Assembly (NCBI RefSeq): GCF_004138485.1
Contig: NZ_RYEV01000004.1
Span: forward strand, 1,114,803 to 1,178,802
DNA length: 64,000 nucleotides
Origin: Peristeroidobacter soli
GTDB lineage: Bacteria; Pseudomonadota; Gammaproteobacteria; Steroidobacterales; Steroidobacteraceae
Reading direction: 5' to 3'
Part shown: in pieces, positions 1 to 64,000 of the stretch
Layout of the letters: each line of letters starts with the position of its first letter
Position numbering within the stretch: the stretch's first letter is position 1
Position numbers and translations under genes: made by a program
Notes under the pieces: model-generated
Database searches by the model: none
Told to the model about the DNA's origin: nothing
Seen by the model: the letters and a program-made list of their open reading frames with translations, nothing else

Positions 1-3000
1 GCCGTAACCAAGACTGTTGCAGGAACCGGCGCATCGACATTGCGCATCACCTCGGACGATGCGGTCACTGTGTCTTCAGCGATTCAAGCCGCGGCTGGCG
101 CGGGCCCGCTCAATGTCATTCTCAATAGCCGCGCGCAGAATGCAGCGAGCGGTTTGATCTTCGTCAACGCAGCGATCACCACGCGCGGCGGAGACATCAT
201 CGGCTACGGCGGCTCGACCGTGGGTGGCGATGCCATAGGAGCCTCGACCAACTATGGCGTCGAGATCGGCGTGGTCACGCTCAATGCTGGTGGCGGCACG
301 ATCGACTTCACCGGACGCGGCCTGGCCAGCGGCAACGGCATAAACACCACCGACGGCGCCCAGTTGCTCACGAGCGGTAGCGGCGCCGTTCGTTTGCGCG
401 GTTCGACAGCGGGTACCGCTCGCGGCGTCAGCATCGGCACCATCACGGTGACGGCCGGGACCGGAGGCATTTCGATCACCGGCACGGCATCGAGCGCGAC
501 CGGCGTCGCGTTCGTCGCGGGCGCGCATTCGCTCAACACCACCGGCGACCTCGCCATTACCGGCACTTCGACGACGAGCAACGGCATCTATCGCACCTCG
601 ACCGCCGCGGACACCTTCGCCGGCGCGAATGTCACATTGACTGGCAACTCGAGCGGCGGCGCGACGAGCTCGCAAGGTATCTTGATCGTGGGCACCGGCG
701 CGGTGGCAATCACCGCTGGCAGTACGGGCCAGGTCACACTCGCCGGCACCGGCGGTTCCACCAACACCTTCTCCAGCAAATCCGCCATCGCGTTCGGCTC
801 GAGCACCGAATCGACCGCGGTCGCCATCACTGCAGGCACGGGCGGTGTGGCGATCACCGGCACTGCGGCGACGGCAGCGACGCTCTCGCTGGATACATTC
901 GCAACCACCAACTCGATCACCTCGGGCGGCGTGATCTCGATCAACGGCAACAAGGCCATCAACTTCCGCGGCCCGATCACTCAGTCTGCTGGCGGTGCCA
1001 GCAACGTCACCGCCACCACCGGCGATGTCACGTTGACCAGCTTCGCTCAGAACAGCGGACCGCTGACAGTTCAGGCGACCGCGGGCAATGTCACTTCCAC
1101 AGGCGCGCTCTCCACCAATGGTGGCGCTCTCGTCGTGCGAGCCGGCGCGGGAAATGTCTCTACGGGCGCACTCACCGCCGGCAGCCCGCTCACCGTCACG
1201 GCAACGGGCAGTCTCAACACAGGAGACATGACCAAGGCCGGCACGGGCGATGTGACCGTGACCGCCGGTACGACGGCGACCATCGGCAATGTTTCCATTG
1301 CCGGCAGCGGCGTGAGCAACTTCACTGCCGGCACGACGCTGACCACGGGAACATTCAACGACGGCGACACCGGCGCGACCACGCTTACCGCCGGCACTAC
1401 GCTCACGACCGGTGCGATTACGATGTCCGGCGCCGGCGATCTCACACTGTTCTCCGACAGTACGCTCACGCCGGCGGCGATCACGAAGACAGCTACCGGA
1501 ACGTCTACGCTCACCCTCCGCGGCAACGGCGACATCATCGACCAGAACCCGATCACCGCCAACGTCGGCGCCGGCCCCTTGAACCTGGTCGTCAACAGTC
1601 GGGCCGGCGGTGCCGCGGCCGGTAGAATCCAGTTCTCCTTGAACGCCGACGTGACCACGCGAGGCGGCGACATCACCTTCTATGGCGGCCCGACCGCGGG
1701 CGGTGCAGCCATCAGCACCACCGTCGGACAGACCGGCATATTCATCGGCGGCCGTACCTTCGACGCAGGCGGCGGCAATATCACGATGACGGGTGCCGGC
1801 GGCGGCACCAATACCAGCGGCGCCCTGCTCACTCGTCAGGCAACGCTGACCACCAGTGGCGCGGGCGGCATCACACTCAACGGCAATGCGGGCACGAACG
1901 GGCAATGGGGCGTGGACATCGAAACATCCACGCTGACGAGCGGCACCGGCGGGACGACGCTGTCAGGCCTCTCCACTGTCGGTGCCGCGACCTATGTACT
2001 CAACAGCACGCTGACGAGCACCGGCGATATCACGGTGACGGGCACGGCGAGTGCGCTCGGCGGCATCGGCGTGCAGTTTCTCACCACGACCGGAAACACA
2101 CTCGGCATGACTGCCGGCGGCAACCTGACGATCACCGGCAGCCAGACTCACACGGTGTCGGGCGCGAACAATGCGATCTCGATGACGGGCCCGGGCGCAA
2201 TCAATCTCGGCTCTACCGCGGCCGGTTCAGTAACCATCAGCGGCACCAACACCGCGAGCGACTCCACGTCCGTGCCCATCGTGTTCGGCACCTCCTCCGT
2301 CTTCACGCCAGTAAACATCACCGGCGGCACAGGCGGCGTCACCATCACCGGCACAACGGCCAGCACCACGGCGAATGCGATCACTGCTTACGGTACCGCC
2401 GGCTCCATCGTCGCGAGCGGCCCCGTGCGACTCACCGGCAATCGGAGCATCAGCTATCTCTCGCCGATCACGGGCAATACCACCGCGGGCACGATCACTG
2501 TGAATCCCAGCGTGGGCAATGTGACGCTCGGTGCGATGACCGCTGACGGCGATATCTTCGTGAACACGCCGGGTACGTTCACATCATCTGCAAACATCAC
2601 CGCACGCGGCACGGCCAACATCACGCTGCGAACCAACGGCATGACTGGCTTCACGGGTCTCGCGAGTGGCCCCAACCTGTTACGGCTCGAGCCGTACGAC
2701 ATCGCAAGCTCCATCGCAGTCGGCACCGGCGCAACCGGCGTACTGCAGTTCGCATCGACCATGTTCAGCGGCGCCTCGCGCCGCTTCGCCGACGGTTTCA
2801 GCCAGGTCGTCATCGGCCGCGAGGATGGCGCAAGTGCCATCAGCCTCGGCTCGCTGACATTCACCGATCCGGTCTCGCTGATTGCCCCGGCCGGCGGATC
2901 GCTGAGCGCGAACAGCACCGTGTACAACACCGGCGGCGGCCTGACCGTGCGTGTCAGCGGCAGCATCCAGTTCGGTTACAGCCAGACCATCTCGACCTCC

Positions 3001-6000
3001 GGCGGCACCAACAACGACATCGTGCTGTCGTCGAACACGTTCTTCGATCAGTCGGGCACCGCGAATCCGCTCATGCCCACCGACGGCCGCTGGATCATCT
3101 ATCTGCCCGAGCCCGGCTCCGCGGATTCCGGCTCGACGCCGCTGATCAGCGGCAACACCGCGGTCTGGGGCAAGACCTACGCCACGCTGGCGCCGACCTC
3201 GGTACCGGCCGGCAATCGTTACGTCTTCGCGCTCGCGCCTGGTCTGAATATAAACACCACCAACGTGAGCAAGACCTACGGCAACGATGGCAGTGCCATC
3301 GTCGCGGCGGCCATCACCGCCACGTTCACTCCGCAAGTTACGGCGATGAACGGCTGGGGCACCTTGTACAACGCGATCACGCCCGCCGAGGCGTTGGGCG
3401 ACGTAAGTCAGTTCGCGCTCACGTCTCCCGGCTCGGCGGTGACCGCCAACGTCGGCACCTACGCGATCACGTACGGCAACAAACCGACCACGCTGGCCTC
3501 GGGCTTCACGCCGTACTACTACCAGTTCGGCCAGCTCACCGTCGCTGCACGGCCCATTACGATTCAAGCGAACGCGGGTCTGACCAAGGTGTATGGCACG
3601 GACGATCCCGCCGGACTCGGCACTCAGTTCACCGTCATCGGCGGACTGGTCAATGGCAACACGATCACCGGCAGCATGAGCCGCGCGGATGGCCAGGACG
3701 CAGGCAGCTATGCCTTCGGCATCGGCTCGCTGACCGCGAATGACGGTAACAGCGGCCTCAACTACACGATCACGGTCGACGGCGCGACCAATCCGTTCGT
3801 CATCACGCCCGCGCCGCTGACTGCGACGATCGCCAATCAAACCAAGGTCTACGGTGCGAACGATCCGACGCTCGGCGGCATCGCCGCCACCGTCGGCGGA
3901 CTCATCGTCAATCGCACAGTCAGCGACGTTAATGGCAATCTCACAGTCATCGACGACGCCGGTCTGGTCACGGCAACCGTTGCTTCGCTGACCCGCGCCG
4001 CTGGCGAAGACGTTGGAACGCGCAACATCACTGCGGCGACTTTCAACCTCAGTGGCTCCGCGGGCGGCAACTATACTGCGCCGACATACAACGGATCGGC
4101 GACGCTGACCATCACCCCCGCGCCGCTCACCGCCACAATTGCCAATCAGAGCAAGGTCTATGGCAACGCCGATCCCGCGTTGAGCAGCATCACGCCGACC
4201 CTCAACGGCGCGGTCAATCGCGCGGTCACGACGTGGAATGGCACCGTCAACGTCAACGATACCGATCTGGCGGTGACACTCAGCTCACTCACGCGCGCTA
4301 CCGGTGAAGACGTAGGCACACGCGCCATCACGGCAGCCACTTTCAATCCGCTCACCGGCACGAGCGCGAGCAACTATCAGGCGCCGACACTGACGGGAAC
4401 GCCGATATTGACCATCACGCCGCGCGCGCTCACGGCGAGTATCGCGAATCAAACCAAGGTGTACGGCCAGAACGATCCGCTGTTGTCCGGCATCGCGCCG
4501 GTGCTCGCGAACGTGGTCAATGGCACGTTCTCGACCTGGAATGGCAACGTCACGGTCAACGACGTTGGCCTGGTAGCAGCGACCGTCACGGGCCTCACTC
4601 GGGCGGCAAACGAGGACGTCGGCACGTACAACATCACCGCCGCGACGTTCGGCTCACTTACTGGAAGCCGCGCGGGCAACTATTCCGCCCCGACGTTGAC
4701 GGGCACGCCCACGCTGACCATCACCCGGGCGCCGCTGACCGCCAGCATCGCCAATCAGACCAAGACGTACGGCAACGATGATCCGTTGCTGAGCGGCATC
4801 GCGGTCACGCTCAATGCGGTGAACCGCACCGTCACGAGCTGGTACGGCTCGACTGCGATCAACGATACGGGCAACGTTACTGCCACCGTCACGGGACTCA
4901 CTCGCGCCGCAGGTGAGAACGTCGGCAGCTACAACATCACCGGCGCGACGCTCTCGACGCCCACGGGCAGCCGCGCGTCCAATTACAGCAACAGTGCGAC
5001 ATTCACGGGCACGCCCACGCTGACCATCTCGCAGCGCGCGCTCACGGCGACGCTGGCAAACCAGAGCAAGGTCTACGGCAACGATGATCCTCTGCTGAGC
5101 GGCATCGTGCCGACGCTCAACGTGGTCAACCGCAGCGTCACGACATGGAACGGCGCCGTGACCGTGAACGACACAGCCAACGTCGCCACGACACTCACCG
5201 ACCTCGATCGCGCGGCGGGCGAGAATGTCGGCAGCTACAACATCACCGGCGCGACCTTCACCGCGCTTACCGGCAGCTCCGCCGGCAACTATCTCGCGCC
5301 AACGCTCAGCGGCACGCCGACACTGACCATCACCGCCCGCACCCTGCTCGCGACGGTCTCAAACCAAACCAAGGTGTACGGTGCCGACGACCCGGCCCTG
5401 GCCGGCATCGTGCCTTCGCTCAACATCGTGAATCGCAGCGTCGTCACGTGGGACGGCACAATCAACGTCAACGACACCGGCAACGTCTCCACCACCCTCG
5501 CCTCGCTCACTCGCCAGGCCGGCGAGGACGTCGGCACTCGTAACATCACCGCGGCGACGTTCACTGCGTTGACCGGCAGTCGAGCCGGCAACTACACCGC
5601 GCCGACGCTCAACGGCACACCGACGCTGACGATCAGCGCCGCGCCGCTGTCGGCCACCGTCGCCAATCAAACGAAGGTGTATGGCAATGCCGATCCAGCG
5701 CTGGCCGGCATCACGCCCACGCTGAATGGCCTGATCAACCGCAGTGTCACGACATGGAACGGCGCCGTTGCTGTCGACGACTCGAGCGTTGCAGTGACCC
5801 TCAGTTCGCTCACTCGCGCGGTCGGCGAAGATGTGGGCGTTCGTAACATCACCGCGGCGACGTTCAATGCGCTCACAGGCAGTGGCGCCAGTAACTATCA
5901 AGCTCCCACGCTGTCCGGCACACCGACTTTGACCATCACAACGCGACCGCTCACGGCCACCATCGCGGATCAGACCAAGGTCTATGGGCAAAACGATCCG

Positions 6001-9000
6001 CTGTTGTCCGGCATTGCGCCGGTGCTCGCGAACGTGGTCAACGGCACATTCTCGACCTGGAACGGCAACGTCACGCTGAACGATACTGCGAACGTCAATG
6101 TCACGCTTGCTGGCCTGACTCGCGCGGCGAATGAAGATGTCGGCACATACAACATCACCGCCGCCACATTCAACGCGCTAACCGGCAGCCGCGCGAGCAA
6201 CTACTCCGGCCCGACACTGACGGGCACGCCCACGCTGACCATCACCCGCGCGCCGCTGACCGCCAGCATCGCCAATCAGACCAAGACGTACGGCAACGAT
6301 GATCCGTTGCTGAGCGGCATCGCGGTCACGCTCAATGCGGTGAACCGCACCGTCACGAGCTGGTACGGCTCGACTGCGATCAACGATACGGGCAACGTTA
6401 CTGCCACCGCCACGGGACTCACTCGCGCCGCAGGCGAGAACGTCGGCAGCTACAACATCACCGGCGCAACGCTCTCGACACCCACGGGCAGCCGCGCGTC
6501 GAACTACAGCAACACCGCGACGTTCACCGGCACGCCGACGCTGACCATCTCGCAGCGTGCGCTCACGGCGACAGTCGCGAATCAAACGAAGGTCTACGGC
6601 AACGATGATCCTCTGCTGAGCGGCATCGCGCCGACGCTCAACGTGGTGAATCGCTCGGTGACGACGTGGAATGGCGCGGTGACCGTCAACGATTCGGCGA
6701 ACGTCTCGACCACGCTCAGCGATCTCAATCGCGCCGCTGGCGAGAATGTTGGCAGCTACAACATCACCGGCGCGACCTTCACCGCGCTCACCGGCAGCGC
6801 CGCCGGCAACTATCTCGCGCCAACGCTCAGCGGCACGCCGACGCTGACCATCACCGCCCGCGCGCTGCTCGCAACGCTTGCCAACCAGACCAAAGTCTAT
6901 GGCGCCGATGATCCAACCCTGGCCAGCATCGTACCGAGCTTGAACATCGTGAATCGCGGCGTCGTCACGTGGGACGGCACAATCGCCGTCAACGACACTG
7001 GCAACGTCTCTACCACCCTCGCCTCGCTCACTCGCCAGGCCGGCGAGGACGTCGGCACTCGTAACATCACCGCTGCGACGTTCACTGCGTTGACCGGCAG
7101 TCGAGCCGGCAACTACGCCACGCCGACGCTCAACGGCACACCGACGCTGACCATCACCGCCGCGCCGCTGACCGCAAGCATTGCCAACCAAGCGAAGGTG
7201 TACGGCAACGCCGATCCGGCCTTGGCCGGCATCACGCCCACGCTGAATGGCCTGGTCAACCGTACGGTGGTCAGCTGGAACGGCAACGTTGCCGTCAACG
7301 ACAGCGCCAACGTCATAGTGACCCTCGCAAGCCTCACACGCACCGTCGGTGAAGATGTCGGCACTCGCAATATCACCGCGGCGACATTCAATGCGCTCAC
7401 AGGGACAGCCGCCGGCAACTACAGCGCGCCAACGCTGTCCGGCACCCCGACCTTGACCATCACAGCGCGGCCACTCACCGCCACCCTCGCGGATCAGACC
7501 AAGGTCTACGGGCAGAACGATCCGTCACTGTCCGGCATCACGCCGGTGCTCGCGAACGTGGTCAACGGCACATTCTCGACCTGGAATGGCAACGTCACAG
7601 TCAACGACACCGCGAACGTGAGTGTCACACTTGCCGGCCTCACACGCGCCGCGAATGAAGATGTCGGCACGTACAACATCACCGCCGCCACATTCAATGC
7701 GCTGACCGGCAGCCGCGCGAGCAACTACTCCGGTCCCACATTGACGGGCACGCCCACGCTGACCATCACCCGGGCGCCGCTGATCGGCAGCATCGCGAAT
7801 CAGACCAAGACCTACGGCAATGATGACCCGCTACTGTCCAGCATCGTAGTGACACTCGATGCCGTGAATCGCACCGTCACCAGCTGGTACGGCTCGACCA
7901 CCATCAACGATACCGGCAATGTCACTGCCACCGTCACCGGGCTCACGCGTATCGCGGGCGAGAACGTCGGCAGCTACAACATCACCGGCGCAACGCTCTC
8001 GACGCCCACGGGCAGCCGCGCGTCCAACTACAGCAGCTCGGCGACGTTCACCGGCACGCCGACGCTGACCATCTCGCAGCGCGCGCTCACGGCGACAGTC
8101 GCGAATCAAACGAAGGTCTACGGCAATGACGACCCGCTGCTCAGTGGCATCGTGCCGACGCTCAACGCGGTGAATCGCAGCGTCACGACGTGGAACGGCG
8201 CGGTGACCGTGAACGACACCGCCAGCGTCGCCACGACGCTGAGCGATCTGAATCGCGCGGCGGGCGAAAACGTCGGCACGTACAACATCACCGCGGCAAC
8301 ATTCAACGCGCTCACCGGCAGCTCGGCCGGCAACTACCTGGCGCCGACATTGAGCGGCACGCCAACGCTCACCATCACCGCTCGCGCGCTGCTCGCAACG
8401 CTCGCCAACCAGACCAAACTCTATGGCGCCGACGATCCGGCCCTGGCCGGCATCGTACCGAGCTTGAACATCGTGAATCGCGGCGTCGTCACGTGGGACG
8501 GCACAATCACCGTCAACGACACTGGCAACGTCTCCACCACCCTCGCCTCGCTCACCCGCCAGGCCGGCGAGGACGTCGGCACTCGCAACGTAACGGCCGC
8601 CACGTTCACCGCGTTGACCGGCACCCGAGCCGCCAATTACAGCGCGCCGACGCTGAGCGGCACACCGACGCTAACCATCACCGCCGCGCCGCTGACGGCC
8701 ACGCTGACCAATCAAACGAAGGTCTACGGCAACGCCGATCCGACTTTGGCCAGTATCACGCCCACACTGAACGGCCTGATCAACCGCACGGTGGTCAGCT
8801 GGAACGGCAACGTCGCCGTCAACGACTCCGCCAATGTCGCAGTGACCCTCGCAAGCCTCACGCGCGCCGTCGGTGAAGATGTCGGCACTCGAAACATCAC
8901 GAGCGCGACCTTCAACGCCTTGACCGGCACCCGAGCCGGCAACTACAGCGCGCCGACGCTGTCCGGCACGCCCTCGCTAACCATCACGCCGCGCCCGCTC

Positions 9001-10254
9001 ACTGCAACGCTGGCGAATCAGACCAAGGTCTATGGCGCGGACGATCCGACGCTGGCCTCCATCGTCCCCATACTCAACGTCGTGAACGCCACGTTCGCAA
9101 CCTGGAACGGCGCAGTCACCGTCAACGATACTGGCGCGGTCGCGACGACTCTGGCCAATCTCGATCGCGTCGCGGGCGAGGATGTCGGCACGCGCAACGT
9201 CACGGCCGCGACGTTCAACCCACTGACCGGCAGCAAGGCAGCGAACTACAGCGCGCCGACACTCTCCGGCACGCCGACGTTGACGATCACGCCTGCGCCA
9301 CTCTCCGGTTCCATCGCCAATCAGACCAAGATCTATGGTGACGACGATCCCTTGTTGAGCGGCATCCTGGTCACGCTCGCGCCAGTGAATCGAACCGTGA
9401 CGACCTGGGATGCGCCGGTCGCCATCAACGATACTGGTAACGTGACTGCGTCTGTCACGGGAATCACCCGCACTGCCGGCGAGAACGTCGGCACCCACTC
9501 GATCACGGCAGCGACGCTGTCGACACCGAGCGGCAGCCAGGCGCACAACTACAGCAACGTCGCGACGTTCACCGGCACGCCGACGCTGACCATCACGCAG
9601 CGCGCGCTCACCGCCACACTCGCCAATCAGACCAAGGTCTACGGCGACGACGATCCTTTGTTGAGCGGCATCGTGCCGACGCTCAACGCGGTGAACCGGA
9701 GCGTCGTGACCTGGAACGGCGCTGTCGCCGTCGACGACCGTGCGAGAGTCGCGACGACGCTGAGCGATCTGAATCGCGCGAGTGGCGAAACCGTCGGCAC
9801 CTACAACGTTACGGGCGCCACCTTCACCGCGCTGACCGGAAGTTCCGCAGCCAATTATCTCGCGCCCACATTGAGCGGCATACCGACGCTGCGGATCACA
9901 GCGCGCGCTGCTTGCGACGCTCGCCAACCAAACCAAGGTGTACGGCAACGACGACCCGGCGCTCGCCGGAATCGTCCCCGCACTCAACGTGGTCAATCGC
10001 AGTGTCTCGACGTGGGATGGCGCAGTCGCGGTGAACGACACCGGCGCAGTGACAACCACCGTCGCGTCGCTCACGCGCCAGGCGGGCGAAGATGTCGGCA
10101 CGCGAAATATCACAGCGGCAACTTTCACGGCGCTGACCGGAAGCCGCTCGACCAACTACGCGCAGCCCACGCTCAGCGGCACACCGACGTTGACCATCAC
10201 CGCCGCGCCGCTGACGGCGACGCTGGCGAATCAGAACAAGACCTATGGCGATGA
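1..10254 (+). CDS. Giant MBG-repeat adhesin, upstream fragment (5' end outside window, frameshifted)
   Basis: Frame 1 is open from the first base, so the start codon lies upstream. The first ~1080 codons are Gly/Thr/Ser/Ala-rich and beta-helix-like, as in filamentous-haemagglutinin-type exoproteins. They contain a duplicated module (GPLN-x4-NSRA, TTRGGD) near 103-330 and 1564-1815. From ~3550 the protein is a tandem array of ~101-residue MBG-type units, each opening with a motif like NQTKVYGNDDP. In-frame homology ends at 9901-9908, where a GC dinucleotide is missing; the remaining ~110 codons to 10254 are out of frame and Arg/His-rich. Family knowledge suggests secretion by a two-partner pathway and a role in adhesion or biofilm; no transporter partner is in the window. 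Cysteine is absent from the part in the correct frame. Confidence 0.85.
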   Translation, partial: AVTKTVAGTGASTLRITSDDAVTVSSAIQAAAGAGPLNVILNSRAQNAASGLIFVNAAITTRGGDIIGYGGSTVGGDAIGASTNYGVEIGVVTLNAGGGTIDFTGRGLASGNGINTTDGAQLLTSGSGAVRLRGSTAGTARGVSIGTITVTAGTGGISITGTASSATGVAFVAGAHSLNTTGDLAITGTSTTSNGIYRTSTAADTFAGANVTLTGNSSGGATSSQGILIVGTGAVAITAGSTGQVTLAGTGGSTNTFSSKSAIAFGSSTESTAVAITAGTGGVAITGTAATAATLSLDTFATTNSITSGGVISINGNKAINFRGPITQSAGGASNVTATTGDVTLTSFAQNSGPLTVQATAGNVTSTGALSTNGGALVVRAGAGNVSTGALTAGSPLTVTATGSLNTGDMTKAGTGDVTVTAGTTATIGNVSIAGSGVSNFTAGTTLTTGTFNDGDTGATTLTAGTTLTTGAITMSGAGDLTLFSDSTLTPAAITKTATGTSTLTLRGNGDIIDQNPITANVGAGPLNLVVNSRAGGAAAGRIQFSLNADVTTRGGDITFYGGPTAGGAAISTTVGQTGIFIGGRTFDAGGGNITMTGAGGGTNTSGALLTRQATLTTSGAGGITLNGNAGTNGQWGVDIETSTLTSGTGGTTLSGLSTVGAATYVLNSTLTSTGDITVTGTASALGGIGVQFLTTTGNTLGMTAGGNLTITGSQTHTVSGANNAISMTGPGAINLGSTAAGSVTISGTNTASDSTSVPIVFGTSSVFTPVNITGGTGGVTITGTTASTTANAITAYGTAGSIVASGPVRLTGNRSISYLSPITGNTTAGTITVNPSVGNVTLGAMTADGDIFVNTPGTFTSSANITARGTANITLRTNGMTGFTGLASGPNLLRLEPYDIASSIAVGTGATGVLQFASTMFSGASRRFADGFSQVVIGREDGASAISLGSLTFTDPVSLIAPAGGSLSANSTVYNTGGGLTVRVSGSIQFGYSQTISTSGGTNNDIVLSSNTFFDQSGTANPLMPTDGRWIIYLPEPGSADSGSTPLISGNTAVWGKTYATLAPTSVPAGNRYVFALAPGLNINTTNVSKTYGNDGSAIVAAAITATFTPQVTAMNGWGTLYNAITPAEALGDVSQFALTSPGSAVTANVGTYAITYGNKPTTLASGFTPYYYQFGQLTVAARPITIQANAGLTKVYGTDDPAGLGTQFTVIGGLVNGNTITGSMSRADGQDAGSYAFGIGSLTANDGNSGLNYTITVDGATNPFVITPAPLTATIANQTKVYGANDPTLGGIAATVGGLIVNRTVSDVNGNLTVIDDAGLVTATVASLTRAAGEDVGTRNITAATFNLSGSAGGNYTAPTYNGSATLTITPAPLTATIANQSKVYGNADPALSSITPTLNGAVNRAVTTWNGTVNVNDTDLAVTLSSLTRATGEDVGTRAITAATFNPLTGTSASNYQAPTLTGTPILTITPRALTASIANQTKVYGQNDPLLSGIAPVLANVVNGTFSTWNGNVTVNDVGLVAATVTGLTRAANEDVGTYNITAATFGSLTGSRAGNYSAPTLTGTPTLTITRAPLTASIANQTKTYGNDDPLLSGIAVTLNAVNRTVTSWYGSTAINDTGNVTATVTGLTRAAGENVGSYNITGATLSTPTGSRASNYSNSATFTGTPTLTISQRALTATLANQSKVYGNDDPLLSGIVPTLNVVNRSVTTWNGAVTVNDTANVATTLTDLDRAAGENVGSYNITGATFTALTGSSAGNYLAPTLSGTPTLTITARTLLATVSNQTKVYGADDPALAGIVPSLNIVNRSVVTWDGTINVNDTGNVSTTLASLTRQAGEDVGTRNITAATFTALTGSRAGNYTAPTLNGTPTLTISAAPLSATVANQTKVYGNADPALAGITPTLNGLINRSVTTWNGAVAVDDSSVAVTLSSLTRAVGEDVGVRNITAATFNALTGSGASNYQAPTLSGTPTLTITTRPLTATIADQTKVYGQNDPLLSGIAPVLANVVNGTFSTWNGNVTLNDTANVNVTLAGLTRAANEDVGTYNITAATFNALTGSRASNYSGPTLTGTPTLTITRAPLTASIANQTKTYGNDDPLLSGIAVTLNAVNRTVTSWYGSTAINDTGNVTATATGLTRAAGENVGSYNITGATLSTPTGSRASNYSNTATFTGTPTLTISQRALTATVANQTKVYGNDDPLLSGIAPTLNVVNRSVTTWNGAVTVNDSANVSTTLSDLNRAAGENVGSYNITGATFTALTGSAAGNYLAPTLSGTPTLTITARALLATLANQTKVYGADDPTLASIVPSLNIVNRGVVTWDGTIAVNDTGNVSTTLASLTRQAGEDVGTRNITAATFTALTGSRAGNYATPTLNGTPTLTITAAPLTASIANQAKVYGNADPALAGITPTLNGLVNRTVVSWNGNVAVNDSANVIVTLASLTRTVGEDVGTRNITAATFNALTGTAAGNYSAPTLSGTPTLTITARPLTATLADQTKVYGQNDPSLSGITPVLANVVNGTFSTWNGNVTVNDTANVSVTLAGLTRAANEDVGTYNITAATFNALTGSRASNYSGPTLTGTPTLTITRAPLIGSIANQTKTYGNDDPLLSSIVVTLDAVNRTVTSWYGSTTINDTGNVTATVTGLTRIAGENVGSYNITGATLSTPTGSRASNYSSSATFTGTPTLTISQRALTATVANQTKVYGNDDPLLSGIVPTLNAVNRSVTTWNGAVTVNDTASVATTLSDLNRAAGENVGTYNITAATFNALTGSSAGNYLAPTLSGTPTLTITARALLATLANQTKLYGADDPALAGIVPSLNIVNRGVVTWDGTITVNDTGNVSTTLASLTRQAGEDVGTRNVTAATFTALTGTRAANYSAPTLSGTPTLTITAAPLTATLTNQTKVYGNADPTLASITPTLNGLINRTVVSWNGNVAVNDSANVAVTLASLTRAVGEDVGTRNITSATFNALTGTRAGNYSAPTLSGTPSLTITPRPLTATLANQTKVYGADDPTLASIVPILNVVNATFATWNGAVTVNDTGAVATTLANLDRVAGEDVGTRNVTAATFNPLTGSKAANYSAPTLSGTPTLTITPAPLSGSIANQTKIYGDDDPLLSGILVTLAPVNRTVTTWDAPVAINDTGNVTASVTGITRTAGENVGTHSITAATLSTPSGSQAHNYSNVATFTGTPTLTITQRALTATLANQTKVYGDDDPLLSGIVPTLNAVNRSVVTWNGAVAVDDRARVATTLSDLNRASGETVGTYNVTGATFTALTGSSAANYLAPTLSGIPTLRITARAACDARQPNQGVRQRRPGARRNRPRTQRGQSQCLDVGWRSRGERHRRSDNHRRVAHAPGGRRCRHAKYHSGNFHGADRKPLDQLRAAHAQRHTDVDHHRRAADGDAGESEQDLWR
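4130..10220 (+). repeat. Higher-order repeat: five-unit module of ~1.52 kb, about four copies
   Basis: Unit types recur in the order NADP, QNDP, KTYGNDDP, KVYGNDDP, ADDP. NADP units fall at ~4140, 5655, 7180 and 8702; QNDP units at ~4443, 5960 and 7485, with a diverged equivalent at 9008; KTYG/KIYG units at ~4750, 6265, 7790 and 9312. By eye, 4731-4888 and 6252-6409 are identical over about 158 bases at an offset of 1521, including synonymous positions. This points to recent block duplication or gene conversion. Confidence 0.75.
9901..9908 (+). other. Frameshift site: (GC)4 tract where sister repeats predict (GC)5
   Basis: At the equivalent position in sister units (near 6855 and 8382) the codons read CGC GCG CTG CTC GC, coding Arg-Ala-Leu-Leu. 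Here the tract is ACA GCGCGCGC TG CTT, two bases short, moving translation from frame 1 to frame 2. Homology to the repeat consensus is intact on both sides. The change may be a true mutation, slipped-strand phase variation or an assembly error in a repetitive region. Confidence 0.8.
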
Positions 10255-13200
10255 CGATCCGGCGCTCGCCGGAATGACGGTGACGCTGGCGGCAGTCAAT
10301 CGCGCGGTGACGACATGGAACGGTCTCACGACCATCGACGACAGGACCCGAGTCCAGACGTCGGTTACCGCATTGAGCCGCGACACCGGTGAGAATGTCG
10401 GAACGCGCAACGTTCTCAGCGCCACTTTCGCGGCACTGACTGGCGACCACGCAGGAAACTATCAAGCACCGACCCTGGCTGGCACACCAGTTCTGACCAT
10501 CACACCACGCGCATCCACCGCCGTGCTGCCGGACCAAACCAAGGTCTATGGCAACGACGACCCGGCGCTCGCGGCAATCACGCCGACACTGAACTACGTC
10601 AATCGTTCGGTCGGCACCTGGAACGGCGCGGTAACGGTGAACGACGCCGCAGCTGTCGCCGTCACCGTTGCGAACATCGATCGTGTGGCCGGCGAAGACG
10701 TCGGCACGCGCACGATCACCAATGTCACATTCAATGCGCTCACAGGCAGCGCCGCCGGCAACTACCTCGCGCCGACCCTCAGCGGCGCGCCGACGCTCAT
10801 CATCACTCCGGCGCCGCTCACCGCCACGCTGGCCGATCAAACCAAGGTCTATGGCAATACCGATCCGGATCTGTCGAGCATCCCGGTGACGTTGCAGCCG
10901 GTGAATCGAAGCGTGACGACCTGGGACACGGTGGTCGCCATCGACGATCGCGCGCGTGTCAGTGCCACGGTCGGTGGACTGACCCGCGAGGTCGGCGAAA
11001 ACGTCGGCACCTATCGAATCACCGCAGCGGTATTGAATGCGCCGACCGGCCCCGCCGCGGGGAACTACGGCGGCAGCGCCGCGGTCAGCAACGTCGCGCT
11101 GCTGACCATCACGCCGCGACCCATCACGATTTCCGCCCGGAGCGATACCAAAGTCTACGATGGCAACGTGAGCTCGACTGTCGTACCGCTGCTGACGGCG
11201 GGCACCCTGGCGTTCGACGATACCTTGACCGGTCTGGTGCAGACCTTCGATTCCAGAAACGCCGGCAGTCGCACGCTGAACGTCACGGGCTACGTGCTCA
11301 GCGACCACAACAACGGCAGCAACTACGCCGTCACCCTGCTGGGCGCCTCGGGCACGATCACGCCCAAAGCGCTGACCGCCTCGATCGTCGTCAACCACAA
11401 GGTCTATGACGGACTGCTCGCTGCCACCGGTACCGTCGGTCCACTGGTCGGTGTGATCGGCGCCGACAGCGTCAGCCTGTCGGCGCCGACGCTGCTGTTC
11501 TCCGACAAGAACGTCGGCATCGGCAAGACCGTCACCGCCAGCAATCTCACATTGAGCGGTGCGCAGGCCGGCAACTATACGTTCGTGACGCCGACCGGCC
11601 TCACCGCCAACATCACGCCGCGCACCGTGTCGATCGTGAGCGCCGTGGCACATGACAAAGTTTACGATGCCACCGTCGCAGCCACTGTCTCCGGCGGCAC
11701 GCTGAACAATGCGGTGAGCGGAGACGACCTGTCGCTGGTGCTCGGCAGTGCCGTGTTCAACAACAAGAATGCCGGCACCCACAAACCCGTAACGGTGACA
11801 GGTTCCACACTGCAGGGCGTCGATGCTCGCAACTACACGCTGGTCGAGCCAGTCGGACTGACTGCGACGATCACACCCGCGCAGCTCGCCATCGTCGGCA
11901 CCACCGCCAACGGTCGCGTGTACGACGCCACGACTTCGGTTGCCCTCAACACGTCAGGCTCGCAGCTCTCCGGCGTGTTACTGAGCGACGCGGTCTCACT
12001 GGTGAGCACCAGCGCAACCGGCAGGCTCGCTGACAAGAACGTGGGCACCGCGAAGGCGGTCACCGTGAGCGGCTTCACCATCGGCGGCGCGGACGCTGCC
12101 AACTACACGCTGCTGCAGCCGACCGGCCTGACGGTCGATATCACACCGCGCGACCTGCCGGTGCTCGGCGTCGTTGCGCTGGATAAAGTATTTGACACGA
12201 CTCGCAACGCGACGCTCGACAATACGCACGCGGTTCTGTCGGGCATTCTCGACAGCGATCACGTGCAACTGTCGACTGCCGGTGCGGTCGGGTTGTTCGC
12301 CACACCCGATGTAGGCAACGGCAAGCCCGTGACGGCCAGCGGCTACACCATCTCCGGTGCCGATGCAGGCAACTACAATCTGATACAGCCGCAAGGGCTG
12401 GCGGCATACATCAGTCCGTTCGTGCTCGGCACCAACGGCACGTCGGTGAGCGGCACCACCGCCGCCGATAAAATCTATGACGGCACACGCACCGCCACGC
12501 TCAACACCAGCGGCTCGACGCTCGCCGGGCTGCTGCCTGGTGCCGAAAACGTGCAATTGGTGGCGACCGCCGCGGTAGGCTTGTTCGACGACAAGAATGT
12601 CGGTACCAACAAGACCGTGACCATCACCGGCTTCACGCTGAGCGGCTCCGATGCTCACAACTACATTCTGAGTCCCACCGAGACGACCACGGCCAGCATC
12701 ACGCCCCGAGCCATCGACGTGCGTGGCGTGGTCGCCAACGACAAGGTCTATGACGCGACGACCTCAGCCTCGCTCACGACCGGCGGCGCCTTCCTCGACG
12801 CGGTGATCGGCAATGACAACGTCGTGCTCGGTGGTAGCGCGATCGGCGCGTTCGCCGACAAGAACGTCGGCAACGGCAAGGCGGTCACGGTGACCGGCTT
12901 CACGCTCAGCGGCTCCGACGCCGGCAACTACACGCTGAATCAGCCCACCGGGCTCGCGGCCAGCATCACTCGAGCGCAACTGACGATGGTCGGTGTCACC
13001 GCACAGGACAAAGTGTATGACGCGACCACGACTGCCACGCTGTCCGGTGGCACATTGACCGGCGTGCTCCTCAGCGACAACGTGACAGCAGGCCCCGGCG
13101 CCGGCAACTTCGCGGATAAAAACGTCGGTACCGGCAAAGCAGTCACTACGACCGGCTTCGAGCTCGGCGGCGTGGATGCCCGGAACTACGAGCTCATTCA

Positions 13201-14743
13201 ACCCACCGGTCTCACTGCCAACATCACTCCCGCATCGATCACGGTGGCCGGCGTGATCGCCGACGACAAGGTCTACGATGCAGGCGTGACGGCGACCCTG
13301 TCGGGCACAGCGACGATGTCCGGTGTGCTCGGCACCGACGTGGTCGCACTGAGCGGCACGCCGAGCGCTCTGTTTGCGGACAAGAACGTCGGCAACGATA
13401 TCGCCGTGACAGTGTTCGGTTACTCGCTCGCCGGTGCGGATGCCAGCAACTATGTTTTGACTCAACCCACCGGACTGGCCGCGGACATCACACCCGCCAC
13501 ACTCACGTTGGCTGGCTTGACGGCGGCGAACAAGGTGTACGACACGACCACAGCCGCAACGCTCTCCGGCGGCTCACTGAGCGGCGTGCTCGGCAGCGAC
13601 TCGGTGCAATTCACTGCCGGCACCGGCGAGTTCATCGACAAGAACGTCGGCGTCGACAAAGTCGTCACGCTCAGCGGTTATGCCTTGACGGGAACGGACG
13701 CCGGCAATTACGTGCTCGAAGCGCCGGCCGACCTCGAGGCGAGCATCACGCCCGCGACGTTGACGCTCTCCGGCGTAGCCGCACAGAACAAAGTGTACGA
13801 CGCCACCAACGCCGCGACGATCAGCCAAGGCGTGTTATCGGGGGTCCTGGGCAATGACGACATCACGCTGGGCACCGGCACCGGCTCGTTCGCCGACGCG
13901 AACGTCGGCATCGGCAAGACCGTGACGGTCAGCGGCTTTGGACTCTCAGGCGCCGACGCCGGCAACTATATTCTGGTCGGGCTGACCACGCTGACCGCCG
14001 ATATCACACCGGCACCGCTGGTGGTCACCGCGACGCCGGACAACCGCGAGTACGACGGGACGATGCTCAGCGCGGCCACGCCCACGATCGTCGGTCTGCA
14101 AGGCGACGACAACGCCGCCGCGGGTCAGGTATTCGACACGCGCCACGCGGGCGCGAGCACCCTTACACCGATCCTCCTGGTACTCGACGATGGCAACGGC
14201 GGTAACAACTATTCCGTGAGCTATGTAACCGCGTCTGGAACAATCACGCCTCGGGCGATCACGGTCGCGGCACAGGCGGACGTCAAGGGCTACGACGGCA
14301 CGACCGCATCGAACGCGACGCCCATCATTACCAGCGGCTCGCTCGTGAGCGGTGATAGCGCGACCTGGTGGCAGGCCTTCGAGAACGCCGAAGCCGGCAG
14401 CGACAAGTCGCTGCGGGCGGGCGGGACCATCGTCGATGGCAACGACGGAGGCAACTATCTCATCACATTCGTCGATTATCCCAACGGCGCCATTCTTACT
14501 CCGCCGCAGACCCAGTTCGAGAACGCCGGCCTGACGAGCCGCATTGCCGTGATCCGCGATTCCACGTTCATCTCGGTGCGGGCGATCGGCACAGACGCGA
14601 TGTCACGTTCGAGTGTCGAGCCGGAGTCCTCAGACACACCATGCGCGGGCAGCGACGATAGCGGGATCCGCATGCCCGAGCGGCCCGTCGAATTTCTCAA
14701 GAAGGACGATCAGCGGCGAGACCGCTCCTGCAGTTTCTTCTGA
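9908..14743 (+). CDS. Giant adhesin, downstream fragment: last MBG units, YDG array and C-terminal tail
   Basis: This is the continuation of the same coding sequence in frame 2 after the dinucleotide loss. The homology resumes at the CTG codon at 9908; an annotation pipeline would probably start it at the GTG at 9938, which is the Val of KVYG. It holds four more MBG-type units (to ~11110), then about 13 YDG-type units (KVYDATT, then DKNVG, then AGNYTL, then a TP-rich linker). The tail after ~14505 leaves the repeat pattern and has the only two cysteines I see, 28 residues apart and close to the end. There is no start signal of its own, so without recoding or phase change it would not be translated. 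The stop lies 3 bases from the stop of the converging gene. Confidence 0.8.
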   Translation: MLATLANQTKVYGNDDPALAGIVPALNVVNRSVSTWDGAVAVNDTGAVTTTVASLTRQAGEDVGTRNITAATFTALTGSRSTNYAQPTLSGTPTLTITAAPLTATLANQNKTYGDDDPALAGMTVTLAAVNRAVTTWNGLTTIDDRTRVQTSVTALSRDTGENVGTRNVLSATFAALTGDHAGNYQAPTLAGTPVLTITPRASTAVLPDQTKVYGNDDPALAAITPTLNYVNRSVGTWNGAVTVNDAAAVAVTVANIDRVAGEDVGTRTITNVTFNALTGSAAGNYLAPTLSGAPTLIITPAPLTATLADQTKVYGNTDPDLSSIPVTLQPVNRSVTTWDTVVAIDDRARVSATVGGLTREVGENVGTYRITAAVLNAPTGPAAGNYGGSAAVSNVALLTITPRPITISARSDTKVYDGNVSSTVVPLLTAGTLAFDDTLTGLVQTFDSRNAGSRTLNVTGYVLSDHNNGSNYAVTLLGASGTITPKALTASIVVNHKVYDGLLAATGTVGPLVGVIGADSVSLSAPTLLFSDKNVGIGKTVTASNLTLSGAQAGNYTFVTPTGLTANITPRTVSIVSAVAHDKVYDATVAATVSGGTLNNAVSGDDLSLVLGSAVFNNKNAGTHKPVTVTGSTLQGVDARNYTLVEPVGLTATITPAQLAIVGTTANGRVYDATTSVALNTSGSQLSGVLLSDAVSLVSTSATGRLADKNVGTAKAVTVSGFTIGGADAANYTLLQPTGLTVDITPRDLPVLGVVALDKVFDTTRNATLDNTHAVLSGILDSDHVQLSTAGAVGLFATPDVGNGKPVTASGYTISGADAGNYNLIQPQGLAAYISPFVLGTNGTSVSGTTAADKIYDGTRTATLNTSGSTLAGLLPGAENVQLVATAAVGLFDDKNVGTNKTVTITGFTLSGSDAHNYILSPTETTTASITPRAIDVRGVVANDKVYDATTSASLTTGGAFLDAVIGNDNVVLGGSAIGAFADKNVGNGKAVTVTGFTLSGSDAGNYTLNQPTGLAASITRAQLTMVGVTAQDKVYDATTTATLSGGTLTGVLLSDNVTAGPGAGNFADKNVGTGKAVTTTGFELGGVDARNYELIQPTGLTANITPASITVAGVIADDKVYDAGVTATLSGTATMSGVLGTDVVALSGTPSALFADKNVGNDIAVTVFGYSLAGADASNYVLTQPTGLAADITPATLTLAGLTAANKVYDTTTAATLSGGSLSGVLGSDSVQFTAGTGEFIDKNVGVDKVVTLSGYALTGTDAGNYVLEAPADLEASITPATLTLSGVAAQNKVYDATNAATISQGVLSGVLGNDDITLGTGTGSFADANVGIGKTVTVSGFGLSGADAGNYILVGLTTLTADITPAPLVVTATPDNREYDGTMLSAATPTIVGLQGDDNAAAGQVFDTRHAGASTLTPILLVLDDGNGGNNYSVSYVTASGTITPRAITVAAQADVKGYDGTTASNATPIITSGSLVSGDSATWWQAFENAEAGSDKSLRAGGTIVDGNDGGNYLITFVDYPNGAILTPPQTQFENAGLTSRIAVIRDSTFISVRAIGTDAMSRSSVEPESSDTPCAGSDDSGIRMPERPVEFLKKDDQRRDRSCSFF
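11120..14505 (+). repeat. Tandem YDG-type domain array, about 13 units
   Basis: Units of about 85-90 residues carry KVYDATTTATL-like openings near 11150, 11400, 11660, 11910, 12180, 12470, 12740, 13005, 13265, 13530, 13785, 14045 and 14285. Each is followed by a DNV-like stretch, FADKNVG, a TGFTLSGADAGNY segment and TANITP. This matches the YDG family that often follows MBG repeats in secreted adhesins. The DNA units are more diverged from each other than the MBG units upstream. Confidence 0.75.
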
Positions 14744-14746
14744 GGG

Positions 14747-17011
14747 TCAGCCGGCGCGAACGCTGCCGGCCCCCTCTCCCATCCATTGCGCCAGGGTCTC
14801 CAGCGGCACCGGCCGGCTGATCAAATATCCCTGAGCCTCCTCGCACTGCATGTCGCGCAGCGCCGTGAGTTGCTCGCGCGTCTCGACTCCCTCCGCGACC
14901 GCCGTCATCCGGAACGCCTTTGCGAGTCCGATCACGGTGCCAACGAGAGTGCGGCCGAGTGGATCGCGCGGCAGGCGCAATACGAAACTGCGGTCGATCT
15001 TGAGCGTGTCGATCGGCAGCTCCGCGAGACGGCTCAGCGACGAATAGCCAGTGCCGAAGTCGTCGATCGCCACGCGCACGCCCGCCTCACGCAGCGCATG
15101 CAGTTTTCTGATCTCTGCATTGGAGTCCCCCACCAGCATGCCTTCGGTGATCTCCACATCGAGGATGGTTCGCGATCCGGTCTCGGCCCGCATCAGCCGC
15201 AGGAAACGTTCGCTGAAATCGGTGCGTCGGAACTGCAACGGCGAGACATTCACGGCCACGCGAAAGTCCGCCAGCGCCGGCCGCACACGCTCCGCGTCTC
15301 TGGCCGCCTGCGCCACGATCCATTCGCCGACCTCTTCGATCAGCCCACTGCTTTCCAGAATCGGCAGGAATACCGCCGGCGGCACCAATCCCGTCTCGGG
15401 ATCGCGCCAACGAATCAGCGCTTCGGCGCCGGCCACACGTCGATCGTGAATGGCGATCTTGGGTTGGTAGTGCAGCTCGAACTGGCCGAGGCTCAGCGCG
15501 TTGCGCAGCTTGTGTTCCAACGCGAGCCGCGCCACCACCGCGGCGTGATGAGCCGCACTGTAGAGCCGATGACGCGTGCCCGAAGCCTTGGCTTCGCGTA
15601 ACGCCAGCTCCGCGTTCTCGATCAGCGAATTCGCATCGGCGCCATCGTTGGGATACACCGCCAGTCCGGATCTCGCCAAGACCGGAATCCTCCGGCCGTC
15701 GATCTGGAAGGGCTGCGCGAACAACGCATCCAGATGGGCCGCGAGCAGGCTCGATGGTGAGTCATCCGCGGCCATGTCGAGAACGATTGCAAATGTTCCA
15801 CCGCCCAACTGCGCCAGCAACTCGGTGTCGCCGACCCGGCTACGCAATCGATCGGCGACGTGCTCCAGCAACAAGTCGCCCGCGTGGCGCCCGAACGAGT
15901 AGTTGATGACACTGAACTGCTCCAGGTCGAACACGCCGACCCCGAGCGCCCGATCCGTGCTCAACGAGCTCAAGCGCAGCGCCAGACGCTCGCTGAGCAG
16001 CGCTCGTTTGGCAAGACCGGTGCGCGCGTCGAAGTGCGACAGCATCTGATGCTGAAGATGCTGGAGCGCGAACGACAGGTTTGCGGCGATCTCCTGCAGT
16101 GTTCGCAATTCCTCATCGCTCACGATCCAGGCCTGCGCCGACGTCAACAGCAGCACGCCGACGACGGTCTTGTCCACGATCAACGGCAAGGAAACGGTCG
16201 ACTGAAAGCCTGCGGCCTTCATCAGAGTGCTGATCCGCGCCGTCGCCGCTGGATCGACCAGCGCATTACAGACGTAAGGCTGACCCGTGTTGAGGACGCG
16301 GCCGATCGGCCCGCTGCCTTGGGTCGCAGCGCTCGACAACGCCGCCCGCAACTGCTCCGTCAACTGCGTATCGCGGCCAGCGCACGCGATGGCTTCCAAC
16401 GTACCTTTGGTGGCGTTTCTCAGCATCGCGACCGCCGAGCTGTAGTCGCCGATGGCCACGGTCAGCCGGCACGCCTCTTCGAACAGCTCAGTGCGGTCTT
16501 CCACTCGCACGATGAGCGTGTTGATCCCGCTCAACAGGCGCAGCGTTCGTGTCGTTCGGACCAGTTGCTCCTGCTGCCGACGGCTCTCGATCAGCGTGGC
16601 AGCCAGATCCAGCGCACGCTCGATCGCCGGCACCAGTCGTTTCAGATTCTGTTTGAGGATGTAGTCGGCCGCGCCTCGATGCAGGGCCGCGATCGCGCGC
16701 TCCTCACCCAAGGTGCCCGAAACGAAAATGAAAGGAACGTCCTCGGCCAATTCACGCGCGATGCGCAGCGCTGCATAACCGTCGAATCCCGGCAGACTGA
16801 AGTCGGAAAGAATGACGTCCGGCTGAAACTCGCGCAGGCCGTCGTACATTCCCGACTCGGTGTAGACACGCCTGAAGATCCCCTCGAGCCCGCCGTGGCG
16901 CAGATGTGCGATGACGATCTCCGCGTCCTCTTCCACATCCTCGATCAGCAACACCCGTAACGTGCGTCCCGACGGCGCATCGGCAGAAGAGATCGCCACA
17001 TTCCGGCTCAT
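14747..17011 (-). CDS. Response regulator with GAF, degenerate GGDEF and EAL domains (likely c-di-GMP phosphodiesterase)
   Basis: 754 residues, cytoplasmic. A receiver domain (~18-135) has acidic residues at the LLIEDVEED strand, phosphoacceptor Asp70 (ILSDFSLPG) and Lys120. A GAF-like segment follows (~165-320). The GGDEF domain (~330-485) is degenerate: the signature reads GGGTF at 403-407, so cyclase activity is unlikely. The EAL domain (~505-745) looks intact: EAL at 530-532, Glu620 in EITEG, DDFGTGYSS from 650, LKID near 670-673, AEGVE around 706-710. The predicted role is phosphorylation- or ligand-controlled hydrolysis of c-di-GMP. It converges on the adhesin gene with only 3 bases between stops, suggestive because c-di-GMP often controls adhesins, but no direct link is shown. 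No cognate histidine kinase is next to it. Confidence 0.88.
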   Translation of the reverse strand: MSRNVAISSADAPSGRTLRVLLIEDVEEDAEIVIAHLRHGGLEGIFRRVYTESGMYDGLREFQPDVILSDFSLPGFDGYAALRIARELAEDVPFIFVSGTLGEERAIAALHRGAADYILKQNLKRLVPAIERALDLAATLIESRRQQEQLVRTTRTLRLLSGINTLIVRVEDRTELFEEACRLTVAIGDYSSAVAMLRNATKGTLEAIACAGRDTQLTEQLRAALSSAATQGSGPIGRVLNTGQPYVCNALVDPAATARISTLMKAAGFQSTVSLPLIVDKTVVGVLLLTSAQAWIVSDEELRTLQEIAANLSFALQHLQHQMLSHFDARTGLAKRALLSERLALRLSSLSTDRALGVGVFDLEQFSVINYSFGRHAGDLLLEHVADRLRSRVGDTELLAQLGGGTFAIVLDMAADDSPSSLLAAHLDALFAQPFQIDGRRIPVLARSGLAVYPNDGADANSLIENAELALREAKASGTRHRLYSAAHHAAVVARLALEHKLRNALSLGQFELHYQPKIAIHDRRVAGAEALIRWRDPETGLVPPAVFLPILESSGLIEEVGEWIVAQAARDAERVRPALADFRVAVNVSPLQFRRTDFSERFLRLMRAETGSRTILDVEITEGMLVGDSNAEIRKLHALREAGVRVAIDDFGTGYSSLSRLAELPIDTLKIDRSFVLRLPRDPLGRTLVGTVIGLAKAFRMTAVAEGVETREQLTALRDMQCEEAQGYLISRPVPLETLAQWMGEGAGSVRAG

Positions 17012-17191
17012 GCGTCCAAGAAAACATGGCGCCGTACCAAGAAACAGATCTCTTTTGGCACACGCAGCTCCGGCACTAATGCGCGCCGGAGATGACTCAC
17101 GACAGTGTCTTTGGATGCCGGTAAATCACCGGCGATACGTGCGGCGGCTGGCTCCGAATCTGCGCCGGAGGCAGCCGCCGATGACGCTCTA

Positions 17192-17385
17192 TTACATGGG
17201 TTTGTACGTCAGCACCGTGAACGTGTTCGGATGCTGTTCGGCTCCATCTTGATGTAGTCCCAACCCGTGTTGGTGCTCGGAAGCACGGCCGACCGATCCA
17301 GCGTGTAGAGCAAACCACCATCGGCGTGCGCCGCGGCCATCCCCAAGGCGAGCACGGAACCGAGCAACAGCGATCTGGATTTCAT
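17192..17385 (-). pseudogene. Remnant of a secreted YncE-like beta-propeller protein (internal deletion)
   Basis: On the minus strand an ATG at 17385 opens a clean signal peptide (MKSRSLLLGSVLALGMAAAHA), followed by a TGWDYIKMEPNS segment resembling the first blade of YncE/YVTN-type propellers. This frame stops at 17209 after 58 residues. A second frame across the same bases ends at 17192 with NTFTVLTYKPM, resembling the C-terminal strand of such proteins. The likeliest reading is that most of the propeller was deleted, joining head and tail out of frame. The family assignment comes from pattern recognition of short segments and is tentative. Confidence 0.5.
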
Positions 17386-17423
17386 CGAGGCGTTCTCCGA
17401 ACAATGGATGTTCTGTTCATCTT

Positions 17424-18491
17424 CTAGATTCTTGGCGCGCGCAGACAGCCGGCGACATCGCTCAACCCGACCGGCGCAGGCTTGCCGGCCCGATCGAGCA
17501 CGTCGGGATTGGCAGTGACGGTGCGGGCGACCGCCGGCGACAGGCGAAAATCACCCGTGAGCTGCGGATCGACCTCCGCGATGCCCGTGCCGAGCTTGAC
17601 GACGCCTGCATCCGCGGATGACGTTGCGCCCTTCTCATTGGCGAACAGCACGCTGTGACTCACCCAGGCCTGCGCGTTGTTTTTGGTGCTCACACCCCTG
17701 GGCTTGTTGCCCGTGATGATTGAATTGGTGACCAGCGCGCTCGCGTCCTCTTTGAGATACACGCCGTCGAGCTCATTGGCCTGCAACACCGAGTTATAAA
17801 CCCGGATCGATGCGTGAGCCGCGCCACCCACACCGACACCGTGGTTGCCGCGAATGACGGAGTTGCACAGGCGCAGCTGCGCCGTTTCACGGACCCAGAT
17901 GCCCACGTGTCCGTCGACGATTCTCAGATCCGTCGCGGTCACGTTGCTGGTACCGCGCGCGCTCAAGCCCATCTTCTCGAAGTGATCCAGCGCGACGCCA
18001 CTCACAGCCGCGGTCGAGTTCATGATGAACACGCCGTGACCGTCGTAGATGTCGTCCTCATCGCTCGCCACGTGCAAGTTGCGAAACGAAAGATTACGCA
18101 GCGTCACATCGCTGCCCTTGATCAGCATCGCGGTGGACGCCGGGCCATTCTTGCCGTCGATCACGGCGCCCAGCTCCCCGGCCAGATGAAGTGTTTTGCC
18201 ATCGACCACGACATACGCGCGGATGACGTAGTCCTCGAACTTCACATCGCGAGGCTTCTCGACGGCATAAGTGCCGGCGCGGATCAGCACGGTATCGCCA
18301 TCGGCGGCGCGATCGACGGCGGCCTGAATCGCTTGATTGCCCTTGAACGCGCAGTCCTTCGCCGTCGCGCCCGCCGGACACACGACCCACGTTTTCGGCG
18401 CGGCGGCGGACGCTGGCAACGCCGCCACGATTCCTGCGAGCAAAACGGTCCCTAGCAGCGCAAAACTGCGCCGCGCACGCACTGTCATCAT
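17424..18491 (-). CDS. Secreted right-handed parallel beta-helix protein
   Basis: 355 residues. The N-terminus has a signal peptide ending near ALPASAAA. The region QAIQAAVDRAADGDTVLIRAGTY (~54-75) is the typical opening of pectate-lyase-like/NosD-like beta-helix proteins, and the rest consists of short Asn- and Gly-rich coils (LRNLSFRNL, NSVIRGNHGVGV, NSIITGNKPRGV). No catalytic signature allows a substrate to be named; carbohydrate binding or lyase activity is a family possibility only. It begins 12 bases after the peptide transporter gene, so the two are probably co-transcribed. Tandem ATGs at 18491 and 18488, preceded by AAGGG, make the start good to within one codon. Confidence 0.75.
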   Translation of the reverse strand: MMTVRARRSFALLGTVLLAGIVAALPASAAAPKTWVVCPAGATAKDCAFKGNQAIQAAVDRAADGDTVLIRAGTYAVEKPRDVKFEDYVIRAYVVVDGKTLHLAGELGAVIDGKNGPASTAMLIKGSDVTLRNLSFRNLHVASDEDDIYDGHGVFIMNSTAAVSGVALDHFEKMGLSARGTSNVTATDLRIVDGHVGIWVRETAQLRLCNSVIRGNHGVGVGGAAHASIRVYNSVLQANELDGVYLKEDASALVTNSIITGNKPRGVSTKNNAQAWVSHSVLFANEKGATSSADAGVVKLGTGIAEVDPQLTGDFRLSPAVARTVTANPDVLDRAGKPAPVGLSDVAGCLRAPRI

Positions 18492-18503
18492 GATGATTGG
18501 CCC

Positions 18504-19952
18504 TTAGGTAGCTTCGATGGGTCGCTGCGCGAACTGTCGCGACAGCACTCCGGACATCAACGTAATCAGCACGGCACCGCTGCCGACGACAGCACCGTGC
18601 AGCAACCAGAACTCAGCGGGCGACAGCGCTTCGTAGAAGCGTCCGAGCCAGCCGCTGAAGATGCCGCCGAGGAAAATGGCGAGGTAATAAGCACCGACCA
18701 TCGTGCTGTTCACGGCTGGCGGCGCGGCGCGCGAGACGAGCGCCAGCGTAATCGGCCACACGTAGAGATAGCCGATGGCGCACATGAAGTGAAACACCGT
18801 CGGCCACAGCACGGAGACCGTCGCTCCGCCGGAGAGCCACTCGCTCACGCCCAACAACACGCACGCCAGGGCAAAAGCGACACAACCGATGGCGATCTTC
18901 GCGAGGTCGCGCGGCTCCGCGCCCCGCGCAGCCTGACGTTTCCACAGCCAGATCACCAAAGGGGCGAGCGCCAGCACTGCCAACGTATCCAGCGACTGAA
19001 ACCAGGTCACCGGAATCGACAGATCGAACACGCCGCGGTCGACCCGGTCCCGCAACCAGATCGGATACGTGTTCCAGACCTGGGTCTGTCCTGCCCAATA
19101 CAACGACGTGATCGCGATGACGCCGGCGAGGGAGACGACGATGCGACCGTCGCCTGGCTGCAGCTTCGGACGGCTCGTCGTGGCGTCGAATGTCTTGTCC
19201 GCGGGAATATAGCCACGACCGCTCAGATAAATCACGATGCCGACCAGCATGCCGATGCCCGCGGCCCCGAAACCGTAGTGCCAGCCATACAGCTCGCCCA
19301 ACGTCCCACACACCAGCGGCGCGACAAACGCGCCGGCGTTGATGGCGAGGCAGTACATGGAGAAGGCCGAATCCCGGCGCTTGTCATTCTTCGGATACAG
19401 ATCGCCGACCTGAGCAGCCAGATTGCCTTTGAGCAAGCCCGAGCCAAGAATCAGTGCAGCCAGCGCGAACAGGAACGCCGCCTCGAATGCCATCATGAAA
19501 TGACCGGCGGCCATGAGGATGGCGCCGATCACCACCGCACGGGTGCGACCGATGAATCGATCCCCGAGCATTCCGCCCAGCACCGGAAAGAAATAGACCA
19601 GGCCCACATACAAGCCGAAGATCTGCGACGCCAGCGCCTGCAACGACAGCGGCCCGAAGATCGATTCGACCACCGCACGAAACTCAGTGAATGCCGCGAC
19701 GTGCTCGATCTGCCCCGGCTGCAACAGATAGCCGACCATGTACAGCATGAGCAGCGCCTGCATGCCGTAGAACGAGAAGCGCTCCCAGCCCTCCGCGAAC
19801 ACGATGTACGCCAGGCCACGCGGATGACCCAGAAACGTGCGCTGGTCAGGAGCAGCCTTCGTCGAAATCGCGGCCGCGCTCGAGTCGCTGCCGTTGCGAG
19901 CCCGGCCGCTGGCGGCCATCGCTCCAGACACCGCCTGGTCGTTACCGCTCAT
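18504..19952 (-). CDS. POT/PTR-family proton-coupled peptide transporter
   Basis: 482 residues, polytopic inner-membrane protein of the proton-dependent oligopeptide transporter family, expected to import di- and tripeptides. The family signature is present as EGWERFSFYGMQALLMLYM near the N-terminus, including the ExxER proton-coupling motif. About 12-14 hydrophobic segments are visible. The start at 19952 is preferred over the GTG at 19964: it forms a 4-base ATGA overlap with the upstream amidohydrolase stop and has GGAG at the right distance. Coupling to a periplasmic amidohydrolase suggests import of the products that enzyme releases. Confidence 0.88.
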   Translation of the reverse strand: MSGNDQAVSGAMAASGRARNGSDSSAAAISTKAAPDQRTFLGHPRGLAYIVFAEGWERFSFYGMQALLMLYMVGYLLQPGQIEHVAAFTEFRAVVESIFGPLSLQALASQIFGLYVGLVYFFPVLGGMLGDRFIGRTRAVVIGAILMAAGHFMMAFEAAFLFALAALILGSGLLKGNLAAQVGDLYPKNDKRRDSAFSMYCLAINAGAFVAPLVCGTLGELYGWHYGFGAAGIGMLVGIVIYLSGRGYIPADKTFDATTSRPKLQPGDGRIVVSLAGVIAITSLYWAGQTQVWNTYPIWLRDRVDRGVFDLSIPVTWFQSLDTLAVLALAPLVIWLWKRQAARGAEPRDLAKIAIGCVAFALACVLLGVSEWLSGGATVSVLWPTVFHFMCAIGYLYVWPITLALVSRAAPPAVNSTMVGAYYLAIFLGGIFSGWLGRFYEALSPAEFWLLHGAVVGSGAVLITLMSGVLSRQFAQRPIEAT

Positions 19953-22900
19953 TGCGCGCTCCACGATTCGTTCCAGTCGATACCGTGGTAGTCCTCGCGC
20001 TCCCAGTAGAAGCGCGACCGCGGCCGCTCGTAGTTGCCAATCTCGTTCATGCTGAGGGAATCGTAGAGTCGGCCGTTGAGCATCGTGTAGCGCACCGTGT
20101 TGGTGTTGTGGATGTCATCGAGAGGATTGGCATCGAGCACGATCAGGTCGGCGAGCTTGCCGGGCTCCAGCGAGCCGATCTGCGCGTCGAGCGCGAGCGT
20201 CCTGGCGCCGTTGAGCGTCGCGGTCCGCAGGATTCGATGGTTGCTCATCCCGCCTTGCGCGAGCAGCCACATCTCCCAATGCAACGACAATCCCGGCACC
20301 TGGCCGTGCGACCCGGCATTGATGACCACGCCCGCGTCATCGAGCTTTTTCACAGAGCGGGAGACCGCGCGAAAGCCTACGTCCCACAGCTCATCCGCGA
20401 CGTTCACGCCCGTCATGTTTCTGACGTGGGCCGGCGCAGCGCCCGGCGCGAGCACCGGGCTATAGCTGCTCGACACTTCCTGGACGAAGGCCCGGACCTT
20501 TGGATCTTCCCAGGCTCGCTGGGTCTGATAGAGATAGTTCTCGCCGAACAGCTCACCGAAGATCACCAGCAACGTCGGCGTGTTCGACGTCGTGCCGTGT
20601 TTCATCAACTGCACGAGGTCGTCGTAGTAGTTCGCCACCGGGAAGTTGTGTTCGAGGCCGGTGTGACCGTCGAACAACGCGGTCACCATCGTGTAGAACT
20701 GCCCCTCGCCCTCCACGTCCACCATCACGCCCGCCTCGCGCCCCGCCTTCACCAGCATTTGCCGCTGAAAGCGCGCCGGCTGGCGATAGCTCTTCACGAA
20801 CGTGCCGCCCTGGGCCAGCTTGCGTGTCATCAACGCCTGCGCATCGGCATAACTTTCGATGGGCACATAGCTCGAATCGGACATCTGCGGCCGGCCGTAA
20901 GTCGCCAGACCCGCCGCGATCCAGCGCGGACTCACCGTCAGTCCTGCCTGGTTGGTTTCATTGCTCTCGTAGGCCACCAGATCGGTGTTGTAGGAATATG
21001 GATCGAAGTTGGTGGTCACGCCGAAGGACAGCTGCGCATATCGCGTCGGCTGTTTCTGCGGCATGACGCCGGTTCCGTTACAACACTCGGTGTGCCCGTG
21101 CATGTCGACCAGCCCCGGCAGGATGGTCTTGCCCGAAGCATCGATGACTGTTGCGTTCGCGGGCACGCTGACTGAATCGGCCGGGCCAACCGCCTCGATC
21201 TTGTTGCGCTCGACGACCACCGTGCCGCGCTCGATGACTTCATCGCCGCGCATCGTGATGATGCGCGCATTAGTGAACGCGACCACGCCCTGCGGAACGT
21301 CACCCGGCGCGGTCACATCGACCTTCGCATAAGGTTGGGCCGCAACGAAACTCGTCGATACTTTGGATGGATCGGCTGGAGCACGGGTCGACAGCCTGGC
21401 CACATCGGCTCGATAAAGATCGGGCCCCAACGTCCAATGCAACGACGAAGAATCGTTCGCCCAGGTCAGCGATGCGCCGCTGCTTGAAGTCAATTTGAAG
21501 ACCGGTGCAGCCTGACTCTGCGCCGACACTGTCAACGGGCTGCCGGTCTCTCGATAGCGCGTGACGTAATACTGCTGACGATCGCGGAACGCGATCCAAC
21601 GCTGGTCCGGGCTCAAGCGCAGGTCGAGCGTATCCACATCGGGCGTGCGTACGTGCTCGCGCTCGTCGAATCCTTGAACATTCACGCTCATCAGCTTGCG
21701 AACGCCCTGCGCCGCAATGACCACATAATAGAGACGAGAGCCGTCGGCGGAAAATCTTGGCGTCTCGTCGGCGTCAGTCACAAAGCGCGCCTTGCCGCCA
21801 GCGGTAGGCACGACGTAAAGCCCGGGCTTGGCACGGAAGCCGCCCAATGTCTTGTCGCCGGCATTGATTCGATACACCAGCGACTGCCCATCGGGCGAGA
21901 ACGACGGCTCGCGAATCACACCAGTCGAGCTGCTGACGGTGCGCGCGTTGCCTCCCCGTGCTGGAAGGATCTTGAGAGTGCTGCCGCGATCGTCATCCCA
22001 TTCGACATACGCGAGCTGCTTGCCATCGGCCGACCACGCGGGTTCGAACTCAAATGCGGTGGCAGACGTGAGTCGAGTCGACTTGCCGTCCGGCAGCGGC
22101 TTGCGCCACAGATGCCCGAGGGCCGTGAACACCACGCTCTTGTTGTCGGGAGCCGGCGCAATCTGGCGAACTGCACGCGCCGTGACTTGGGCCGGCGCGA
22201 GATCGTGCGAGAAACGGATCGCGTCGGTGATGCGATGCCTGGCAGTGGCCTGGAAAGGAATCTCCACCGCTTCGGCACTGCGCGTATCGACGCGATAGAG
22301 CTTGCCCTTGCCCCAGATCGCGATGTGTCGATTGTCCAGGAACCAGCTGAAGCGCGGGTAATACGCGCTCTGCTGTCCATAGGAGGCTTGCATGTCGCGG
22401 TCGAGTCGATCGTAGACCGGCCGTTGTACGGCACTGTCCACGTCATAAACAAACAACACCGTTTTCTCTTTGACGCGTCGGACGAACGCCAGCTGTCTGC
22501 CATCGGGAGAAATCTCCGGCGTGGTCGCGCTACCGAAGCCGCTGACCAGCGACTCGGTCTGGCCTGTGGCGAGATCACGACGGCGCACGGCATAGTTGAT
22601 GTGATTCGCGTCGACGAAAACAAACGTCGATGCATTGGTACGCTCGGTGTAATAGAGATATCGGCCATCCGGCGAGAAACGTGGCTCCTGCACATCCAGG
22701 CCGTTTCTCACCGACTGCACCACCGAGCGTCCTTCGCCGCCCGCGAGATCGACCTGCACGATCTCCGGTGAGTTGCGTTTCGGAAACGCCGCATCGAGCT
22801 TGACCGCGACGATCGACTCATCCTGCGGTCCCCAAGCCGGCGCACTCAGCATGTTCACGGACTCATGCGTGACCTGGTGCGGCTGGGAACCATCGATGTT

Positions 22901-23245
22901 GGAGATCCAGACATTGTCGACGCCGCTCGCGTCGCTGATATAGACGAGGCGGCGGCCGTCGGCGCTGAACGCCGGCATACGTTGCATGGCCGGTCCGCTG
23001 TGAACCACAGTCGCGGTGCCGCCCGTTGCGGGCAGCGTGTAGATGTCACCGAGCAGATCGAAGGCGAGCGTCCGGCCGTCGGGACTCACGTCCACGCTCA
23101 TCCAGGTGCCTTCGGTCAGCGTCAGCTGCGCTTCGCTGTAAGGCTGGCCGGTGTCATTGACGTCCCAGCTGCCGGCTGCCAAGGCCGTGCCGCACAGAAT
23201 GAGCGCGGACGCTCCGACGAACCGAAGCAACGCTGGTGACCCCAT
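19949..23245 (-). CDS. Secreted TolB-like propeller / amidohydrolase fusion
   Basis: 1098 residues from the ATG at 23245, chosen because a GGGGGAG ribosome site precedes it and a signal peptide follows (MGSPALLRFVGASALILCG, cleavage near ALAAG). The N-terminal ~600 residues are a WD40-like/PD40 propeller with repeated SPDGR, SADGR and SPDGQSL blades. The C-terminal ~400 residues are an amidohydrolase-superfamily domain: metal motif DMHGHTECC, further His in GHTGLEHN and INAGSHGQ, and the terminal LIVLDANPLDDI motif. Such periplasmic fusions are usually annotated as amidohydrolases, possibly peptidases acting on blocked dipeptides; the substrate cannot be read from the sequence. It overlaps the POT transporter gene by 4 bases, a strong sign of coupled function. 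Confidence 0.85.
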   Translation of the reverse strand: MGSPALLRFVGASALILCGTALAAGSWDVNDTGQPYSEAQLTLTEGTWMSVDVSPDGRTLAFDLLGDIYTLPATGGTATVVHSGPAMQRMPAFSADGRRLVYISDASGVDNVWISNIDGSQPHQVTHESVNMLSAPAWGPQDESIVAVKLDAAFPKRNSPEIVQVDLAGGEGRSVVQSVRNGLDVQEPRFSPDGRYLYYTERTNASTFVFVDANHINYAVRRRDLATGQTESLVSGFGSATTPEISPDGRQLAFVRRVKEKTVLFVYDVDSAVQRPVYDRLDRDMQASYGQQSAYYPRFSWFLDNRHIAIWGKGKLYRVDTRSAEAVEIPFQATARHRITDAIRFSHDLAPAQVTARAVRQIAPAPDNKSVVFTALGHLWRKPLPDGKSTRLTSATAFEFEPAWSADGKQLAYVEWDDDRGSTLKILPARGGNARTVSSSTGVIREPSFSPDGQSLVYRINAGDKTLGGFRAKPGLYVVPTAGGKARFVTDADETPRFSADGSRLYYVVIAAQGVRKLMSVNVQGFDEREHVRTPDVDTLDLRLSPDQRWIAFRDRQQYYVTRYRETGSPLTVSAQSQAAPVFKLTSSSGASLTWANDSSSLHWTLGPDLYRADVARLSTRAPADPSKVSTSFVAAQPYAKVDVTAPGDVPQGVVAFTNARIITMRGDEVIERGTVVVERNKIEAVGPADSVSVPANATVIDASGKTILPGLVDMHGHTECCNGTGVMPQKQPTRYAQLSFGVTTNFDPYSYNTDLVAYESNETNQAGLTVSPRWIAAGLATYGRPQMSDSSYVPIESYADAQALMTRKLAQGGTFVKSYRQPARFQRQMLVKAGREAGVMVDVEGEGQFYTMVTALFDGHTGLEHNFPVANYYDDLVQLMKHGTTSNTPTLLVIFGELFGENYLYQTQRAWEDPKVRAFVQEVSSSYSPVLAPGAAPAHVRNMTGVNVADELWDVGFRAVSRSVKKLDDAGVVINAGSHGQVPGLSLHWEMWLLAQGGMSNHRILRTATLNGARTLALDAQIGSLEPGKLADLIVLDANPLDDIHNTNTVRYTMLNGRLYDSLSMNEIGNYERPRSRFYWEREDYHGIDWNESWSAQ

Positions 23246-23343
23246 TCGCTCCCCCTCACGCGATATCGACGACAGGAGCATAGCCAGCGAGCTTCGACTC
23301 AGGGTGCAAATACCGAAGCCGGTGGTGAGACCGGTGCACCCCG

Positions 23344-24339
23344 CTACGCTCGAGGCGGCTTGAGCTCAGGATGCTCGGCGAGGATGCGCGCGGTCAGCCA
23401 TTCGCGGAAACGCTTGATCAACCGCGATTCCCAGCGATCCGCCTTGGCGATGAAGTGCCAGACGCCAAGCGCCGGCGGCATGAAACTTGGCTGGCCCTTG
23501 CCGATCTCGACCAGCCGGCCGGCGGCCAGGTCCTCGGCGCCGACCAGGCAATTGGTCAGCGCGATGCCTCGACCGTGACGCGCGGCATCCAATGTTAAAT
23601 GGCCCTGCCACAGGCGCGGACCTGCCAGATCGACCGCGGCACGCACGTCGTGAGCCGCCAGCCAATTGCGCCAGCGGTCGAAGTTATCTTCGTGCAGCAG
23701 CTGGTGACTGAGCAGATCGGCGGGCTGATGAACCTTGGGCGAGCGCGCCAGATACTCGCGGCTGGCGACCGCCACGATCGGCGCATGTGCCATTTCGACG
23801 CTGCGAAAGCCTTCGGGAATCTCCGACGGCATCCCGTATTTCGCCACCAGCCGGATGTCGAGATCGGTGTTGTAGGAGACGAAGTCGGGGCTGCGGTCCG
23901 AGGGCCGCACTTCGATATCGAGCCCGGGATTGGCCTGTTCGAACTCGCCCAGGCGCGGCGACAACCAATGCAGCGCGAACGCGGGCATGCAGCGAATCCG
24001 CAGCCGATGGGCGTCGCCGCCGTTGATCAGGTCAAGGGTTGCGCCAGCAATGCTGTCGATGGCCGCCGAGATCTGCCGGTGATAACGCTGGCCCGCCTCG
24101 GTCAGCACCGCCCCACCCGGCGTGCGCTCGACCAGCTTGGTGCCGATCCAGTCTTCGATGGTTTTGAGGTGCCGGCTGATGACGCCATGGTCGCGGCACA
24201 GGGATTCGGCCGCGCGCCGGATGCCCCCAAACCGGGCGACGGCATCGAAAGCCCGCAAGGCTTCGAATGGCGGCAGAGCCCGGCGCGAGTGAATCGGCCC
24301 TGCGGGAACGTTCGACTGGGATTTCGGGTCGGCAAGCAT
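23344..24339 (-). CDS. LysR-type transcriptional regulator, GcvA-like
   Basis: 331 residues from the ATG at 24339, which has a strong GGAGG seven bases upstream; longer in-frame starts would add a non-homologous extension. The N-terminal winged helix-turn-helix reads LPPFEALRAFDAVARFGG, then RRAAESLCRDHGVISRHLKTIE. The effector-binding domain has the GcvA-type pattern RIRCMPAFALHWLSPRLGEFEQ and D-DIRLVAKYG. It lies between a TonB receptor gene and the amidohydrolase gene on the same strand, so it probably regulates these neighbours. The gap of about 98 bases to the amidohydrolase may hold the regulated promoter; I could not fix a binding site. Confidence 0.87.
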   Translation of the reverse strand: MLADPKSQSNVPAGPIHSRRALPPFEALRAFDAVARFGGIRRAAESLCRDHGVISRHLKTIEDWIGTKLVERTPGGAVLTEAGQRYHRQISAAIDSIAGATLDLINGGDAHRLRIRCMPAFALHWLSPRLGEFEQANPGLDIEVRPSDRSPDFVSYNTDLDIRLVAKYGMPSEIPEGFRSVEMAHAPIVAVASREYLARSPKVHQPADLLSHQLLHEDNFDRWRNWLAAHDVRAAVDLAGPRLWQGHLTLDAARHGRGIALTNCLVGAEDLAAGRLVEIGKGQPSFMPPALGVWHFIAKADRWESRLIKRFREWLTARILAEHPELKPPRA

Positions 24340-24460
24340 CGCGGAGCCTCCGGTCGCGGTCCGAACCACGTCCTTCGGCCCGCGCTCAGTCTGAGAGTTG
24401 TGATAGCTATGGTGCCACGCTGAGCGCCGACCGCAACCTAAACTGCGTTGGCCCATCGAC

Positions 24461-24493
24461 GGCGCGGCGACGGCAGTTGGCCGCCGCCGCGCC
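24461..24493 (-). terminator. GC-rich stem-loop downstream of the TonB receptor gene
   Basis: Arms at 24461-24474 and 24480-24493 with a 5-base loop. In minus-strand RNA all 14 pairs form, one as G-U; in plus-strand RNA that position is an A-C mismatch, so the structure fits the minus transcript. It starts 23 bases past the receptor stop. No U-tract follows, so it may stabilise the mRNA end or attenuate rather than terminate. Confidence 0.5.
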
Positions 24494-24515
24494 AGCTATC
24501 ATCCGGTGGCTGATC

Positions 24516-26600
24516 CTAAAACTCGTAATTCACCCGCACGCCAACCACGCGCGGCCGCGTGCGGTTCGCGTTGTTCCAGTTGTAGTACGGATCAATCCAC
24601 TTGTTCTCATTGGTCAAATTGGTGCCGAACAGCTCCACCGTGGCCGCATTCCAGGTCACGCCGACGCTGGCATCGAGCAGGCCGATGGCATCCGAGGTCT
24701 GCGGGATGTACTGCGGCAGGAATGACGTGCGATCGATGTAGGTCACCGCGTCACGATAGTTGTAGTCGACGCGAATGAACGACGGCAACGCCGCCACATC
24801 GAAGCCGACCCGACCGCCCACTGCGTAGCTCAGCTCCGGCACGTAGTCGACCGGATCGCCGGCGATGCTGGTGGAGTTGAGCGCATCGACTTCCTTGATC
24901 TCGCTGTCGGTGTAGGCCGCGTTGGCATAGAACGTGAGCGCCGAGGCGGGCTGCAACGTCACACCCGCTTCCACACCCTTGACCTCGACCTTGCCGATGT
25001 TCGAGGTGTTGGACTGCAGATTGTTGAGCGCCGGAACGAACTGCAGGCCTCGACGCAACATGTCCTTGTAATCGCTGTAGAACAACGCAACCTCGAAGCC
25101 CAGGCGGCGATCCAGCACCGAGCCCTTGGTGCCCAGCTCGTAACTGATCAACGACTCCGGCTTGTAGTCGGGCAACGTCGTGCCGCGATTGAAGCCACCG
25201 CTGCGGAAGCCCTTGCCCACGCTGCCGTACATGTTCACGTTCTCGGACAGCTTGAAGCTGGCGTACACGCGCGGATCGGTGGAATGGAAGCTCTTGCTCT
25301 CGAGATAGATGCCATCCGAGCCGGTCTGATCGTCGACGAAATAGCGCACGCCGGCGCCGAGTTTGAAGCGCTCGGTGATGCGATAAGCCGCATCGGCGAA
25401 CACCGACGTCGATTTGTATGTGTCGTCCTGACGGAAGAAGCTGCGCGTCACCAGGCCCGCGGCCGAGCGCGACAGGCCGTCGCGATAGAAATAACGCTTG
25501 GCATCGCGGTAGAACGCACCGAGCGTCCATTCGAGCGCGGCATCGCCCGTCGACGTGAGCCGCACTTCCTGCGCGAACTGCATGGCCGACACGTGACGCT
25601 CGTTGGAGCTTTCAAAGCCGGCCGAGGTGGTCTGCGGGCCGGAGATCGTGGTGTACGGATATTGATTGTCGTGATCGATATACGTGGTTGCGCTCAGCAG
25701 CTGGAAGCCGCCGAAGTCGTACGTCATGGTGAGATCGTACAGATCGTAATCGTATTTCTTCGGCACCAGCGCCCAGGCGCGATCCACGCCGACGGTGACG
25801 GTGTGATCGGCGTTCTCGTAGCCCTGGCCGAGCTTGATCTCGTTACGATGCGCGATGATCTTGGCGTTGATCGCGAATTCGTCGGTCACTTGCCACAGGG
25901 CGCGCACGCGCGCGTTGATGACGTCCTGACCATTGCCATCCTTGATGCCCGCCTGTGGCTGATCCTGCCAGCCACCGCCCTGCTCGGCGACCGCGGCGAT
26001 ACGGATCGCGAACTTGTCGGCGACCAAAGGAAGATTGATCGCACCATTGATGGTCTCGCGCTCATCGCCGCCCGACACCGACGAGATCGACCCGCCAAGC
26101 GTGCCTTCATAACGATCCAGCACCGGCGCCTTGGTGATGTAACGAATCGCACCGGCCACCGAGCCCTGTCCGTACAGCGTGCCCTGCGGGCCTTTCAGCA
26201 CTTCGACGCGCTCCATGTCGTGATAACGCGTGTCGAGTTGATCGAAACCGGTCAGCGAAATCGGCGCCTCGTCCAGATACACGCCGACCAGCGCGCCGGT
26301 GCCGTACTGGTTGCTCAGTCCACGCATGAAGATGGTGTAGCTGCCCGGGCCATCCTCGCGCATGGTCAGGCCGGGCACCGCGAATGCCAGGTCCTGGATG
26401 TTGGTGAAACCGCGATCCTGCAGCATCTGGCCGTCCAGCACGGCGATGGCGATCGGCACTTCGATGATCCGTTCCTCGCGCTTCTGCGCGGTGACCACCA
26501 CTTCTTCCAGTCCATTGTCCGCGTTCTGGCCGAAGCCGGTCAGCGGCTGCAAAACCGCAACCATCGATGAGATCAGTAGTGTCGTCGACTTGGTGCGCAT
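24516..26600 (-). CDS. TonB-dependent outer-membrane receptor
   Basis: 694 residues from the ATG at 26600, preceded by GGGGAGCG and followed by a signal peptide (MRTKSTTLLISSMVAVLQPL). The plug domain is classical: EVVVTAQKREERIIEVP, QDLAFAVPGLTMREDG, MERVEVLKGPQGTLYGQGS and VAGAIRYITKAP. A 22-strand-type barrel follows, ending in an aromatic residue (VRVNYEF). This is the iron-complex/carbohydrate-type TonB receptor superfamily; ligand unknown. No N-terminal signalling (STN) domain. It follows the acylase gene by 118 bases and precedes the LysR gene, suggesting it imports the acylase substrate or an N-acylated product. Confidence 0.9.
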   Translation of the reverse strand: MRTKSTTLLISSMVAVLQPLTGFGQNADNGLEEVVVTAQKREERIIEVPIAIAVLDGQMLQDRGFTNIQDLAFAVPGLTMREDGPGSYTIFMRGLSNQYGTGALVGVYLDEAPISLTGFDQLDTRYHDMERVEVLKGPQGTLYGQGSVAGAIRYITKAPVLDRYEGTLGGSISSVSGGDERETINGAINLPLVADKFAIRIAAVAEQGGGWQDQPQAGIKDGNGQDVINARVRALWQVTDEFAINAKIIAHRNEIKLGQGYENADHTVTVGVDRAWALVPKKYDYDLYDLTMTYDFGGFQLLSATTYIDHDNQYPYTTISGPQTTSAGFESSNERHVSAMQFAQEVRLTSTGDAALEWTLGAFYRDAKRYFYRDGLSRSAAGLVTRSFFRQDDTYKSTSVFADAAYRITERFKLGAGVRYFVDDQTGSDGIYLESKSFHSTDPRVYASFKLSENVNMYGSVGKGFRSGGFNRGTTLPDYKPESLISYELGTKGSVLDRRLGFEVALFYSDYKDMLRRGLQFVPALNNLQSNTSNIGKVEVKGVEAGVTLQPASALTFYANAAYTDSEIKEVDALNSTSIAGDPVDYVPELSYAVGGRVGFDVAALPSFIRVDYNYRDAVTYIDRTSFLPQYIPQTSDAIGLLDASVGVTWNAATVELFGTNLTNENKWIDPYYNWNNANRTRPRVVGVRVNYEF

Positions 26601-26718
26601 GGCACTCGCTCCCCGTGTTTTGTAATTGCGATACTCAGAATAGAAACAGCACGCGGAGCCTGGGTGCGAATGCGACCGTCGTCGGTGTGCCTCACACACC
26701 ATGCTCGCGCGTGGCGCA

Positions 26719-29145
26719 TCAAGGCTTCAATGTGACCCGCTGTAGTGCGACTGCGTTGACCTTCGCGGCGCCGAACGCGATTGGGAACGGCTCATTCCGG
26801 CCCCACGCCTCCGCCAGGTCCGCGTAATGCGGGCTGCCGATCTGCGATTCGTTACCAGGCGTGTTCAGGCCGACCGAACGGTCCCAGTCCTGCACGTCGA
26901 AGACGAACATCACCGACGCGCCCAGCCCTTGATCGGCACCGCTCTCGCGCGCCGACCCGGTCAACTGAATGGTTTGCGAATCGCCGCCGCGAGGCACCGG
27001 TGGAATGTGGACCAGCGACGCATTCTCCGGCGTGACCAGCGGGTGCGTGAAACGAGCCTGATGGATGCTGCCCCAGGTCCACCTGGACGGATCGTTACCC
27101 GCGAGCCTGGTCAAGTTGGCGAGGGCTTGATCGAGCGCGGTCAGCAAAATGCGGTCACGCTCTTGCTTCGGGTTGGCGCCGAAATCCGCATCGGGCTGTT
27201 CCAGCCACTGGATCAGTCGCCGGATGTCGTAGCGGTTGTAGCCTCGCACCGTGTCCGGCAGCTTTTTCGCGTAAGTCAGCGGATTCAACTTCAACAGCCA
27301 GTATTCGTAGATCGCCGCCGCGACCGAGTCGGCGTCGACATTGTAGTCCCACTGCAGCAGGCGCTGGATGGCGTCGCGTAACTTGGGATCGTCGCTCGTG
27401 ACGTTTTTGAGCAACGGCAGCAGACGACGCGCCGGCAACGACGCCACGTCCCCTTGCAGCCGCGACAGGTCCTGCAAGCTGAACTTGCGGTCCTGACTCA
27501 ACACTTCGACGATGCGGTCGTAACGATACGGCGTGAGGTACTCGAACGTGAAGTCGGGTACCGGCTGATTCGGGAAGATGCTCGGGAACACGTTGTTGTT
27601 GGCCGAACCGTAGAAGCCGCGTTCGCCGTTGAGCGAGCGTGGCAGCTTGCTGGTGGGCACATAGCCGGCCCACTCGTACTTGCCCTCGTGACCGGGCACC
27701 GGGAACAGGCCGTCCCAGTTCGGACGCACCGGCGTCAGACCCGTCGAGACGTAACCGTAATTGCCCTTGGTATCCGCGTACACCAGGCTGTGATGGCCGT
27801 ACCAGGCGTTCGCCACTTTCGCGGTGAACTCTTTCCAGTTCCGGGTCTGCATCAGACCCAGCGAACCGAGATAGCCATGACCGCCGGTTTCATAGCCGGT
27901 CCAACGCATCGCGTAGGCGCGTTGACGAGCCGCGTCTTCGTACACCAGCGGCCCGTGGATCGTGGTCTTCACTTCGAAACGTTCGCTCGGCGCGCCCTTC
28001 ACGGCGATCTGCTCGACATCGACCTTCATGGTGCGCCACTCGCCCTTGTAACGATAGCGATTGACGTCGGTCGGATCGGTCTGCTCGACGTATAGATCCT
28101 GCTGGTCGCCATTCAGAATCGTGAAGCCCCAGGCGACGTGCTCGTTGTGACCGATGGTCACGCCCGGCAGACCGGGCTCGGTGGCACCGATGACATTCCA
28201 ACCGGGCGCCACCAGATGCACCCAATAACGTAACGCCGGGTTCTGCACTTCACGATGCGGATCGTTGGCCAGCAGCGGCATGCCGGTCGTGGTCTTGCGA
28301 CCGCCCACCACCCAATTGTTGCTGCCGATGCCGCTCTCCGGTCCGCGCACCGGCAGGTACGCCTGCGAAATTTTCGGCGTCGGCGCCGTGGGCTTGAACT
28401 TGAAGTCGAAATCGCTGGCGTCGCGCGTGATGTTCAACAGGTTGGGATTGATATCGTTGAGGTCGAGGCCTTCCGGCACTCGCAACGGCGTCGGCGGATC
28501 GGTGATCATGACTTCGGCGGTCTTGGCGAGGCCCATGCTCTTCACCGCGAGCGCTCGCGCCACTTCGCTGGAAGCATTGCGAGTGATCGCCCACACCGGC
28601 ATGCGGCTCAGCAAAGTCTGCGGTGTCCAGGCCGGCTCCGGCTTGAAGCCGGACAATTCGAACTCCACGGGAAGCTTGTTCTGTGCGAGGGCGAGGCGGA
28701 TCGCGGTATTCACGCCGTCCGCGAACGCCTTGAAGATCACCGGCCCCTCAGGATGATATTTACGGAACTCGGCATCCCAGTCGCCGCGATACTTCATCAC
28801 TCGCGCGAAGCGATCGCGCTCGACATAGTCGGACCCGAGCACTTCGGCGAGCTTGCCTTCGGCGTTACGACGCCACAGCTCGATGTTCCACATCCGATCC
28901 TGTGCGGCGACGAAGCCCTGCGCGAAAAACAAGTCGTGCGTGTTCTTGGCATAGATGTGCGGAATGCCCCATTTGTCACGCACCACGTCCACCGGCTGCT
29001 TCAGACCGGTAACGGTGAGCTGCCCTTCGTGCTGCGGTTGAGCGGCCCTGGCGCGCTCGGCGAAGTCCGCCGCCGTGGCTGCCGGCACGCACGCGAGTGT
29101 CGCCAGCAACGTGGCAATGCTCATGCGTAGCTTTGTTCTATTCAT
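26719..29145 (-). CDS. Penicillin acylase-family N-terminal nucleophile hydrolase (amide/acyl-homoserine lactone acylase type)
   Basis: 808 residues with a signal peptide ending near AATAAD. The family precursor is cut by itself into alpha and beta subunits; here the expected cleavage lies before Ser275 in GIG-SNNWVVGG, and Ser275 would be the catalytic nucleophile. Further conserved patterns are DKWGIPHIYAKN, AQGFVAAQDRMW, MPLLANDPH and GWNVIGATEPGLPGVTIGHN. The enzyme is periplasmic and hydrolyses amide-linked acyl groups; family members act on penicillin G, acyl-homoserine lactones or cyclic lipopeptides, and the sequence does not decide among them. It follows the FG-GAP gene by 39 bases and precedes a TonB receptor gene, suggesting one uptake-and-cleavage unit. 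Confidence 0.9.
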   Translation of the reverse strand: MNRTKLRMSIATLLATLACVPAATAADFAERARAAQPQHEGQLTVTGLKQPVDVVRDKWGIPHIYAKNTHDLFFAQGFVAAQDRMWNIELWRRNAEGKLAEVLGSDYVERDRFARVMKYRGDWDAEFRKYHPEGPVIFKAFADGVNTAIRLALAQNKLPVEFELSGFKPEPAWTPQTLLSRMPVWAITRNASSEVARALAVKSMGLAKTAEVMITDPPTPLRVPEGLDLNDINPNLLNITRDASDFDFKFKPTAPTPKISQAYLPVRGPESGIGSNNWVVGGRKTTTGMPLLANDPHREVQNPALRYWVHLVAPGWNVIGATEPGLPGVTIGHNEHVAWGFTILNGDQQDLYVEQTDPTDVNRYRYKGEWRTMKVDVEQIAVKGAPSERFEVKTTIHGPLVYEDAARQRAYAMRWTGYETGGHGYLGSLGLMQTRNWKEFTAKVANAWYGHHSLVYADTKGNYGYVSTGLTPVRPNWDGLFPVPGHEGKYEWAGYVPTSKLPRSLNGERGFYGSANNNVFPSIFPNQPVPDFTFEYLTPYRYDRIVEVLSQDRKFSLQDLSRLQGDVASLPARRLLPLLKNVTSDDPKLRDAIQRLLQWDYNVDADSVAAAIYEYWLLKLNPLTYAKKLPDTVRGYNRYDIRRLIQWLEQPDADFGANPKQERDRILLTALDQALANLTRLAGNDPSRWTWGSIHQARFTHPLVTPENASLVHIPPVPRGGDSQTIQLTGSARESGADQGLGASVMFVFDVQDWDRSVGLNTPGNESQIGSPHYADLAEAWGRNEPFPIAFGAAKVNAVALQRVTLKP

Positions 29146-29184
29146 GATGTCCCCGTCGATAGAGAATAAAGAAATTTCGCGCGC

Positions 29185-30705
29185 TTACGGCGCTTCCTTC
29201 ACCACCAGCCATCGGCCGGCCCACTTCGCCGGCTTTACGTTCTCGACGCGCTGCTGCTTGCGCCCGGCCTCGGTGAGATACGTCACTGCCACCGTCACCG
29301 GCGCGTTGCCCGGCAATCCGAAATGCACGGGCATCGCACTCTGCGAGTCGTAGCCTTCGGTCGGTGACACCAGCCGTGAGGCCAACAACGCGCCCTTCGC
29401 GTCATACAGGCGCACTTCCGATCCGGCACGCGTCAGATGGCCCTCGCGATCGAGCACCTGCACCAGGAGGGAATATCGCTGCGGCTTCGCCGGCAGATCA
29501 TTGCGAAGAATCAGATGATGGCCCGCCGGGTTGTAGGCTTCGGTGAACGACAGGTCCAGATCGCCGTCGTTGTCGTAGTCAGCCCAAAGCGCGGCGTGAT
29601 CGCCCGCATGCAAGGCGCTGCCCGGCGCCAACATCTCGACGAAGCGGCCACCTGTGTTACGCAACAGGTGATCGACCGAGCGATATTTCCCGTTCTCGCG
29701 TTCGTAGCCGGCGATGACCAGATCCAGCAGACCGTCGTTGTCGTAGTCGCCCCAGTTCACGCCGACGGCCATCTTGTCGCCCGTGATGCCGACTTCCTGC
29801 GCCACGTCGCGGAACTTGCCGCCGTCGTTGCGATAAAGAATGTTGGCGCCATACACCGTCACGTACAGATCGAAGTCACCGTCGTTGTCGTAATCGCCGA
29901 CCGCGCAGTTGACTCCGCCCTCTTCCAGCGAGCGATTCGGCTGCTGAATGTTCAACTCACCGGCGATATCGGTGAACACGCCGCCGTCGTTGCGGTAGAA
30001 GCCGTCCTTGTCGCCCTGCTGATTGGCCACGAACACATCCAGGTCGCCGTCCTGGTCGAAATCGAACCAGCACGCGCCGACGCTGCGGCGGGGATCGTTG
30101 ATCTTCGCCTCGCCGCTCACGTCGACGAAGGTGCCCCCATCGTTGCGTAACAAACGATTGGACGAGGCGCGCTGCGTGACGAACAGATCGAGATCGCCGT
30201 CGTTGTCATAGTCGATCCAATTCGCCTGACGCGCGTTGGGCCCGGGCGCCGCCACGCCCGCCGCCTTCGCGACTTCGGTGAAGCGTCCGTTGTCGTTACG
30301 GAACAGCAGGCCGCCGACGATCGTCTCGCCGAGACGCCCGACCGTGCCGCCGCGCCCGGAAGTCGCCGCGTACAAATCCACATCGCCATCGTTGTCGTAA
30401 TCGCCCCACGCGAGACCGCGCATTTCCGCGCCTTGCGTGGGGAAGCCGACGTCCGGGCCCACGTTGGTAAACACGCCCTTGTCGTTTCGATACAAACGCA
30501 GCTCGCCGGTGCCGAAAGAGACCGCCAGATCGACATCGCCGTCGCCGTCGAAATCCGCCCAGGCGGATGCCAACGCGCCCTGCTTCGCAAACAGCTCCGG
30601 CTGCACCGGCGTAAACGCAGGCCCTGGCGCCGGACTGGAGGCGGCGCTGGCCTGCGCCGCGACGACGATGGACAACACACCCCAGCGACGAAATAGCTCG
30701 TTCAT
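29185..30705 (-). CDS. Secreted FG-GAP/VCBS-repeat protein with ASPIC/UnbV-like C-terminus
   Basis: 506 residues with a signal peptide (cleavage near QASAASS). Seven FG-GAP/VCBS repeats of the form WGDYDNDGDVDLY each supply a calcium-type DxDxDG loop and together predict a beta-propeller. The C-terminal ~100 residues (RAGSEVRLYDAKG, then SPTEGYDSQSAMPVHFGL) resemble the ASPIC/UnbV domain that often follows these repeats. No catalytic residues can be assigned; a binding or scaffold role outside the inner membrane is likely. It is 24 bases downstream of the serine hydrolase gene and 39 bases upstream of the acylase gene, in one apparent transcript. Confidence 0.85.
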   Translation of the reverse strand: MNELFRRWGVLSIVVAAQASAASSPAPGPAFTPVQPELFAKQGALASAWADFDGDGDVDLAVSFGTGELRLYRNDKGVFTNVGPDVGFPTQGAEMRGLAWGDYDNDGDVDLYAATSGRGGTVGRLGETIVGGLLFRNDNGRFTEVAKAAGVAAPGPNARQANWIDYDNDGDLDLFVTQRASSNRLLRNDGGTFVDVSGEAKINDPRRSVGACWFDFDQDGDLDVFVANQQGDKDGFYRNDGGVFTDIAGELNIQQPNRSLEEGGVNCAVGDYDNDGDFDLYVTVYGANILYRNDGGKFRDVAQEVGITGDKMAVGVNWGDYDNDGLLDLVIAGYERENGKYRSVDHLLRNTGGRFVEMLAPGSALHAGDHAALWADYDNDGDLDLSFTEAYNPAGHHLILRNDLPAKPQRYSLLVQVLDREGHLTRAGSEVRLYDAKGALLASRLVSPTEGYDSQSAMPVHFGLPGNAPVTVAVTYLTEAGRKQQRVENVKPAKWAGRWLVVKEAP

Positions 30706-30729
30706 GGCAGGCTCCGTGGTGCCTTCGGA

Positions 30730-31920
30730 TCAGCGATACAGATCCGAGACCGCGTTGAAGAAATCGTTGTCGAGAATGACTTCGGCGAAGCGCGGCTTGG
30801 ATCGCGCGCTGAGCGTGACGATCACGAGCTGCAAGGCCGGATTGATATAGATGTACTGACCGAAAATGCCGCGCGCACTGAAGGCACCGTCGGCGAACGT
30901 GCCGTCGCGTCCCGGCACCGGCCACCACATGTAGCCATAGTCGACGCGCTGGCCGCCGATCGTTCTCGAGGTGCCGGCTTCTCTCATCCAGCCCGGCGGC
31001 AGGATGCTTTCGGTACCGACGATGCCGCCTTCGAGGAAGAACTGACCGAAGCGCGCGTAGTCACGCAATGTCGCGTTGATGCCGCTGCCGGCAGCTTCGA
31101 GACCGCCCGGAGCTTCCAGCCACCAATGCGCGGAATGTTCCATGCCGATGACCGACCAGATCTTTTTCGACAGATAGTCCGATACCCAGCCGCCGGTCAC
31201 AGCATTCAACAACACGCCGATGACGTGAGCGTCGCCCGTGCCATAGACAAAGCGGGTCCCGGACGGAGCGATGCGCGGCCGACTGGCCAGATAACGCAGC
31301 ACGATGCCGGGCTTCTGCTCGATCTGCAGCTCCAGCATGCGCCGCCGCTCGGACGCCGCCAGCGTATGCGTCTCGTCCCAGCACAATCCTGTGGTCATCT
31401 GTAACAGATGACGCACCGTGACGCCGTCATAAGCGGTGCCCTTCAACTGCGGCAGGTAGTGCGTCAGCTGATCTTCGACACTCTTGATCAACCCGTCGCG
31501 AATCGCCGCGCCGACCAGCGTCGTGCCCACAGACTTGGCCACCGACATGGAAATCCAGGGCGTGGTGGCATCGTTACCGAGCTCGTACTGCTCGAGCGCG
31601 ACTCTGCCGTTCTGAAGAATCAGCAGGCCGGCGACACGATTGCGCGATACGTAGTCGACCAGATCGTATGAGCCGGCCGCGGTCGCAATCGTGACATCGT
31701 CGATCTGATCGGCGGCCCGATGCAGCGGTCGCACATGTTTGCCTCGTGGAATCTCCCGCTGCGCGAAGATCCAGCCCCGATTGCGAAACAGATCGAGCTG
31801 CGTCCCCGGCATCACCTTGCCGGCGTAGAAGTTGCGCGTCAGGCGGGCGGCATCGCTTTCTTCCTCGTCCACCCCTTCGGCGCGCAGCGTCTGCGCCGCC
31901 CCTGCCTGCATCTCGTGCAT
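30730..31920 (-). CDS. Serine hydrolase, class C beta-lactamase/esterase family
   Basis: 396 residues. The SxxK catalytic motif is present as SVAK (in ISMSVAKSVG) and a Tyr motif as YGTGD, where the usual form is YxN. The overall order, with LTHYLPQLKG, a VTVRHLLQMTTG segment and FGQYIYINPALQLV near the end, matches the beta-lactamase-related serine hydrolase family. No signal peptide is visible at the chosen start, so it is cytoplasmic or the true N-terminus differs. The substrate is unknown; family members include esterases, D-aminopeptidases and 6-aminohexanoate-dimer hydrolases, and an amidase role would fit the acylase two genes downstream. It is the first gene of the apparent acylase transcript. 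Confidence 0.82.
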   Translation of the reverse strand: MHEMQAGAAQTLRAEGVDEEESDAARLTRNFYAGKVMPGTQLDLFRNRGWIFAQREIPRGKHVRPLHRAADQIDDVTIATAAGSYDLVDYVSRNRVAGLLILQNGRVALEQYELGNDATTPWISMSVAKSVGTTLVGAAIRDGLIKSVEDQLTHYLPQLKGTAYDGVTVRHLLQMTTGLCWDETHTLAASERRRMLELQIEQKPGIVLRYLASRPRIAPSGTRFVYGTGDAHVIGVLLNAVTGGWVSDYLSKKIWSVIGMEHSAHWWLEAPGGLEAAGSGINATLRDYARFGQFFLEGGIVGTESILPPGWMREAGTSRTIGGQRVDYGYMWWPVPGRDGTFADGAFSARGIFGQYIYINPALQLVIVTLSARSKPRFAEVILDNDFFNAVSDLYR

Positions 31921-31970
31921 GACTCGACCCCATCCGACTGTTTCGTGATGGGATCGTTATACGGAGCGAG

Positions 31971-32000
31971 AAAAAAGCCGCGGTTGCAAAAGTTGCGGCT
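31971..32000 (-). terminator. Intrinsic terminator of the winged-helix/TPR regulator gene
   Basis: On the minus strand AGCCGC (32000-31995) pairs with GCGGCT (31981-31976) around a 13-base loop and is followed directly by TTTTTT. It lies 40 bases beyond the stop at 32040 and before the serine hydrolase start at 31920, so it separates two transcription units. Confidence 0.7.
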
Positions 32001-32039
32001 CCCGGTGTCCCGCCGACAACGCGGCGGCCGGTCCGCCGA

Positions 32040-33932
32040 TCATCTCTTATAAGACGCCACCGCCACATCATCCAAACCCACGCGGTTCAACAGGACCGGA
32101 TAGTGAGGGTGCTGTCGCAGGGGTTTCAGGCGGGGATCGGTGCGTAGAAACATCAGACAGTTGGAGCGCTTGGCCACGGCATCATCGAGCAACGTGATCG
32201 CGCGCTCCTCATCGCCGATGCTGAGATAGGCGGCGGCCGACTCATACGGACAGACATAGGTGCCCGCGCTCGCCGCCCTCTCGAGCAGCGGCATCACCTT
32301 CTCTTTTTGTCCCGCATATCCGTAGGCCTGTGCCAGCATGATCAGCGCAACCGGCGAGCCATCCAACTCGGCGCCCCGCTCCGCAAGTTGCACGGATCGT
32401 CGATAGTCACCCGCGACGTAGGCACCCACGCCTGCGCCAGAAAACACGGGCCCGACATCCGGGTGTTGTTCCATCTTCTTATCGACCCACGCTCGCGCGG
32501 CCTCGCTCTCACCCACCATGAACAGCGCCCAGTTACCCCAGTCCGCCATTTCGACGTTGAGCGGATCGAGGCGATTGGCGTCGGCCAGCGCGCGCTTGAC
32601 CTTCTCCGCCTCGCCGAGCCCCGAGTAGTACAACGCAAATCCCAACTCCGTCTGTGCCAGCGTCGGATCGCGACGCTTCGCCTTGCTCAAGGCGATCCAG
32701 GCATCCTTCCAGCGCCACGCCATCACATAAGTCAGCCCCAGGGAAGACCAGGCTTCGGCCGAATCGGGTCGCAGCTGCTGCGCCTCGGACAGTGAGTCGA
32801 CCACCTTCTGGAGCATGTTGATCGGCGGTTCGAAATAAGCAAACAACTGCCGATAGGCATCGCTGCGAGCGATAAAAGCATCGAAGAATTTGGGATCCAG
32901 GGCGATGGCCTGATCGAACAGCTCGATCGCGCGCGGCAGGGAGTCATGGCTGAGCAGATCCAACTGATAACGCCCTGCTACATAGGCCTCGTACGCTTGC
33001 AGATTGGTGGTGGGAAACTCATCCAGCGCGCGTTGTTCTCCCGCGAGGATCGCCACCTTCAAAGACTCCGACACCGCGCCGGCAATGGCGGACTGCATGG
33101 CGAACAGATTCGTGTCGTCAGTGCGTCCTTCATAGTCCTTGTCCCAGACGACGAGGCCCTTACGCAGGTCTTCGAGCTCCACGGTGATGCGCAGCTCGTT
33201 GCCCGCGGAGATGCTGACGACGCCATCGAGCACATATTGAACGTCGGGCAGCTGACGTCGGATGTGATCGCGCGATTTGTTGTCCCGGAACGTAAACGCG
33301 GACGGCGCCGGCACCACCCTCAGGCCCGAGATCTTCCTCAAGTTACGAATCGCTTCACGAGTGACCTGATCCGCGAACGGCCGCCAGGTATCGGGCGCAT
33401 CCCCCGAAACATCGAAGGGCACGACCACGACATAGGGCAATTCGGGTGCCGGTTGCGCATGCCACGATGCGAACGTGCGCCACCCAATCAAAGCCACGAG
33501 CAGCACCAGGCCAGCGGCAATCACCACTGGCACGCGCCAGGTCGGTGCAGCGGAGACAGCAACAGCATCGGTCACAGGCGGCGGCGCCGCCGACGGGTCG
33601 CCTTCCGGAATGACGGTGACCGGAGCGATGAACTGATAGCCCCGGCCGCGGATGGTGAGGATGGTCCGTTGCAGCTCGCCGCTGTCGCCGAGGATCTTCC
33701 GGGCGGTCTTGACGTGATTGCTCAACGTCGCGTCCGACACCTCGCGCCCGTCCCAGACTTCCCGAAACAGCTCTTCCCGGGACAGCACCCGGTCGCGATG
33801 CCGGATCAGATACACCAACAGATCGAAGACCTTGGGTTCCACGGGGACAGCCGCGTCCCCGTGACTGATCCGGTACCGGGTGGTATCGATGCTGTAGTCG
33901 GCAATCTGGTATTTCAGAGGCAGTCCCTGCAA
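32040..33932 (-). CDS. CadC-like membrane-anchored winged-helix regulator with TPR repeats
   Basis: 630 residues. The N-terminal ~100 residues are an OmpR/PhoB-type winged helix (VEPKVFDLLVYLIRHRDRV, then LSREELFREVWDGREVSD, then TIRGRGYQFIAP). A single transmembrane segment (VPVVIAAGLVLLVALIGW, ~135-152) follows, then a TolB-like/adenylate-cyclase-associated domain (YVVVVPFDVSGD to ~310) and a C-terminal run of TPR-like repeats. This architecture predicts a one-component regulator bound to the inner membrane. The start used is a TTG, because the winged-helix homology begins within ten residues of it; a weaker alternative cannot be excluded. It is divergent from the desaturase gene and ends in its own terminator. 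Confidence 0.82.
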   Translation of the reverse strand: MQGLPLKYQIADYSIDTTRYRISHGDAAVPVEPKVFDLLVYLIRHRDRVLSREELFREVWDGREVSDATLSNHVKTARKILGDSGELQRTILTIRGRGYQFIAPVTVIPEGDPSAAPPPVTDAVAVSAAPTWRVPVVIAAGLVLLVALIGWRTFASWHAQPAPELPYVVVVPFDVSGDAPDTWRPFADQVTREAIRNLRKISGLRVVPAPSAFTFRDNKSRDHIRRQLPDVQYVLDGVVSISAGNELRITVELEDLRKGLVVWDKDYEGRTDDTNLFAMQSAIAGAVSESLKVAILAGEQRALDEFPTTNLQAYEAYVAGRYQLDLLSHDSLPRAIELFDQAIALDPKFFDAFIARSDAYRQLFAYFEPPINMLQKVVDSLSEAQQLRPDSAEAWSSLGLTYVMAWRWKDAWIALSKAKRRDPTLAQTELGFALYYSGLGEAEKVKRALADANRLDPLNVEMADWGNWALFMVGESEAARAWVDKKMEQHPDVGPVFSGAGVGAYVAGDYRRSVQLAERGAELDGSPVALIMLAQAYGYAGQKEKVMPLLERAASAGTYVCPYESAAAYLSIGDEERAITLLDDAVAKRSNCLMFLRTDPRLKPLRQHPHYPVLLNRVGLDDVAVASYKR

Positions 33933-33943
33933 CCGTTATCGAA

Positions 33944-33972
33944 TCATTACCCAAAAATTATCCAAACACCAA
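33944..33972 (-). promoter_or_regulatory. Candidate sigma70 promoter for the winged-helix/TPR regulator
   Basis: On the minus strand, TTGGTG (33972-33967) and TAATGA (33949-33944) are separated by exactly 17 bases in a short AT-rich stretch unusual for this window. The -10 box lies only 12 bases from the TTG start, implying a very short leader, so either the promoter or the start codon may be slightly misplaced. Confidence 0.4.
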
Positions 33973-34037
33973 GCAGCCTTACGTCACGGCGGCCAAGGTG
34001 ACACCCGATCGAACCACAACCACCTCGGGAGCGCTCC

Positions 34038-34817
34038 ATGCCTACGCCGCTACAGATCCTGCTGGACCCCATCTCATTGACCGTACTGGGGCTATATGCC
34101 GCCCTGATCCTGTTGGAAGCGCTGTTCCCCGCCCGGGCACTGCCTCAGGTCAAGGGCTGGAGGACCCGGGCCCTGATGGTGTTCTTCATTTATTTCTTCG
34201 CCTCGTCCTATCTGCCCCTGCTGTGGGGCGAGACGCTGTCCCGTTACCAGCTGTTCGACCTGACGGCGATCCCTCCTCTGGTCGGCGCCGCCATCGGGGT
34301 GCTGGCTTATGAGTTCCTGGTCTACGTCTGGCACCGGACCATGCACCGGGTGCACTGGCTCTGGCGGTCCTTTCACCAGATGCATCACAGCGCCGAGCGG
34401 CTGGACAGTTATGGGGCGTTCTATTTCAGCCCGCTGGACATCGTCGGCTTTACCTTATTGAGCAGCATCAGCCTGACCGTGGTGGGGCTCAGCGCGCAGG
34501 CCGTCACGTATTTCCTTTACGCCACGATGTTCCTGGCCGTCGTCCAGCACATCAACGTCCGCACGCCGCAATGGCTGGGTTACATCGTACAGCGGCCCGA
34601 GAGCCACAGCATTCATCATGCGCGTGGCGTGCACCAATACAACTATTCCGACCTGCCGCTGTTCGACATCCTGTTCGGCACGTTCCGCAACCCGAAGGAA
34701 TTCGCCACCGAAGCCGGCTTCTACGACGGCGCGTCCGCGAAGCTGCCACAGATGCTGGTGTTCAAGGACATCGCGGGGAGTGACTTCGATCCGGCGCTGG
34801 ATCTGGGCAAGCGCTGA
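34038..34817 (+). CDS. Sterol desaturase/fatty acid hydroxylase-family membrane di-iron enzyme
   Basis: 259 residues, integral membrane protein with several hydrophobic segments. The three histidine clusters that bind the di-iron centre are complete: HRTMH, HQMHH and HSIHH, the last followed by HQYNYSDLPLFDILFGTF. Family members hydroxylate or desaturate lipids, including sterol-like and fatty acyl substrates; the actual substrate is unknown. It is the only plus-strand gene between 17 and 51 kb and diverges from the winged-helix/TPR regulator across 105 bases, so regulation by that neighbour is possible but unproven. ATG start after a GGGAGCG stretch. Confidence 0.88.
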   Translation: MPTPLQILLDPISLTVLGLYAALILLEALFPARALPQVKGWRTRALMVFFIYFFASSYLPLLWGETLSRYQLFDLTAIPPLVGAAIGVLAYEFLVYVWHRTMHRVHWLWRSFHQMHHSAERLDSYGAFYFSPLDIVGFTLLSSISLTVVGLSAQAVTYFLYATMFLAVVQHINVRTPQWLGYIVQRPESHSIHHARGVHQYNYSDLPLFDILFGTFRNPKEFATEAGFYDGASAKLPQMLVFKDIAGSDFDPALDLGKR

Positions 34818-34832
34818 CTCGAGCCGATCGGG

Positions 34833-35027
34833 CTAGCGCCTGCTTCCCCATCGCAGCGTCGGGTGGAATCGGCCCGCCTGACTCTGCAGGAACTCCCAAG
34901 AAGGGATGGGCTCGGCCGGCTCCAGCGGCCTGAGTCTGTTGAGCCGGGGCGGCGGCGTCACCGGCTCACTCCTGGCGGGTTGCTGAGCGTCCGTTGATTC
35001 CAGGACCGTCGCTGAACTCGAATCCAT
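34833..35027 (-). CDS. Small Pro/Arg-rich hypothetical protein (64 aa)
   Basis: A 64-residue reading frame with ATG at 35027 preceded by GGGGGAG eight bases upstream, starting 22 bases after the PF03640-repeat gene on the same strand. The protein is hydrophilic, with SEPVTPPPRLNRLRPLEP in the middle and WEFLQSQAGRFHPTLRWGSRR at the end. No signal peptide, membrane segment or recognised domain. The ribosome site and operon-like position are the only support; I do not recognise the family. Confidence 0.4.
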   Translation of the reverse strand: MDSSSATVLESTDAQQPARSEPVTPPPRLNRLRPLEPAEPIPSWEFLQSQAGRFHPTLRWGSRR

Positions 35028-35049
35028 CTGCCGCACTCCCCCGTCACAA

Positions 35050-36459
35050 TCACGGAATCGCAATCGACCACCACAAGCCCGCGCCGCCATCCATGGGCGT
35101 GCCCACATTGACGACGTAGTTCGGATCGTCCGAGACCACGATGTCGTAGCTGTCGTGGCCGTTCATATCGCCGGGCTTCAGATCGCCGGCATAGGTCCAC
35201 AGCGCATAGCCTTGATACACCCACTGTTTCTTACCGTCGGCACGCGTGGCGACATCCCAGAATCCGGACGGCTGCGCGTCGTCGGCGGCGAGGAAGGGCT
35301 GCCAGTTCTTCTGACATTCTTCATCGCAGCGAGCGTTCGTTCCAAGATCGCGACCGACCGCGGGTCGTGCCGGCTGCCCGCGACGCAAGCTGTGACCGCC
35401 GCCTGACTGCAAGATATAACCATCGCGGCGATATAAAGTGAGACCTTCCGCCGTCGCAAGCACCCGCCCCTGCCCAGCCGTTGTTTGAATGCTGACGGCT
35501 GGCGGCATGTAGTAGCGCGCGACCGCCGCCACCTCCAACTGTTGATCGACGCTCAACCCGTTCGCGTAGCCCGGCGCAAGATCGCCAGTGAATGTATATA
35601 GCGGTCGGCCATGGAACGCCCATTGATGCGTGCCGTCGCTGCGCTCGACGATGGTGAAGTCGCCGAGAGCTTCCGCCAGCTGCGACGCTGTGAGCACTTC
35701 CCACTGCCTGCATGCATCGGTCGTGCAACTTTCAATCTGTTCGGCGCGACTCGCATCCGCCGCGTAGACGGTGTGATTGCGACGATCCACCAACACGAAC
35801 GCTGCCGCATCCGGCAGTTCCTTCACGGCCAGGCCCGCGGGCAATTTCAGATCGGCGATGGGATACGCCAGCGCCGGCTTCCAACCCTCGGGCATGGGAT
35901 CCGCTTGGGTCTTGCCCCCTTTGAGATCGCCGCGATAACCGCCGCCCACCATGACTCCGGCGCCGTTGCGCCTGAGTGCGCCGAGGTTGGCGGGACTCTC
36001 CCCGCCCAGGCTGCCCGGATCGACGTCCTTTATATAGGTGTACAGCGCCTTGCCTTTCAGTGCCCATTGTTTCTGACCATCGGCAAGGTCGATCAACGAC
36101 CACTCGCCCGAAGCCGCGGCGCCAGGGGCCGCTTTGAAGGCGACAAATGTTTTGGCGCACTCGTCCACGCACGTCGCCTTGCCCGCAGGATCTTTGTCCC
36201 ACGTGTAGAGCGTCATGCCGCGCGTGTCGGTATAGGCGATCTGATCGCGCGCAATCGCGGATGCCGTGCTCTTTCCCAAATCGTAGCCTTGTGCTTTGCC
36301 GAGTGGCTGCATGGTCACGCCTAACGGCGTGAGCACCGATATCGCTCGAGCCTGCGATGCGTCGGCGCCCGATGACGTTTTGGAAAGCAACGAGAACCCG
36401 GTGGCCGCGCCGGCAATCGCGATCCCGGCACCGATGCATGCGATCGTTACTGTCTTCAT
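35050..36459 (-). CDS. Exported PF03640 (lipoprotein/secreted repeat) protein
   Basis: 469 residues with an N-terminal hydrophobic export segment (MKTVTIACIGAGIAIAGAA) but no clear lipobox. It carries three copies of the 'secreted repeat' pattern: a strand like GMTLYTWDKDPAGKATC, a paired Cys in CVDECAKTF or CDEECQKNWQPF, and a DGQKQWALKGKALYTY-like strand, near residues 80-145, 230-300 and 345-430. The middle copy is the most altered. The family is common in exported bacterial proteins and has no assigned function; the paired Cys are probably disulfide bonded. It starts 7 bases after the DUF1552 gene and appears to belong to the receptor-led operon. Confidence 0.82.
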   Translation of the reverse strand: MKTVTIACIGAGIAIAGAATGFSLLSKTSSGADASQARAISVLTPLGVTMQPLGKAQGYDLGKSTASAIARDQIAYTDTRGMTLYTWDKDPAGKATCVDECAKTFVAFKAAPGAAASGEWSLIDLADGQKQWALKGKALYTYIKDVDPGSLGGESPANLGALRRNGAGVMVGGGYRGDLKGGKTQADPMPEGWKPALAYPIADLKLPAGLAVKELPDAAAFVLVDRRNHTVYAADASRAEQIESCTTDACRQWEVLTASQLAEALGDFTIVERSDGTHQWAFHGRPLYTFTGDLAPGYANGLSVDQQLEVAAVARYYMPPAVSIQTTAGQGRVLATAEGLTLYRRDGYILQSGGGHSLRRGQPARPAVGRDLGTNARCDEECQKNWQPFLAADDAQPSGFWDVATRADGKKQWVYQGYALWTYAGDLKPGDMNGHDSYDIVVSDDPNYVVNVGTPMDGGAGLWWSIAIP

Positions 36460-36466
36460 GCGAGCC

Positions 36467-37792
36467 TCACGCGATGATGTCAGTCAACGGTTTGGAGGTT
36501 TCGTTCGACAGACGCCCCCAGGAATTGAGCGGCACTCCCATGACCTGCTGCACCGTCAAACCCACGCGCGTGCTCGGATCGCCGGTCGCAACCACGTGCA
36601 AACCTGTCTTGAGCCGGCCATTGCCGCTGCCCACCGTGAGAATCGGCAGATCATCCATGGTGTGAGTGCGTGCATAACCGTGATCGGTCTGCCACAACAC
36701 CAGCGTGCGATCCAGCACCGACCCCGGCCCTTCCTTGTAACTGTCCAGCGTGGTGAGGAAGGACGCGAACGTCTTGGTCGCGAACTCGATGAACCAGGTC
36801 ACGTCCTTCTGATAGCCGAGCTGCGGATCGATGGGCTCCTCGTGCGTGAGACTGTGCCAGTCGCGCACGCCGCCGGGCGTCCGCAAGCCCTGCGTGCCGA
36901 AGTTCATGTTGAATACGCGCGTTTGACCGCACGCGATCGCATGCGCCAGCAGCCCGGCAAACAATTGGTTGTTTCGTTCCACCGCCGCGACGTTGCGCCC
37001 GGGCTCGGCCTGCTCGATTTTCTCCGGAATGCTGCAAGCGGCCATCGGCGCGGGCTTTTGCAATTCCATGTCGAGTTGCTGCTCGACCTGGCGCAGCGAG
37101 GTGAAATATTCATCGAGCCGCGCGCGATCCGACGCGCCGACCCGCTGCATCACGGCCTTGCGCTCCTCGCTGACCGCAGAGAGCACGCTTCGACGCGCCA
37201 TCACCTGAGGATCGGGCGTGAACTCGGCGCTGTTCGGGTCCCTGAACTCGGGCCCGAACAGACGCGTGTACAGCGCCGCCGGCGAGGGCTCGGACGGATT
37301 GATTGCACCGCCTTTGCGACGGCTCAAGCTTTGCCGACCGCCGCTCAACGCGATTTCGATGGACTTGAAACGGGTGCGGTTGCCGATCACGTCGGCAATG
37401 GTGGTATCCAGGCTCGGATCGGAATTCACGCCCAACGGCAACGAGCCCATGGTGGCGATCTGCACGCCGCTGACGTGAGTTTCGAGCGGCCGGCCATCCA
37501 GGAAATATTTGGTGCCGCTGATGACGTTGATACGATCCCGGAACGGATCGAGCACTTTCATCTCGGCATTGTTCTGGTAGTTGGCGCCCAGCGTCGCCGG
37601 CTTCCAGCGGCCCGGATTGAAGCCGAGATTCTGGAACCACGAGCCGAACACCACCGGCAGCTCACCGCCGGTCGCGGCGAGCGCCGTGCCGTTGGTATTC
37701 AGGAAACAATCCAGAAACGGCAGCGCGACCGAGACAGCGGTGCCGCCGAGCATGCCTCGCAGCACGGTGCGGCGATTCAACCCTTTACTCAT
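36467..37792 (-). CDS. DUF1552 protein with Tat signal
   Basis: 441 residues from the ATG at 37792, which overlaps the upstream stop by 8 bases. The N-terminus NRRTVLRGMLGGTAVSVALP is a twin-arginine export signal, implying folding before export, often with a cofactor. The body matches DUF1552: FQNLGFNPGRWKP, SGTKYFLDG, a Ser/Arg-rich segment near GGRQSLSRRKG, LLAHAIACGQTRVFNMNFG and LWQTDHGYARTHTMDDLP. Genes of this family regularly lie next to DUF1592-type genes in several phyla, as here; the pair has no established biochemical function that I know of. Confidence 0.87.
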   Translation of the reverse strand: MSKGLNRRTVLRGMLGGTAVSVALPFLDCFLNTNGTALAATGGELPVVFGSWFQNLGFNPGRWKPATLGANYQNNAEMKVLDPFRDRINVISGTKYFLDGRPLETHVSGVQIATMGSLPLGVNSDPSLDTTIADVIGNRTRFKSIEIALSGGRQSLSRRKGGAINPSEPSPAALYTRLFGPEFRDPNSAEFTPDPQVMARRSVLSAVSEERKAVMQRVGASDRARLDEYFTSLRQVEQQLDMELQKPAPMAACSIPEKIEQAEPGRNVAAVERNNQLFAGLLAHAIACGQTRVFNMNFGTQGLRTPGGVRDWHSLTHEEPIDPQLGYQKDVTWFIEFATKTFASFLTTLDSYKEGPGSVLDRTLVLWQTDHGYARTHTMDDLPILTVGSGNGRLKTGLHVVATGDPSTRVGLTVQQVMGVPLNSWGRLSNETSKPLTDIIA

Positions 37793-39509
37793 GATGACGC
37801 TCCAGCTCGGCTGTGATGATTTCTTCCGTCGGGGGCAATCGATTGGCGGGCGCCGCCTTGGGCGGACCGACCCGATACAAGGCATCGCTCAGCGCAATCT
37901 CCTGCATCAGCGCCGGCAGACGATGACCGCTCTTTTCGAAGTCCGCTCTGAGCTCCCTGAGCCACTTGCGCTCTTCCTTCATCGGCGTGCGCCCGAGGGC
38001 TCGCGCGGACAGACGATCCACCACACACGTGACGGCGGCGGGATTGTCATAGATGGCTTGTCCCAGACCGCCGGCATCCCGATACGAGATGCCGTCGATC
38101 TCGCCGGTCGGGTCGATGGGCGAGCCATTCTCGGTGGTACGAAACTCGCCCGCGCCGTCGAAATTCTCCAGCGCGAAGCCGATCGGATCGATGATCTTGT
38201 GACAACCGGAGCATGACGGCACGGTCGCATGCGCGGCGAGGCGTTCCCGGGCGGTCGACGCACCGTGCGCCGTGTTGTTTTCAAACTCGGTGAAACTCAC
38301 ATCCGCTGGCGGCGGCGGGACCGTCTGGCAGAGCGCGATCTCTCGCACCGCCTTGCCACGCAACGTCGGCGAGCCACGACCGGCCGGTGAATGCAACGCC
38401 GTGAAGGCCACCTGCGTCAGAATGCCGCCCCGCGGATCGTCGGCCGCGAATTCATATGGCTGCCACTCGTCGGGCGACCCGTTCGGCCCTTCCTTGAAGA
38501 TGGGCACCTGATAGATGGCCCCCAGCTCCGGCGTCAGGAAGGTCTTGCGAGTGGTGAAGATCTCGCGATAGTCCGCGTTGCGAGTCAGCACCACATCGAG
38601 CACCGTCTTCATCGTTTGCTCGCGCGCATCCGCCGCCGCTTGCGCACTGAACTTCGGGAACAGCGCGGCATCCTTGGCCAGCACCTCGAACTCATCGAAG
38701 CGCAGTTGATCGACGAAGAACGCGCGCACGCCTTGCTCCAGTCGGGGCGACGTCATCATGCGCTTGACCTGGCGCTCCAGGCCGCGCCGGGTCTGCAACT
38801 CACCCGCGGCAGCCGCCGACAACAGCATCGAATCCGGTGCCGAATTCCATAGAAAGAAACTCAGCTGAGCGGCGACTGAGTAGTCGTCGAGCCGGAAACC
38901 GCCCTTGTGTTCCGGATCCGGCTCGACGATTTGTTCGACGAACAGGAACGACGGCGAGGACAGCATGCTGGCCAGGCTCAATCCCAGGCCCTGATAGAAA
39001 TCGCCCGTGATGCGCGTCGCCTCGGACGCCGCGGTCAGGTAGGCCGACAATTGCTCCTCGGTCAGTGGCCGGCGATATAACAACCGGCCCACCTTGCTCA
39101 GAAACTCTCGCGCGCACTTCTCATCCGCGGCGACAGGCGACGCCGGCTTGCACGGCACCAGCATGTCACGATGATTGGCATCGACGGCTTGAGCGGCAAC
39201 CGCGCGTCCCATCGCGTCGTACTGCTCCATGCCGGCGGCCGTGATGCTGACCTGACTCGCGCCGACGGCGAGCAAGCCATCCACACGCATATCGGGTTCG
39301 AAACGTCCGCCAAGATCGATATCGCCACCAAACACGTCCTGAACGATGTTTCGATACTGTTCCGCCGTCAGGCGCCGCGTAACCGATGGCCCCGCGCTGA
39401 ACTTGTGATCGTCCGAGCCTGGCAGGAGCGTGACCGCAGTGACCGCTGCAACAGCAACCACGACGGCGGCGCCTATCAACCGGGACTTTTTCATCTTCGC
39501 TTCACTCAT
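37785..39509 (-). CDS. DUF1587/1595/1592/1588/1585 multidomain cytochrome-like protein
   Basis: 574 residues with an N-terminal membrane/export segment (RLIGAAVVVAVAAVTAVTLL). In order: DUF1587 (RRLTAEQYRNIVQDVFG, ~45), DUF1595 (~125-185), DUF1592 (~195-325, FRLDDYSVAAQLSFFLWNS), DUF1588 (~345-445) and DUF1585 (~460-535). A single haem c site, CSGCH, is followed by KIIDPIGFALENFDGAG. The protein is shorter than relatives that carry an extra N-terminal cytochrome domain. It probably acts in the periplasm in electron transfer with the Tat-exported DUF1552 partner, whose gene it overlaps by 8 bases. The start overlaps the previous stop as ATGA. Confidence 0.87.
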   Translation of the reverse strand: MSEAKMKKSRLIGAAVVVAVAAVTAVTLLPGSDDHKFSAGPSVTRRLTAEQYRNIVQDVFGGDIDLGGRFEPDMRVDGLLAVGASQVSITAAGMEQYDAMGRAVAAQAVDANHRDMLVPCKPASPVAADEKCAREFLSKVGRLLYRRPLTEEQLSAYLTAASEATRITGDFYQGLGLSLASMLSSPSFLFVEQIVEPDPEHKGGFRLDDYSVAAQLSFFLWNSAPDSMLLSAAAAGELQTRRGLERQVKRMMTSPRLEQGVRAFFVDQLRFDEFEVLAKDAALFPKFSAQAAADAREQTMKTVLDVVLTRNADYREIFTTRKTFLTPELGAIYQVPIFKEGPNGSPDEWQPYEFAADDPRGGILTQVAFTALHSPAGRGSPTLRGKAVREIALCQTVPPPPADVSFTEFENNTAHGASTARERLAAHATVPSCSGCHKIIDPIGFALENFDGAGEFRTTENGSPIDPTGEIDGISYRDAGGLGQAIYDNPAAVTCVVDRLSARALGRTPMKEERKWLRELRADFEKSGHRLPALMQEIALSDALYRVGPPKAAPANRLPPTEEIITAELERHHE

Positions 39510-40609
39510 CGGCGCGTCACCTGCGGCGTCGGCGCCCCGGCGTCCTTCACGAACGCCGGCACGGCCTCGATGTAGTACGTCGCCGAGATCGATTCGTTCT
39601 GACCGGTGACAGGATCGGGATCGGCATCGGCGTACCGCTTCAACAAGTGGTAGAAGCCGGGAACGTCACCCGTCACCTGCTGTTCGCCGCCAAAGCCGAC
39701 GCCCGCGATGCCCCAATAAATCGGACGCCACGGCGTGTAGCCGCCCATGAAACCGCGCGCGGAGCGATCGGCTTTCAACTCCAGACGCAGATGCACGTCT
39801 TTCAAGTTGAATTCGGGCGACACCAGCGGGTTCTGTAACAGCCGCAGCTTGCCGTGCTCGGTGATGGTGACGACGCCGTCGCGCAACTCACCTTTGAATT
39901 GGTTTCGCGATCTCGGGTCCGGATCGACGCGATACGCCATGTCGAACCGAGGTGAGCCATCGCTGTTGGAACGCAGATATTCGTAAGCGCGATCGATGCC
40001 GACGGTGACCGGACCGTCCTTCTTCAGATCCGCGCCTTCGAGGGTGATCAACCAGGCGGGCTGCGAATCCTTCAGCTGCCCCCAGGCCCACGCCCAATAG
40101 GTCGGGCGACTGGCCAGCGAGCCGCGAAAGGCCCGCGTGCAACCGAGTGCGCGATACAGATTGTGATCGACGCCGCGCTCCTTGGTTTCGGGGTCTTGAA
40201 AGCTGCCGGGCTGATCGGCCCCTTTGCCATCGAGGTCGAAGCCGAACCCCTCCTTGCCGTCCAGGCCCGGCAAGCTGAGGTCGACGACCGAGGCCGGGTG
40301 GGTGTAGGGATTGACCGGTTTGCCGTCGATCCGGCCGCGATTCATGATGAGCTGGTCGAGATCGCGGACCTCGTCGCCATTCATGATCTTGCGGCGCCAC
40401 TCAGCCACTTGCTGAGGTGTCGCGCCGAGCTTCGCGGCATAGCGCAGATACACTTCCTCGACCGCCGGATGCACGCCCTGCGAACAATCGTGATCGTTGC
40501 TGTACGTCGCTTGAGAGAACCAGCTGATCGCGAAGTGACGCGTCTCCGCCGCCGCATTCGCAAGCGGCAGGCACGCCAACGTCAAGGACGCCAACACGAT
40601 TCGCTTCAT
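39506..40609 (-). CDS. Secreted protein of unknown function
   Basis: 367 residues from the ATG at 40609, giving a signal peptide (MKRIVLASLTLACLPLANA) and a 4-base ATGA overlap with the upstream gene; the longer in-frame start has neither. I do not recognise a catalytic family. The mature protein has a region with GFGFDLDGKGADQPGSF and GVDHNLYRALGCTRAF, then a beta-rich second half ending in GIAGVGFGGEQQVTGDVPGF. Two Cys (in NDHDCSQG and ALGCTRAF) could form a disulfide. Overlap with genes on both sides shows it is an integral part of the receptor-led operon. Confidence 0.75.
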   Translation of the reverse strand: MKRIVLASLTLACLPLANAAAETRHFAISWFSQATYSNDHDCSQGVHPAVEEVYLRYAAKLGATPQQVAEWRRKIMNGDEVRDLDQLIMNRGRIDGKPVNPYTHPASVVDLSLPGLDGKEGFGFDLDGKGADQPGSFQDPETKERGVDHNLYRALGCTRAFRGSLASRPTYWAWAWGQLKDSQPAWLITLEGADLKKDGPVTVGIDRAYEYLRSNSDGSPRFDMAYRVDPDPRSRNQFKGELRDGVVTITEHGKLRLLQNPLVSPEFNLKDVHLRLELKADRSARGFMGGYTPWRPIYWGIAGVGFGGEQQVTGDVPGFYHLLKRYADADPDPVTGQNESISATYYIEAVPAFVKDAGAPTPQVTRR

Positions 40610-41748
40610 TTCGGCAGGCTCCCCGCGGTGATCACCCACTTCTGAATCCGCTTGCCGGCGGCCTCGGCGGTGAACACGTTGCCCTTCGAATCGAAGGCTG
40701 CTTGATGCATGCGATTGAGCTGGCCGGCGTAGTTGCCGAAGTCACCGAACGTTCCAATCGCCGCACCGGTCGCGCGCCGCACGAAGCGAACCTGAAAATT
40801 GCCCAGATCGGCCAGTGCCAGCACACTTTGCTCGCGATCGGGCGAGAAACTGATGTGACCCACCGTGCCCGGCGGACGAGTTTCCTTGCCGTAGATATAT
40901 TCGGCGACGAAGCTGCCGTCGCGCTTGAACACCTGCATGCGGTCGTTGTCGCGATCGCAGACATACACCAGCCCGTCGCGCGACACCTTCACGCAATGAA
41001 CGTTTCTGAATTGCGATGAGGGCGACGCGGATGGCTCGTACGGCCCGACGTTGTCGTCGGTCGGTGGCTTGCCATACGCGCCCCACATGCGCTTGAAGGC
41101 GCCGGTGTCGGCATCGAACACGATGATGCGATGATTGCCGTAACCGTCGGCCACGAATATTTCATTGCTGGACGGATCGATGGCGATATCGGCCACCCCC
41201 GCCAGCTGGGAGCTGTCCAGACTGCCTTTCGACGCACCGGCATGCCCGATCTGCATCAGGAATTTGCCGTCGTGAGTGAACTTCAACAGCATGCCGTCGG
41301 GCGGCTCGCCCTTGGGACCCGGTCGGGTCGAGCTGCCGCCCACCCAGACGTTGCCTTTGTGATCGACCAGGATGCCGTGCTCGGTGCTCGGCCACTCATA
41401 GCCCTTGCCCGGCCCACCCCAGGCCTGCACCAGGTTGCCTTGCGGATCGAATTCCATGACCGGTGGCGCCGGCACACAGCAGCGCCCCGTCGGCGGATCG
41501 AGCGCGGCCGCCTTTTCCCAAGGAAACAATGTGCCCGGACGCTGCACCACCCACACATGGTCGTTCGCATCCACGAACATTCCGCCCATCTCGCCAAACG
41601 TCCATTTGTTCGGCAGCGGCAGCTTCGGCCACGAAGTATCGACGGTGTAACGTGGCATCTGCTCCGCTGGAGCATCCGCCGCCACGGGCGCAGCGGATCC
41701 CAGCAATGCAAACGCCGCGGTCAAGAACAAATTCGCGGCGGTACGCAT
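40606..41748 (-). CDS. Secreted NHL-type six-bladed beta-propeller protein
   Basis: 380 residues from the ATG at 41748 with a signal peptide (MRTAANLFLTAAFALLGSA, cleavage near VAADA). Repeated NHL-type strands are visible: GGMFVDANDHVWVVQRPG, GILVDHKGNVWVGG, IAIDPSSNEIFVADGYGN, VKVSRDGLVYVCDRDNDR and AAFDSKGNVFTAEAAGKR. This predicts a six-bladed propeller of the NHL/peptidylglycine-lyase-like kind, often lactonase-like or binding; no catalytic assignment is possible. The start codon overlaps the TonB receptor stop as TGATG and the stop overlaps the next gene as ATGA, so translation is coupled on both sides. Confidence 0.85.
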   Translation of the reverse strand: MRTAANLFLTAAFALLGSAAPVAADAPAEQMPRYTVDTSWPKLPLPNKWTFGEMGGMFVDANDHVWVVQRPGTLFPWEKAAALDPPTGRCCVPAPPVMEFDPQGNLVQAWGGPGKGYEWPSTEHGILVDHKGNVWVGGSSTRPGPKGEPPDGMLLKFTHDGKFLMQIGHAGASKGSLDSSQLAGVADIAIDPSSNEIFVADGYGNHRIIVFDADTGAFKRMWGAYGKPPTDDNVGPYEPSASPSSQFRNVHCVKVSRDGLVYVCDRDNDRMQVFKRDGSFVAEYIYGKETRPPGTVGHISFSPDREQSVLALADLGNFQVRFVRRATGAAIGTFGDFGNYAGQLNRMHQAAFDSKGNVFTAEAAGKRIQKWVITAGSLPK

Positions 41749-44639
41749 CACATCTTCATCCTCACACCGACTCGATAGACCCGACCCAGAATGTCGTACA
41801 GCGACGCATTGATCGGCGCTTGAGCGTAGGCCAGCCCGGCCGGTCCTTGCGGCACCATCGCCGGATCCTTGTTGGTGAGATTGGTCACGCTGAAGAACGT
41901 TTCGACGTCGGTGGCGGCCCAGTTCATCTTGTAAGACACCGATGCATCCACGTAGAACGCGCCGGGCAACGAGTTGTCGTTGATGGTGGGATTGTCCGCG
42001 GTGGACACAGGACAGCCAGTGCTGCACTCGATGTATGTATTCGAGTACGTGCCGGCGCTGAAGCCGCGGCCCGTCAACGACGCGGCGATTCGATCCCCGC
42101 TATACGCGAGCGTTGCGCGATACACCCAGTCCGGCGGGCCGCTGGTGCCGAGACCGTTCAAGCCGGAGTTGCTGCCCACCGAGTCCGCCGGCGGATTGAC
42201 GCCGTTGTCCTGGTAGTTCTCCAGATAATTGGTCGCGAGCACACTGAAGCGCATCGAGCCGCTCAGGCTGCTGAACAGCTGGTCGATGCCGAACACGTAG
42301 CTCATCTCATAGTCGATGCCCCGTGCCTTGAGCCCGACCAGATTGAACGGCGACAGCCGGATCTGGGTGATCTGATTGACGCCGCCCGCGCCGACGCCGC
42401 GCGTGATGGCATTACAGAACTCCTGCATGCCGGCGAAGCAGTTGTCGACGATGTTCTGCGCCGCCACGTTGCCGATCGCATCGGTGATCTTCACGTCGTA
42501 GTAATCGACCGAAGCGGTGAAGCCTTCGAGAAATCTCGGTTGCATCACCACGCCGAAGCCGAGCGTATCCGCCTTCTCCGGCTGCAGCAGCGGGTTGCCA
42601 ACCGCCAGGCCCTGATAGGGTGCGTTCTGGTTACCGTTGAAGGGATCGGTCACGCTGTTGGTATTCGCCGTGCCCGCTGCAAACAACTCGTTCAAATTCG
42701 GAGCACGGATGTCACGAGAACGCGTCACGCGGAAGCGCAGATCGTCGATCGGCTGCCAGGTCGCGCCCGCCTTCCACGTCGTCACCAGGCCCGAGGTGCT
42801 GTAGTCGGTGCGACGCACGGCCGCGTTCAAATCGAGCGAACGCGCGAACGGCAGATCCTTGGCGAGCGGCACCACCGTTTCCAGAAAGGCTTCGGCCACG
42901 TGATAGCTGCCGAAGGTCGGCAGATAGTTGCCGGCAAACCAGCCGTTGATCATCGAGGTGGCGTCCGATTCGCCGCGGACCTTCTCTTCGCGCCGCTCGA
43001 CACCCATCGCGATCGACACCGGCCCCGCCCAGGAATCGAACGGCTCACCGCGCAAGGTGGCGGCAACGACTTCCTGTGTGAACCGTTGATCGCGATGAGG
43101 CGAGCCGATCAGCCACGCAATCGCCTCGGGCGTGTTCACGTTGATGCCCATCGGGTTGTAAGGAAGGCAACCGTTGTCCGGAGCAGTGAGCGTGCTGCGA
43201 CAGATCGGTTGACCGTTCGCGGGATTCACGACGGTGTCCAACGCAGCCGCATAACGTGCTTTGGCCGTGATGTTGTGACCCGTCTCGGAGCTCTCCGTGG
43301 TGCCGAGCTGGTAGTACGCATCCCAGTTCCACTCGCTGCCGAACAAATCGAAGCTGCCCTCGAAGCCCGCCATGTAGCGGGTCACCTCACGCTCACCGGT
43401 GAAGCTGATGATGGGGATATCGCCATTCATCGTACCGAGCGTGAACTGAGTGATGCCGGCGTTCGCCATATCGGTTGCGACCGATGCGGGGATGAACGGG
43501 TTGCCGGCGCGGATCACCAGGTTCGCAAGATTGAACTGCCGCAGTTGCCACGACAGCGTTTCCGATTCGTTGCGCGAGGCCTGCGCGAACACGCCGAAGT
43601 TGTCCGTGATGGAGAAGCTGACGCGCGCGAACAGGCCGGTGCGATCGACTTCCTGATCGAGCGTGTTGTATTGATTGAATTGATTCGAGGCCCACTCGCC
43701 GCCCTGCATCCAGGGATCGCGCACCGAGGAGCCATATTGGAACTGACGCGGCGTGCCGCCTTCACCGAAGGTTCTGCCCCGAAGCGCGGTGTTGGTGATG
43801 ATGCCGCCGAGCGTCGCGGTGGTCAGACTCGCGTTGCTCACGACGAGACGCTCCGGCAGTCCGCTGGTCGGTGTGTACGCCGGATTGTTCATGATGTACC
43901 GGCCGTCGTTGTTCCAGCTGCGAGGCACACCGTAGATGCCATCGCGATGGGTGTATTCGCCATTGAGCAGCAAATGACCCCGGCCATCCGCGAACGGCAG
44001 TCCGCCGGTCAGCGTCACTTTCCAATTGTCGTCATCGCCATAGTCGGTGCGGCCGCCGGACACCTCGCTCTTCAGGCCGGTGAAATCCTTGTCGAGGATG
44101 AAGTTGACGACACCGGTCATGGCGTCGGAGCCGTAGGCCGCGGAGGCACCGCCAGTCACCACCTCGACGCGCTCGACCAATGACTGCGGCAGATCGTTGA
44201 TGTCGACGATGCCCGTGATGGCGGAAGGCACCGAACGTTTGCCATCGAGCAGCACCAGCGTACGCACCGTACCCAATGCGCGCAGATTCAGCGCATTGAT
44301 GCCCGCCTGACCGTTACTGAAGGAAAGATTGGAGGTCTGCGGAGTCGCGCTGCCGACCATCGACGGCAGGTCGTTGACGAAGTCCGCCAGGTTCTCCGGC
44401 GCGGCTTGATTGATCTGCTCCACGCCGAGCACCGTCAGCGGTGTGGGCGCCTCGAAATTCTCGCGAGAGATCCGGCTGCCGGTCACCACGACCTCTTGCA
44501 ATCCGGATTCTGCCGCCGCCGGAACGTCCTGCGCCTGCGCGACCAATGGCAGGACCGAACCCACACACAACGCCAGCCAGCTGCTCTCCCCCGCCTTAAT
44601 CCAACGACACCCCGACCTTGTTACCGTGCGAACCGACAT
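41748..44639 (-). CDS. TonB-dependent receptor heading the DUF1592/DUF1552 operon
   Basis: 963 residues from the ATG at 44639, chosen for the GGGGGA before it; a TTG 15 bases upstream is less likely. After the signal peptide the plug reads LQEVVVTGSRI, then FEAPTPLTVLG, LNLRALGTVRTLVLLDGKR and VEVVTGGASAAYGSDAMTGV. A large barrel follows, ending VYRVGVRMKM. It is a paralogue of the receptor at 44827-47973: plug segments match over long stretches and both have a Cys pair in CFAG-x(4)-C. It lacks the STN signalling domain. The promoter carries the sigma-factor motif at 44783-44812 and the leader has a folded structure. Ligand unknown. Confidence 0.9.
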   Translation of the reverse strand: MSVRTVTRSGCRWIKAGESSWLALCVGSVLPLVAQAQDVPAAAESGLQEVVVTGSRISRENFEAPTPLTVLGVEQINQAAPENLADFVNDLPSMVGSATPQTSNLSFSNGQAGINALNLRALGTVRTLVLLDGKRSVPSAITGIVDINDLPQSLVERVEVVTGGASAAYGSDAMTGVVNFILDKDFTGLKSEVSGGRTDYGDDDNWKVTLTGGLPFADGRGHLLLNGEYTHRDGIYGVPRSWNNDGRYIMNNPAYTPTSGLPERLVVSNASLTTATLGGIITNTALRGRTFGEGGTPRQFQYGSSVRDPWMQGGEWASNQFNQYNTLDQEVDRTGLFARVSFSITDNFGVFAQASRNESETLSWQLRQFNLANLVIRAGNPFIPASVATDMANAGITQFTLGTMNGDIPIISFTGEREVTRYMAGFEGSFDLFGSEWNWDAYYQLGTTESSETGHNITAKARYAAALDTVVNPANGQPICRSTLTAPDNGCLPYNPMGINVNTPEAIAWLIGSPHRDQRFTQEVVAATLRGEPFDSWAGPVSIAMGVERREEKVRGESDATSMINGWFAGNYLPTFGSYHVAEAFLETVVPLAKDLPFARSLDLNAAVRRTDYSTSGLVTTWKAGATWQPIDDLRFRVTRSRDIRAPNLNELFAAGTANTNSVTDPFNGNQNAPYQGLAVGNPLLQPEKADTLGFGVVMQPRFLEGFTASVDYYDVKITDAIGNVAAQNIVDNCFAGMQEFCNAITRGVGAGGVNQITQIRLSPFNLVGLKARGIDYEMSYVFGIDQLFSSLSGSMRFSVLATNYLENYQDNGVNPPADSVGSNSGLNGLGTSGPPDWVYRATLAYSGDRIAASLTGRGFSAGTYSNTYIECSTGCPVSTADNPTINDNSLPGAFYVDASVSYKMNWAATDVETFFSVTNLTNKDPAMVPQGPAGLAYAQAPINASLYDILGRVYRVGVRMKM

Positions 44640-44650
44640 GAATTCCCCCT

Positions 44651-44705
44651 GCAACGCCCGACGCCCACGAGCGTCCGGTCGAGTCAGGGCTCGACCGGGC
44701 GTTGC
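44651..44705 (-). promoter_or_regulatory. Candidate structured leader (three-way junction) before the TonB receptor start
   Basis: In minus-strand RNA, GCAACGCCCG (44705-44696) pairs perfectly with CGGGCGTTGC (44660-44651). Inside lie two small hairpins, GTCGAG/CTCGAC (6 pairs, 6-base loop) and ACGC/GCGT (4 pairs, 6-base loop). The closing stem ends one base before the AGGGGGA ribosome site. An alternative 9-pair hairpin at 44675-44698 competes with the closing stem. No U-tract follows, so this is more like a leader element than a terminator. Confidence 0.55.
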
Positions 44706-44782
44706 GGGTCTGAACAGGCGCTGTGATTGCTTCGTTCACTGTAATTTCGTGCTTGCCCGTCGGCGCAGGCCGCGGGCTGCAC

Positions 44783-44812
44783 TTACTACGTTCGAGCGCA
44801 CGAAAATGGAAA
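44783..44812 (-). promoter_or_regulatory. ECF-sigma promoter motif, TonB receptor operon
   Basis: Minus-strand TTTCC (44812-44808), 13 bases, then CGAACGTAGTAA (44794-44783). It shares the spacing and most bases with motifs before the sigma gene, the cytochrome gene and the second receptor. It lies 144 bases before the start codon, leaving room for the structured leader. Confidence 0.7.
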
Positions 44813-44826
44813 CAGCGACGGTCGGA

Positions 44827-47800
44827 TCACCAGCGCAGGCGGATACCGGCCCGATAGGCGCGGCCGACGGTGTCGTAAAGCAGCGGATTGACACCGGGAT
44901 CGACAAAGCTCACGCCGGCGATGCTGCCGACCGGCGGCGGATCGCGATCGGCCAGATTGTCGACTTTGAAGAACAGCTCGCAGTTGCGCAGGCCGCCGGT
45001 GTCGTGCAGCCGGTAGGTGAGCGACAGGTCCAGGTACACAGCGCCCGCGACGCGGTTGTTATCTATGGTGCGATTCACGACGCTCGGCGCCGGACAGGCC
45101 GAGGTACATTCGACGTATGCGTTTTCCAGCTTGCCGCTGCTCACGCCGTGGCCGATCAGACTGATGCCGTAATCATAAGTGTCGTAGCTCGCCATGCCGA
45201 GCCAACGCCACTGCGCCGCCGAACCACTGTTGTCGCCCGCAAGCTCGGTGACCGTGATGCCATCGTCGATGCGACGTTCGATGACATGTGTCGCAAGTGC
45301 CCGCAGGGTGAGATTGCCGCCCCATACCGGCCGACGATAACTGGCTTCGATATCGACGCCCTCCGCGGTCTCCGATAACAGATTGACCGGCTGCACCGTG
45401 ACCTGCGTGATCACGCCATTCGCGTCACGCACGATGGCCGAGCACAGCGCCGTGTTACCGGCAAAGCAGCGATCGACGATCGCCTGCTGCTGAATGGTGG
45501 CGATGGCCTTGTCGACGTCGATGCGATAGTAATCGACCGACATGCTCAGGCCCGGCGCCAGGCCCGGCTGATACACGACGCCCACGCCCAGCGTGTCCGC
45601 CTGCTCCGGATCCAGGTTCAGATTGCCGATCATGGGCCGCAGGATCAGCGCGGTGGCATTGGCTCGAAACGGATCGCTGACCTGTTGAGTATTCACCTGG
45701 CCGGCCAGGAACAGATCGTTCAAGTTCGGCGCCCGAATATCCCGGGAACGCGTGCCGCGAAAGGTCAGATTGCGCACCGGCGAATACGTGGCGCCGAGTT
45801 TCCAGGTCACGACCTGCCCCGAGGCGCTGTAATCGGTCCAGCGCACGGCCCCGTTCAGATCCAGCACCTGCGCCCCGGGCCGCTCGCTCAGGATCGGCAC
45901 GACGCTTTCCAGAAAGCCCTCGATCACATCGAAGGAACCGCGCGTCGCCTTGAAATTGCCGACGAAGTAGCCGCTCGCCTGCGCGATGGGATCGGCATGC
46001 GAGATCACCGACTCCTGCCGGTACTCGACGCCACCCGCCATCGACACCGGCCCTGCCCACGTCGAAAAAGGCTCGCCTTGCACGCTCGCCGCGATCACAT
46101 CCTGCTGCAGGCGTTGGTCGAGTCGCGCGGTGCCGAGCACATAGTTCACGGCCGCTGGCGAGTTCACGCCGTAGCCGAGCACGTTGTAGGGAACACAACC
46201 GTTGCCGGGATCGGTCAGCGTCGAGCGGCAGACAATCTGGCCATTGGCATCACGCACCGAATCGATCGCCTCACGGTAGTTGGCGACGATGGTCGAGGTG
46301 ACATCGTTGACGATATTGCTCGTGCCCCGCTGCGCATACGCATCCCAGCGCCAGCTCGGGCCGAGCCTGGGAAGTTTGCCGTTGATGCCGGCGACAACAC
46401 GTTTCACATCCCGTTGCGAGTAACCATGGATGGCGCCGAGATCCTGATTGGTCGAACCCACCGTGAGGGTATCGAGCTCGAGACGCTGCATGTCGGCGCG
46501 CACGCTGTCGGGCAGGAAGGCGTTGTCGCGTTGAATGGTGATGTTGTTGAGGTAGTAGTTCCAGCAACACTGATTGTCGGTCTCGGAGTGCGCGTATGAG
46601 GCGATCCCGAAGATCTGCACATCGTCGGTCAGCTGCCAGCTGGCACGCGAGAAAAATGTTTGACGCTTCACGGCCGCTTCGAGATCGGGCGTGCGCGATC
46701 GATCGGAGATTTGCCAGTCGCCCCCCGACATGACGGGCGGCGAGTCGATGGCGCCGTACCGAAACTGGCGCACAGCTCCGCCTTGCGTGAACTCGGTGCC
46801 TCGCAGCGGGCCGCTCGTCACCAACGCGCCCGGCGTGGCCTGACTGATCGCGGATTCCGGACGCAACAGCAGCTCCGGCTGGCCGTTGCCCGATGCGTAA
46901 TCCGGATTGTTGAGGACTTTCCAGCCCCGGTACCACGAGCGGGCGATACCTCGCACGCCATCCGCGTCACTGAAACCGCTGCTGAACAGAAAGTGGCCGC
47001 GCGTGCCCGCGAACGGCATGCCGGCGGTGAGCGATACCTGATATTTACCGCCATCGCCGTGCTCGGTCATGCCGACCATGGCATCCGTTTTCAGACCCGT
47101 GAAGTCCTTGTTGAGAATGAAGTTGACGACACCGGTCATCGCGTCCGAGCCGTAAGCGGCCGACGCGCCGCCAGTGACGACATCGACGCGCTCGATCAAC
47201 CCGTCCGGCAACTGATTGATGTCGACGACGCCGGTCAATGCCGTGGGCGTGAGCCGCGCGCCATCCATCAATACGAGCGTGCGATTGGCGCCCATGCTGC
47301 GCAAGTCCAGCGTGTTCGTACCCGCTTGTCCGCCGCTCACGCCGGAGTTGCCGGAGCGCGGCGTCGCGCTGCCTGCGAGCGCGGGCACGAAATTGACCGC
47401 ATCGGCGACGTTGCTCGCGGCCAATACTTTCAGCGTTTCATTGCTGACCACCGTCGTCGGCGTCGGGGCTTCATAGCCATCGCGGATCACGCGCGTCGCG
47501 GTGACGACGATCTCATCGAGCACGTCATCCTCATCCGCCCGCTCGAGGTGTTCGACTCCTTTGGAACCGGCGGCAAGCGCGGTGTCGGCGGCGTGCTCGG
47601 ACAACTTGGGATGAATCGAGATGATGTCCCGGCTCAGCACCGTGTAGCGCAGATTGGTGCCTTTGAGCATGGTCTCGAGCGCATCGACGATACGATGGCG
47701 ACCACGCACCTCGGCCGCAACGCTCTGCGCCACTTCCTCGCCCGAGGAGATCACCTGCAGGTGTGCTTGATCCGAAAACTCGATGAGGGCTGTCGCGAGC

Positions 47801-47973
47801 GACTGGGCGGGAATCTGGAAGACGGCCTCGCGCGAGCCGACATCTTCGATGGCGCCGCGGCTGGGGTCAGCATGAGACGCGAAGACAATGACCAACAGAC
47901 TCATCAGCACGACGCAACGCTGCAGCCGCATGACGCAGCCCGCGGGCCCGTCCGCGCTGAATCGCACCATCAT
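44827..47973 (-). CDS. TonB-dependent receptor with N-terminal STN signalling domain (FecA-like)
   Basis: 1048 residues. After a hydrophobic signal (VVLMSLLVIVFASHA) comes a secretin/TonB short (STN) domain at ~50-120 (FQIPAQSLATALIEFSDQA, then GRHRIVDALETMLKGTNL), the part that in FecA-type systems contacts the FecR-like anti-sigma protein. The plug has LDEIVVTATRV, YEAPTPTTVV, LRSMGANRTLVLMDGARL and VDVVTGGASAAYGSDAMTG; the barrel ends YRAGIRLRW. The ligand is unknown. With the FecR-like gene just upstream it forms the expected surface-signalling set. Start ATG at 47973 follows a G-rich site; an internal ATG at 47931 is possible. Promoter motif at 48040-48069. Confidence 0.9.
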   Translation of the reverse strand: MMVRFSADGPAGCVMRLQRCVVLMSLLVIVFASHADPSRGAIEDVGSREAVFQIPAQSLATALIEFSDQAHLQVISSGEEVAQSVAAEVRGRHRIVDALETMLKGTNLRYTVLSRDIISIHPKLSEHAADTALAAGSKGVEHLERADEDDVLDEIVVTATRVIRDGYEAPTPTTVVSNETLKVLAASNVADAVNFVPALAGSATPRSGNSGVSGGQAGTNTLDLRSMGANRTLVLMDGARLTPTALTGVVDINQLPDGLIERVDVVTGGASAAYGSDAMTGVVNFILNKDFTGLKTDAMVGMTEHGDGGKYQVSLTAGMPFAGTRGHFLFSSGFSDADGVRGIARSWYRGWKVLNNPDYASGNGQPELLLRPESAISQATPGALVTSGPLRGTEFTQGGAVRQFRYGAIDSPPVMSGGDWQISDRSRTPDLEAAVKRQTFFSRASWQLTDDVQIFGIASYAHSETDNQCCWNYYLNNITIQRDNAFLPDSVRADMQRLELDTLTVGSTNQDLGAIHGYSQRDVKRVVAGINGKLPRLGPSWRWDAYAQRGTSNIVNDVTSTIVANYREAIDSVRDANGQIVCRSTLTDPGNGCVPYNVLGYGVNSPAAVNYVLGTARLDQRLQQDVIAASVQGEPFSTWAGPVSMAGGVEYRQESVISHADPIAQASGYFVGNFKATRGSFDVIEGFLESVVPILSERPGAQVLDLNGAVRWTDYSASGQVVTWKLGATYSPVRNLTFRGTRSRDIRAPNLNDLFLAGQVNTQQVSDPFRANATALILRPMIGNLNLDPEQADTLGVGVVYQPGLAPGLSMSVDYYRIDVDKAIATIQQQAIVDRCFAGNTALCSAIVRDANGVITQVTVQPVNLLSETAEGVDIEASYRRPVWGGNLTLRALATHVIERRIDDGITVTELAGDNSGSAAQWRWLGMASYDTYDYGISLIGHGVSSGKLENAYVECTSACPAPSVVNRTIDNNRVAGAVYLDLSLTYRLHDTGGLRNCELFFKVDNLADRDPPPVGSIAGVSFVDPGVNPLLYDTVGRAYRAGIRLRW

Positions 47974-48039
47974 CCGCCCCCCGACTCACCATCGCATCCG
48001 TCCACTCGGCGTGGCCCGGAACTCTTCTAGTAGTGCGGA

Positions 48040-48069
48040 TATATACTTTCGAACGGCGCCGGAGGGAAG
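48040..48069 (-). promoter_or_regulatory. ECF-sigma promoter motif, STN-type TonB receptor
   Basis: Minus-strand CTTCC (48069-48065), 13 bases, then CGAAAGTATATA (48051-48040), 67 bases before the receptor ATG at 47973. Same layout as the three sister sites, with one change in each half. Confidence 0.65.
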
Positions 48070-48082
48070 CAGCGATTGGCGC

Positions 48083-49087
48083 TCAGCCGCGAGGAACCAG
48101 CTCGATGGCGTCGCCCCGCTCCCGAACCCGCAGCGGAAAGATGCTCTCGAGCGCCTTGAGCGTGTCGTCGATGCGCGAGCTGAATACCGTGCCGGTGAAA
48201 GGCATGGCGCTCAATTGCGCATCGCTGATGATGATGCGCTTGTTGTGATACCGGCTCAGGTCCTGAGCGACGCTGCCCAGCGGCTCATGCATGTACTTGA
48301 GCACGCCGCTGCGCCACGACGCCACGTCGTTGGCGTTGATCGCCGCGATGGTGACGGAGCGCGACTCGCTACTGTAAATGGCCTGTTGACCGGCCAGCAG
48401 CGGGGTTCGCACGCTCTTCGGTATCAGGTCGGCACCGTCAGCGGACTCACTACCGCTGTTCAGTTGTACGCGCCCTTCGCTGACCGAGATCACGACCCGC
48501 TCGCTGTTGCGCCTGACGTTGAATGCCGTCCCGACAGCGGTCACTCTCATGTCGCCCGCATCCACCAGGAACGGACGGCTCGGATCCTTGGCCACCAGAA
48601 AGTAAGCCTCGCCGGCATCGACACTGATGAAACGCTGGCTGGCGGTGTAGCGGGTGGTGATGCGTGAGTCCGCGCCCAGTTCCACTCGCGAGCCGTCGGG
48701 CAGCACGCTGCTGCCGGTGCCGGCGATCGGCGTCGCATAACTCTGCAGCAGCTCATCGTGATCGTTACGCAAGAGCGCGAACGAGCCGATCCCGACCGCG
48801 ATCAACACCGTCGCCGCGAGACCGAGCCACACGGGACGATGCATTCGCCATCCCACCACGCCGACCTGCCGTTGCGCCAGCGGCGCTTCGGGCGCGGCCG
48901 GATTGGCCGCGTGCCACACCAATTGCGCCGACTGAAATTCTTCCAGGTTGCGCGGATCCTCTTCGCACCATTGCAGCCACGCGACGGCCAGCGCTTCGTC
49001 GCCCGGCGCATCGTGCAAGCGGACCAGCCAGTCGGCGGCCGCCGCCATCCGGTCCAGGTCTGCAGTGGTGGGGATCGAACCTGTCAT
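48083..49087 (-). CDS. FecR-like anti-sigma/signal transducer
   Basis: 334 residues from the ATG at 49087, which overlaps the sigma-factor stop as ATGA. In order: a DUF4880-type N-terminal domain that would bind the sigma factor (AAADWLVRLHDAPGDE, then AWLQWCEEDPRNLEEF), one transmembrane helix (VWLGLAATVLIAVGIGSFAL, ~85-105), a periplasmic FecR domain (GSSVLPDGSRVELGADSRI, VTAVGTAFNVRR) and a C-terminal STN-like segment (PLGSVAQDLSRYHNKRIIIS). It sits in the inner membrane and relays the state of the STN-type receptor to the sigma factor. Neighbours on both sides fit the FecI-FecR-FecA arrangement. Confidence 0.92.
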   Translation of the reverse strand: MTGSIPTTADLDRMAAAADWLVRLHDAPGDEALAVAWLQWCEEDPRNLEEFQSAQLVWHAANPAAPEAPLAQRQVGVVGWRMHRPVWLGLAATVLIAVGIGSFALLRNDHDELLQSYATPIAGTGSSVLPDGSRVELGADSRITTRYTASQRFISVDAGEAYFLVAKDPSRPFLVDAGDMRVTAVGTAFNVRRNSERVVISVSEGRVQLNSGSESADGADLIPKSVRTPLLAGQQAIYSSESRSVTIAAINANDVASWRSGVLKYMHEPLGSVAQDLSRYHNKRIIISDAQLSAMPFTGTVFSSRIDDTLKALESIFPLRVRERGDAIELVPRG

Positions 49088-49689
49088 CGCTTCAGGCGCT
49101 CCAGCGCCTCCTCTTTGCTTGCGCCTCGCAGGCGCAGCTGGCAATACATCAGCGAACGCGTCAGGTGGTGCCGGACCATGCGCTCGGTCACTTTGAGCTC
49201 GACCGCAATCTCCGCCACGCTCAGGCCCTGCACCCGATGCAGGTAAAATGCGCGCTGCGCCGACGGCGTCAACTCGTCCAGACACCGGTTTACAAAACCC
49301 AGCTCCTCGGCCGCCAGGGTGCGACGCTCGGGATCGTCCCGGACCGTCAGCTCATCGAACAGCTCGGCCTCGACCGCGGCAGCCGATCGATACCGGACAT
49401 TGCGCTGACGCAGCCGGTCCACCGCCAGGTTCGAAGCGATCCGAAACAAGTACGCCCGCAGCAGGCTGGCCGCCCCGGGCCGATCCAGCTGCAACAGCCG
49501 CACGTACGATTCCTGCGCCACTTCCTTCGCGTCCTGCACCGACTTCAATTGCAGCGTCAACAGACTGACCAGCGCCTGGTTGTGCTCACGAAACAAGCGC
49601 TTGACGAGCTCCGCCCGCGCGGCGCTGTCGGCGTCGTCGCTCGGGGGCTCAGTCACGAACGGTGGCTCTGGGACGTAGTCCGATGGCAT
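49084..49689 (-). CDS. ECF (FecI-like) RNA polymerase sigma factor
   Basis: 201 residues. Sigma region 2 is visible at ~25-95 (LVKRLFREHNQALVSLLTL, DAKEVAQESYVRLLQL, YLFRIASNLAVDRLRQRN) and region 4 at ~130-185 (LDELTPSAQRAFYLHRVQG, then LSVAEIAVELKVTERMVRHH). It has an ATG at 49689 with AAGG in front and overlaps the anti-sigma gene by 4 bases. The motif at 49718-49747 immediately upstream suggests it activates its own gene, and the same motif precedes two receptors and a cytochrome gene nearby. Confidence 0.93.
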   Translation of the reverse strand: MPSDYVPEPPFVTEPPSDDADSAARAELVKRLFREHNQALVSLLTLQLKSVQDAKEVAQESYVRLLQLDRPGAASLLRAYLFRIASNLAVDRLRQRNVRYRSAAAVEAELFDELTVRDDPERRTLAAEELGFVNRCLDELTPSAQRAFYLHRVQGLSVAEIAVELKVTERMVRHHLTRSLMYCQLRLRGASKEEALERLKR

Positions 49690-49717
49690 CGTAACCTTCT
49701 GGCGCGCTGGCCATGCC

Positions 49718-49747
49718 TATATACGTTCGAGGCTGGCCAGACGGAAA
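49718..49747 (-). promoter_or_regulatory. ECF-sigma promoter motif, sigma-factor gene (autoregulation)
   Basis: Minus-strand TTTCC (49747-49743), 13 bases, then CGAACGTATATA (49729-49718), 28 bases before the sigma ATG. This copy is closest to the consensus of the four sites. Measured to the CGTA core the gap is 17 bases, normal for ECF promoters. Confidence 0.7.
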
Positions 49748-49774
49748 CCGGGCCGGCACTTTACTCCGCCCCGC

Positions 49775-51076
49775 TCAGCGCTGCCTGGCCACTTGCGCTT
49801 CGGTGACCGCGCCGCCGACATTGCCCCAGGCATTGCGCAGGTAGCTCGCGATGGCCGCCACTTCGTCATCGGCGAGCTTGTCGCCGAAGTGACCGGGCAT
49901 GTCCTTCCAACGCTTCGGGCCAGGCAACTTCGCCAGGTGCGGGCCGTAAAGAATGACGTTGATGAGCGACGCCGGATTGCTCGCCTGCACCACCGGATTG
50001 CCGACCAGCTTCGCGCCGGCATCGAAAGCCTGAGCGCCGAGACCGTTGGGCTGATGACAGGTGCCGCAGTGAACGCTGTAAAGGGCCTCACCGGCGCTCA
50101 GCACCGCTTCGCTCGCGGGTTTGCCGATGGCGCCTTCGTCGGCCGGCAGACTCTTCAAGTACCTGGCCATGGCAAGCGTGTCCGCATCGGTGAGGTGCCG
50201 CGTGCTGTTCAAGATGACTTCGTTCATCGGGCCGTGCGTCTCGCTGAAGGAATTGCGCCCGGTCTTGAGATAGGTCGCGACCTCCTCCACTGGCCATGGG
50301 CCCAGACCGTTCTTGGCACTGGTGAGATTCGGCGCCGACCACGGACGGCTCTCGCCGGTCACGACCTTGTCGGTGTATTCGCCGCCGGTATAGGCCTTGC
50401 TGGTCTGTTCCGCGCCCAGAAAGTTTCGAGGCGAATGACACGCGGAGCAATGACCCAGGCTTTCGACCAGATAGGCGCCGCGATTCCATTCGGGCGATTG
50501 CGCGCTATCGGGCTGGAAGCGCCCTGCGTCGAAGAACATCGTCTTCCAGAGACCGAGCGCCCAGCGTTGATTGAACGGGAACCCCATTTCGTTCTGCGGT
50601 GGCTGCTCGCTCACCGGCGGGACGATCTTCAGGAACGCGTACAGCGCGGCCACATCTTCATCGCTCAACTTCGTGTATGCCGTGTATGGAAACGCGGGAT
50701 AGAGATGCGCGCCGTCGGGGCGCACGCCTTCGCGAACCGCGCGAACGAATTGCTCCTCGGTCCATTTGCCGATGCCCGCGTCGGGATCGGAGGTGATGTT
50801 GGTCGAATAGAGCTTGCCAAACGGCGTCTCGAAGCCGAGACCGCCGGCGAAAGGCTGTCCTCCAGGGGCAGTGTGGCAACTGACGCAATTTCCGGCACGG
50901 GCAAGATAGCGGCCGCGTTCGATGAGCGAATTGCCTTGATCGCCGGTGGCGGGTACGGAGCTGTCAGCCTTGGTGGAGCTCGCGAGCGACAGCCCGGCCA
51001 GAGCCGTCAGACCGAGCGCTCCCAGTACAGCGGCGACACGAGCGTGTCGACCGCCGTCGATTGTCGACGTCGTCAT
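49775..51076 (-). CDS. Periplasmic triheme cytochrome c (alcohol/gluconate dehydrogenase cytochrome-subunit type)
   Basis: 433 residues with an N-terminal membrane/signal segment (VAAVLGALGLTALAGLSLA). Three haem c sites are present: CVSCH at 64-68, CSACH at 210-214 and CGTCH at 337-341, spaced as in the cytochrome subunits of membrane-bound alcohol, aldehyde and gluconate dehydrogenases. Methionines in suitable positions (for example GFPFNQ preceded by NEM, and DMPGHF) could be axial ligands. No dehydrogenase gene is adjacent. It is divergent from the LAL regulator and its start region carries the ECF motif, so it appears to belong to the sigma regulon with the receptor operons rather than to a local dehydrogenase. 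Confidence 0.88.
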   Translation of the reverse strand: MTTSTIDGGRHARVAAVLGALGLTALAGLSLASSTKADSSVPATGDQGNSLIERGRYLARAGNCVSCHTAPGGQPFAGGLGFETPFGKLYSTNITSDPDAGIGKWTEEQFVRAVREGVRPDGAHLYPAFPYTAYTKLSDEDVAALYAFLKIVPPVSEQPPQNEMGFPFNQRWALGLWKTMFFDAGRFQPDSAQSPEWNRGAYLVESLGHCSACHSPRNFLGAEQTSKAYTGGEYTDKVVTGESRPWSAPNLTSAKNGLGPWPVEEVATYLKTGRNSFSETHGPMNEVILNSTRHLTDADTLAMARYLKSLPADEGAIGKPASEAVLSAGEALYSVHCGTCHQPNGLGAQAFDAGAKLVGNPVVQASNPASLINVILYGPHLAKLPGPKRWKDMPGHFGDKLADDEVAAIASYLRNAWGNVGGAVTEAQVARQR

Positions 51077-51115
51077 TAGTTATCGAATCCCCCACCATGG
51101 CACGCGGCCCAGCCG

Positions 51116-51145
51116 TATATACGTTTCAGCGTGGGGGGATGGAAA
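51116..51145 (-). promoter_or_regulatory. ECF-sigma promoter motif, triheme cytochrome gene
   Basis: Minus-strand TTTCC (51145-51141), 13 bases, then GAAACGTATATA (51127-51116), 40 bases before the ATG at 51076. It aligns without gaps with the three other sites and lies in the divergent region shared with the LAL regulator. Confidence 0.7.
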
Positions 51146-51230
51146 CGGGCCGATTTGGAGATTCCTGGCAGCGGCGTGCACAATCGCCCTGTTGCCCGAA
51201 CCAGAGCGTTTCGCTCCGATCCGCAGACCG

Positions 51231-53843
51231 ATGACAGCGCCACCGCCTGCCCGCGACTTTCCACCGTGGTTACTGCGCTCGCGGATCTCACCACCGCGCC
51301 AGCAACGCCGGTTGGTCGCTCGTACGCGACTGATGCAGCTCCTCGACAAGGCACAGCCTGGGCATATCGTGCTCGCATGCGCCCCGCCCGGATTCGGCAA
51401 GAGCGTGACGCTTGCCGAGTGGTCCGACAGAGTCAAAAAGAATGGCGGCCACGCAGCGTGGCTGACGCTGGATGCCACCGATGAGCCCGCCACGCTGGTG
51501 GAGTATCTGAGGTTCGCTTTCCATGGCTCGGGTCTGCCGATGACCTCCGCAGAGGAAGCCTTCCCAAGCGCGCCCATGCTTCGGCTGCAACTGCTTCTGG
51601 CAATGGTGGAGGCAGCCGACGTTCCTTTGTTACTCGTGCTGGATGATGTGGAGCGCGCAACGCCGGCGATGACTCGAGTCCTGGAGGCGTTGTGCCGATT
51701 CCAACCACAAAACCTGATTCTCGCCCTGGCCACGCGTGAAGCCAGCGTCCTGGATCTCTCCAGCTACGCCGAGCGCGGCCTGCTCACCACGCTCGACACT
51801 GACGCGCTACGGTTCGACCGGGAGGAAGTGCAATCACTCTGGGGCGCATCGGCGACGCGTGCGCAAGTCTCCACGGTGGAGCAGCGAAGCGGAGGATGGC
51901 CGGCGCTGCTGCAACTGATGTTACAGCACGGCCTCACGTCGCACTTCGATACGGGTGCAACGGCATCAGGCAGTGCGTCCGCCGCGGCATCTTTTTTCGA
52001 GAAGCGCCTGCTGCTGCGGCTCGATACAAATGTTCGCGGTGCCTTGCTGCGACTATCTTTACTTGCTTCATTTACGCCGAGCCTGGCCGCGGCACTGCTC
52101 GATACCAGTGCCGCCGACGCCGAGACGACGCTGGCCAGATTGTCGATGCTCGGGGTGATCTCCACGACCCGGGTCGATGGCGGCCCGGAGACGGCCATCT
52201 ACCCTCTGCTACGCGATTACCTCGCCGAACGTTTCCAGACACAAGAGCCGCAAGCCGCGGCGGACACTCATCGCAAGGCCGTCCAGCTGTTCCTTCGGCA
52301 GAAAGATTTTGTCGCCGCGACCCGTCACGCGGCGGCGTTGGGCGATGATGAATTCCTCGCCGATGTCGTGGAAACCGTGGACCCGCTGTTGCTCGGTCTT
52401 CGCGAAGGCTTTCCCCGGTTGCGCCAGATCATGCGCTTCATCCCGGATGCCATCGCGACCAGCCGGCCGCGCATCGGCTACGCATGCGTCGCGAACAGCA
52501 TCAAGGCCGGGCGACTGAAGGAAGCCGAGCGTGTCTTCATGGCACTCGAAGCGCTCGCCAGCAAGCGCGCACGCTCGCCGACGGTGCAATTCGAGCGTGC
52601 CATCGCTCTGTCGCTGCTGGCGATCTACAAAGGCACGACCATCACCGAGCGGGACATCGGTGCACTGGATGTTTTCCTCGCGAAGACGCCGTCACTGGCG
52701 CCGATCGTGCGCAGTCTCATAGAAACATTGCGCAGCTTTGTCTATCAACAGCGCGGGCGCTTTCCAGAAGCGGAAACGGCGACCCGAGTGTCGATGGCGT
52801 GCGCCGAGGAAGCGGGCTCCGCCTATGTCGCCTACTTCAGCTATTGCGATCTCGGCATGTTCGCCGGCCTGCAGGGCCGCACCCAGGAAGGACTCGCGCA
52901 CTTCGACGAGGGCGATCGTGCCTGCGCATCGGTCGTGCGTAGCGACGAGCGACTCGGCTCGATCCGCGATGCCTTTCGCCTGGAACTCCAGCACGAGACA
53001 GCGCCTGCGAACGCGAGCCCGGCGGCGCGTCTGAAAAACATATGTATCCGGCTGCCCAGCCTGGAGGGTTGGCCGGATGTTTACTCGGCCGCCTTCCGGA
53101 CGTTCTCGGAGCAATTGTTCCTGAGCGAGGACCTCGCCGGCGGGCTCGCGATTCTCACCGTCGGGCTCGACTATCTGCGGGAACAGGGAATCTCCGGCGC
53201 GCCCACGGTGCTGCTGGCACAACGCGCCATGCTGCTGGCGCTGGCGGATCGAGTCGATGAAGCGCGTGAGGAATTGCGCCACACGCAGTCGTCCGAGTTG
53301 CCGGCGTCACAGTTCTTCGATCGCCCCTGGCGAGAAATAGAAGCGCTGCTCGAAGCAGAAGCCGCCATCGCATTGGCGACTTCCAGCAAACCGAAACATC
53401 TCACCCGCGCCATCGCCCATGCGCAGCGCGCTGGCAACGTGCGTTCCGAAATACGGTTGCGCAGATGGCAGCTCGCCATCGATGGCAAAGTCGACCCAGC
53501 CGGCCAGGCGCGGCTTTCGAAGCTGGAACATGCCAGCGGCTTCCGCCGCACGGAGGTCCTGCTCGCTGGCAAATTGCAGAAACACGGCGGCCACTCCGCC
53601 GGGCCGAAACGTGCCAACGTCACCGTGCTCGCCTCGCCGGTACGCAGCCCCTACTACCTCACGCCACGCGAGTTCGACGTGATTGCCTGCCTGGAACGCG
53701 GCCTCGGCGACAAAGCGATTGCCAAGGAACTGGGCATTACGGCACATGGGGTGCGTTACCACCTGAAGCGCATCTACGCGAAGTTGCACGTGAGCGATCG
53801 CGTGGAGGCCCGCAAGAAGGCCGGCAAGCTCGGTCTGATGTGA
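51231..53843 (+). CDS. LuxR-family LAL (MalT-like) transcriptional activator
   Basis: 870 residues from the ATG at 51231; the frame is open further upstream, but the homology starts here (LLRSRISPPRQQRRLVART). An ATPase domain has Walker A PGFGKSV (~53-59) and a Walker B-like LLLVLDDVERA. A long helical TPR-like central region follows, then a C-terminal LuxR helix-turn-helix (LTPREFDVIACLERGLGDKA, then IAKELGITAHGVRYHLKRIY). LAL proteins are ATP-dependent activators switched on by a small ligand. The gene ends 98 bases before a TonB receptor operon in the same direction, the likely target; a direct repeat that could be its operator starts at 53844. Confidence 0.88.
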   Translation: MTAPPPARDFPPWLLRSRISPPRQQRRLVARTRLMQLLDKAQPGHIVLACAPPGFGKSVTLAEWSDRVKKNGGHAAWLTLDATDEPATLVEYLRFAFHGSGLPMTSAEEAFPSAPMLRLQLLLAMVEAADVPLLLVLDDVERATPAMTRVLEALCRFQPQNLILALATREASVLDLSSYAERGLLTTLDTDALRFDREEVQSLWGASATRAQVSTVEQRSGGWPALLQLMLQHGLTSHFDTGATASGSASAAASFFEKRLLLRLDTNVRGALLRLSLLASFTPSLAAALLDTSAADAETTLARLSMLGVISTTRVDGGPETAIYPLLRDYLAERFQTQEPQAAADTHRKAVQLFLRQKDFVAATRHAAALGDDEFLADVVETVDPLLLGLREGFPRLRQIMRFIPDAIATSRPRIGYACVANSIKAGRLKEAERVFMALEALASKRARSPTVQFERAIALSLLAIYKGTTITERDIGALDVFLAKTPSLAPIVRSLIETLRSFVYQQRGRFPEAETATRVSMACAEEAGSAYVAYFSYCDLGMFAGLQGRTQEGLAHFDEGDRACASVVRSDERLGSIRDAFRLELQHETAPANASPAARLKNICIRLPSLEGWPDVYSAAFRTFSEQLFLSEDLAGGLAILTVGLDYLREQGISGAPTVLLAQRAMLLALADRVDEAREELRHTQSSELPASQFFDRPWREIEALLEAEAAIALATSSKPKHLTRAIAHAQRAGNVRSEIRLRRWQLAIDGKVDPAGQARLSKLEHASGFRRTEVLLAGKLQKHGGHSAGPKRANVTVLASPVRSPYYLTPREFDVIACLERGLGDKAIAKELGITAHGVRYHLKRIYAKLHVSDRVEARKKAGKLGLM

Positions 53844-53875
53844 CCCCTACTAACCGGACGCCGCCCCCTACTAAC
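53844..53875 (+). promoter_or_regulatory. Direct repeat CCCCTACTAAC x2, 21 bases apart (candidate activator site)
   Basis: Identical 11-base copies at 53844-53854 and 53865-53875, two helical turns apart, begin right after the LAL regulator stop and upstream of the receptor operon. MalT-type activators bind short direct repeats on one face of the helix, so this is a candidate operator. Inference from position and spacing only. Confidence 0.4.
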
Positions 53876-53887
53876 GTCGCCCCTTTC

Positions 53888-53923
53888 GCGCCCGGCCACG
53901 CACGGCAGAATCGGTCCGGGCGC
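53888..53923 (+). promoter_or_regulatory. Inverted repeat in the leader of the DUF917/hydantoinase operon
   Basis: GCGCCCGG (53888-53895) and CCGGGCGC (53916-53923) can form an 8-pair stem with a 20-base loop, ending 18 bases before the receptor ATG. It could be a leader hairpin or the end of the regulator transcript; no U-tract follows. High GC makes chance pairing possible. Confidence 0.3.
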
Positions 53924-53941
53924 AGGCTACTGGGTTTCGAC

Positions 53942-56230
53942 ATGGCTCGATCAAACGTTCGAATCGGCTGGCTCACCGCGATGTACGGCGCGAGCGCGCT
54001 GACCGCTCCCGCATTCGCTCAGCAAACGGACGATACGGTCCTGGAGCAAATCGTCGTCACCGCGCAGAAGCGCGAGCAGAACCTGCAGGATGTCGGCATC
54101 TCCGTGGCGGCTCTCGATTCGGAGGCCTTGTACAACCGGGGCGTCACCGCGAGCACCTCGCTGGGCGCGATCACCCCCGGATTGGTAGTCACCGACTACG
54201 GCAACCCGGTAATCACCGTGTTCACCCTGCGAGGGGTGAGTCAGTTCGACTTCGCCGATCATCAGGAAGCGCCGGTCGCCGCGTTCGTCGACGGCTCCTA
54301 TGTGCCCTACCTCAGTGCGGTCGGCATGAACTTCTTCGACCTGGAACGCGTGGAAGTGGCGCGAGGTCCGCAAGGCACGCTGTTCGGTCGCAACGCCACC
54401 GGCGGTGTCATCAGCCTGGTCAGCGCGAAGCCCACGGAGAACCCCGAAGGATATGCCGACGTGCGCGTTGGCAACTTCGGCGCGCTGCGTGCCGAAGGCG
54501 CCATCGGCGGACCGCTCAGCGACAGCGTGCGTGGCCGCCTCTCGGTTCTCAAAGATCAGCACGACGGCTATTTCAAGAACGCGCTCGGCCCCGACAAGGG
54601 CGACGCCGACAACGTCAGCTGGCGCGCTCAACTCGCCGCGGACCTCGGCGAACGAGGATCCTTGGGCCTGATCGTTCGCGGCTCACGCGATCGATCCTCC
54701 ACCAGCCCCTATGAAGCTCGCGCTGCTTACCCCGATCCGACGACGGGAGCCATTCGTAGCGGCGATGCCCAGGCGCACCGGGACTTCTGCGCAAGCTATT
54801 TCGGCGCGGACATTCCGAACGGCGCCGTGGATTGCCTGAGCGGCGACATCGCCACCGGCGATCCGTACCGCATCCGGCACAATCGCGGCGGCGCCTTCGA
54901 ACGGGACTACTACGGCGCGACCGCCACCGTGAACTGGGACTTCGGCGCGGTTCAGCTCGCCTCGATCAGCTCTTACGGCACACTCGAAAAGAAATACGAC
55001 AACGAGGATTCGGACGGCACTTCACTCGACACTCTCTACTTCGGACAGAGCGTCGATGCCGATGATTACTCGCAAGAGCTGCGCCTGTCGGGCGAAGGCG
55101 AGCGGCTCAACTGGGTTGCGGGCGCCTACTATCTGCACATCGACGGCGACTATGGCGCATCGACTGGCTATTTTCTGTTCGATCCCACCCTGCAAGCCGA
55201 GTCGGTCAACCAATACCGGCTCACCACTCGCTCCTGGGCTGTGTTCGCGCAAACCGAGATCAAGCTCAGCTCCCGCCTGACGCTCACCGCCGGCGGTCGC
55301 TGGACCGACGATGACAAACGATTCGCGCTCGCCACCGACTGCAGCGGCGCAGGCTGCGACGCGCTCGGCCTCACCGATCCGTCGCTGGTTCAAGGCACCG
55401 GCTTCGACGCGTCGGTGCCCGGTGCGGATACCACACGTTCATCAGGCAACTGGGACGCCAAGCTGCAGCTGGGCTTCCAGGCGAACGACAATCTGTTGCT
55501 CTACGCCGGCGTCACTCGCGGCACCAAAGCCGGCGGTTACAACGGCGGCGCGAGTGCCTTCTACTCGGTGGATCAAGTCATTTTCGACGATGAAGAGCTC
55601 ACCAGCTACGAAGCCGGCGTGAAGAGCCTGTTCGCCGACGGTCGCGTGCGACTGAACGGCAGCGTCTGGTACTACGATTACGCCAACGTCCAGGTCTTCA
55701 GTCAGCTCGGCCCCGCCACCGTCACCTTCAATCGCGACGGCGAAGCGCATGGCGCGGAGTTGGAGCTCGCCGCGCGCGTGGCGCGGGGTTTCGATGTGGG
55801 CATGGGCATTTCGATTCTGAGCACCCAGCTCGATCCGATCGATGTGCAGAACATTCTTACCGGGGAGATCTCACAACGCGGCCAGGAGATGGTCAACGCG
55901 CCCGGCGCGACCGTCAATGTCACAGCTCGCAAGGAATGGCCAGTGGGTCCGGGCCGACTCTCGCTGCAAGCCGACGCGACCTGGTCGGACGATCGTAAGC
56001 TCAACTTGATCGACAACCCCGCCACCCGACAGTCCGCCTACACCCTGGCGAACCTGCGGCTCGGCTACGCAGCACCCGACGATCGTTGGGAAGTGGCGCT
56101 GTACGGTCAGAACGTGACCAACGAGGAGTACCGCACCGTCGCAACTCCATTCGTGAATTTCACCGGAGCGGTTCTGGAGCTCTACGGCCCGCCGCGCACC
56201 TATGGCGCTTCTCTCAGGGTCCGCTTTTGA
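53942..56230 (+). CDS. TonB-dependent receptor, first gene of the DUF917/hydantoinase operon
   Basis: 762 residues from the ATG at 53942, where a signal peptide begins (MARSNVRIGWLTAMYGASAL, cleavage near FAQQT). Plug: LEQIVVTAQKREQNLQDV, FTLRGVSQFDFADHQEAP, LERVEVARGPQGTLFGRNAT and GGVISLVSAKPTE. The barrel ends YGASLRVRF with the expected terminal Phe. No STN domain. It is the general receptor type that imports iron complexes or organic nutrients; with catabolic genes directly downstream, a carbon or nitrogen compound is more likely than a siderophore. The next gene starts inside its stop codon. Likely controlled by the LAL activator just upstream. Confidence 0.92.
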   Translation: MARSNVRIGWLTAMYGASALTAPAFAQQTDDTVLEQIVVTAQKREQNLQDVGISVAALDSEALYNRGVTASTSLGAITPGLVVTDYGNPVITVFTLRGVSQFDFADHQEAPVAAFVDGSYVPYLSAVGMNFFDLERVEVARGPQGTLFGRNATGGVISLVSAKPTENPEGYADVRVGNFGALRAEGAIGGPLSDSVRGRLSVLKDQHDGYFKNALGPDKGDADNVSWRAQLAADLGERGSLGLIVRGSRDRSSTSPYEARAAYPDPTTGAIRSGDAQAHRDFCASYFGADIPNGAVDCLSGDIATGDPYRIRHNRGGAFERDYYGATATVNWDFGAVQLASISSYGTLEKKYDNEDSDGTSLDTLYFGQSVDADDYSQELRLSGEGERLNWVAGAYYLHIDGDYGASTGYFLFDPTLQAESVNQYRLTTRSWAVFAQTEIKLSSRLTLTAGGRWTDDDKRFALATDCSGAGCDALGLTDPSLVQGTGFDASVPGADTTRSSGNWDAKLQLGFQANDNLLLYAGVTRGTKAGGYNGGASAFYSVDQVIFDDEELTSYEAGVKSLFADGRVRLNGSVWYYDYANVQVFSQLGPATVTFNRDGEAHGAELELAARVARGFDVGMGISILSTQLDPIDVQNILTGEISQRGQEMVNAPGATVNVTARKEWPVGPGRLSLQADATWSDDRKLNLIDNPATRQSAYTLANLRLGYAAPDDRWEVALYGQNVTNEEYRTVATPFVNFTGAVLELYGPPRTYGASLRVRF

Positions 56231-57312
56231 CGTCCGTCATTCACATCGATCCGCCCAATGCGCGGGATCTCGGCATGGGCGCGGCGGTACTGAGTGCCGG
56301 TGGCGGCTCGTTCCCGTATCTCGAACTGCTCGCGTTGCTCGAACAACTCTCGCAAGCGCCTCCCGTGAAACTCGTGGCTGCCGATTGCGTGTCGGACACT
56401 GCGCGGATTGCGCTCGTGGCCATGATGGGAGCGCCACTGCCGATGTTCGAGCGGTTCGCCGATCCCCAGCACTTCGCGCGCCCGGTCCGCGTGCTGGCGA
56501 GACATCTCAAAAGCGAATTCGACTATGTGATGGGTTATGAGATCGGCAGCATGAATGCCTTGATTCCGGTGATGGTCGCGGCCGAACTGGGCTTGCCACT
56601 GATCGACGCCGACACGCTCGGCCGCTCGTTTCCAGAGATCCAGATGTCGGCGCTGTCCATCGAAGGCGTCGACATGACGCCGCTGGCAGTGAGCGACATT
56701 CGCGCCAACGACATCGTGCTGGACCACGCCGCCAATGGCGCGTGGGTGGAGAGATTGCTGCGTCCCCTGGCGACAGCCTGCGGCTCCATCCTTGCGATGG
56801 CGGGCTCGCACACTGGAGCGCAAATCAAGACATGCGCGCACCATGGCACTTACTCACGCGCCATGCGCATCGGCAAGGCGATTCGCGAAGCACAGACGGC
56901 TCACCAGGATCCCGTGGACGCGCTGCTCAGGCACGAACGCGGACACATCGTGTTACGCGGCAAGATCGTCGACATCGAGCGACGCGCCGATGATGGCTTC
57001 GTGCGAGGCCGGGCGCTCATCCGGCCTGAGGGTGGCGGCGATCCCGGCGTCGTGCACTTTCAAAACGAATATTCACTGGTCGAGCACAACGGCCGGCACG
57101 TCGCGATGGTCCCCGACCTGATCGCCCTGCTCGGCTCGGAGCGAGGCGAGCCTCTGGGCACCGAAGCGCTGCGCTACGGCCAATACGTGAGCGTCCTGCG
57201 ACTGCCGCCGATGCCACGACATCTCACCCCCAAGGCGCTCGCGGTGCTCGGCCCCCGCAGCTTCGGATATGACTTCGACTATATGACCCAGGACATGGAG
57301 ACGCGCTCATGA
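56227..57312 (+). CDS. DUF917 (S-methyl-thiohydantoin desulfurase-like) protein, copy 1
   Basis: 361 residues. The TTG at 56227 overlaps the receptor stop as TTGA and homology begins at once (PPNARDLGMGAAVLSAGGGS). DUF917 landmarks are GYEIGSMNALIPVMVAAELG, then PLIDADTLGRSFPEIQMSAL and, after ~60 residues, HHGTYSRAMRIGKAI. The C-terminal half includes VHFQNEYSLVEHNG and VLGPRSFGYDFDY. From memory, Pfam now links this family to S-methyl-thiohydantoin desulfurase, i.e. chemistry on five-membered hydantoin-type rings. It is cytoplasmic and overlaps the hydantoinase-A gene by 4 bases. It differs clearly from the second copy in the central HHGTYS segment. Confidence 0.85.
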   Translation: MTSVIHIDPPNARDLGMGAAVLSAGGGSFPYLELLALLEQLSQAPPVKLVAADCVSDTARIALVAMMGAPLPMFERFADPQHFARPVRVLARHLKSEFDYVMGYEIGSMNALIPVMVAAELGLPLIDADTLGRSFPEIQMSALSIEGVDMTPLAVSDIRANDIVLDHAANGAWVERLLRPLATACGSILAMAGSHTGAQIKTCAHHGTYSRAMRIGKAIREAQTAHQDPVDALLRHERGHIVLRGKIVDIERRADDGFVRGRALIRPEGGGDPGVVHFQNEYSLVEHNGRHVAMVPDLIALLGSERGEPLGTEALRYGQYVSVLRLPPMPRHLTPKALAVLGPRSFGYDFDYMTQDMETRS

Positions 57313-58841
57313 GGCGCATCGGAATCGATGTCGGCGGCACCAATACCGACGCAGTGTTGATCGATGGCTCGCGAGTGATCGCATCGCTCAAGACGCCGAC
57401 GACGGAAGATGTGACGAGCGGCGTGACGCGCGCCCTGAAACTGTTGATCGAGCGTGCGGGCGAAGCCGCCCTGGCCACACGCATCGTGATCATCGGCACG
57501 ACGCACTTCGTCAATGCGGTGGTCGAGCGCAAGCGCCTGCGACGCGTCGGCGTGTTGCGGCTTTGTCTGCCGGCGTCCGCGTCGGTCGCCCCTTTCATCG
57601 ATTGGCCGGAAGATCTGCGCGACATCGTCAAAGGCAGCGTCCATCTGTTGCCCGGTGGTTATGAGATCGACGGCCGCGAGATCGCGCCCCTGGATGAGCA
57701 GGCGACGCGCGAAGCTGCGGTCCGTCTGCGCGATGCCGGGCTCACCGACGTCGCGATCTCGTGTGTGTTCTCGCCTTTGATATCCGAGCAGGAACAGCGC
57801 GCGGCGCAGATCGTGCGATCCGTGATGCCGGAGGCGCGTATCACGCAGTCCAAGGATCTCGGGCGCATCGGGCTGCTCGAGCGCGAGAACGTCACAATCC
57901 TGAATGCGTCGCTCGGCGAGCTTGCCCGAAAGACGACGCAAGCTTTCCGCTCAGCCATTGCGGCGAGCGGACTGACCGCTCAGCTGTATCTCACACAGAA
58001 CGATGGGACCGTGATGTCGGCGGAGATTGCCGAGCAATTTCCCGTGCTGTGCTTCGGCTCCGGCCCCACGAACAGCATGCGGGGCGCCGCCTTCCTGAGC
58101 GGGCTGACAGATGCTGCGGTCGTCGACGTGGGCGGAACGACCAGCGACATCGGAATGTTGAAGAACGGTTTTCCGCGCGAAGCAAACACGGTGGTGCAAG
58201 TGGGTGGCGTGCGCACCCTCTTCCGCATGCCGGATGTCATTTCAGTGCCCTTGGGCGGAGGGACCCGCGTGCGCACCGATCCCCGGCAACTTGGCCCCGA
58301 CAGTCTGGGCTTCGGGCTGCTGGAGCATGGTCGTGTATTCGGCGGATCCGAGCTGTGCACCACCGACATAGCAGTCGCAACCGGCCTCATCGACCTTGGC
58401 GATGCAACTCTGGTGCGTGACATCGGCAGGGACACCATCGACTGGACTCTGAACGAAGCCCGCAGGCGGCTGGAAGATGGCATCGATCGGATCAAGACCC
58501 AGGCGGGAGACATTCCGTTGATCGCAGTCGGCGGCGGCTCTTTTCTGGTACCGCGCCAGCTGCAGGGGATTTCCGAGATCATTTTCGTTCCCCATCACGA
58601 TGTGGCGAATGCCATCGGCGCCGCCATCGCTCAGATCAGCGGCGAGGTCGATCAGATCTTCCGCGACATGTCGCGCGCCGATGCGATCTCCAGCGCCACC
58701 GAGCTGGCCCGCATTCGCGCGGTGCAAGCCGGCGCCTCGCCCGGATCGCTCGAAGTGGTCGAAATGGAAGAAATGCCGCTCAGCTACATGCCCGGCGATT
58801 GTCGGCGCGTGCGCTTGCGGGTTGCCGGCGACCTTGCCTGA
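57309..58841 (+). CDS. Hydantoinase/oxoprolinase family A-type ATPase subunit (HyuA-like)
   Basis: 510 residues. The ASKHA-type phosphate-binding motif GIDVGGTNTDAVLID opens the protein and the second motif VVDVGGTTSDIGML is at ~273-286; LPLGGG-like VPLGGGTRVRT and IAVGGGSFLVP follow. This matches the hydantoinase A/oxoprolinase N-terminal family, ATP-dependent openers of hydantoin or 5-oxoproline rings. The usual HyuB partner is absent from the window; instead DUF917 genes lie on both sides. It starts inside the preceding stop (ATGA) and ends 11 bases before the next gene. It is shorter than typical HyuA proteins of about 650-700 residues, as is common in DUF917-associated members. Confidence 0.87.
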   Translation: MRRIGIDVGGTNTDAVLIDGSRVIASLKTPTTEDVTSGVTRALKLLIERAGEAALATRIVIIGTTHFVNAVVERKRLRRVGVLRLCLPASASVAPFIDWPEDLRDIVKGSVHLLPGGYEIDGREIAPLDEQATREAAVRLRDAGLTDVAISCVFSPLISEQEQRAAQIVRSVMPEARITQSKDLGRIGLLERENVTILNASLGELARKTTQAFRSAIAASGLTAQLYLTQNDGTVMSAEIAEQFPVLCFGSGPTNSMRGAAFLSGLTDAAVVDVGGTTSDIGMLKNGFPREANTVVQVGGVRTLFRMPDVISVPLGGGTRVRTDPRQLGPDSLGFGLLEHGRVFGGSELCTTDIAVATGLIDLGDATLVRDIGRDTIDWTLNEARRRLEDGIDRIKTQAGDIPLIAVGGGSFLVPRQLQGISEIIFVPHHDVANAIGAAIAQISGEVDQIFRDMSRADAISSATELARIRAVQAGASPGSLEVVEMEEMPLSYMPGDCRRVRLRVAGDLA

Positions 58842-58852
58842 AAGGAGCAACG

Positions 58853-59947
58853 ATGCCGAGCGGATCTGTGAATGCAGCGGACGTGGCGGAGCTCGCCGAC
58901 GGCTGCGCGCTGTTGGGCTCGGGTGGCGGCGGCGATACGCACGCCCTTGGTCTGGTGCTGCGGTCCTCGCTCATCGAACGCGGCCCGGTGAGAGTCATCG
59001 ACGCGAGCGAACTGTCTGAGCACGCTCTGGTCGTCAATGTCGGCTTTGTCGGCGCGCCCATCATCGCGGTGGAAAAGCTGTTCGCCGAGCGCGAGGTGCT
59101 GAGCGCGCTCGATGCGATGAGCCGCCGGCTCGGCCGGAAAATCGATGCGGTCATGGCAGCTGAAATCGGCGGCGGCAACGGCCTCACTGCCTTCATCGCC
59201 GGCTCGCTCCTGGGCGTACCCGTGGTCGACGCGGACGGCATGGGTCGAGCGTTTCCACAGAGCGATCAGATCTCGTATTCGATCTACGGACGCTCCGCCT
59301 CGCCGACCATGGTGGCCACCGATCAAGGCGACGTGGTTTGCGTGGAAAGCGACAGCAATCGCCGGATCGAGCAGCTGGTCCGGGCCGTGTCGGCGGCGGC
59401 CGGCCACAAGTGCTTCGCTGTCGACTACGTCATGGAAGGCAAGGACGTCCGCAACTGCGCCGTACTCGGCACTACGACGCTCGCACGACGGATTGGCGCC
59501 GCGCTACGCATGGCGCGCGCACAGCACGAAAGCCCCGTGCAAGTCCTCGAAGAGGCGTTGTCGAGTCATCCGGGACTGGTCGCGCGGATGCTGTTCGAAG
59601 GCAAGATCATCGGCTGCACGCACGAGACCCGAGGTGGCTTCAGTTTCGGTACAGTGCGAGCCACGACTGTGCCGGCGGGCTCGGAGCTCTCGATCGATTT
59701 CCAGAACGAATTTCTGATCGCGCGCCGCGACGGCGAAATCATTGCAACGACGCCGGATATCATCTCGCTCATGGATGCGGACACATTGCGAAACATAGGC
59801 TCCGAGGGCGTGCGGTACGGACAGCGGATCAAGGTGATCGCGATTCGAGCCCCTGAACTGCTGCGCACTCCAGCCGCGCTTGCGGTCGTAGGACCGCGAG
59901 CATTCGGCATTGGCGTCGACTACCGTCCGATCGGATCCTCGTCTTGA
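58853..59947 (+). CDS. DUF917 protein, copy 2
   Basis: 364 residues from the ATG at 58853, with a strong AAAGGAG before it. DUF917 landmarks: CALLGSGGGGDTHALGL, AAEIGGGNGLTAFIAGSLLG, then PVVDADGMGRAFPQSDQISY and LGTTTLARRIGAAL. The C-terminus has IDFQNEFLIARRDG and VVGPRAFGIGVDY, aligning with copy 1. The two copies are old paralogues; copy 2 keeps more of the family consensus (ELGG-N and GRAFP-like motifs). Both flank the HyuA-like gene, so a complex of the three is plausible. The stop overlaps the transporter start. Confidence 0.86.
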   Translation: MPSGSVNAADVAELADGCALLGSGGGGDTHALGLVLRSSLIERGPVRVIDASELSEHALVVNVGFVGAPIIAVEKLFAEREVLSALDAMSRRLGRKIDAVMAAEIGGGNGLTAFIAGSLLGVPVVDADGMGRAFPQSDQISYSIYGRSASPTMVATDQGDVVCVESDSNRRIEQLVRAVSAAAGHKCFAVDYVMEGKDVRNCAVLGTTTLARRIGAALRMARAQHESPVQVLEEALSSHPGLVARMLFEGKIIGCTHETRGGFSFGTVRATTVPAGSELSIDFQNEFLIARRDGEIIATTPDIISLMDADTLRNIGSEGVRYGQRIKVIAIRAPELLRTPAALAVVGPRAFGIGVDYRPIGSSS

Positions 59948-61104
59948 ACGGCGAACGGTTCCCCGCGCTCGCGCACTTGTGGCAGGAACGACGACTGCTC
60001 GCCTCCGCGTTTGCGGGAGCCAACGGCGTGGGATTTCTGCCGCTGCTGGTGCTGCCGTGGACGCTGGGAGAATTGATATCGAGCGGCCGCTATAGCGCAA
60101 CGATGGCGGGCTGGATTGCCACGGCGGAAATCTGCGCTCTGGCAACGACGTCGCTGCTGTTCGCAAAGGCCGCGACGCGCACCGGCCGTCGCTGGCTGGC
60201 TGCGGGCGGCACCATCCTGGCACTGCTCGCCAACGTCTGCTCCATGCTGGTCCCCGGCGGCACTGCCTTCGTCGTCACTCGTTTGCTATCGGGCGCCGGC
60301 CTGGGATGTGCTGTCGCGGTGGGCAACGCAACTGCATCGAGTTCTCTCAACCCCTCGCGCACCTTTGCCGGAATGTGGTTCGCGATGGCCCTGTGGCAAT
60401 TGATCGTCTACAACGTGACGCCCTGGGTGATTCAAAGCGGCGGTCTCGCCGCGGCCTACGGATTGCTCGCGGCTGTGTGCGCGCTGTTTCTGCCGTTGAT
60501 CATTCTCACGCCAGATCCGCGCCGCAATCCGATCGAGACAGCCGACGGCACGCAGCCCGCCCGAGCTCCGCTTCGCTGGTTGCCCGCTACGCTCATGATC
60601 ATCGCGTTCGTCACTTTCTGGTTGAGAGATGCGCTGGTTTACTCGCTGTCCCAGGTGGTGGCCGCCACGCGCGGCGTGAGCGCACAGCAACTCGGCCAAC
60701 TGCTCGGACTCGCATCCCTGTTTGGATTCGTCGGGCCGGCACTTGCGGCGCGCTTCGCGGAGCGCGGTGCCCGAACTCCGGCGCTCGCCGCGGGGCTGAT
60801 CGCCGTTCTCCTGGTCTCACTTGCGATCACAGCGGGCTCGTCCGCGAGGACATTGATGGCCGGACTCTTCTTGATGCCACTGGCGGGTCTGTTCACCACG
60901 CCGCTGCTTTCAGGGCTCGCTGCACAGGTCGACGAGACCGGCCGCCTGCCAGCCCTCTGTGCAGGCGTCGGGTTCTTCAGTCAGGCATTCGGCTCGGCGA
61001 TCGGCGCATCGCTGCTCGAATCCGGAGGACTCGAAGCATTGACCGTGGCCGTGCTCATCGCCGGCGCGGCCACCCTGCTCTCCGCAACCAGCTGCCGGGC
61101 TTAG
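59944..61104 (+). CDS. MFS transporter
   Basis: 386 residues with about 12 hydrophobic segments and no signal peptide; a major-facilitator-type permease, inner membrane. The TTG start at 59944 overlaps the preceding stop as TTGA. The loop after TM2 has KAATRTGRRWLAAGG, similar to the MFS motif A region, and RLLSGAGLGCAVAVGNATAS is typical of TM4. As the last gene of the receptor/DUF917/hydantoinase operon it probably carries the substrate that the receptor admits into the cytoplasm. It converges on the amidohydrolase gene and the two stops overlap (TTAG). Confidence 0.82.
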   Translation: MNGERFPALAHLWQERRLLASAFAGANGVGFLPLLVLPWTLGELISSGRYSATMAGWIATAEICALATTSLLFAKAATRTGRRWLAAGGTILALLANVCSMLVPGGTAFVVTRLLSGAGLGCAVAVGNATASSSLNPSRTFAGMWFAMALWQLIVYNVTPWVIQSGGLAAAYGLLAAVCALFLPLIILTPDPRRNPIETADGTQPARAPLRWLPATLMIIAFVTFWLRDALVYSLSQVVAATRGVSAQQLGQLLGLASLFGFVGPALAARFAERGARTPALAAGLIAVLLVSLAITAGSSARTLMAGLFLMPLAGLFTTPLLSGLAAQVDETGRLPALCAGVGFFSQAFGSAIGASLLESGGLEALTVAVLIAGAATLLSATSCRA

Positions 61105-62714
61105 AAACTTGGTGAGTCAGGAGCGGGAGCGCGCTTCAAGACTTTGCCATGCAAGCCCACCGGCCGGCCGTTCTCGAAGGCCACGTCGCCGTTGACCACG
61201 ATCACGTCGAGACCGGTGGGACGCAGCGTCGTCTGCGTCCAGGTGGCATGACTGCGAAGCCGATCCGGCGACAGCACGACGATATCGGCCTTGCGGCCCG
61301 GCGCCAGCACACCGCGATCGATGCCGAGAATCCCGGCGCTCAGGCCCGACATTTTATGAATGGCGCGCTCCAGACTCATCTTGGGCGGCGCACCGACGTG
61401 CTGTTCCAGCACCTTGATGAATGAGTCGGCCGAGCGCGGGTGATGCATCGACGGCCCGCCATCGGTGCTGATGCCGACCTGGTCGGCGCGAATGAAAACA
61501 CTCTGCACCGCCTCGGACATCAGAAAGTGTGCCTGCGGGGGGCCACCGTAGCCGAGCTCGTCGATGATGACTTTTTCATAGGGCTTGCCGAGAGTCGCGG
61601 CGATCTGCGATAGCCGCTGATCGGCATATTTGCCGCCGACGATGAGAATGGCTTCGGGCCCGTTGCGCTCCTCCACACGCTTGCGCAGATGAGCTTCGAG
61701 CTCGGGACGCCGATGCTTCACTGCCTCTGCGTAGTCCTGCTCGCTGCGAGCCCATTCTGGATATAGAAAGCGCAGATCGCTGGCACTCGCCATGTAGGCG
61801 TACACATCGGCCGTCACGGTCTTGCCGGCTGCTCGCGCCCGGGCCAGTTGCTCCAGCACCGCATTCGCCTCATCCGCCCGACGTCCCGCGACGATCTTCA
61901 AATGCGAAACATGCACGTGCGCGTCGATCTGTAACAACTCCTCGACCGCTGCATCGATCTTGTCGAAATCCTCCGAGCGCATGTGGCTCATGACCACGCC
62001 ACCGCGCCGGCCCACCAGGTCGCCCAGCTCCTTCTGCTCGGCGGCCATCGAGTAGCGTCCCGGCGCATATTCCAATCCGAAGCTCAGGCCGAACGCGCCG
62101 GCGTCGAGATCCGAACTCAGAATCTCTTTCATCGTCGCCATCTGCCCGGTGGCAGGCACGGGCGCGTTGCCGACGCCGGCGATGGTGCGCAAACTGGCAT
62201 GACCCGACAGCGTCGCAACGTTGACTTCGCTGCCGCGAGCGTCGAGCAACCGCATCCACTGCGCCAATGTCACAGGCTCTTTGGTTGCCGCGGCCGGATT
62301 GGCGATCGCCGCCCGCCACGCCGCCAGCGACGGTTCCGGATAACCCTCGGCACGCGCGGTATCGCCATCCTGGCCGAGCACCACCGTCGTGATCCCCTGC
62401 GCCAGGAAGTTGATGAACGATTCCTTCGTCGGATCGCCGTGCGAATGCAGATCGATGAATCCCGGCGTGACGACCTTACCGCGTGCGTCGATCGTCTTGC
62501 GTGCCTTCACCGCCGGATCGACGGCACCGACATGGACGATGTTGTCGCCAGACACGAGCACGTCCGCCTGGAACCGGTCGCGTCCCGTGCCATCGATCAC
62601 GGTGCCGTTGCGAATCCAGAGGTCATAGGTTGTGTCGCCCGCGGCTTCGGCTCGCGCCAATAACGCCGTGACAACCGCAACCGCGGTGAAGCTCATCCTG
62701 AAACGTGTTCGCAT
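61101..62714 (-). CDS. Exported D-aminoacylase-like amidohydrolase
   Basis: 537 residues from the ATG at 62714, which gives a signal peptide (SFTAVAVVTALLARAEAAG). N-acyl-D-amino-acid deacylase family: metal His90 and His92 in FIDLHSHGDP, later His in VVMSHMRSEDF and VHVSHLKI, and the catalytic Asp in GISTDGGPSMHHPRS. The Cys normally found in the GNCG motif is Asp116 here (GQDG), so one metal site may differ. The expected activity is hydrolysis of N-acyl or N-carbamoyl groups from D-amino acids in the periplasm. It converges on the hydantoinase operon and lies downstream of a serine hydrolase and a small LysR gene, suggesting a shared pathway. Confidence 0.85.
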   Translation of the reverse strand: MRTRFRMSFTAVAVVTALLARAEAAGDTTYDLWIRNGTVIDGTGRDRFQADVLVSGDNIVHVGAVDPAVKARKTIDARGKVVTPGFIDLHSHGDPTKESFINFLAQGITTVVLGQDGDTARAEGYPEPSLAAWRAAIANPAAATKEPVTLAQWMRLLDARGSEVNVATLSGHASLRTIAGVGNAPVPATGQMATMKEILSSDLDAGAFGLSFGLEYAPGRYSMAAEQKELGDLVGRRGGVVMSHMRSEDFDKIDAAVEELLQIDAHVHVSHLKIVAGRRADEANAVLEQLARARAAGKTVTADVYAYMASASDLRFLYPEWARSEQDYAEAVKHRRPELEAHLRKRVEERNGPEAILIVGGKYADQRLSQIAATLGKPYEKVIIDELGYGGPPQAHFLMSEAVQSVFIRADQVGISTDGGPSMHHPRSADSFIKVLEQHVGAPPKMSLERAIHKMSGLSAGILGIDRGVLAPGRKADIVVLSPDRLRSHATWTQTTLRPTGLDVIVVNGDVAFENGRPVGLHGKVLKRAPAPDSPSF

Positions 62715-63025
62715 GATTGGTTCCTGTCGACGGGTTCCGTCTCGATTGAGCTCAGCCGTGCGGCATGCACCTGCGCGCAAGCCAATGCGATCTGGTGGAT
62801 TGCCGGAGTGATGGCGCGGGCGTAGATACGGGCGATGCTGGTGAGCTGCACGCTGCGTGCGCCTCGAACGAACAGCGTCACGCCCATGAATCCTTCGAGC
62901 TCCTTGACGACGCGACTGACGGCGCCGGGCGTCACGGACAACTCCTTCGCCGCCGCGACGAAGCTCTCATGCCGCGCGGCCGCCTCGAACACGCGCACCC
63001 AAAGCAAGGGGGGCAACCGTTTCAA
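62693..63025 (-). CDS. Stand-alone LysR DNA-binding domain (effector domain missing)
   Basis: 110 residues from a TTG at 63025 that overlaps the serine hydrolase stop as TTGA. The entire LysR winged helix is present (LPPLLWVRVFEAAARHESFV, AAAKELSVTPGAVSRVVKEL, FVRGARSVQLT), followed by the linker helix region (YARAITPAIHQIALACAQV). Then it ends; the ~200-residue ligand-binding domain typical of the family is absent. The end overlaps the amidohydrolase start by 22 bases. It may be a decayed regulator or a working mini-regulator inside the operon; the intact helix-turn-helix and overlapping ends favour an expressed protein. Confidence 0.7.
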   Translation of the reverse strand: MKRLPPLLWVRVFEAAARHESFVAAAKELSVTPGAVSRVVKELEGFMGVTLFVRGARSVQLTSIARIYARAITPAIHQIALACAQVHAARLSSIETEPVDRNQSCEHVSG

Positions 63026-64000
63026 TCGAACACCCTCATGGCCTCGCGGCGCACGATGCTGATCGCGCTCGGCGCACCCTCGGGCCGCGCCTCGTTGTTG
63101 GTGTTGAGAGCACCGACGATGCCCCGCCCCGTGACCGGATCGCAGTAGATGAAGGACAGGAATCCGCCCTGGTTGCCGGTGTGACCGATCACGCGATGGC
63201 CGCCCTGGTCGGCAAGAAAAAAAGCCAGCCCGATGTTCTCGCCCGTCTCGCGCACGCCGGCCGGATACTGTGGCTGCCACATTTCTTCCAGCGTCGAGCG
63301 CTTCAGCACCGCATCGTAACGGCGCTTGCGCTCGGCATCGCCGCCGGTGGCGCCCGTCAGAAAGGCGACATACGCGACGGCATCGGCGAACGGCGCGTTC
63401 CAGCCGCCATTGGGAATGGTGATGCCCGGATCGAACTCGCCGCCGAGATCGTCGGTGATGAACTTGCCTTCGGGCTCTTTGCGAACCACGAATCGGCTCG
63501 AACGCTGCGAGGTCAGATGCACCGGCGTCTGGCCGAAGTAACTGCGCGTCATTCCCAGCGGCGTGAAGATGTTCTTCTGCACGTAGTATCGCCAGGGATC
63601 GCCGCTGAGCTGCTCCAGCATTCGCGACAGATAGATCCAGGTCGGATTCGAATATAGAAACCTGCTGCCGGGCGCGAACTCCAGCTGCTGATACGGCATC
63701 ATCGCCACCAGTTGCTGCCAGTCGGTGGGCTCGAACGGCTGCCAGCGCGAGCCATCGCCGTACGGCCAAGTCGAATGCTGAAAGCCCGAGGAATGATTCA
63801 GCAACATCCGCAGCGTGATCGCATCCATCGAGCCGAACGGATTGTGGACCCGGCGCAGCTCAGGGACGTAGCGTGTGATCGGCTCGTCCAGAGACAGCAT
63901 GCCGCGATCTCGGAGCTGCATCACCGTGATGGCATTCAACGTCTTGGTGATCGAGGCCCAGTGGTAAATGGTGTCCGCGTCGACACGCCGGCCCCGGGCT
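63022..64000 (-). CDS. Serine hydrolase, beta-lactamase family (5' end outside window)
   Basis: The frame is open to the window edge; at least 325 residues are visible. The SxxK motif lies near the edge (HWASITKTLNAI), so about 60-100 N-terminal residues are probably missing. A Tyr motif (LYSNPTWIYLSRMLEQLSG) and a late HTGNQGGFLSFIYCDPVTGR segment, with HTG in the role of the KTG box, complete the active site. This is the class C beta-lactamase/D-aminopeptidase/esterase family. The stop overlaps the LysR-domain gene and this is followed by the D-aminoacylase-like gene; as a D-stereospecific amidase or peptidase it could act in the same pathway, which is inference. Confidence 0.85.
   Translation of the reverse strand, partial: ARGRRVDADTIYHWASITKTLNAITVMQLRDRGMLSLDEPITRYVPELRRVHNPFGSMDAITLRMLLNHSSGFQHSTWPYGDGSRWQPFEPTDWQQLVAMMPYQQLEFAPGSRFLYSNPTWIYLSRMLEQLSGDPWRYYVQKNIFTPLGMTRSYFGQTPVHLTSQRSSRFVVRKEPEGKFITDDLGGEFDPGITIPNGGWNAPFADAVAYVAFLTGATGGDAERKRRYDAVLKRSTLEEMWQPQYPAGVRETGENIGLAFFLADQGGHRVIGHTGNQGGFLSFIYCDPVTGRGIVGALNTNNEARPEGAPSAISIVRREAMRVFD

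What the first reader, a model, noticed from the sequence alone, without database searches (positions are those of the whole stretch)
34833..51145. Sigma-controlled regulon joining two TonB receptors, DUF1592/DUF1552 proteins and c-type cytochromes
Seen: a FecI-like sigma gene, FecR-like gene, STN receptor, second receptor plus six downstream genes with overlaps of 1, 4, 4 and 8 bases (then 7- and 22-base gaps), and a triheme cytochrome, all minus strand. Known: FecI-FecR-FecA surface signalling; DUF1592/DUF1552 genes commonly pair, function unassigned. Inferred: an outer-membrane receptor senses and imports a substrate that the NHL, DUF1552, DUF1592 and repeat proteins process oxidatively in the periplasm, with electrons leaving by the cytochromes. 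I know of no described system with this composition. This is my leading candidate for an undescribed system.
Basis: partly seen in the sequence, partly recalled or inferred. Interest (0 to 1): 0.85.

Follow-up and report, generated by a model that had tools for sequence, protein, structure and literature searches.

The report
ECF-sigma-controlled periplasmic oxidation gene cassette
A soil-type bacterium carries a self-contained, signal-controlled set of genes - two outer-membrane importers, a cytochrome and four proteins of unknown function - and those four proteins recur together, usually in the same order, in many other bacteria, so they probably form an undescribed machine that oxidises something in the cell envelope.

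Summary
In detail: the genes and overlaps described are there. The exact form occurs three times in the 9.37 Mb genome, all here; GYTTCC-N15-AAMGTA five times, four here.

The receptors, NHL gene and sigma pair are variable parts. The conserved core is a four-gene cassette: an unnamed family (UNK, 40609-39506), compact DUF1592, variant DUF1552 and PF03640. Of 76 loci found through UNK, 46 have 6 kb on both sides; 42 of 46 hold DUF1592 and DUF1552, 34 of 46 all three partners. Cassette enzymes differ from canonical DUF1592/DUF1552 pairs: one haem motif instead of two, Hxx[ST]H(E/D/S/T)E instead of Hxx[ST]HH, and a separate clade. UNK and DUF1592 give confident AlphaFold models without a significant PDB fold match.

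Most likely: a ligand-inducible importer plus periplasmic oxidation module feeding electrons to c-type cytochromes. Substrate and chemistry are not shown. Regulon and cassette as a unit: high confidence. Oxidation of an imported substrate: about even.

The parts
51120..51146 (-). ECF-type promoter element GTTTCC-N15-AACGTA upstream of the cytochrome gene
49775..51076 (-). triheme c-type cytochrome; relative of the cytochrome subunits of membrane-bound fructose/glucose/alcohol dehydrogenases, with no dehydrogenase subunit in the regulon
   Evidence: three CxxCH; 8hdd_B E 3.4e-88, 8gy2_B E 2.9e-85
49722..49748 (-). promoter element, exact match, upstream of the sigma gene
49084..49689 (-). FecI-like ECF sigma factor
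   Evidence: Pfam; NCBIfam
48083..49087 (-). FecR-like sigma regulator, 4-base overlap with the sigma gene
   Evidence: Pfam; NCBIfam FecR model, below cut-off
48044..48070 (-). promoter element (GCTTCC-N15-AAAGTA, two mismatches) upstream of the STN receptor
44827..47973 (-). TonB-dependent receptor with a probable N-terminal signalling (STN) domain, the presumed sensor
   Evidence: Pfam; NCBIfam FecA alignment
44787..44813 (-). promoter element, exact match, upstream of the second receptor and the downstream genes
44633..44786 (-). structured 5' leader of the receptor-2 operon (with its first codons)
   Evidence: MFE -73.4 kcal/mol, z -3.98; hairpin part single copy in the genome; no Rfam family at gathering score
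41748..44639 (-). second TonB-dependent receptor, no STN match; its N-terminal end as held in L004 is 39% identical to receptor 1 over about 109 residues
   Evidence: Pfam; tblastn
40606..41748 (-). NHL beta-propeller protein with a signal-like N-terminus by eye (variable part)
   Evidence: Pfam; solved-structure search; distribution
39506..40609 (-). UNK: unnamed protein with a signal-like N-terminus by eye, first gene of the conserved cassette
   Evidence: no Pfam/NCBIfam family; AF2 pLDDT 91.8; no PDB fold match at E<=0.001
37785..39509 (-). compact DUF1592 (PSD3-PSD5-PSD4-PSCyt3-PSD2), one c-haem motif
   Evidence: Pfam; AF2 pLDDT 90.9, no PDB fold match
36467..37792 (-). variant DUF1552 with twin-arginine N-terminus and HSLTHEE motif
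   Evidence: Pfam
35050..36459 (-). PF03640 (Lipoprotein_15) repeat protein, last gene of the conserved cassette
   Evidence: Pfam
34833..35027 (-). 64-codon ORF, no match; possibly not a gene

Best explanation
The locus is a dedicated cell-surface-signalling regulon that makes an importer plus a periplasmic oxidation module. Supported by sequence: a FecI-type sigma, FecR and a TonB receptor with a probable STN domain are present, and four promoter elements found essentially only here place the sigma pair, both receptors, the operon behind receptor 2 and a triheme cytochrome under one control. Supported by comparison: UNK, compact DUF1592, variant DUF1552 and PF03640 form a conserved four-gene unit. 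Inferred: a ligand bound by receptor 1 signals through FecR to the sigma factor; receptor 2 imports the same or a related ligand; in the periplasm the cassette oxidises it, DUF1552 supplying a metal-dependent active site, DUF1592 a mono-haem electron outlet, UNK and PF03640 binding or scaffold roles; electrons pass to a separate c-type cytochrome (here the triheme one) and on to quinone or an oxidase. Many copies in some genomes suggest that copies differ in substrate.
For: Promoter element: exact form 3 sites in 9.37 Mb, all here; GYTTCC-N15-AAMGTA 5 sites, 4 here; 0 of 1000 shuffles of the four upstream regions as good. Cassette: of 76 loci, the 46 with 6 kb on both sides of UNK hold DUF1592 in 42, DUF1552 in 42, PF03640 in 37, all three in 34; the order UNK>DUF1592>DUF1552>PF03640 makes up 56 runs over 96 loci. 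In 296 genomes of the order UNK occurs in 21; all 21 also have DUF1552 and DUF1592, 19 of 21 PF03640. Haem: 104 of 109 cassette-locus DUF1592 frames have exactly one CxxCH, none has two; of the five with none, four are cut by a contig or locus end. Twin-arginine: R7 invariant, R8 at least 90% in 50 DUF1552. Electron carriers among 124 operon neighbours: cytochrome c' 5, cbb3-III-type cytochrome c 5, HiPIP 4, PQQ dehydrogenase 3. Triheme cytochrome within 10 kb in 9 of 16 order regions and 5 of 46 named loci; TonB receptors in 10 of 16 and 7 of 46. Eleven of the 76 loci are from one MAG.
Against: No member of the cassette has a solved relative (no hits, or one at E 0.15) and I found no published activity. 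No dehydrogenase or oxidase of known type is in the operon. The triheme cytochrome and receptors are missing from most of the 46 named loci. The sigma pair is rare beside the cassette, and no site of the element lies within 20 kb of the genome's other two cassettes on contigs C9 and C10. The reversed control pattern gives 4 sites for the degenerate form and 19 (against 24) with one mismatch, so single sites mean little; the weight is on four in one locus. The commonest operon neighbour is CHRD (21 of 124), not an electron carrier. No background rate for neighbours was measured. UNK was the search bait, and genomes are related, so loci are not independent. Four of 46 loci lack DUF1592 and DUF1552. 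I did not inspect model coordinates, so haem and metal sites are inferred from conserved residues only.
Confidence: 0.5

Rival explanations
1. Metal or metal-chelate acquisition: as in classical Fec systems, the receptors import a metal complex and the cassette releases the metal in the periplasm by a redox step or by breaking the ligand.
For: Sigma, FecR and STN receptor are the Fec architecture; the NCBIfam FecA model aligns to receptor 1 over residues 46-288. Both receptors align best, far under cut-off, to haem and B12 receptor models.
Against: No inner-membrane metal transporter is among the regulon's genes; Fur-type sites were not searched for. The genome's two other cassettes have no FecI or FecR match within the 20 kb regions held (L034, L035). 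One MAG carries 11 UNK loci, more than metal supply would seem to need.
Confidence: 0.2
2. Polysaccharide or oligosaccharide degradation: the cassette is a variant of the planctomycete-type PSCyt/PSD systems, which have been suggested to act on sugars.
For: PMC5615132 (passages read) reports PSCyt genes near sulfatases and with carbohydrate-binding modules, with function unknown; PMC6004670 (one passage read) lists a Cellvibrio DUF1592 protein as CBM2 in a lignocellulose community. Two hosts have agar-degrading species names (agaridevorans, agariperforans).
Against: No carbohydrate-binding family is among the 25 commonest of 116 neighbour families shown. Around cassettes of four Steroidobacteraceae and two sphingomonad loci the commonest families are TetR, carboxylesterase/alpha-beta hydrolase, short-chain dehydrogenase and enoyl-CoA hydratase; in the 25 of 68 families shown, two glycoside hydrolase families match one member each (64 of 108 proteins scanned).
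Confidence: 0.15
3. Detoxification or envelope stress defence: the sigma factor senses damage or a noxious compound and the cassette destroys it.
For: CHRD, cytochrome c' and cupin proteins near the cassette; in Rhodopirellula an ECF sigma proposed to control a PSD1/PSC2 protein is up-regulated under stress (PMC2754498, passages read).
Against: Receptor-coupled (STN) signalling implies a ligand carried by a TonB receptor; many copies per genome would be unusual for a stress response (both from general knowledge).
Confidence: 0.12

Closest known systems
FecI-FecR-FecA cell-surface signalling
   Same: ECF sigma, overlapping FecR with DUF4880/FecR/FecR_C, TonB receptor with a probable STN domain, shared promoter element.
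   Different: The sigma gene itself carries the element (possible self-control); the regulon includes a second receptor, the cassette and a triheme cytochrome; ligand unknown.
Canonical DUF1592 (PSCyt3/PSD) - DUF1552 gene pair
   Same: Adjacent genes of the same two Pfam families; His six residues before the PSCyt3 CxxCH in 26 of 26 canonical and 56 of 56 cassette proteins.
   Different: Canonical DUF1592 ORFs of the order: two CxxCH in 24 of 26 found in 30 loci, the other two being cut at a locus end, about 780-870 aa stop to stop; cassette DUF1592: never two in 109 frames, median 559 aa in a set chosen at 530-640 aa. DUF1552: His at the sixth motif place in 30 of 30 canonical, 0 of 50 aligned cassette proteins (39 E, 5 D, 3 T, 3 S) and 0 of 100 frames with the motif when no length filter is used (80 E, 11 D, 5 S, 4 T; 8 fragments without motif). 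Separate clade, 100/100. Extra partners UNK and PF03640.
Membrane-bound fructose/glucose/alcohol dehydrogenase cytochrome c subunit
   Same: The regulon's cytochrome is a triheme protein of this family.
   Different: No flavin or PQQ dehydrogenase subunit among the regulon's genes.
Planctomycete-specific cytochrome gene clusters (PMC5615132)
   Same: PSCyt3 genes usually next to a family of unknown genes; function unknown (passages read).
   Different: In the passages read no four-gene cassette, TonB receptor or FecI/FecR link is described.

Membership tests
FecIRA cell-surface signalling | ECF sigma gene of FecI type followed by FecR | tested here: met
   Pfam; NCBIfam FecI and FecR models match below cut-off; 4-base overlap
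FecIRA cell-surface signalling | TonB receptor with N-terminal STN domain | tested here: inconclusive
   STN under Pfam cut-off (16.3 against 28.4 bits) but at the right place; FecA model aligns residues 46-288
FecIRA cell-surface signalling | sigma-type promoter upstream of the receptor genes | tested here: met
   by sequence only, sigma binding not shown
FecIRA cell-surface signalling | iron-chelate ligand | not testable with these tools
   no ligand data
canonical DUF1592-DUF1552 pair | both Pfam families adjacent | tested here: met
canonical DUF1592-DUF1552 pair | Hxx[ST]HH motif in DUF1552 | tested here: not met
   0 of 50 aligned cassette proteins, 30 of 30 canonical; 0 of 100 motif-bearing frames without length filter
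canonical DUF1592-DUF1552 pair | second, N-terminal haem motif in DUF1592 | tested here: not met
   0 of 56 cassette proteins, 24 of 26 canonical; 0 of 109 cassette frames without length filter
FDH/GDH/ADH-type dehydrogenase complex | triheme cytochrome c subunit | tested here: met
FDH/GDH/ADH-type dehydrogenase complex | catalytic flavin or PQQ subunit in the operon | tested here: not met
   none among the regulon's genes or the next genes scanned

The most novel reading that the evidence does not exclude
UNK, mono-haem DUF1592, the HxxTHEE-type DUF1552 and PF03640 form a new four-subunit periplasmic oxidoreductase, fed by TonB receptors and drained by interchangeable external electron carriers, expanded in some bacteria into arrays of substrate-specific copies.
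Probability: 0.4. Interest if true: 0.8.

Novelty: new variant of a known kind. Interest (0 to 1): 0.62.

Why it matters
DUF1592 and DUF1552 genes were multi-copy in several of the 296 genomes scanned, and PMC5615132 (passages) says nothing is known about the function of the planctomycete-type domains. This locus offers a self-contained handle: one sigma factor with a probable four-promoter regulon, so the inducing ligand could be screened with a reporter and the substrate found. It also defines a diagnosable subfamily with a changed metal-site motif, no second haem domain and two steady partners, one of them an unnamed family with a confidently predicted structure and no significant PDB fold match.

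Tried and rejected
Looked for a known function for UNK: no Pfam or NCBIfam family, no solved relative (one hit at E 0.15), best PDB fold match E 0.042; many of the weak matches are beta-barrels and I draw no function from them. DUF1592 model: best PDB match E 2.1. The idea that the NHL protein is an amidating lyase (match to peptidylglycine alpha-amidating monooxygenase entries, best E 1.7e-9) was dropped: NHL proteins Thin and TRIM71 match better and no monooxygenase was found in the regulon by Pfam. A promoter element shared within L102 was not found (best total 7 mismatches over three further regions); in L050 an exact 12-base gapped match (TACGAT-N14-CCTGAT) lies upstream of FecI and of the cytochrome, but a single shared match is weak. 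A wider regulon was rejected: one mismatch allowed gives 24 genome sites against 19 for the control pattern. Of 46 loci, four lack DUF1592 and DUF1552 (L079 has none of the three; L083, L098, L129 only PF03640) and eight have DUF1592 and DUF1552 but no PF03640 match. Thirty of the 76 loci were left out of that count for short flanks. Of the 20 printed DUF1552 rows under 180 bits, 19 have a UNK match within 5 kb (read by eye; the table was cut); G268's has none. Across the phylum UNK is rare: 2 of 398 genomes, one the window's own. The alignment rows behind one search had been chosen by length, which could have hidden longer DUF1592; one search repeats the motif counts without that filter and agrees.
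Full report
Setting. The window lies in a 9.37 Mb genome. Two points are softer: the STN domain of receptor 1 is under Pfam's cut-off, though a FecA model aligns across it, and the last 64-codon ORF has no support beyond its position.

Regulon. I compared the regions upstream of the four candidate transcription units and searched for a shared pair of hexamers. The best pair, GTTTCC-N15-AACGTA, is exact at the cytochrome, sigma and receptor-2 units and has two mismatches at receptor 1. In three of the four sites TATA follows the second hexamer. In 1000 dinucleotide shuffles of the four regions the same search never reached two mismatches; one reached three. In the window, up to two mismatches give 7 sites, mean 1.99 in shuffles, with 2 of 100 shuffles reaching 7. 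In the whole genome the exact element occurs three times, all here, among 24 sites with up to one mismatch against 19 for the reversed control pattern; GYTTCC-N15-AAMGTA occurs five times, four here, with four for its control. The pattern was derived from these sites, so the genome counts show exclusivity, not independent discovery; the shuffles carry the significance. The simplest reading is a local regulon of four promoters that includes the cytochrome. No listed site lies within 20 kb of the genome's two other cassettes, on contigs C9 and C10.

Cassette. The unnamed protein UNK was used as bait. In 296 genomes of the order it occurs in 21; the same search of 296 genomes with DUF1552, PF03640 and DUF1592 gave 48, 36 and 52. 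All 21 UNK genomes have DUF1552 and DUF1592, 19 of 21 have PF03640 (not G215, G271). A scan of named genomes gave 181 relatives, of which the best 80 were kept as 76 loci. With profile searches on these, 46 have at least 6 kb on both sides of UNK; within 10 kb 42 hold DUF1592, 42 DUF1552, 37 PF03640, 34 all three. Of 20 regions taken from the order scan, 16 have such flanks: 16, 16, 12 and 12. The commonest gene order over both sets is UNK>DUF1592>DUF1552>PF03640 (56 runs), next DUF1592>DUF1552>PF03640>UNK (14), DUF1592>DUF1552>UNK (10), UNK>DUF1592>DUF1552 (8). At least five places are in both sets, so these are not 96 independent loci; relatedness of genomes is not corrected for. Hosts by record title include Steroidobacteraceae, Rhodospirillaceae and other Alphaproteobacteria MAGs, Sphingomonas, Sphingobium, Hyphomonas, Aestuariicella hydrocarbonica, Vicinamibacteria and Acidobacteria MAGs, and MAGs labelled Candidatus Marinimicrobia, a label I would not rely on. 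One such MAG (RH-23may17-1068) holds 11 of the 76 loci. In an even sample of the phylum UNK is rare, 2 of 398.

A distinct subfamily. The cassette DUF1592 and DUF1552 are not the ordinary pair. Canonical DUF1592 were taken from the 30 best loci; the ORF was found in 26, with two CxxCH motifs in 24, the other two being cut at a locus end. The extra motif is N-terminal; of five such proteins scanned, three match the cbb3-III cytochrome family there and two of those also PSCyt1, some below cut-off. All 56 aligned cassette proteins have one motif. Those rows had been chosen by length, so I repeated the count on all 109 DUF1592 frames in the cassette loci: 104 have one, 5 none (4 of these cut by an end), none two. 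For DUF1552, canonical proteins read Hxx[ST]HH in 30 of 30; the 50 aligned cassette proteins never have His at the sixth place (39 E, 5 D, 3 T, 3 S), nor do 100 motif-bearing frames without length filter (80 E, 11 D, 5 S, 4 T; 8 fragments lack the motif). A tree of 30 canonical and 50 cassette DUF1552 separates the groups with 100/100 support; treekit warns that long branches meet at that join, and the canonical rows are the best-scoring loci, so intermediates could have been missed. In one search, read by eye, 19 of the 20 printed rows below 180 bits have a UNK match within 5 kb; I saw no printed row at 219 bits or more that shares a contig with one. The conserved residues (H106, H313, H317, E319, D361, H377 in DUF1552; H427, C433, C436, H437 in DUF1592, no conserved Met after the haem motif) fit a metal site and a haem site; that is inference from conservation.

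New folds. AlphaFold models of UNK (pLDDT 91.8) and DUF1592 (90.9) are confident; Foldseek against the PDB gives no match at E 0.001 or better for either. Profile searches of solved structures with all four alignments found nothing better than E 0.15. This is absence at the sensitivity of these programs; no library of predicted cellular structures was on hand.

Neighbours. Of 124 proteins in predicted operons with the cassette, 21 match CHRD, 5 cytochrome c', 5 cbb3-III-type cytochrome c, 4 HiPIP, 4 MFS, 3 PQQ dehydrogenase. The triheme cytochrome occurs within 10 kb in 9 of 16 order regions and 5 of 46 named loci; TonB receptors in 10 of 16 and 7 of 46 (window receptors as queries, so a low count). 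FecI and FecR appear in none of the 46 named loci in that count, in 2 and 1 of the 16 regions. A looser tblastn found FecI in L050 and L040, FecR in L050 and L102, and Pfam a FecI in L102. L102, one of the loci with short flanks, repeats the set FecI, FecR, STN receptor, NHL, PF03640, UNK, DUF1592 before its contig ends; there the sigma pair is divergent from the rest. NHL also follows the cassette in L074. Elsewhere in the order NHL homologues (73 of 296 genomes) are not beside UNK in the rows printed. So the sigma pair, the NHL protein and the receptors look like exchangeable parts around a fixed core.

Mechanism. Steps supported by sequence: a shared promoter element, one haem motif, a twin-arginine motif on DUF1552, conserved grouping; signal-like N-termini of the other proteins were judged by eye. 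Steps inferred: sigma binding, ligand sensing by receptor 1, import by receptor 2, oxidation by the cassette, electron flow to the triheme cytochrome. The lack of the second haem domain in DUF1592 together with separate electron carriers beside some cassettes makes an external outlet attractive, but nothing here demonstrates it.

Literature. Searches for DUF1592 with DUF1552 (0 papers), DUF1592 (2), DUF1552 (2), PF03640 (2), DUF1587/1588/1595/1585/PSD1 (772, of which 20 listed, nearly all on an unrelated Psd1), PSCyt terms (7), Steroidobacter with TonB-dependent and sigma factor (0), DUF1549/1553/1501/PF07631/PF07586/HXXSHH (12) and COG4315/Lipoprotein_15 (10) showed no description of this cassette in titles, listed abstract starts or passages read. 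Passages, not whole texts, were read from PMC5615132, PMC6004670, PMC7789669, PMC8078820 and PMC2754498. Only open-licence papers are held, so this is no proof of absence.

Verdict.

Noticed in passing
window 44633-44786 (-): Strongly folded leader between the sigma-type promoter and receptor 2, ending just before the probable ribosome-binding site (z -3.98); hairpin part occurs once in the genome, no Rfam family at gathering score. Could be a regulatory leader.
   Followed up: partly
L221:4534-6045 (-) (G000 contig C3, about 22 kb beyond the window): Another PF03640 protein of this genome, with no DUF1552 or DUF1592 match listed there; a nearby 1018-codon ORF may be a TonB receptor (not scanned)..
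   Followed up: partly
window 50946-61101 (+): Divergent cluster: LuxR-type AAA/TPR regulator, TonB receptor, two S-Me-THD proteins, hydantoinase/oxoprolinase and an MFS transporter; looks like N-heterocycle catabolism.
   Followed up: no
window 17427-33932 (-): Cluster with beta-helix protein, POT/MFS transporter, amidohydrolase, LysR regulator, TonB receptor, penicillin-amidase-type hydrolase, FG-GAP/UnbV protein, beta-lactamase-fold protein and a TPR regulator.
   Followed up: no
L050 upstream of FecI and of the cytochrome gene: Exact gapped match TACGAT-N14-CCTGAT before both units; possible promoter of that genome's sigma factor, weak on its own.
   Followed up: partly
L100, L112, L118, L123 and others: CHRD-type genes (cluster c3) flank cassettes of Rhodospirillaceae-type genomes, and a gene of the HiPIP-like cluster c10 sits beside a triheme cytochrome; one member of each cluster was scanned by name, more in bulk.
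   Followed up: partly
L035, L038, L044, L091: A four-member cluster, one member scanned as metallo-beta-lactamase fold, lies near the cassette, between receptor and cassette in L035 and L038, perhaps in the place the NHL protein takes in the window.
   Followed up: no
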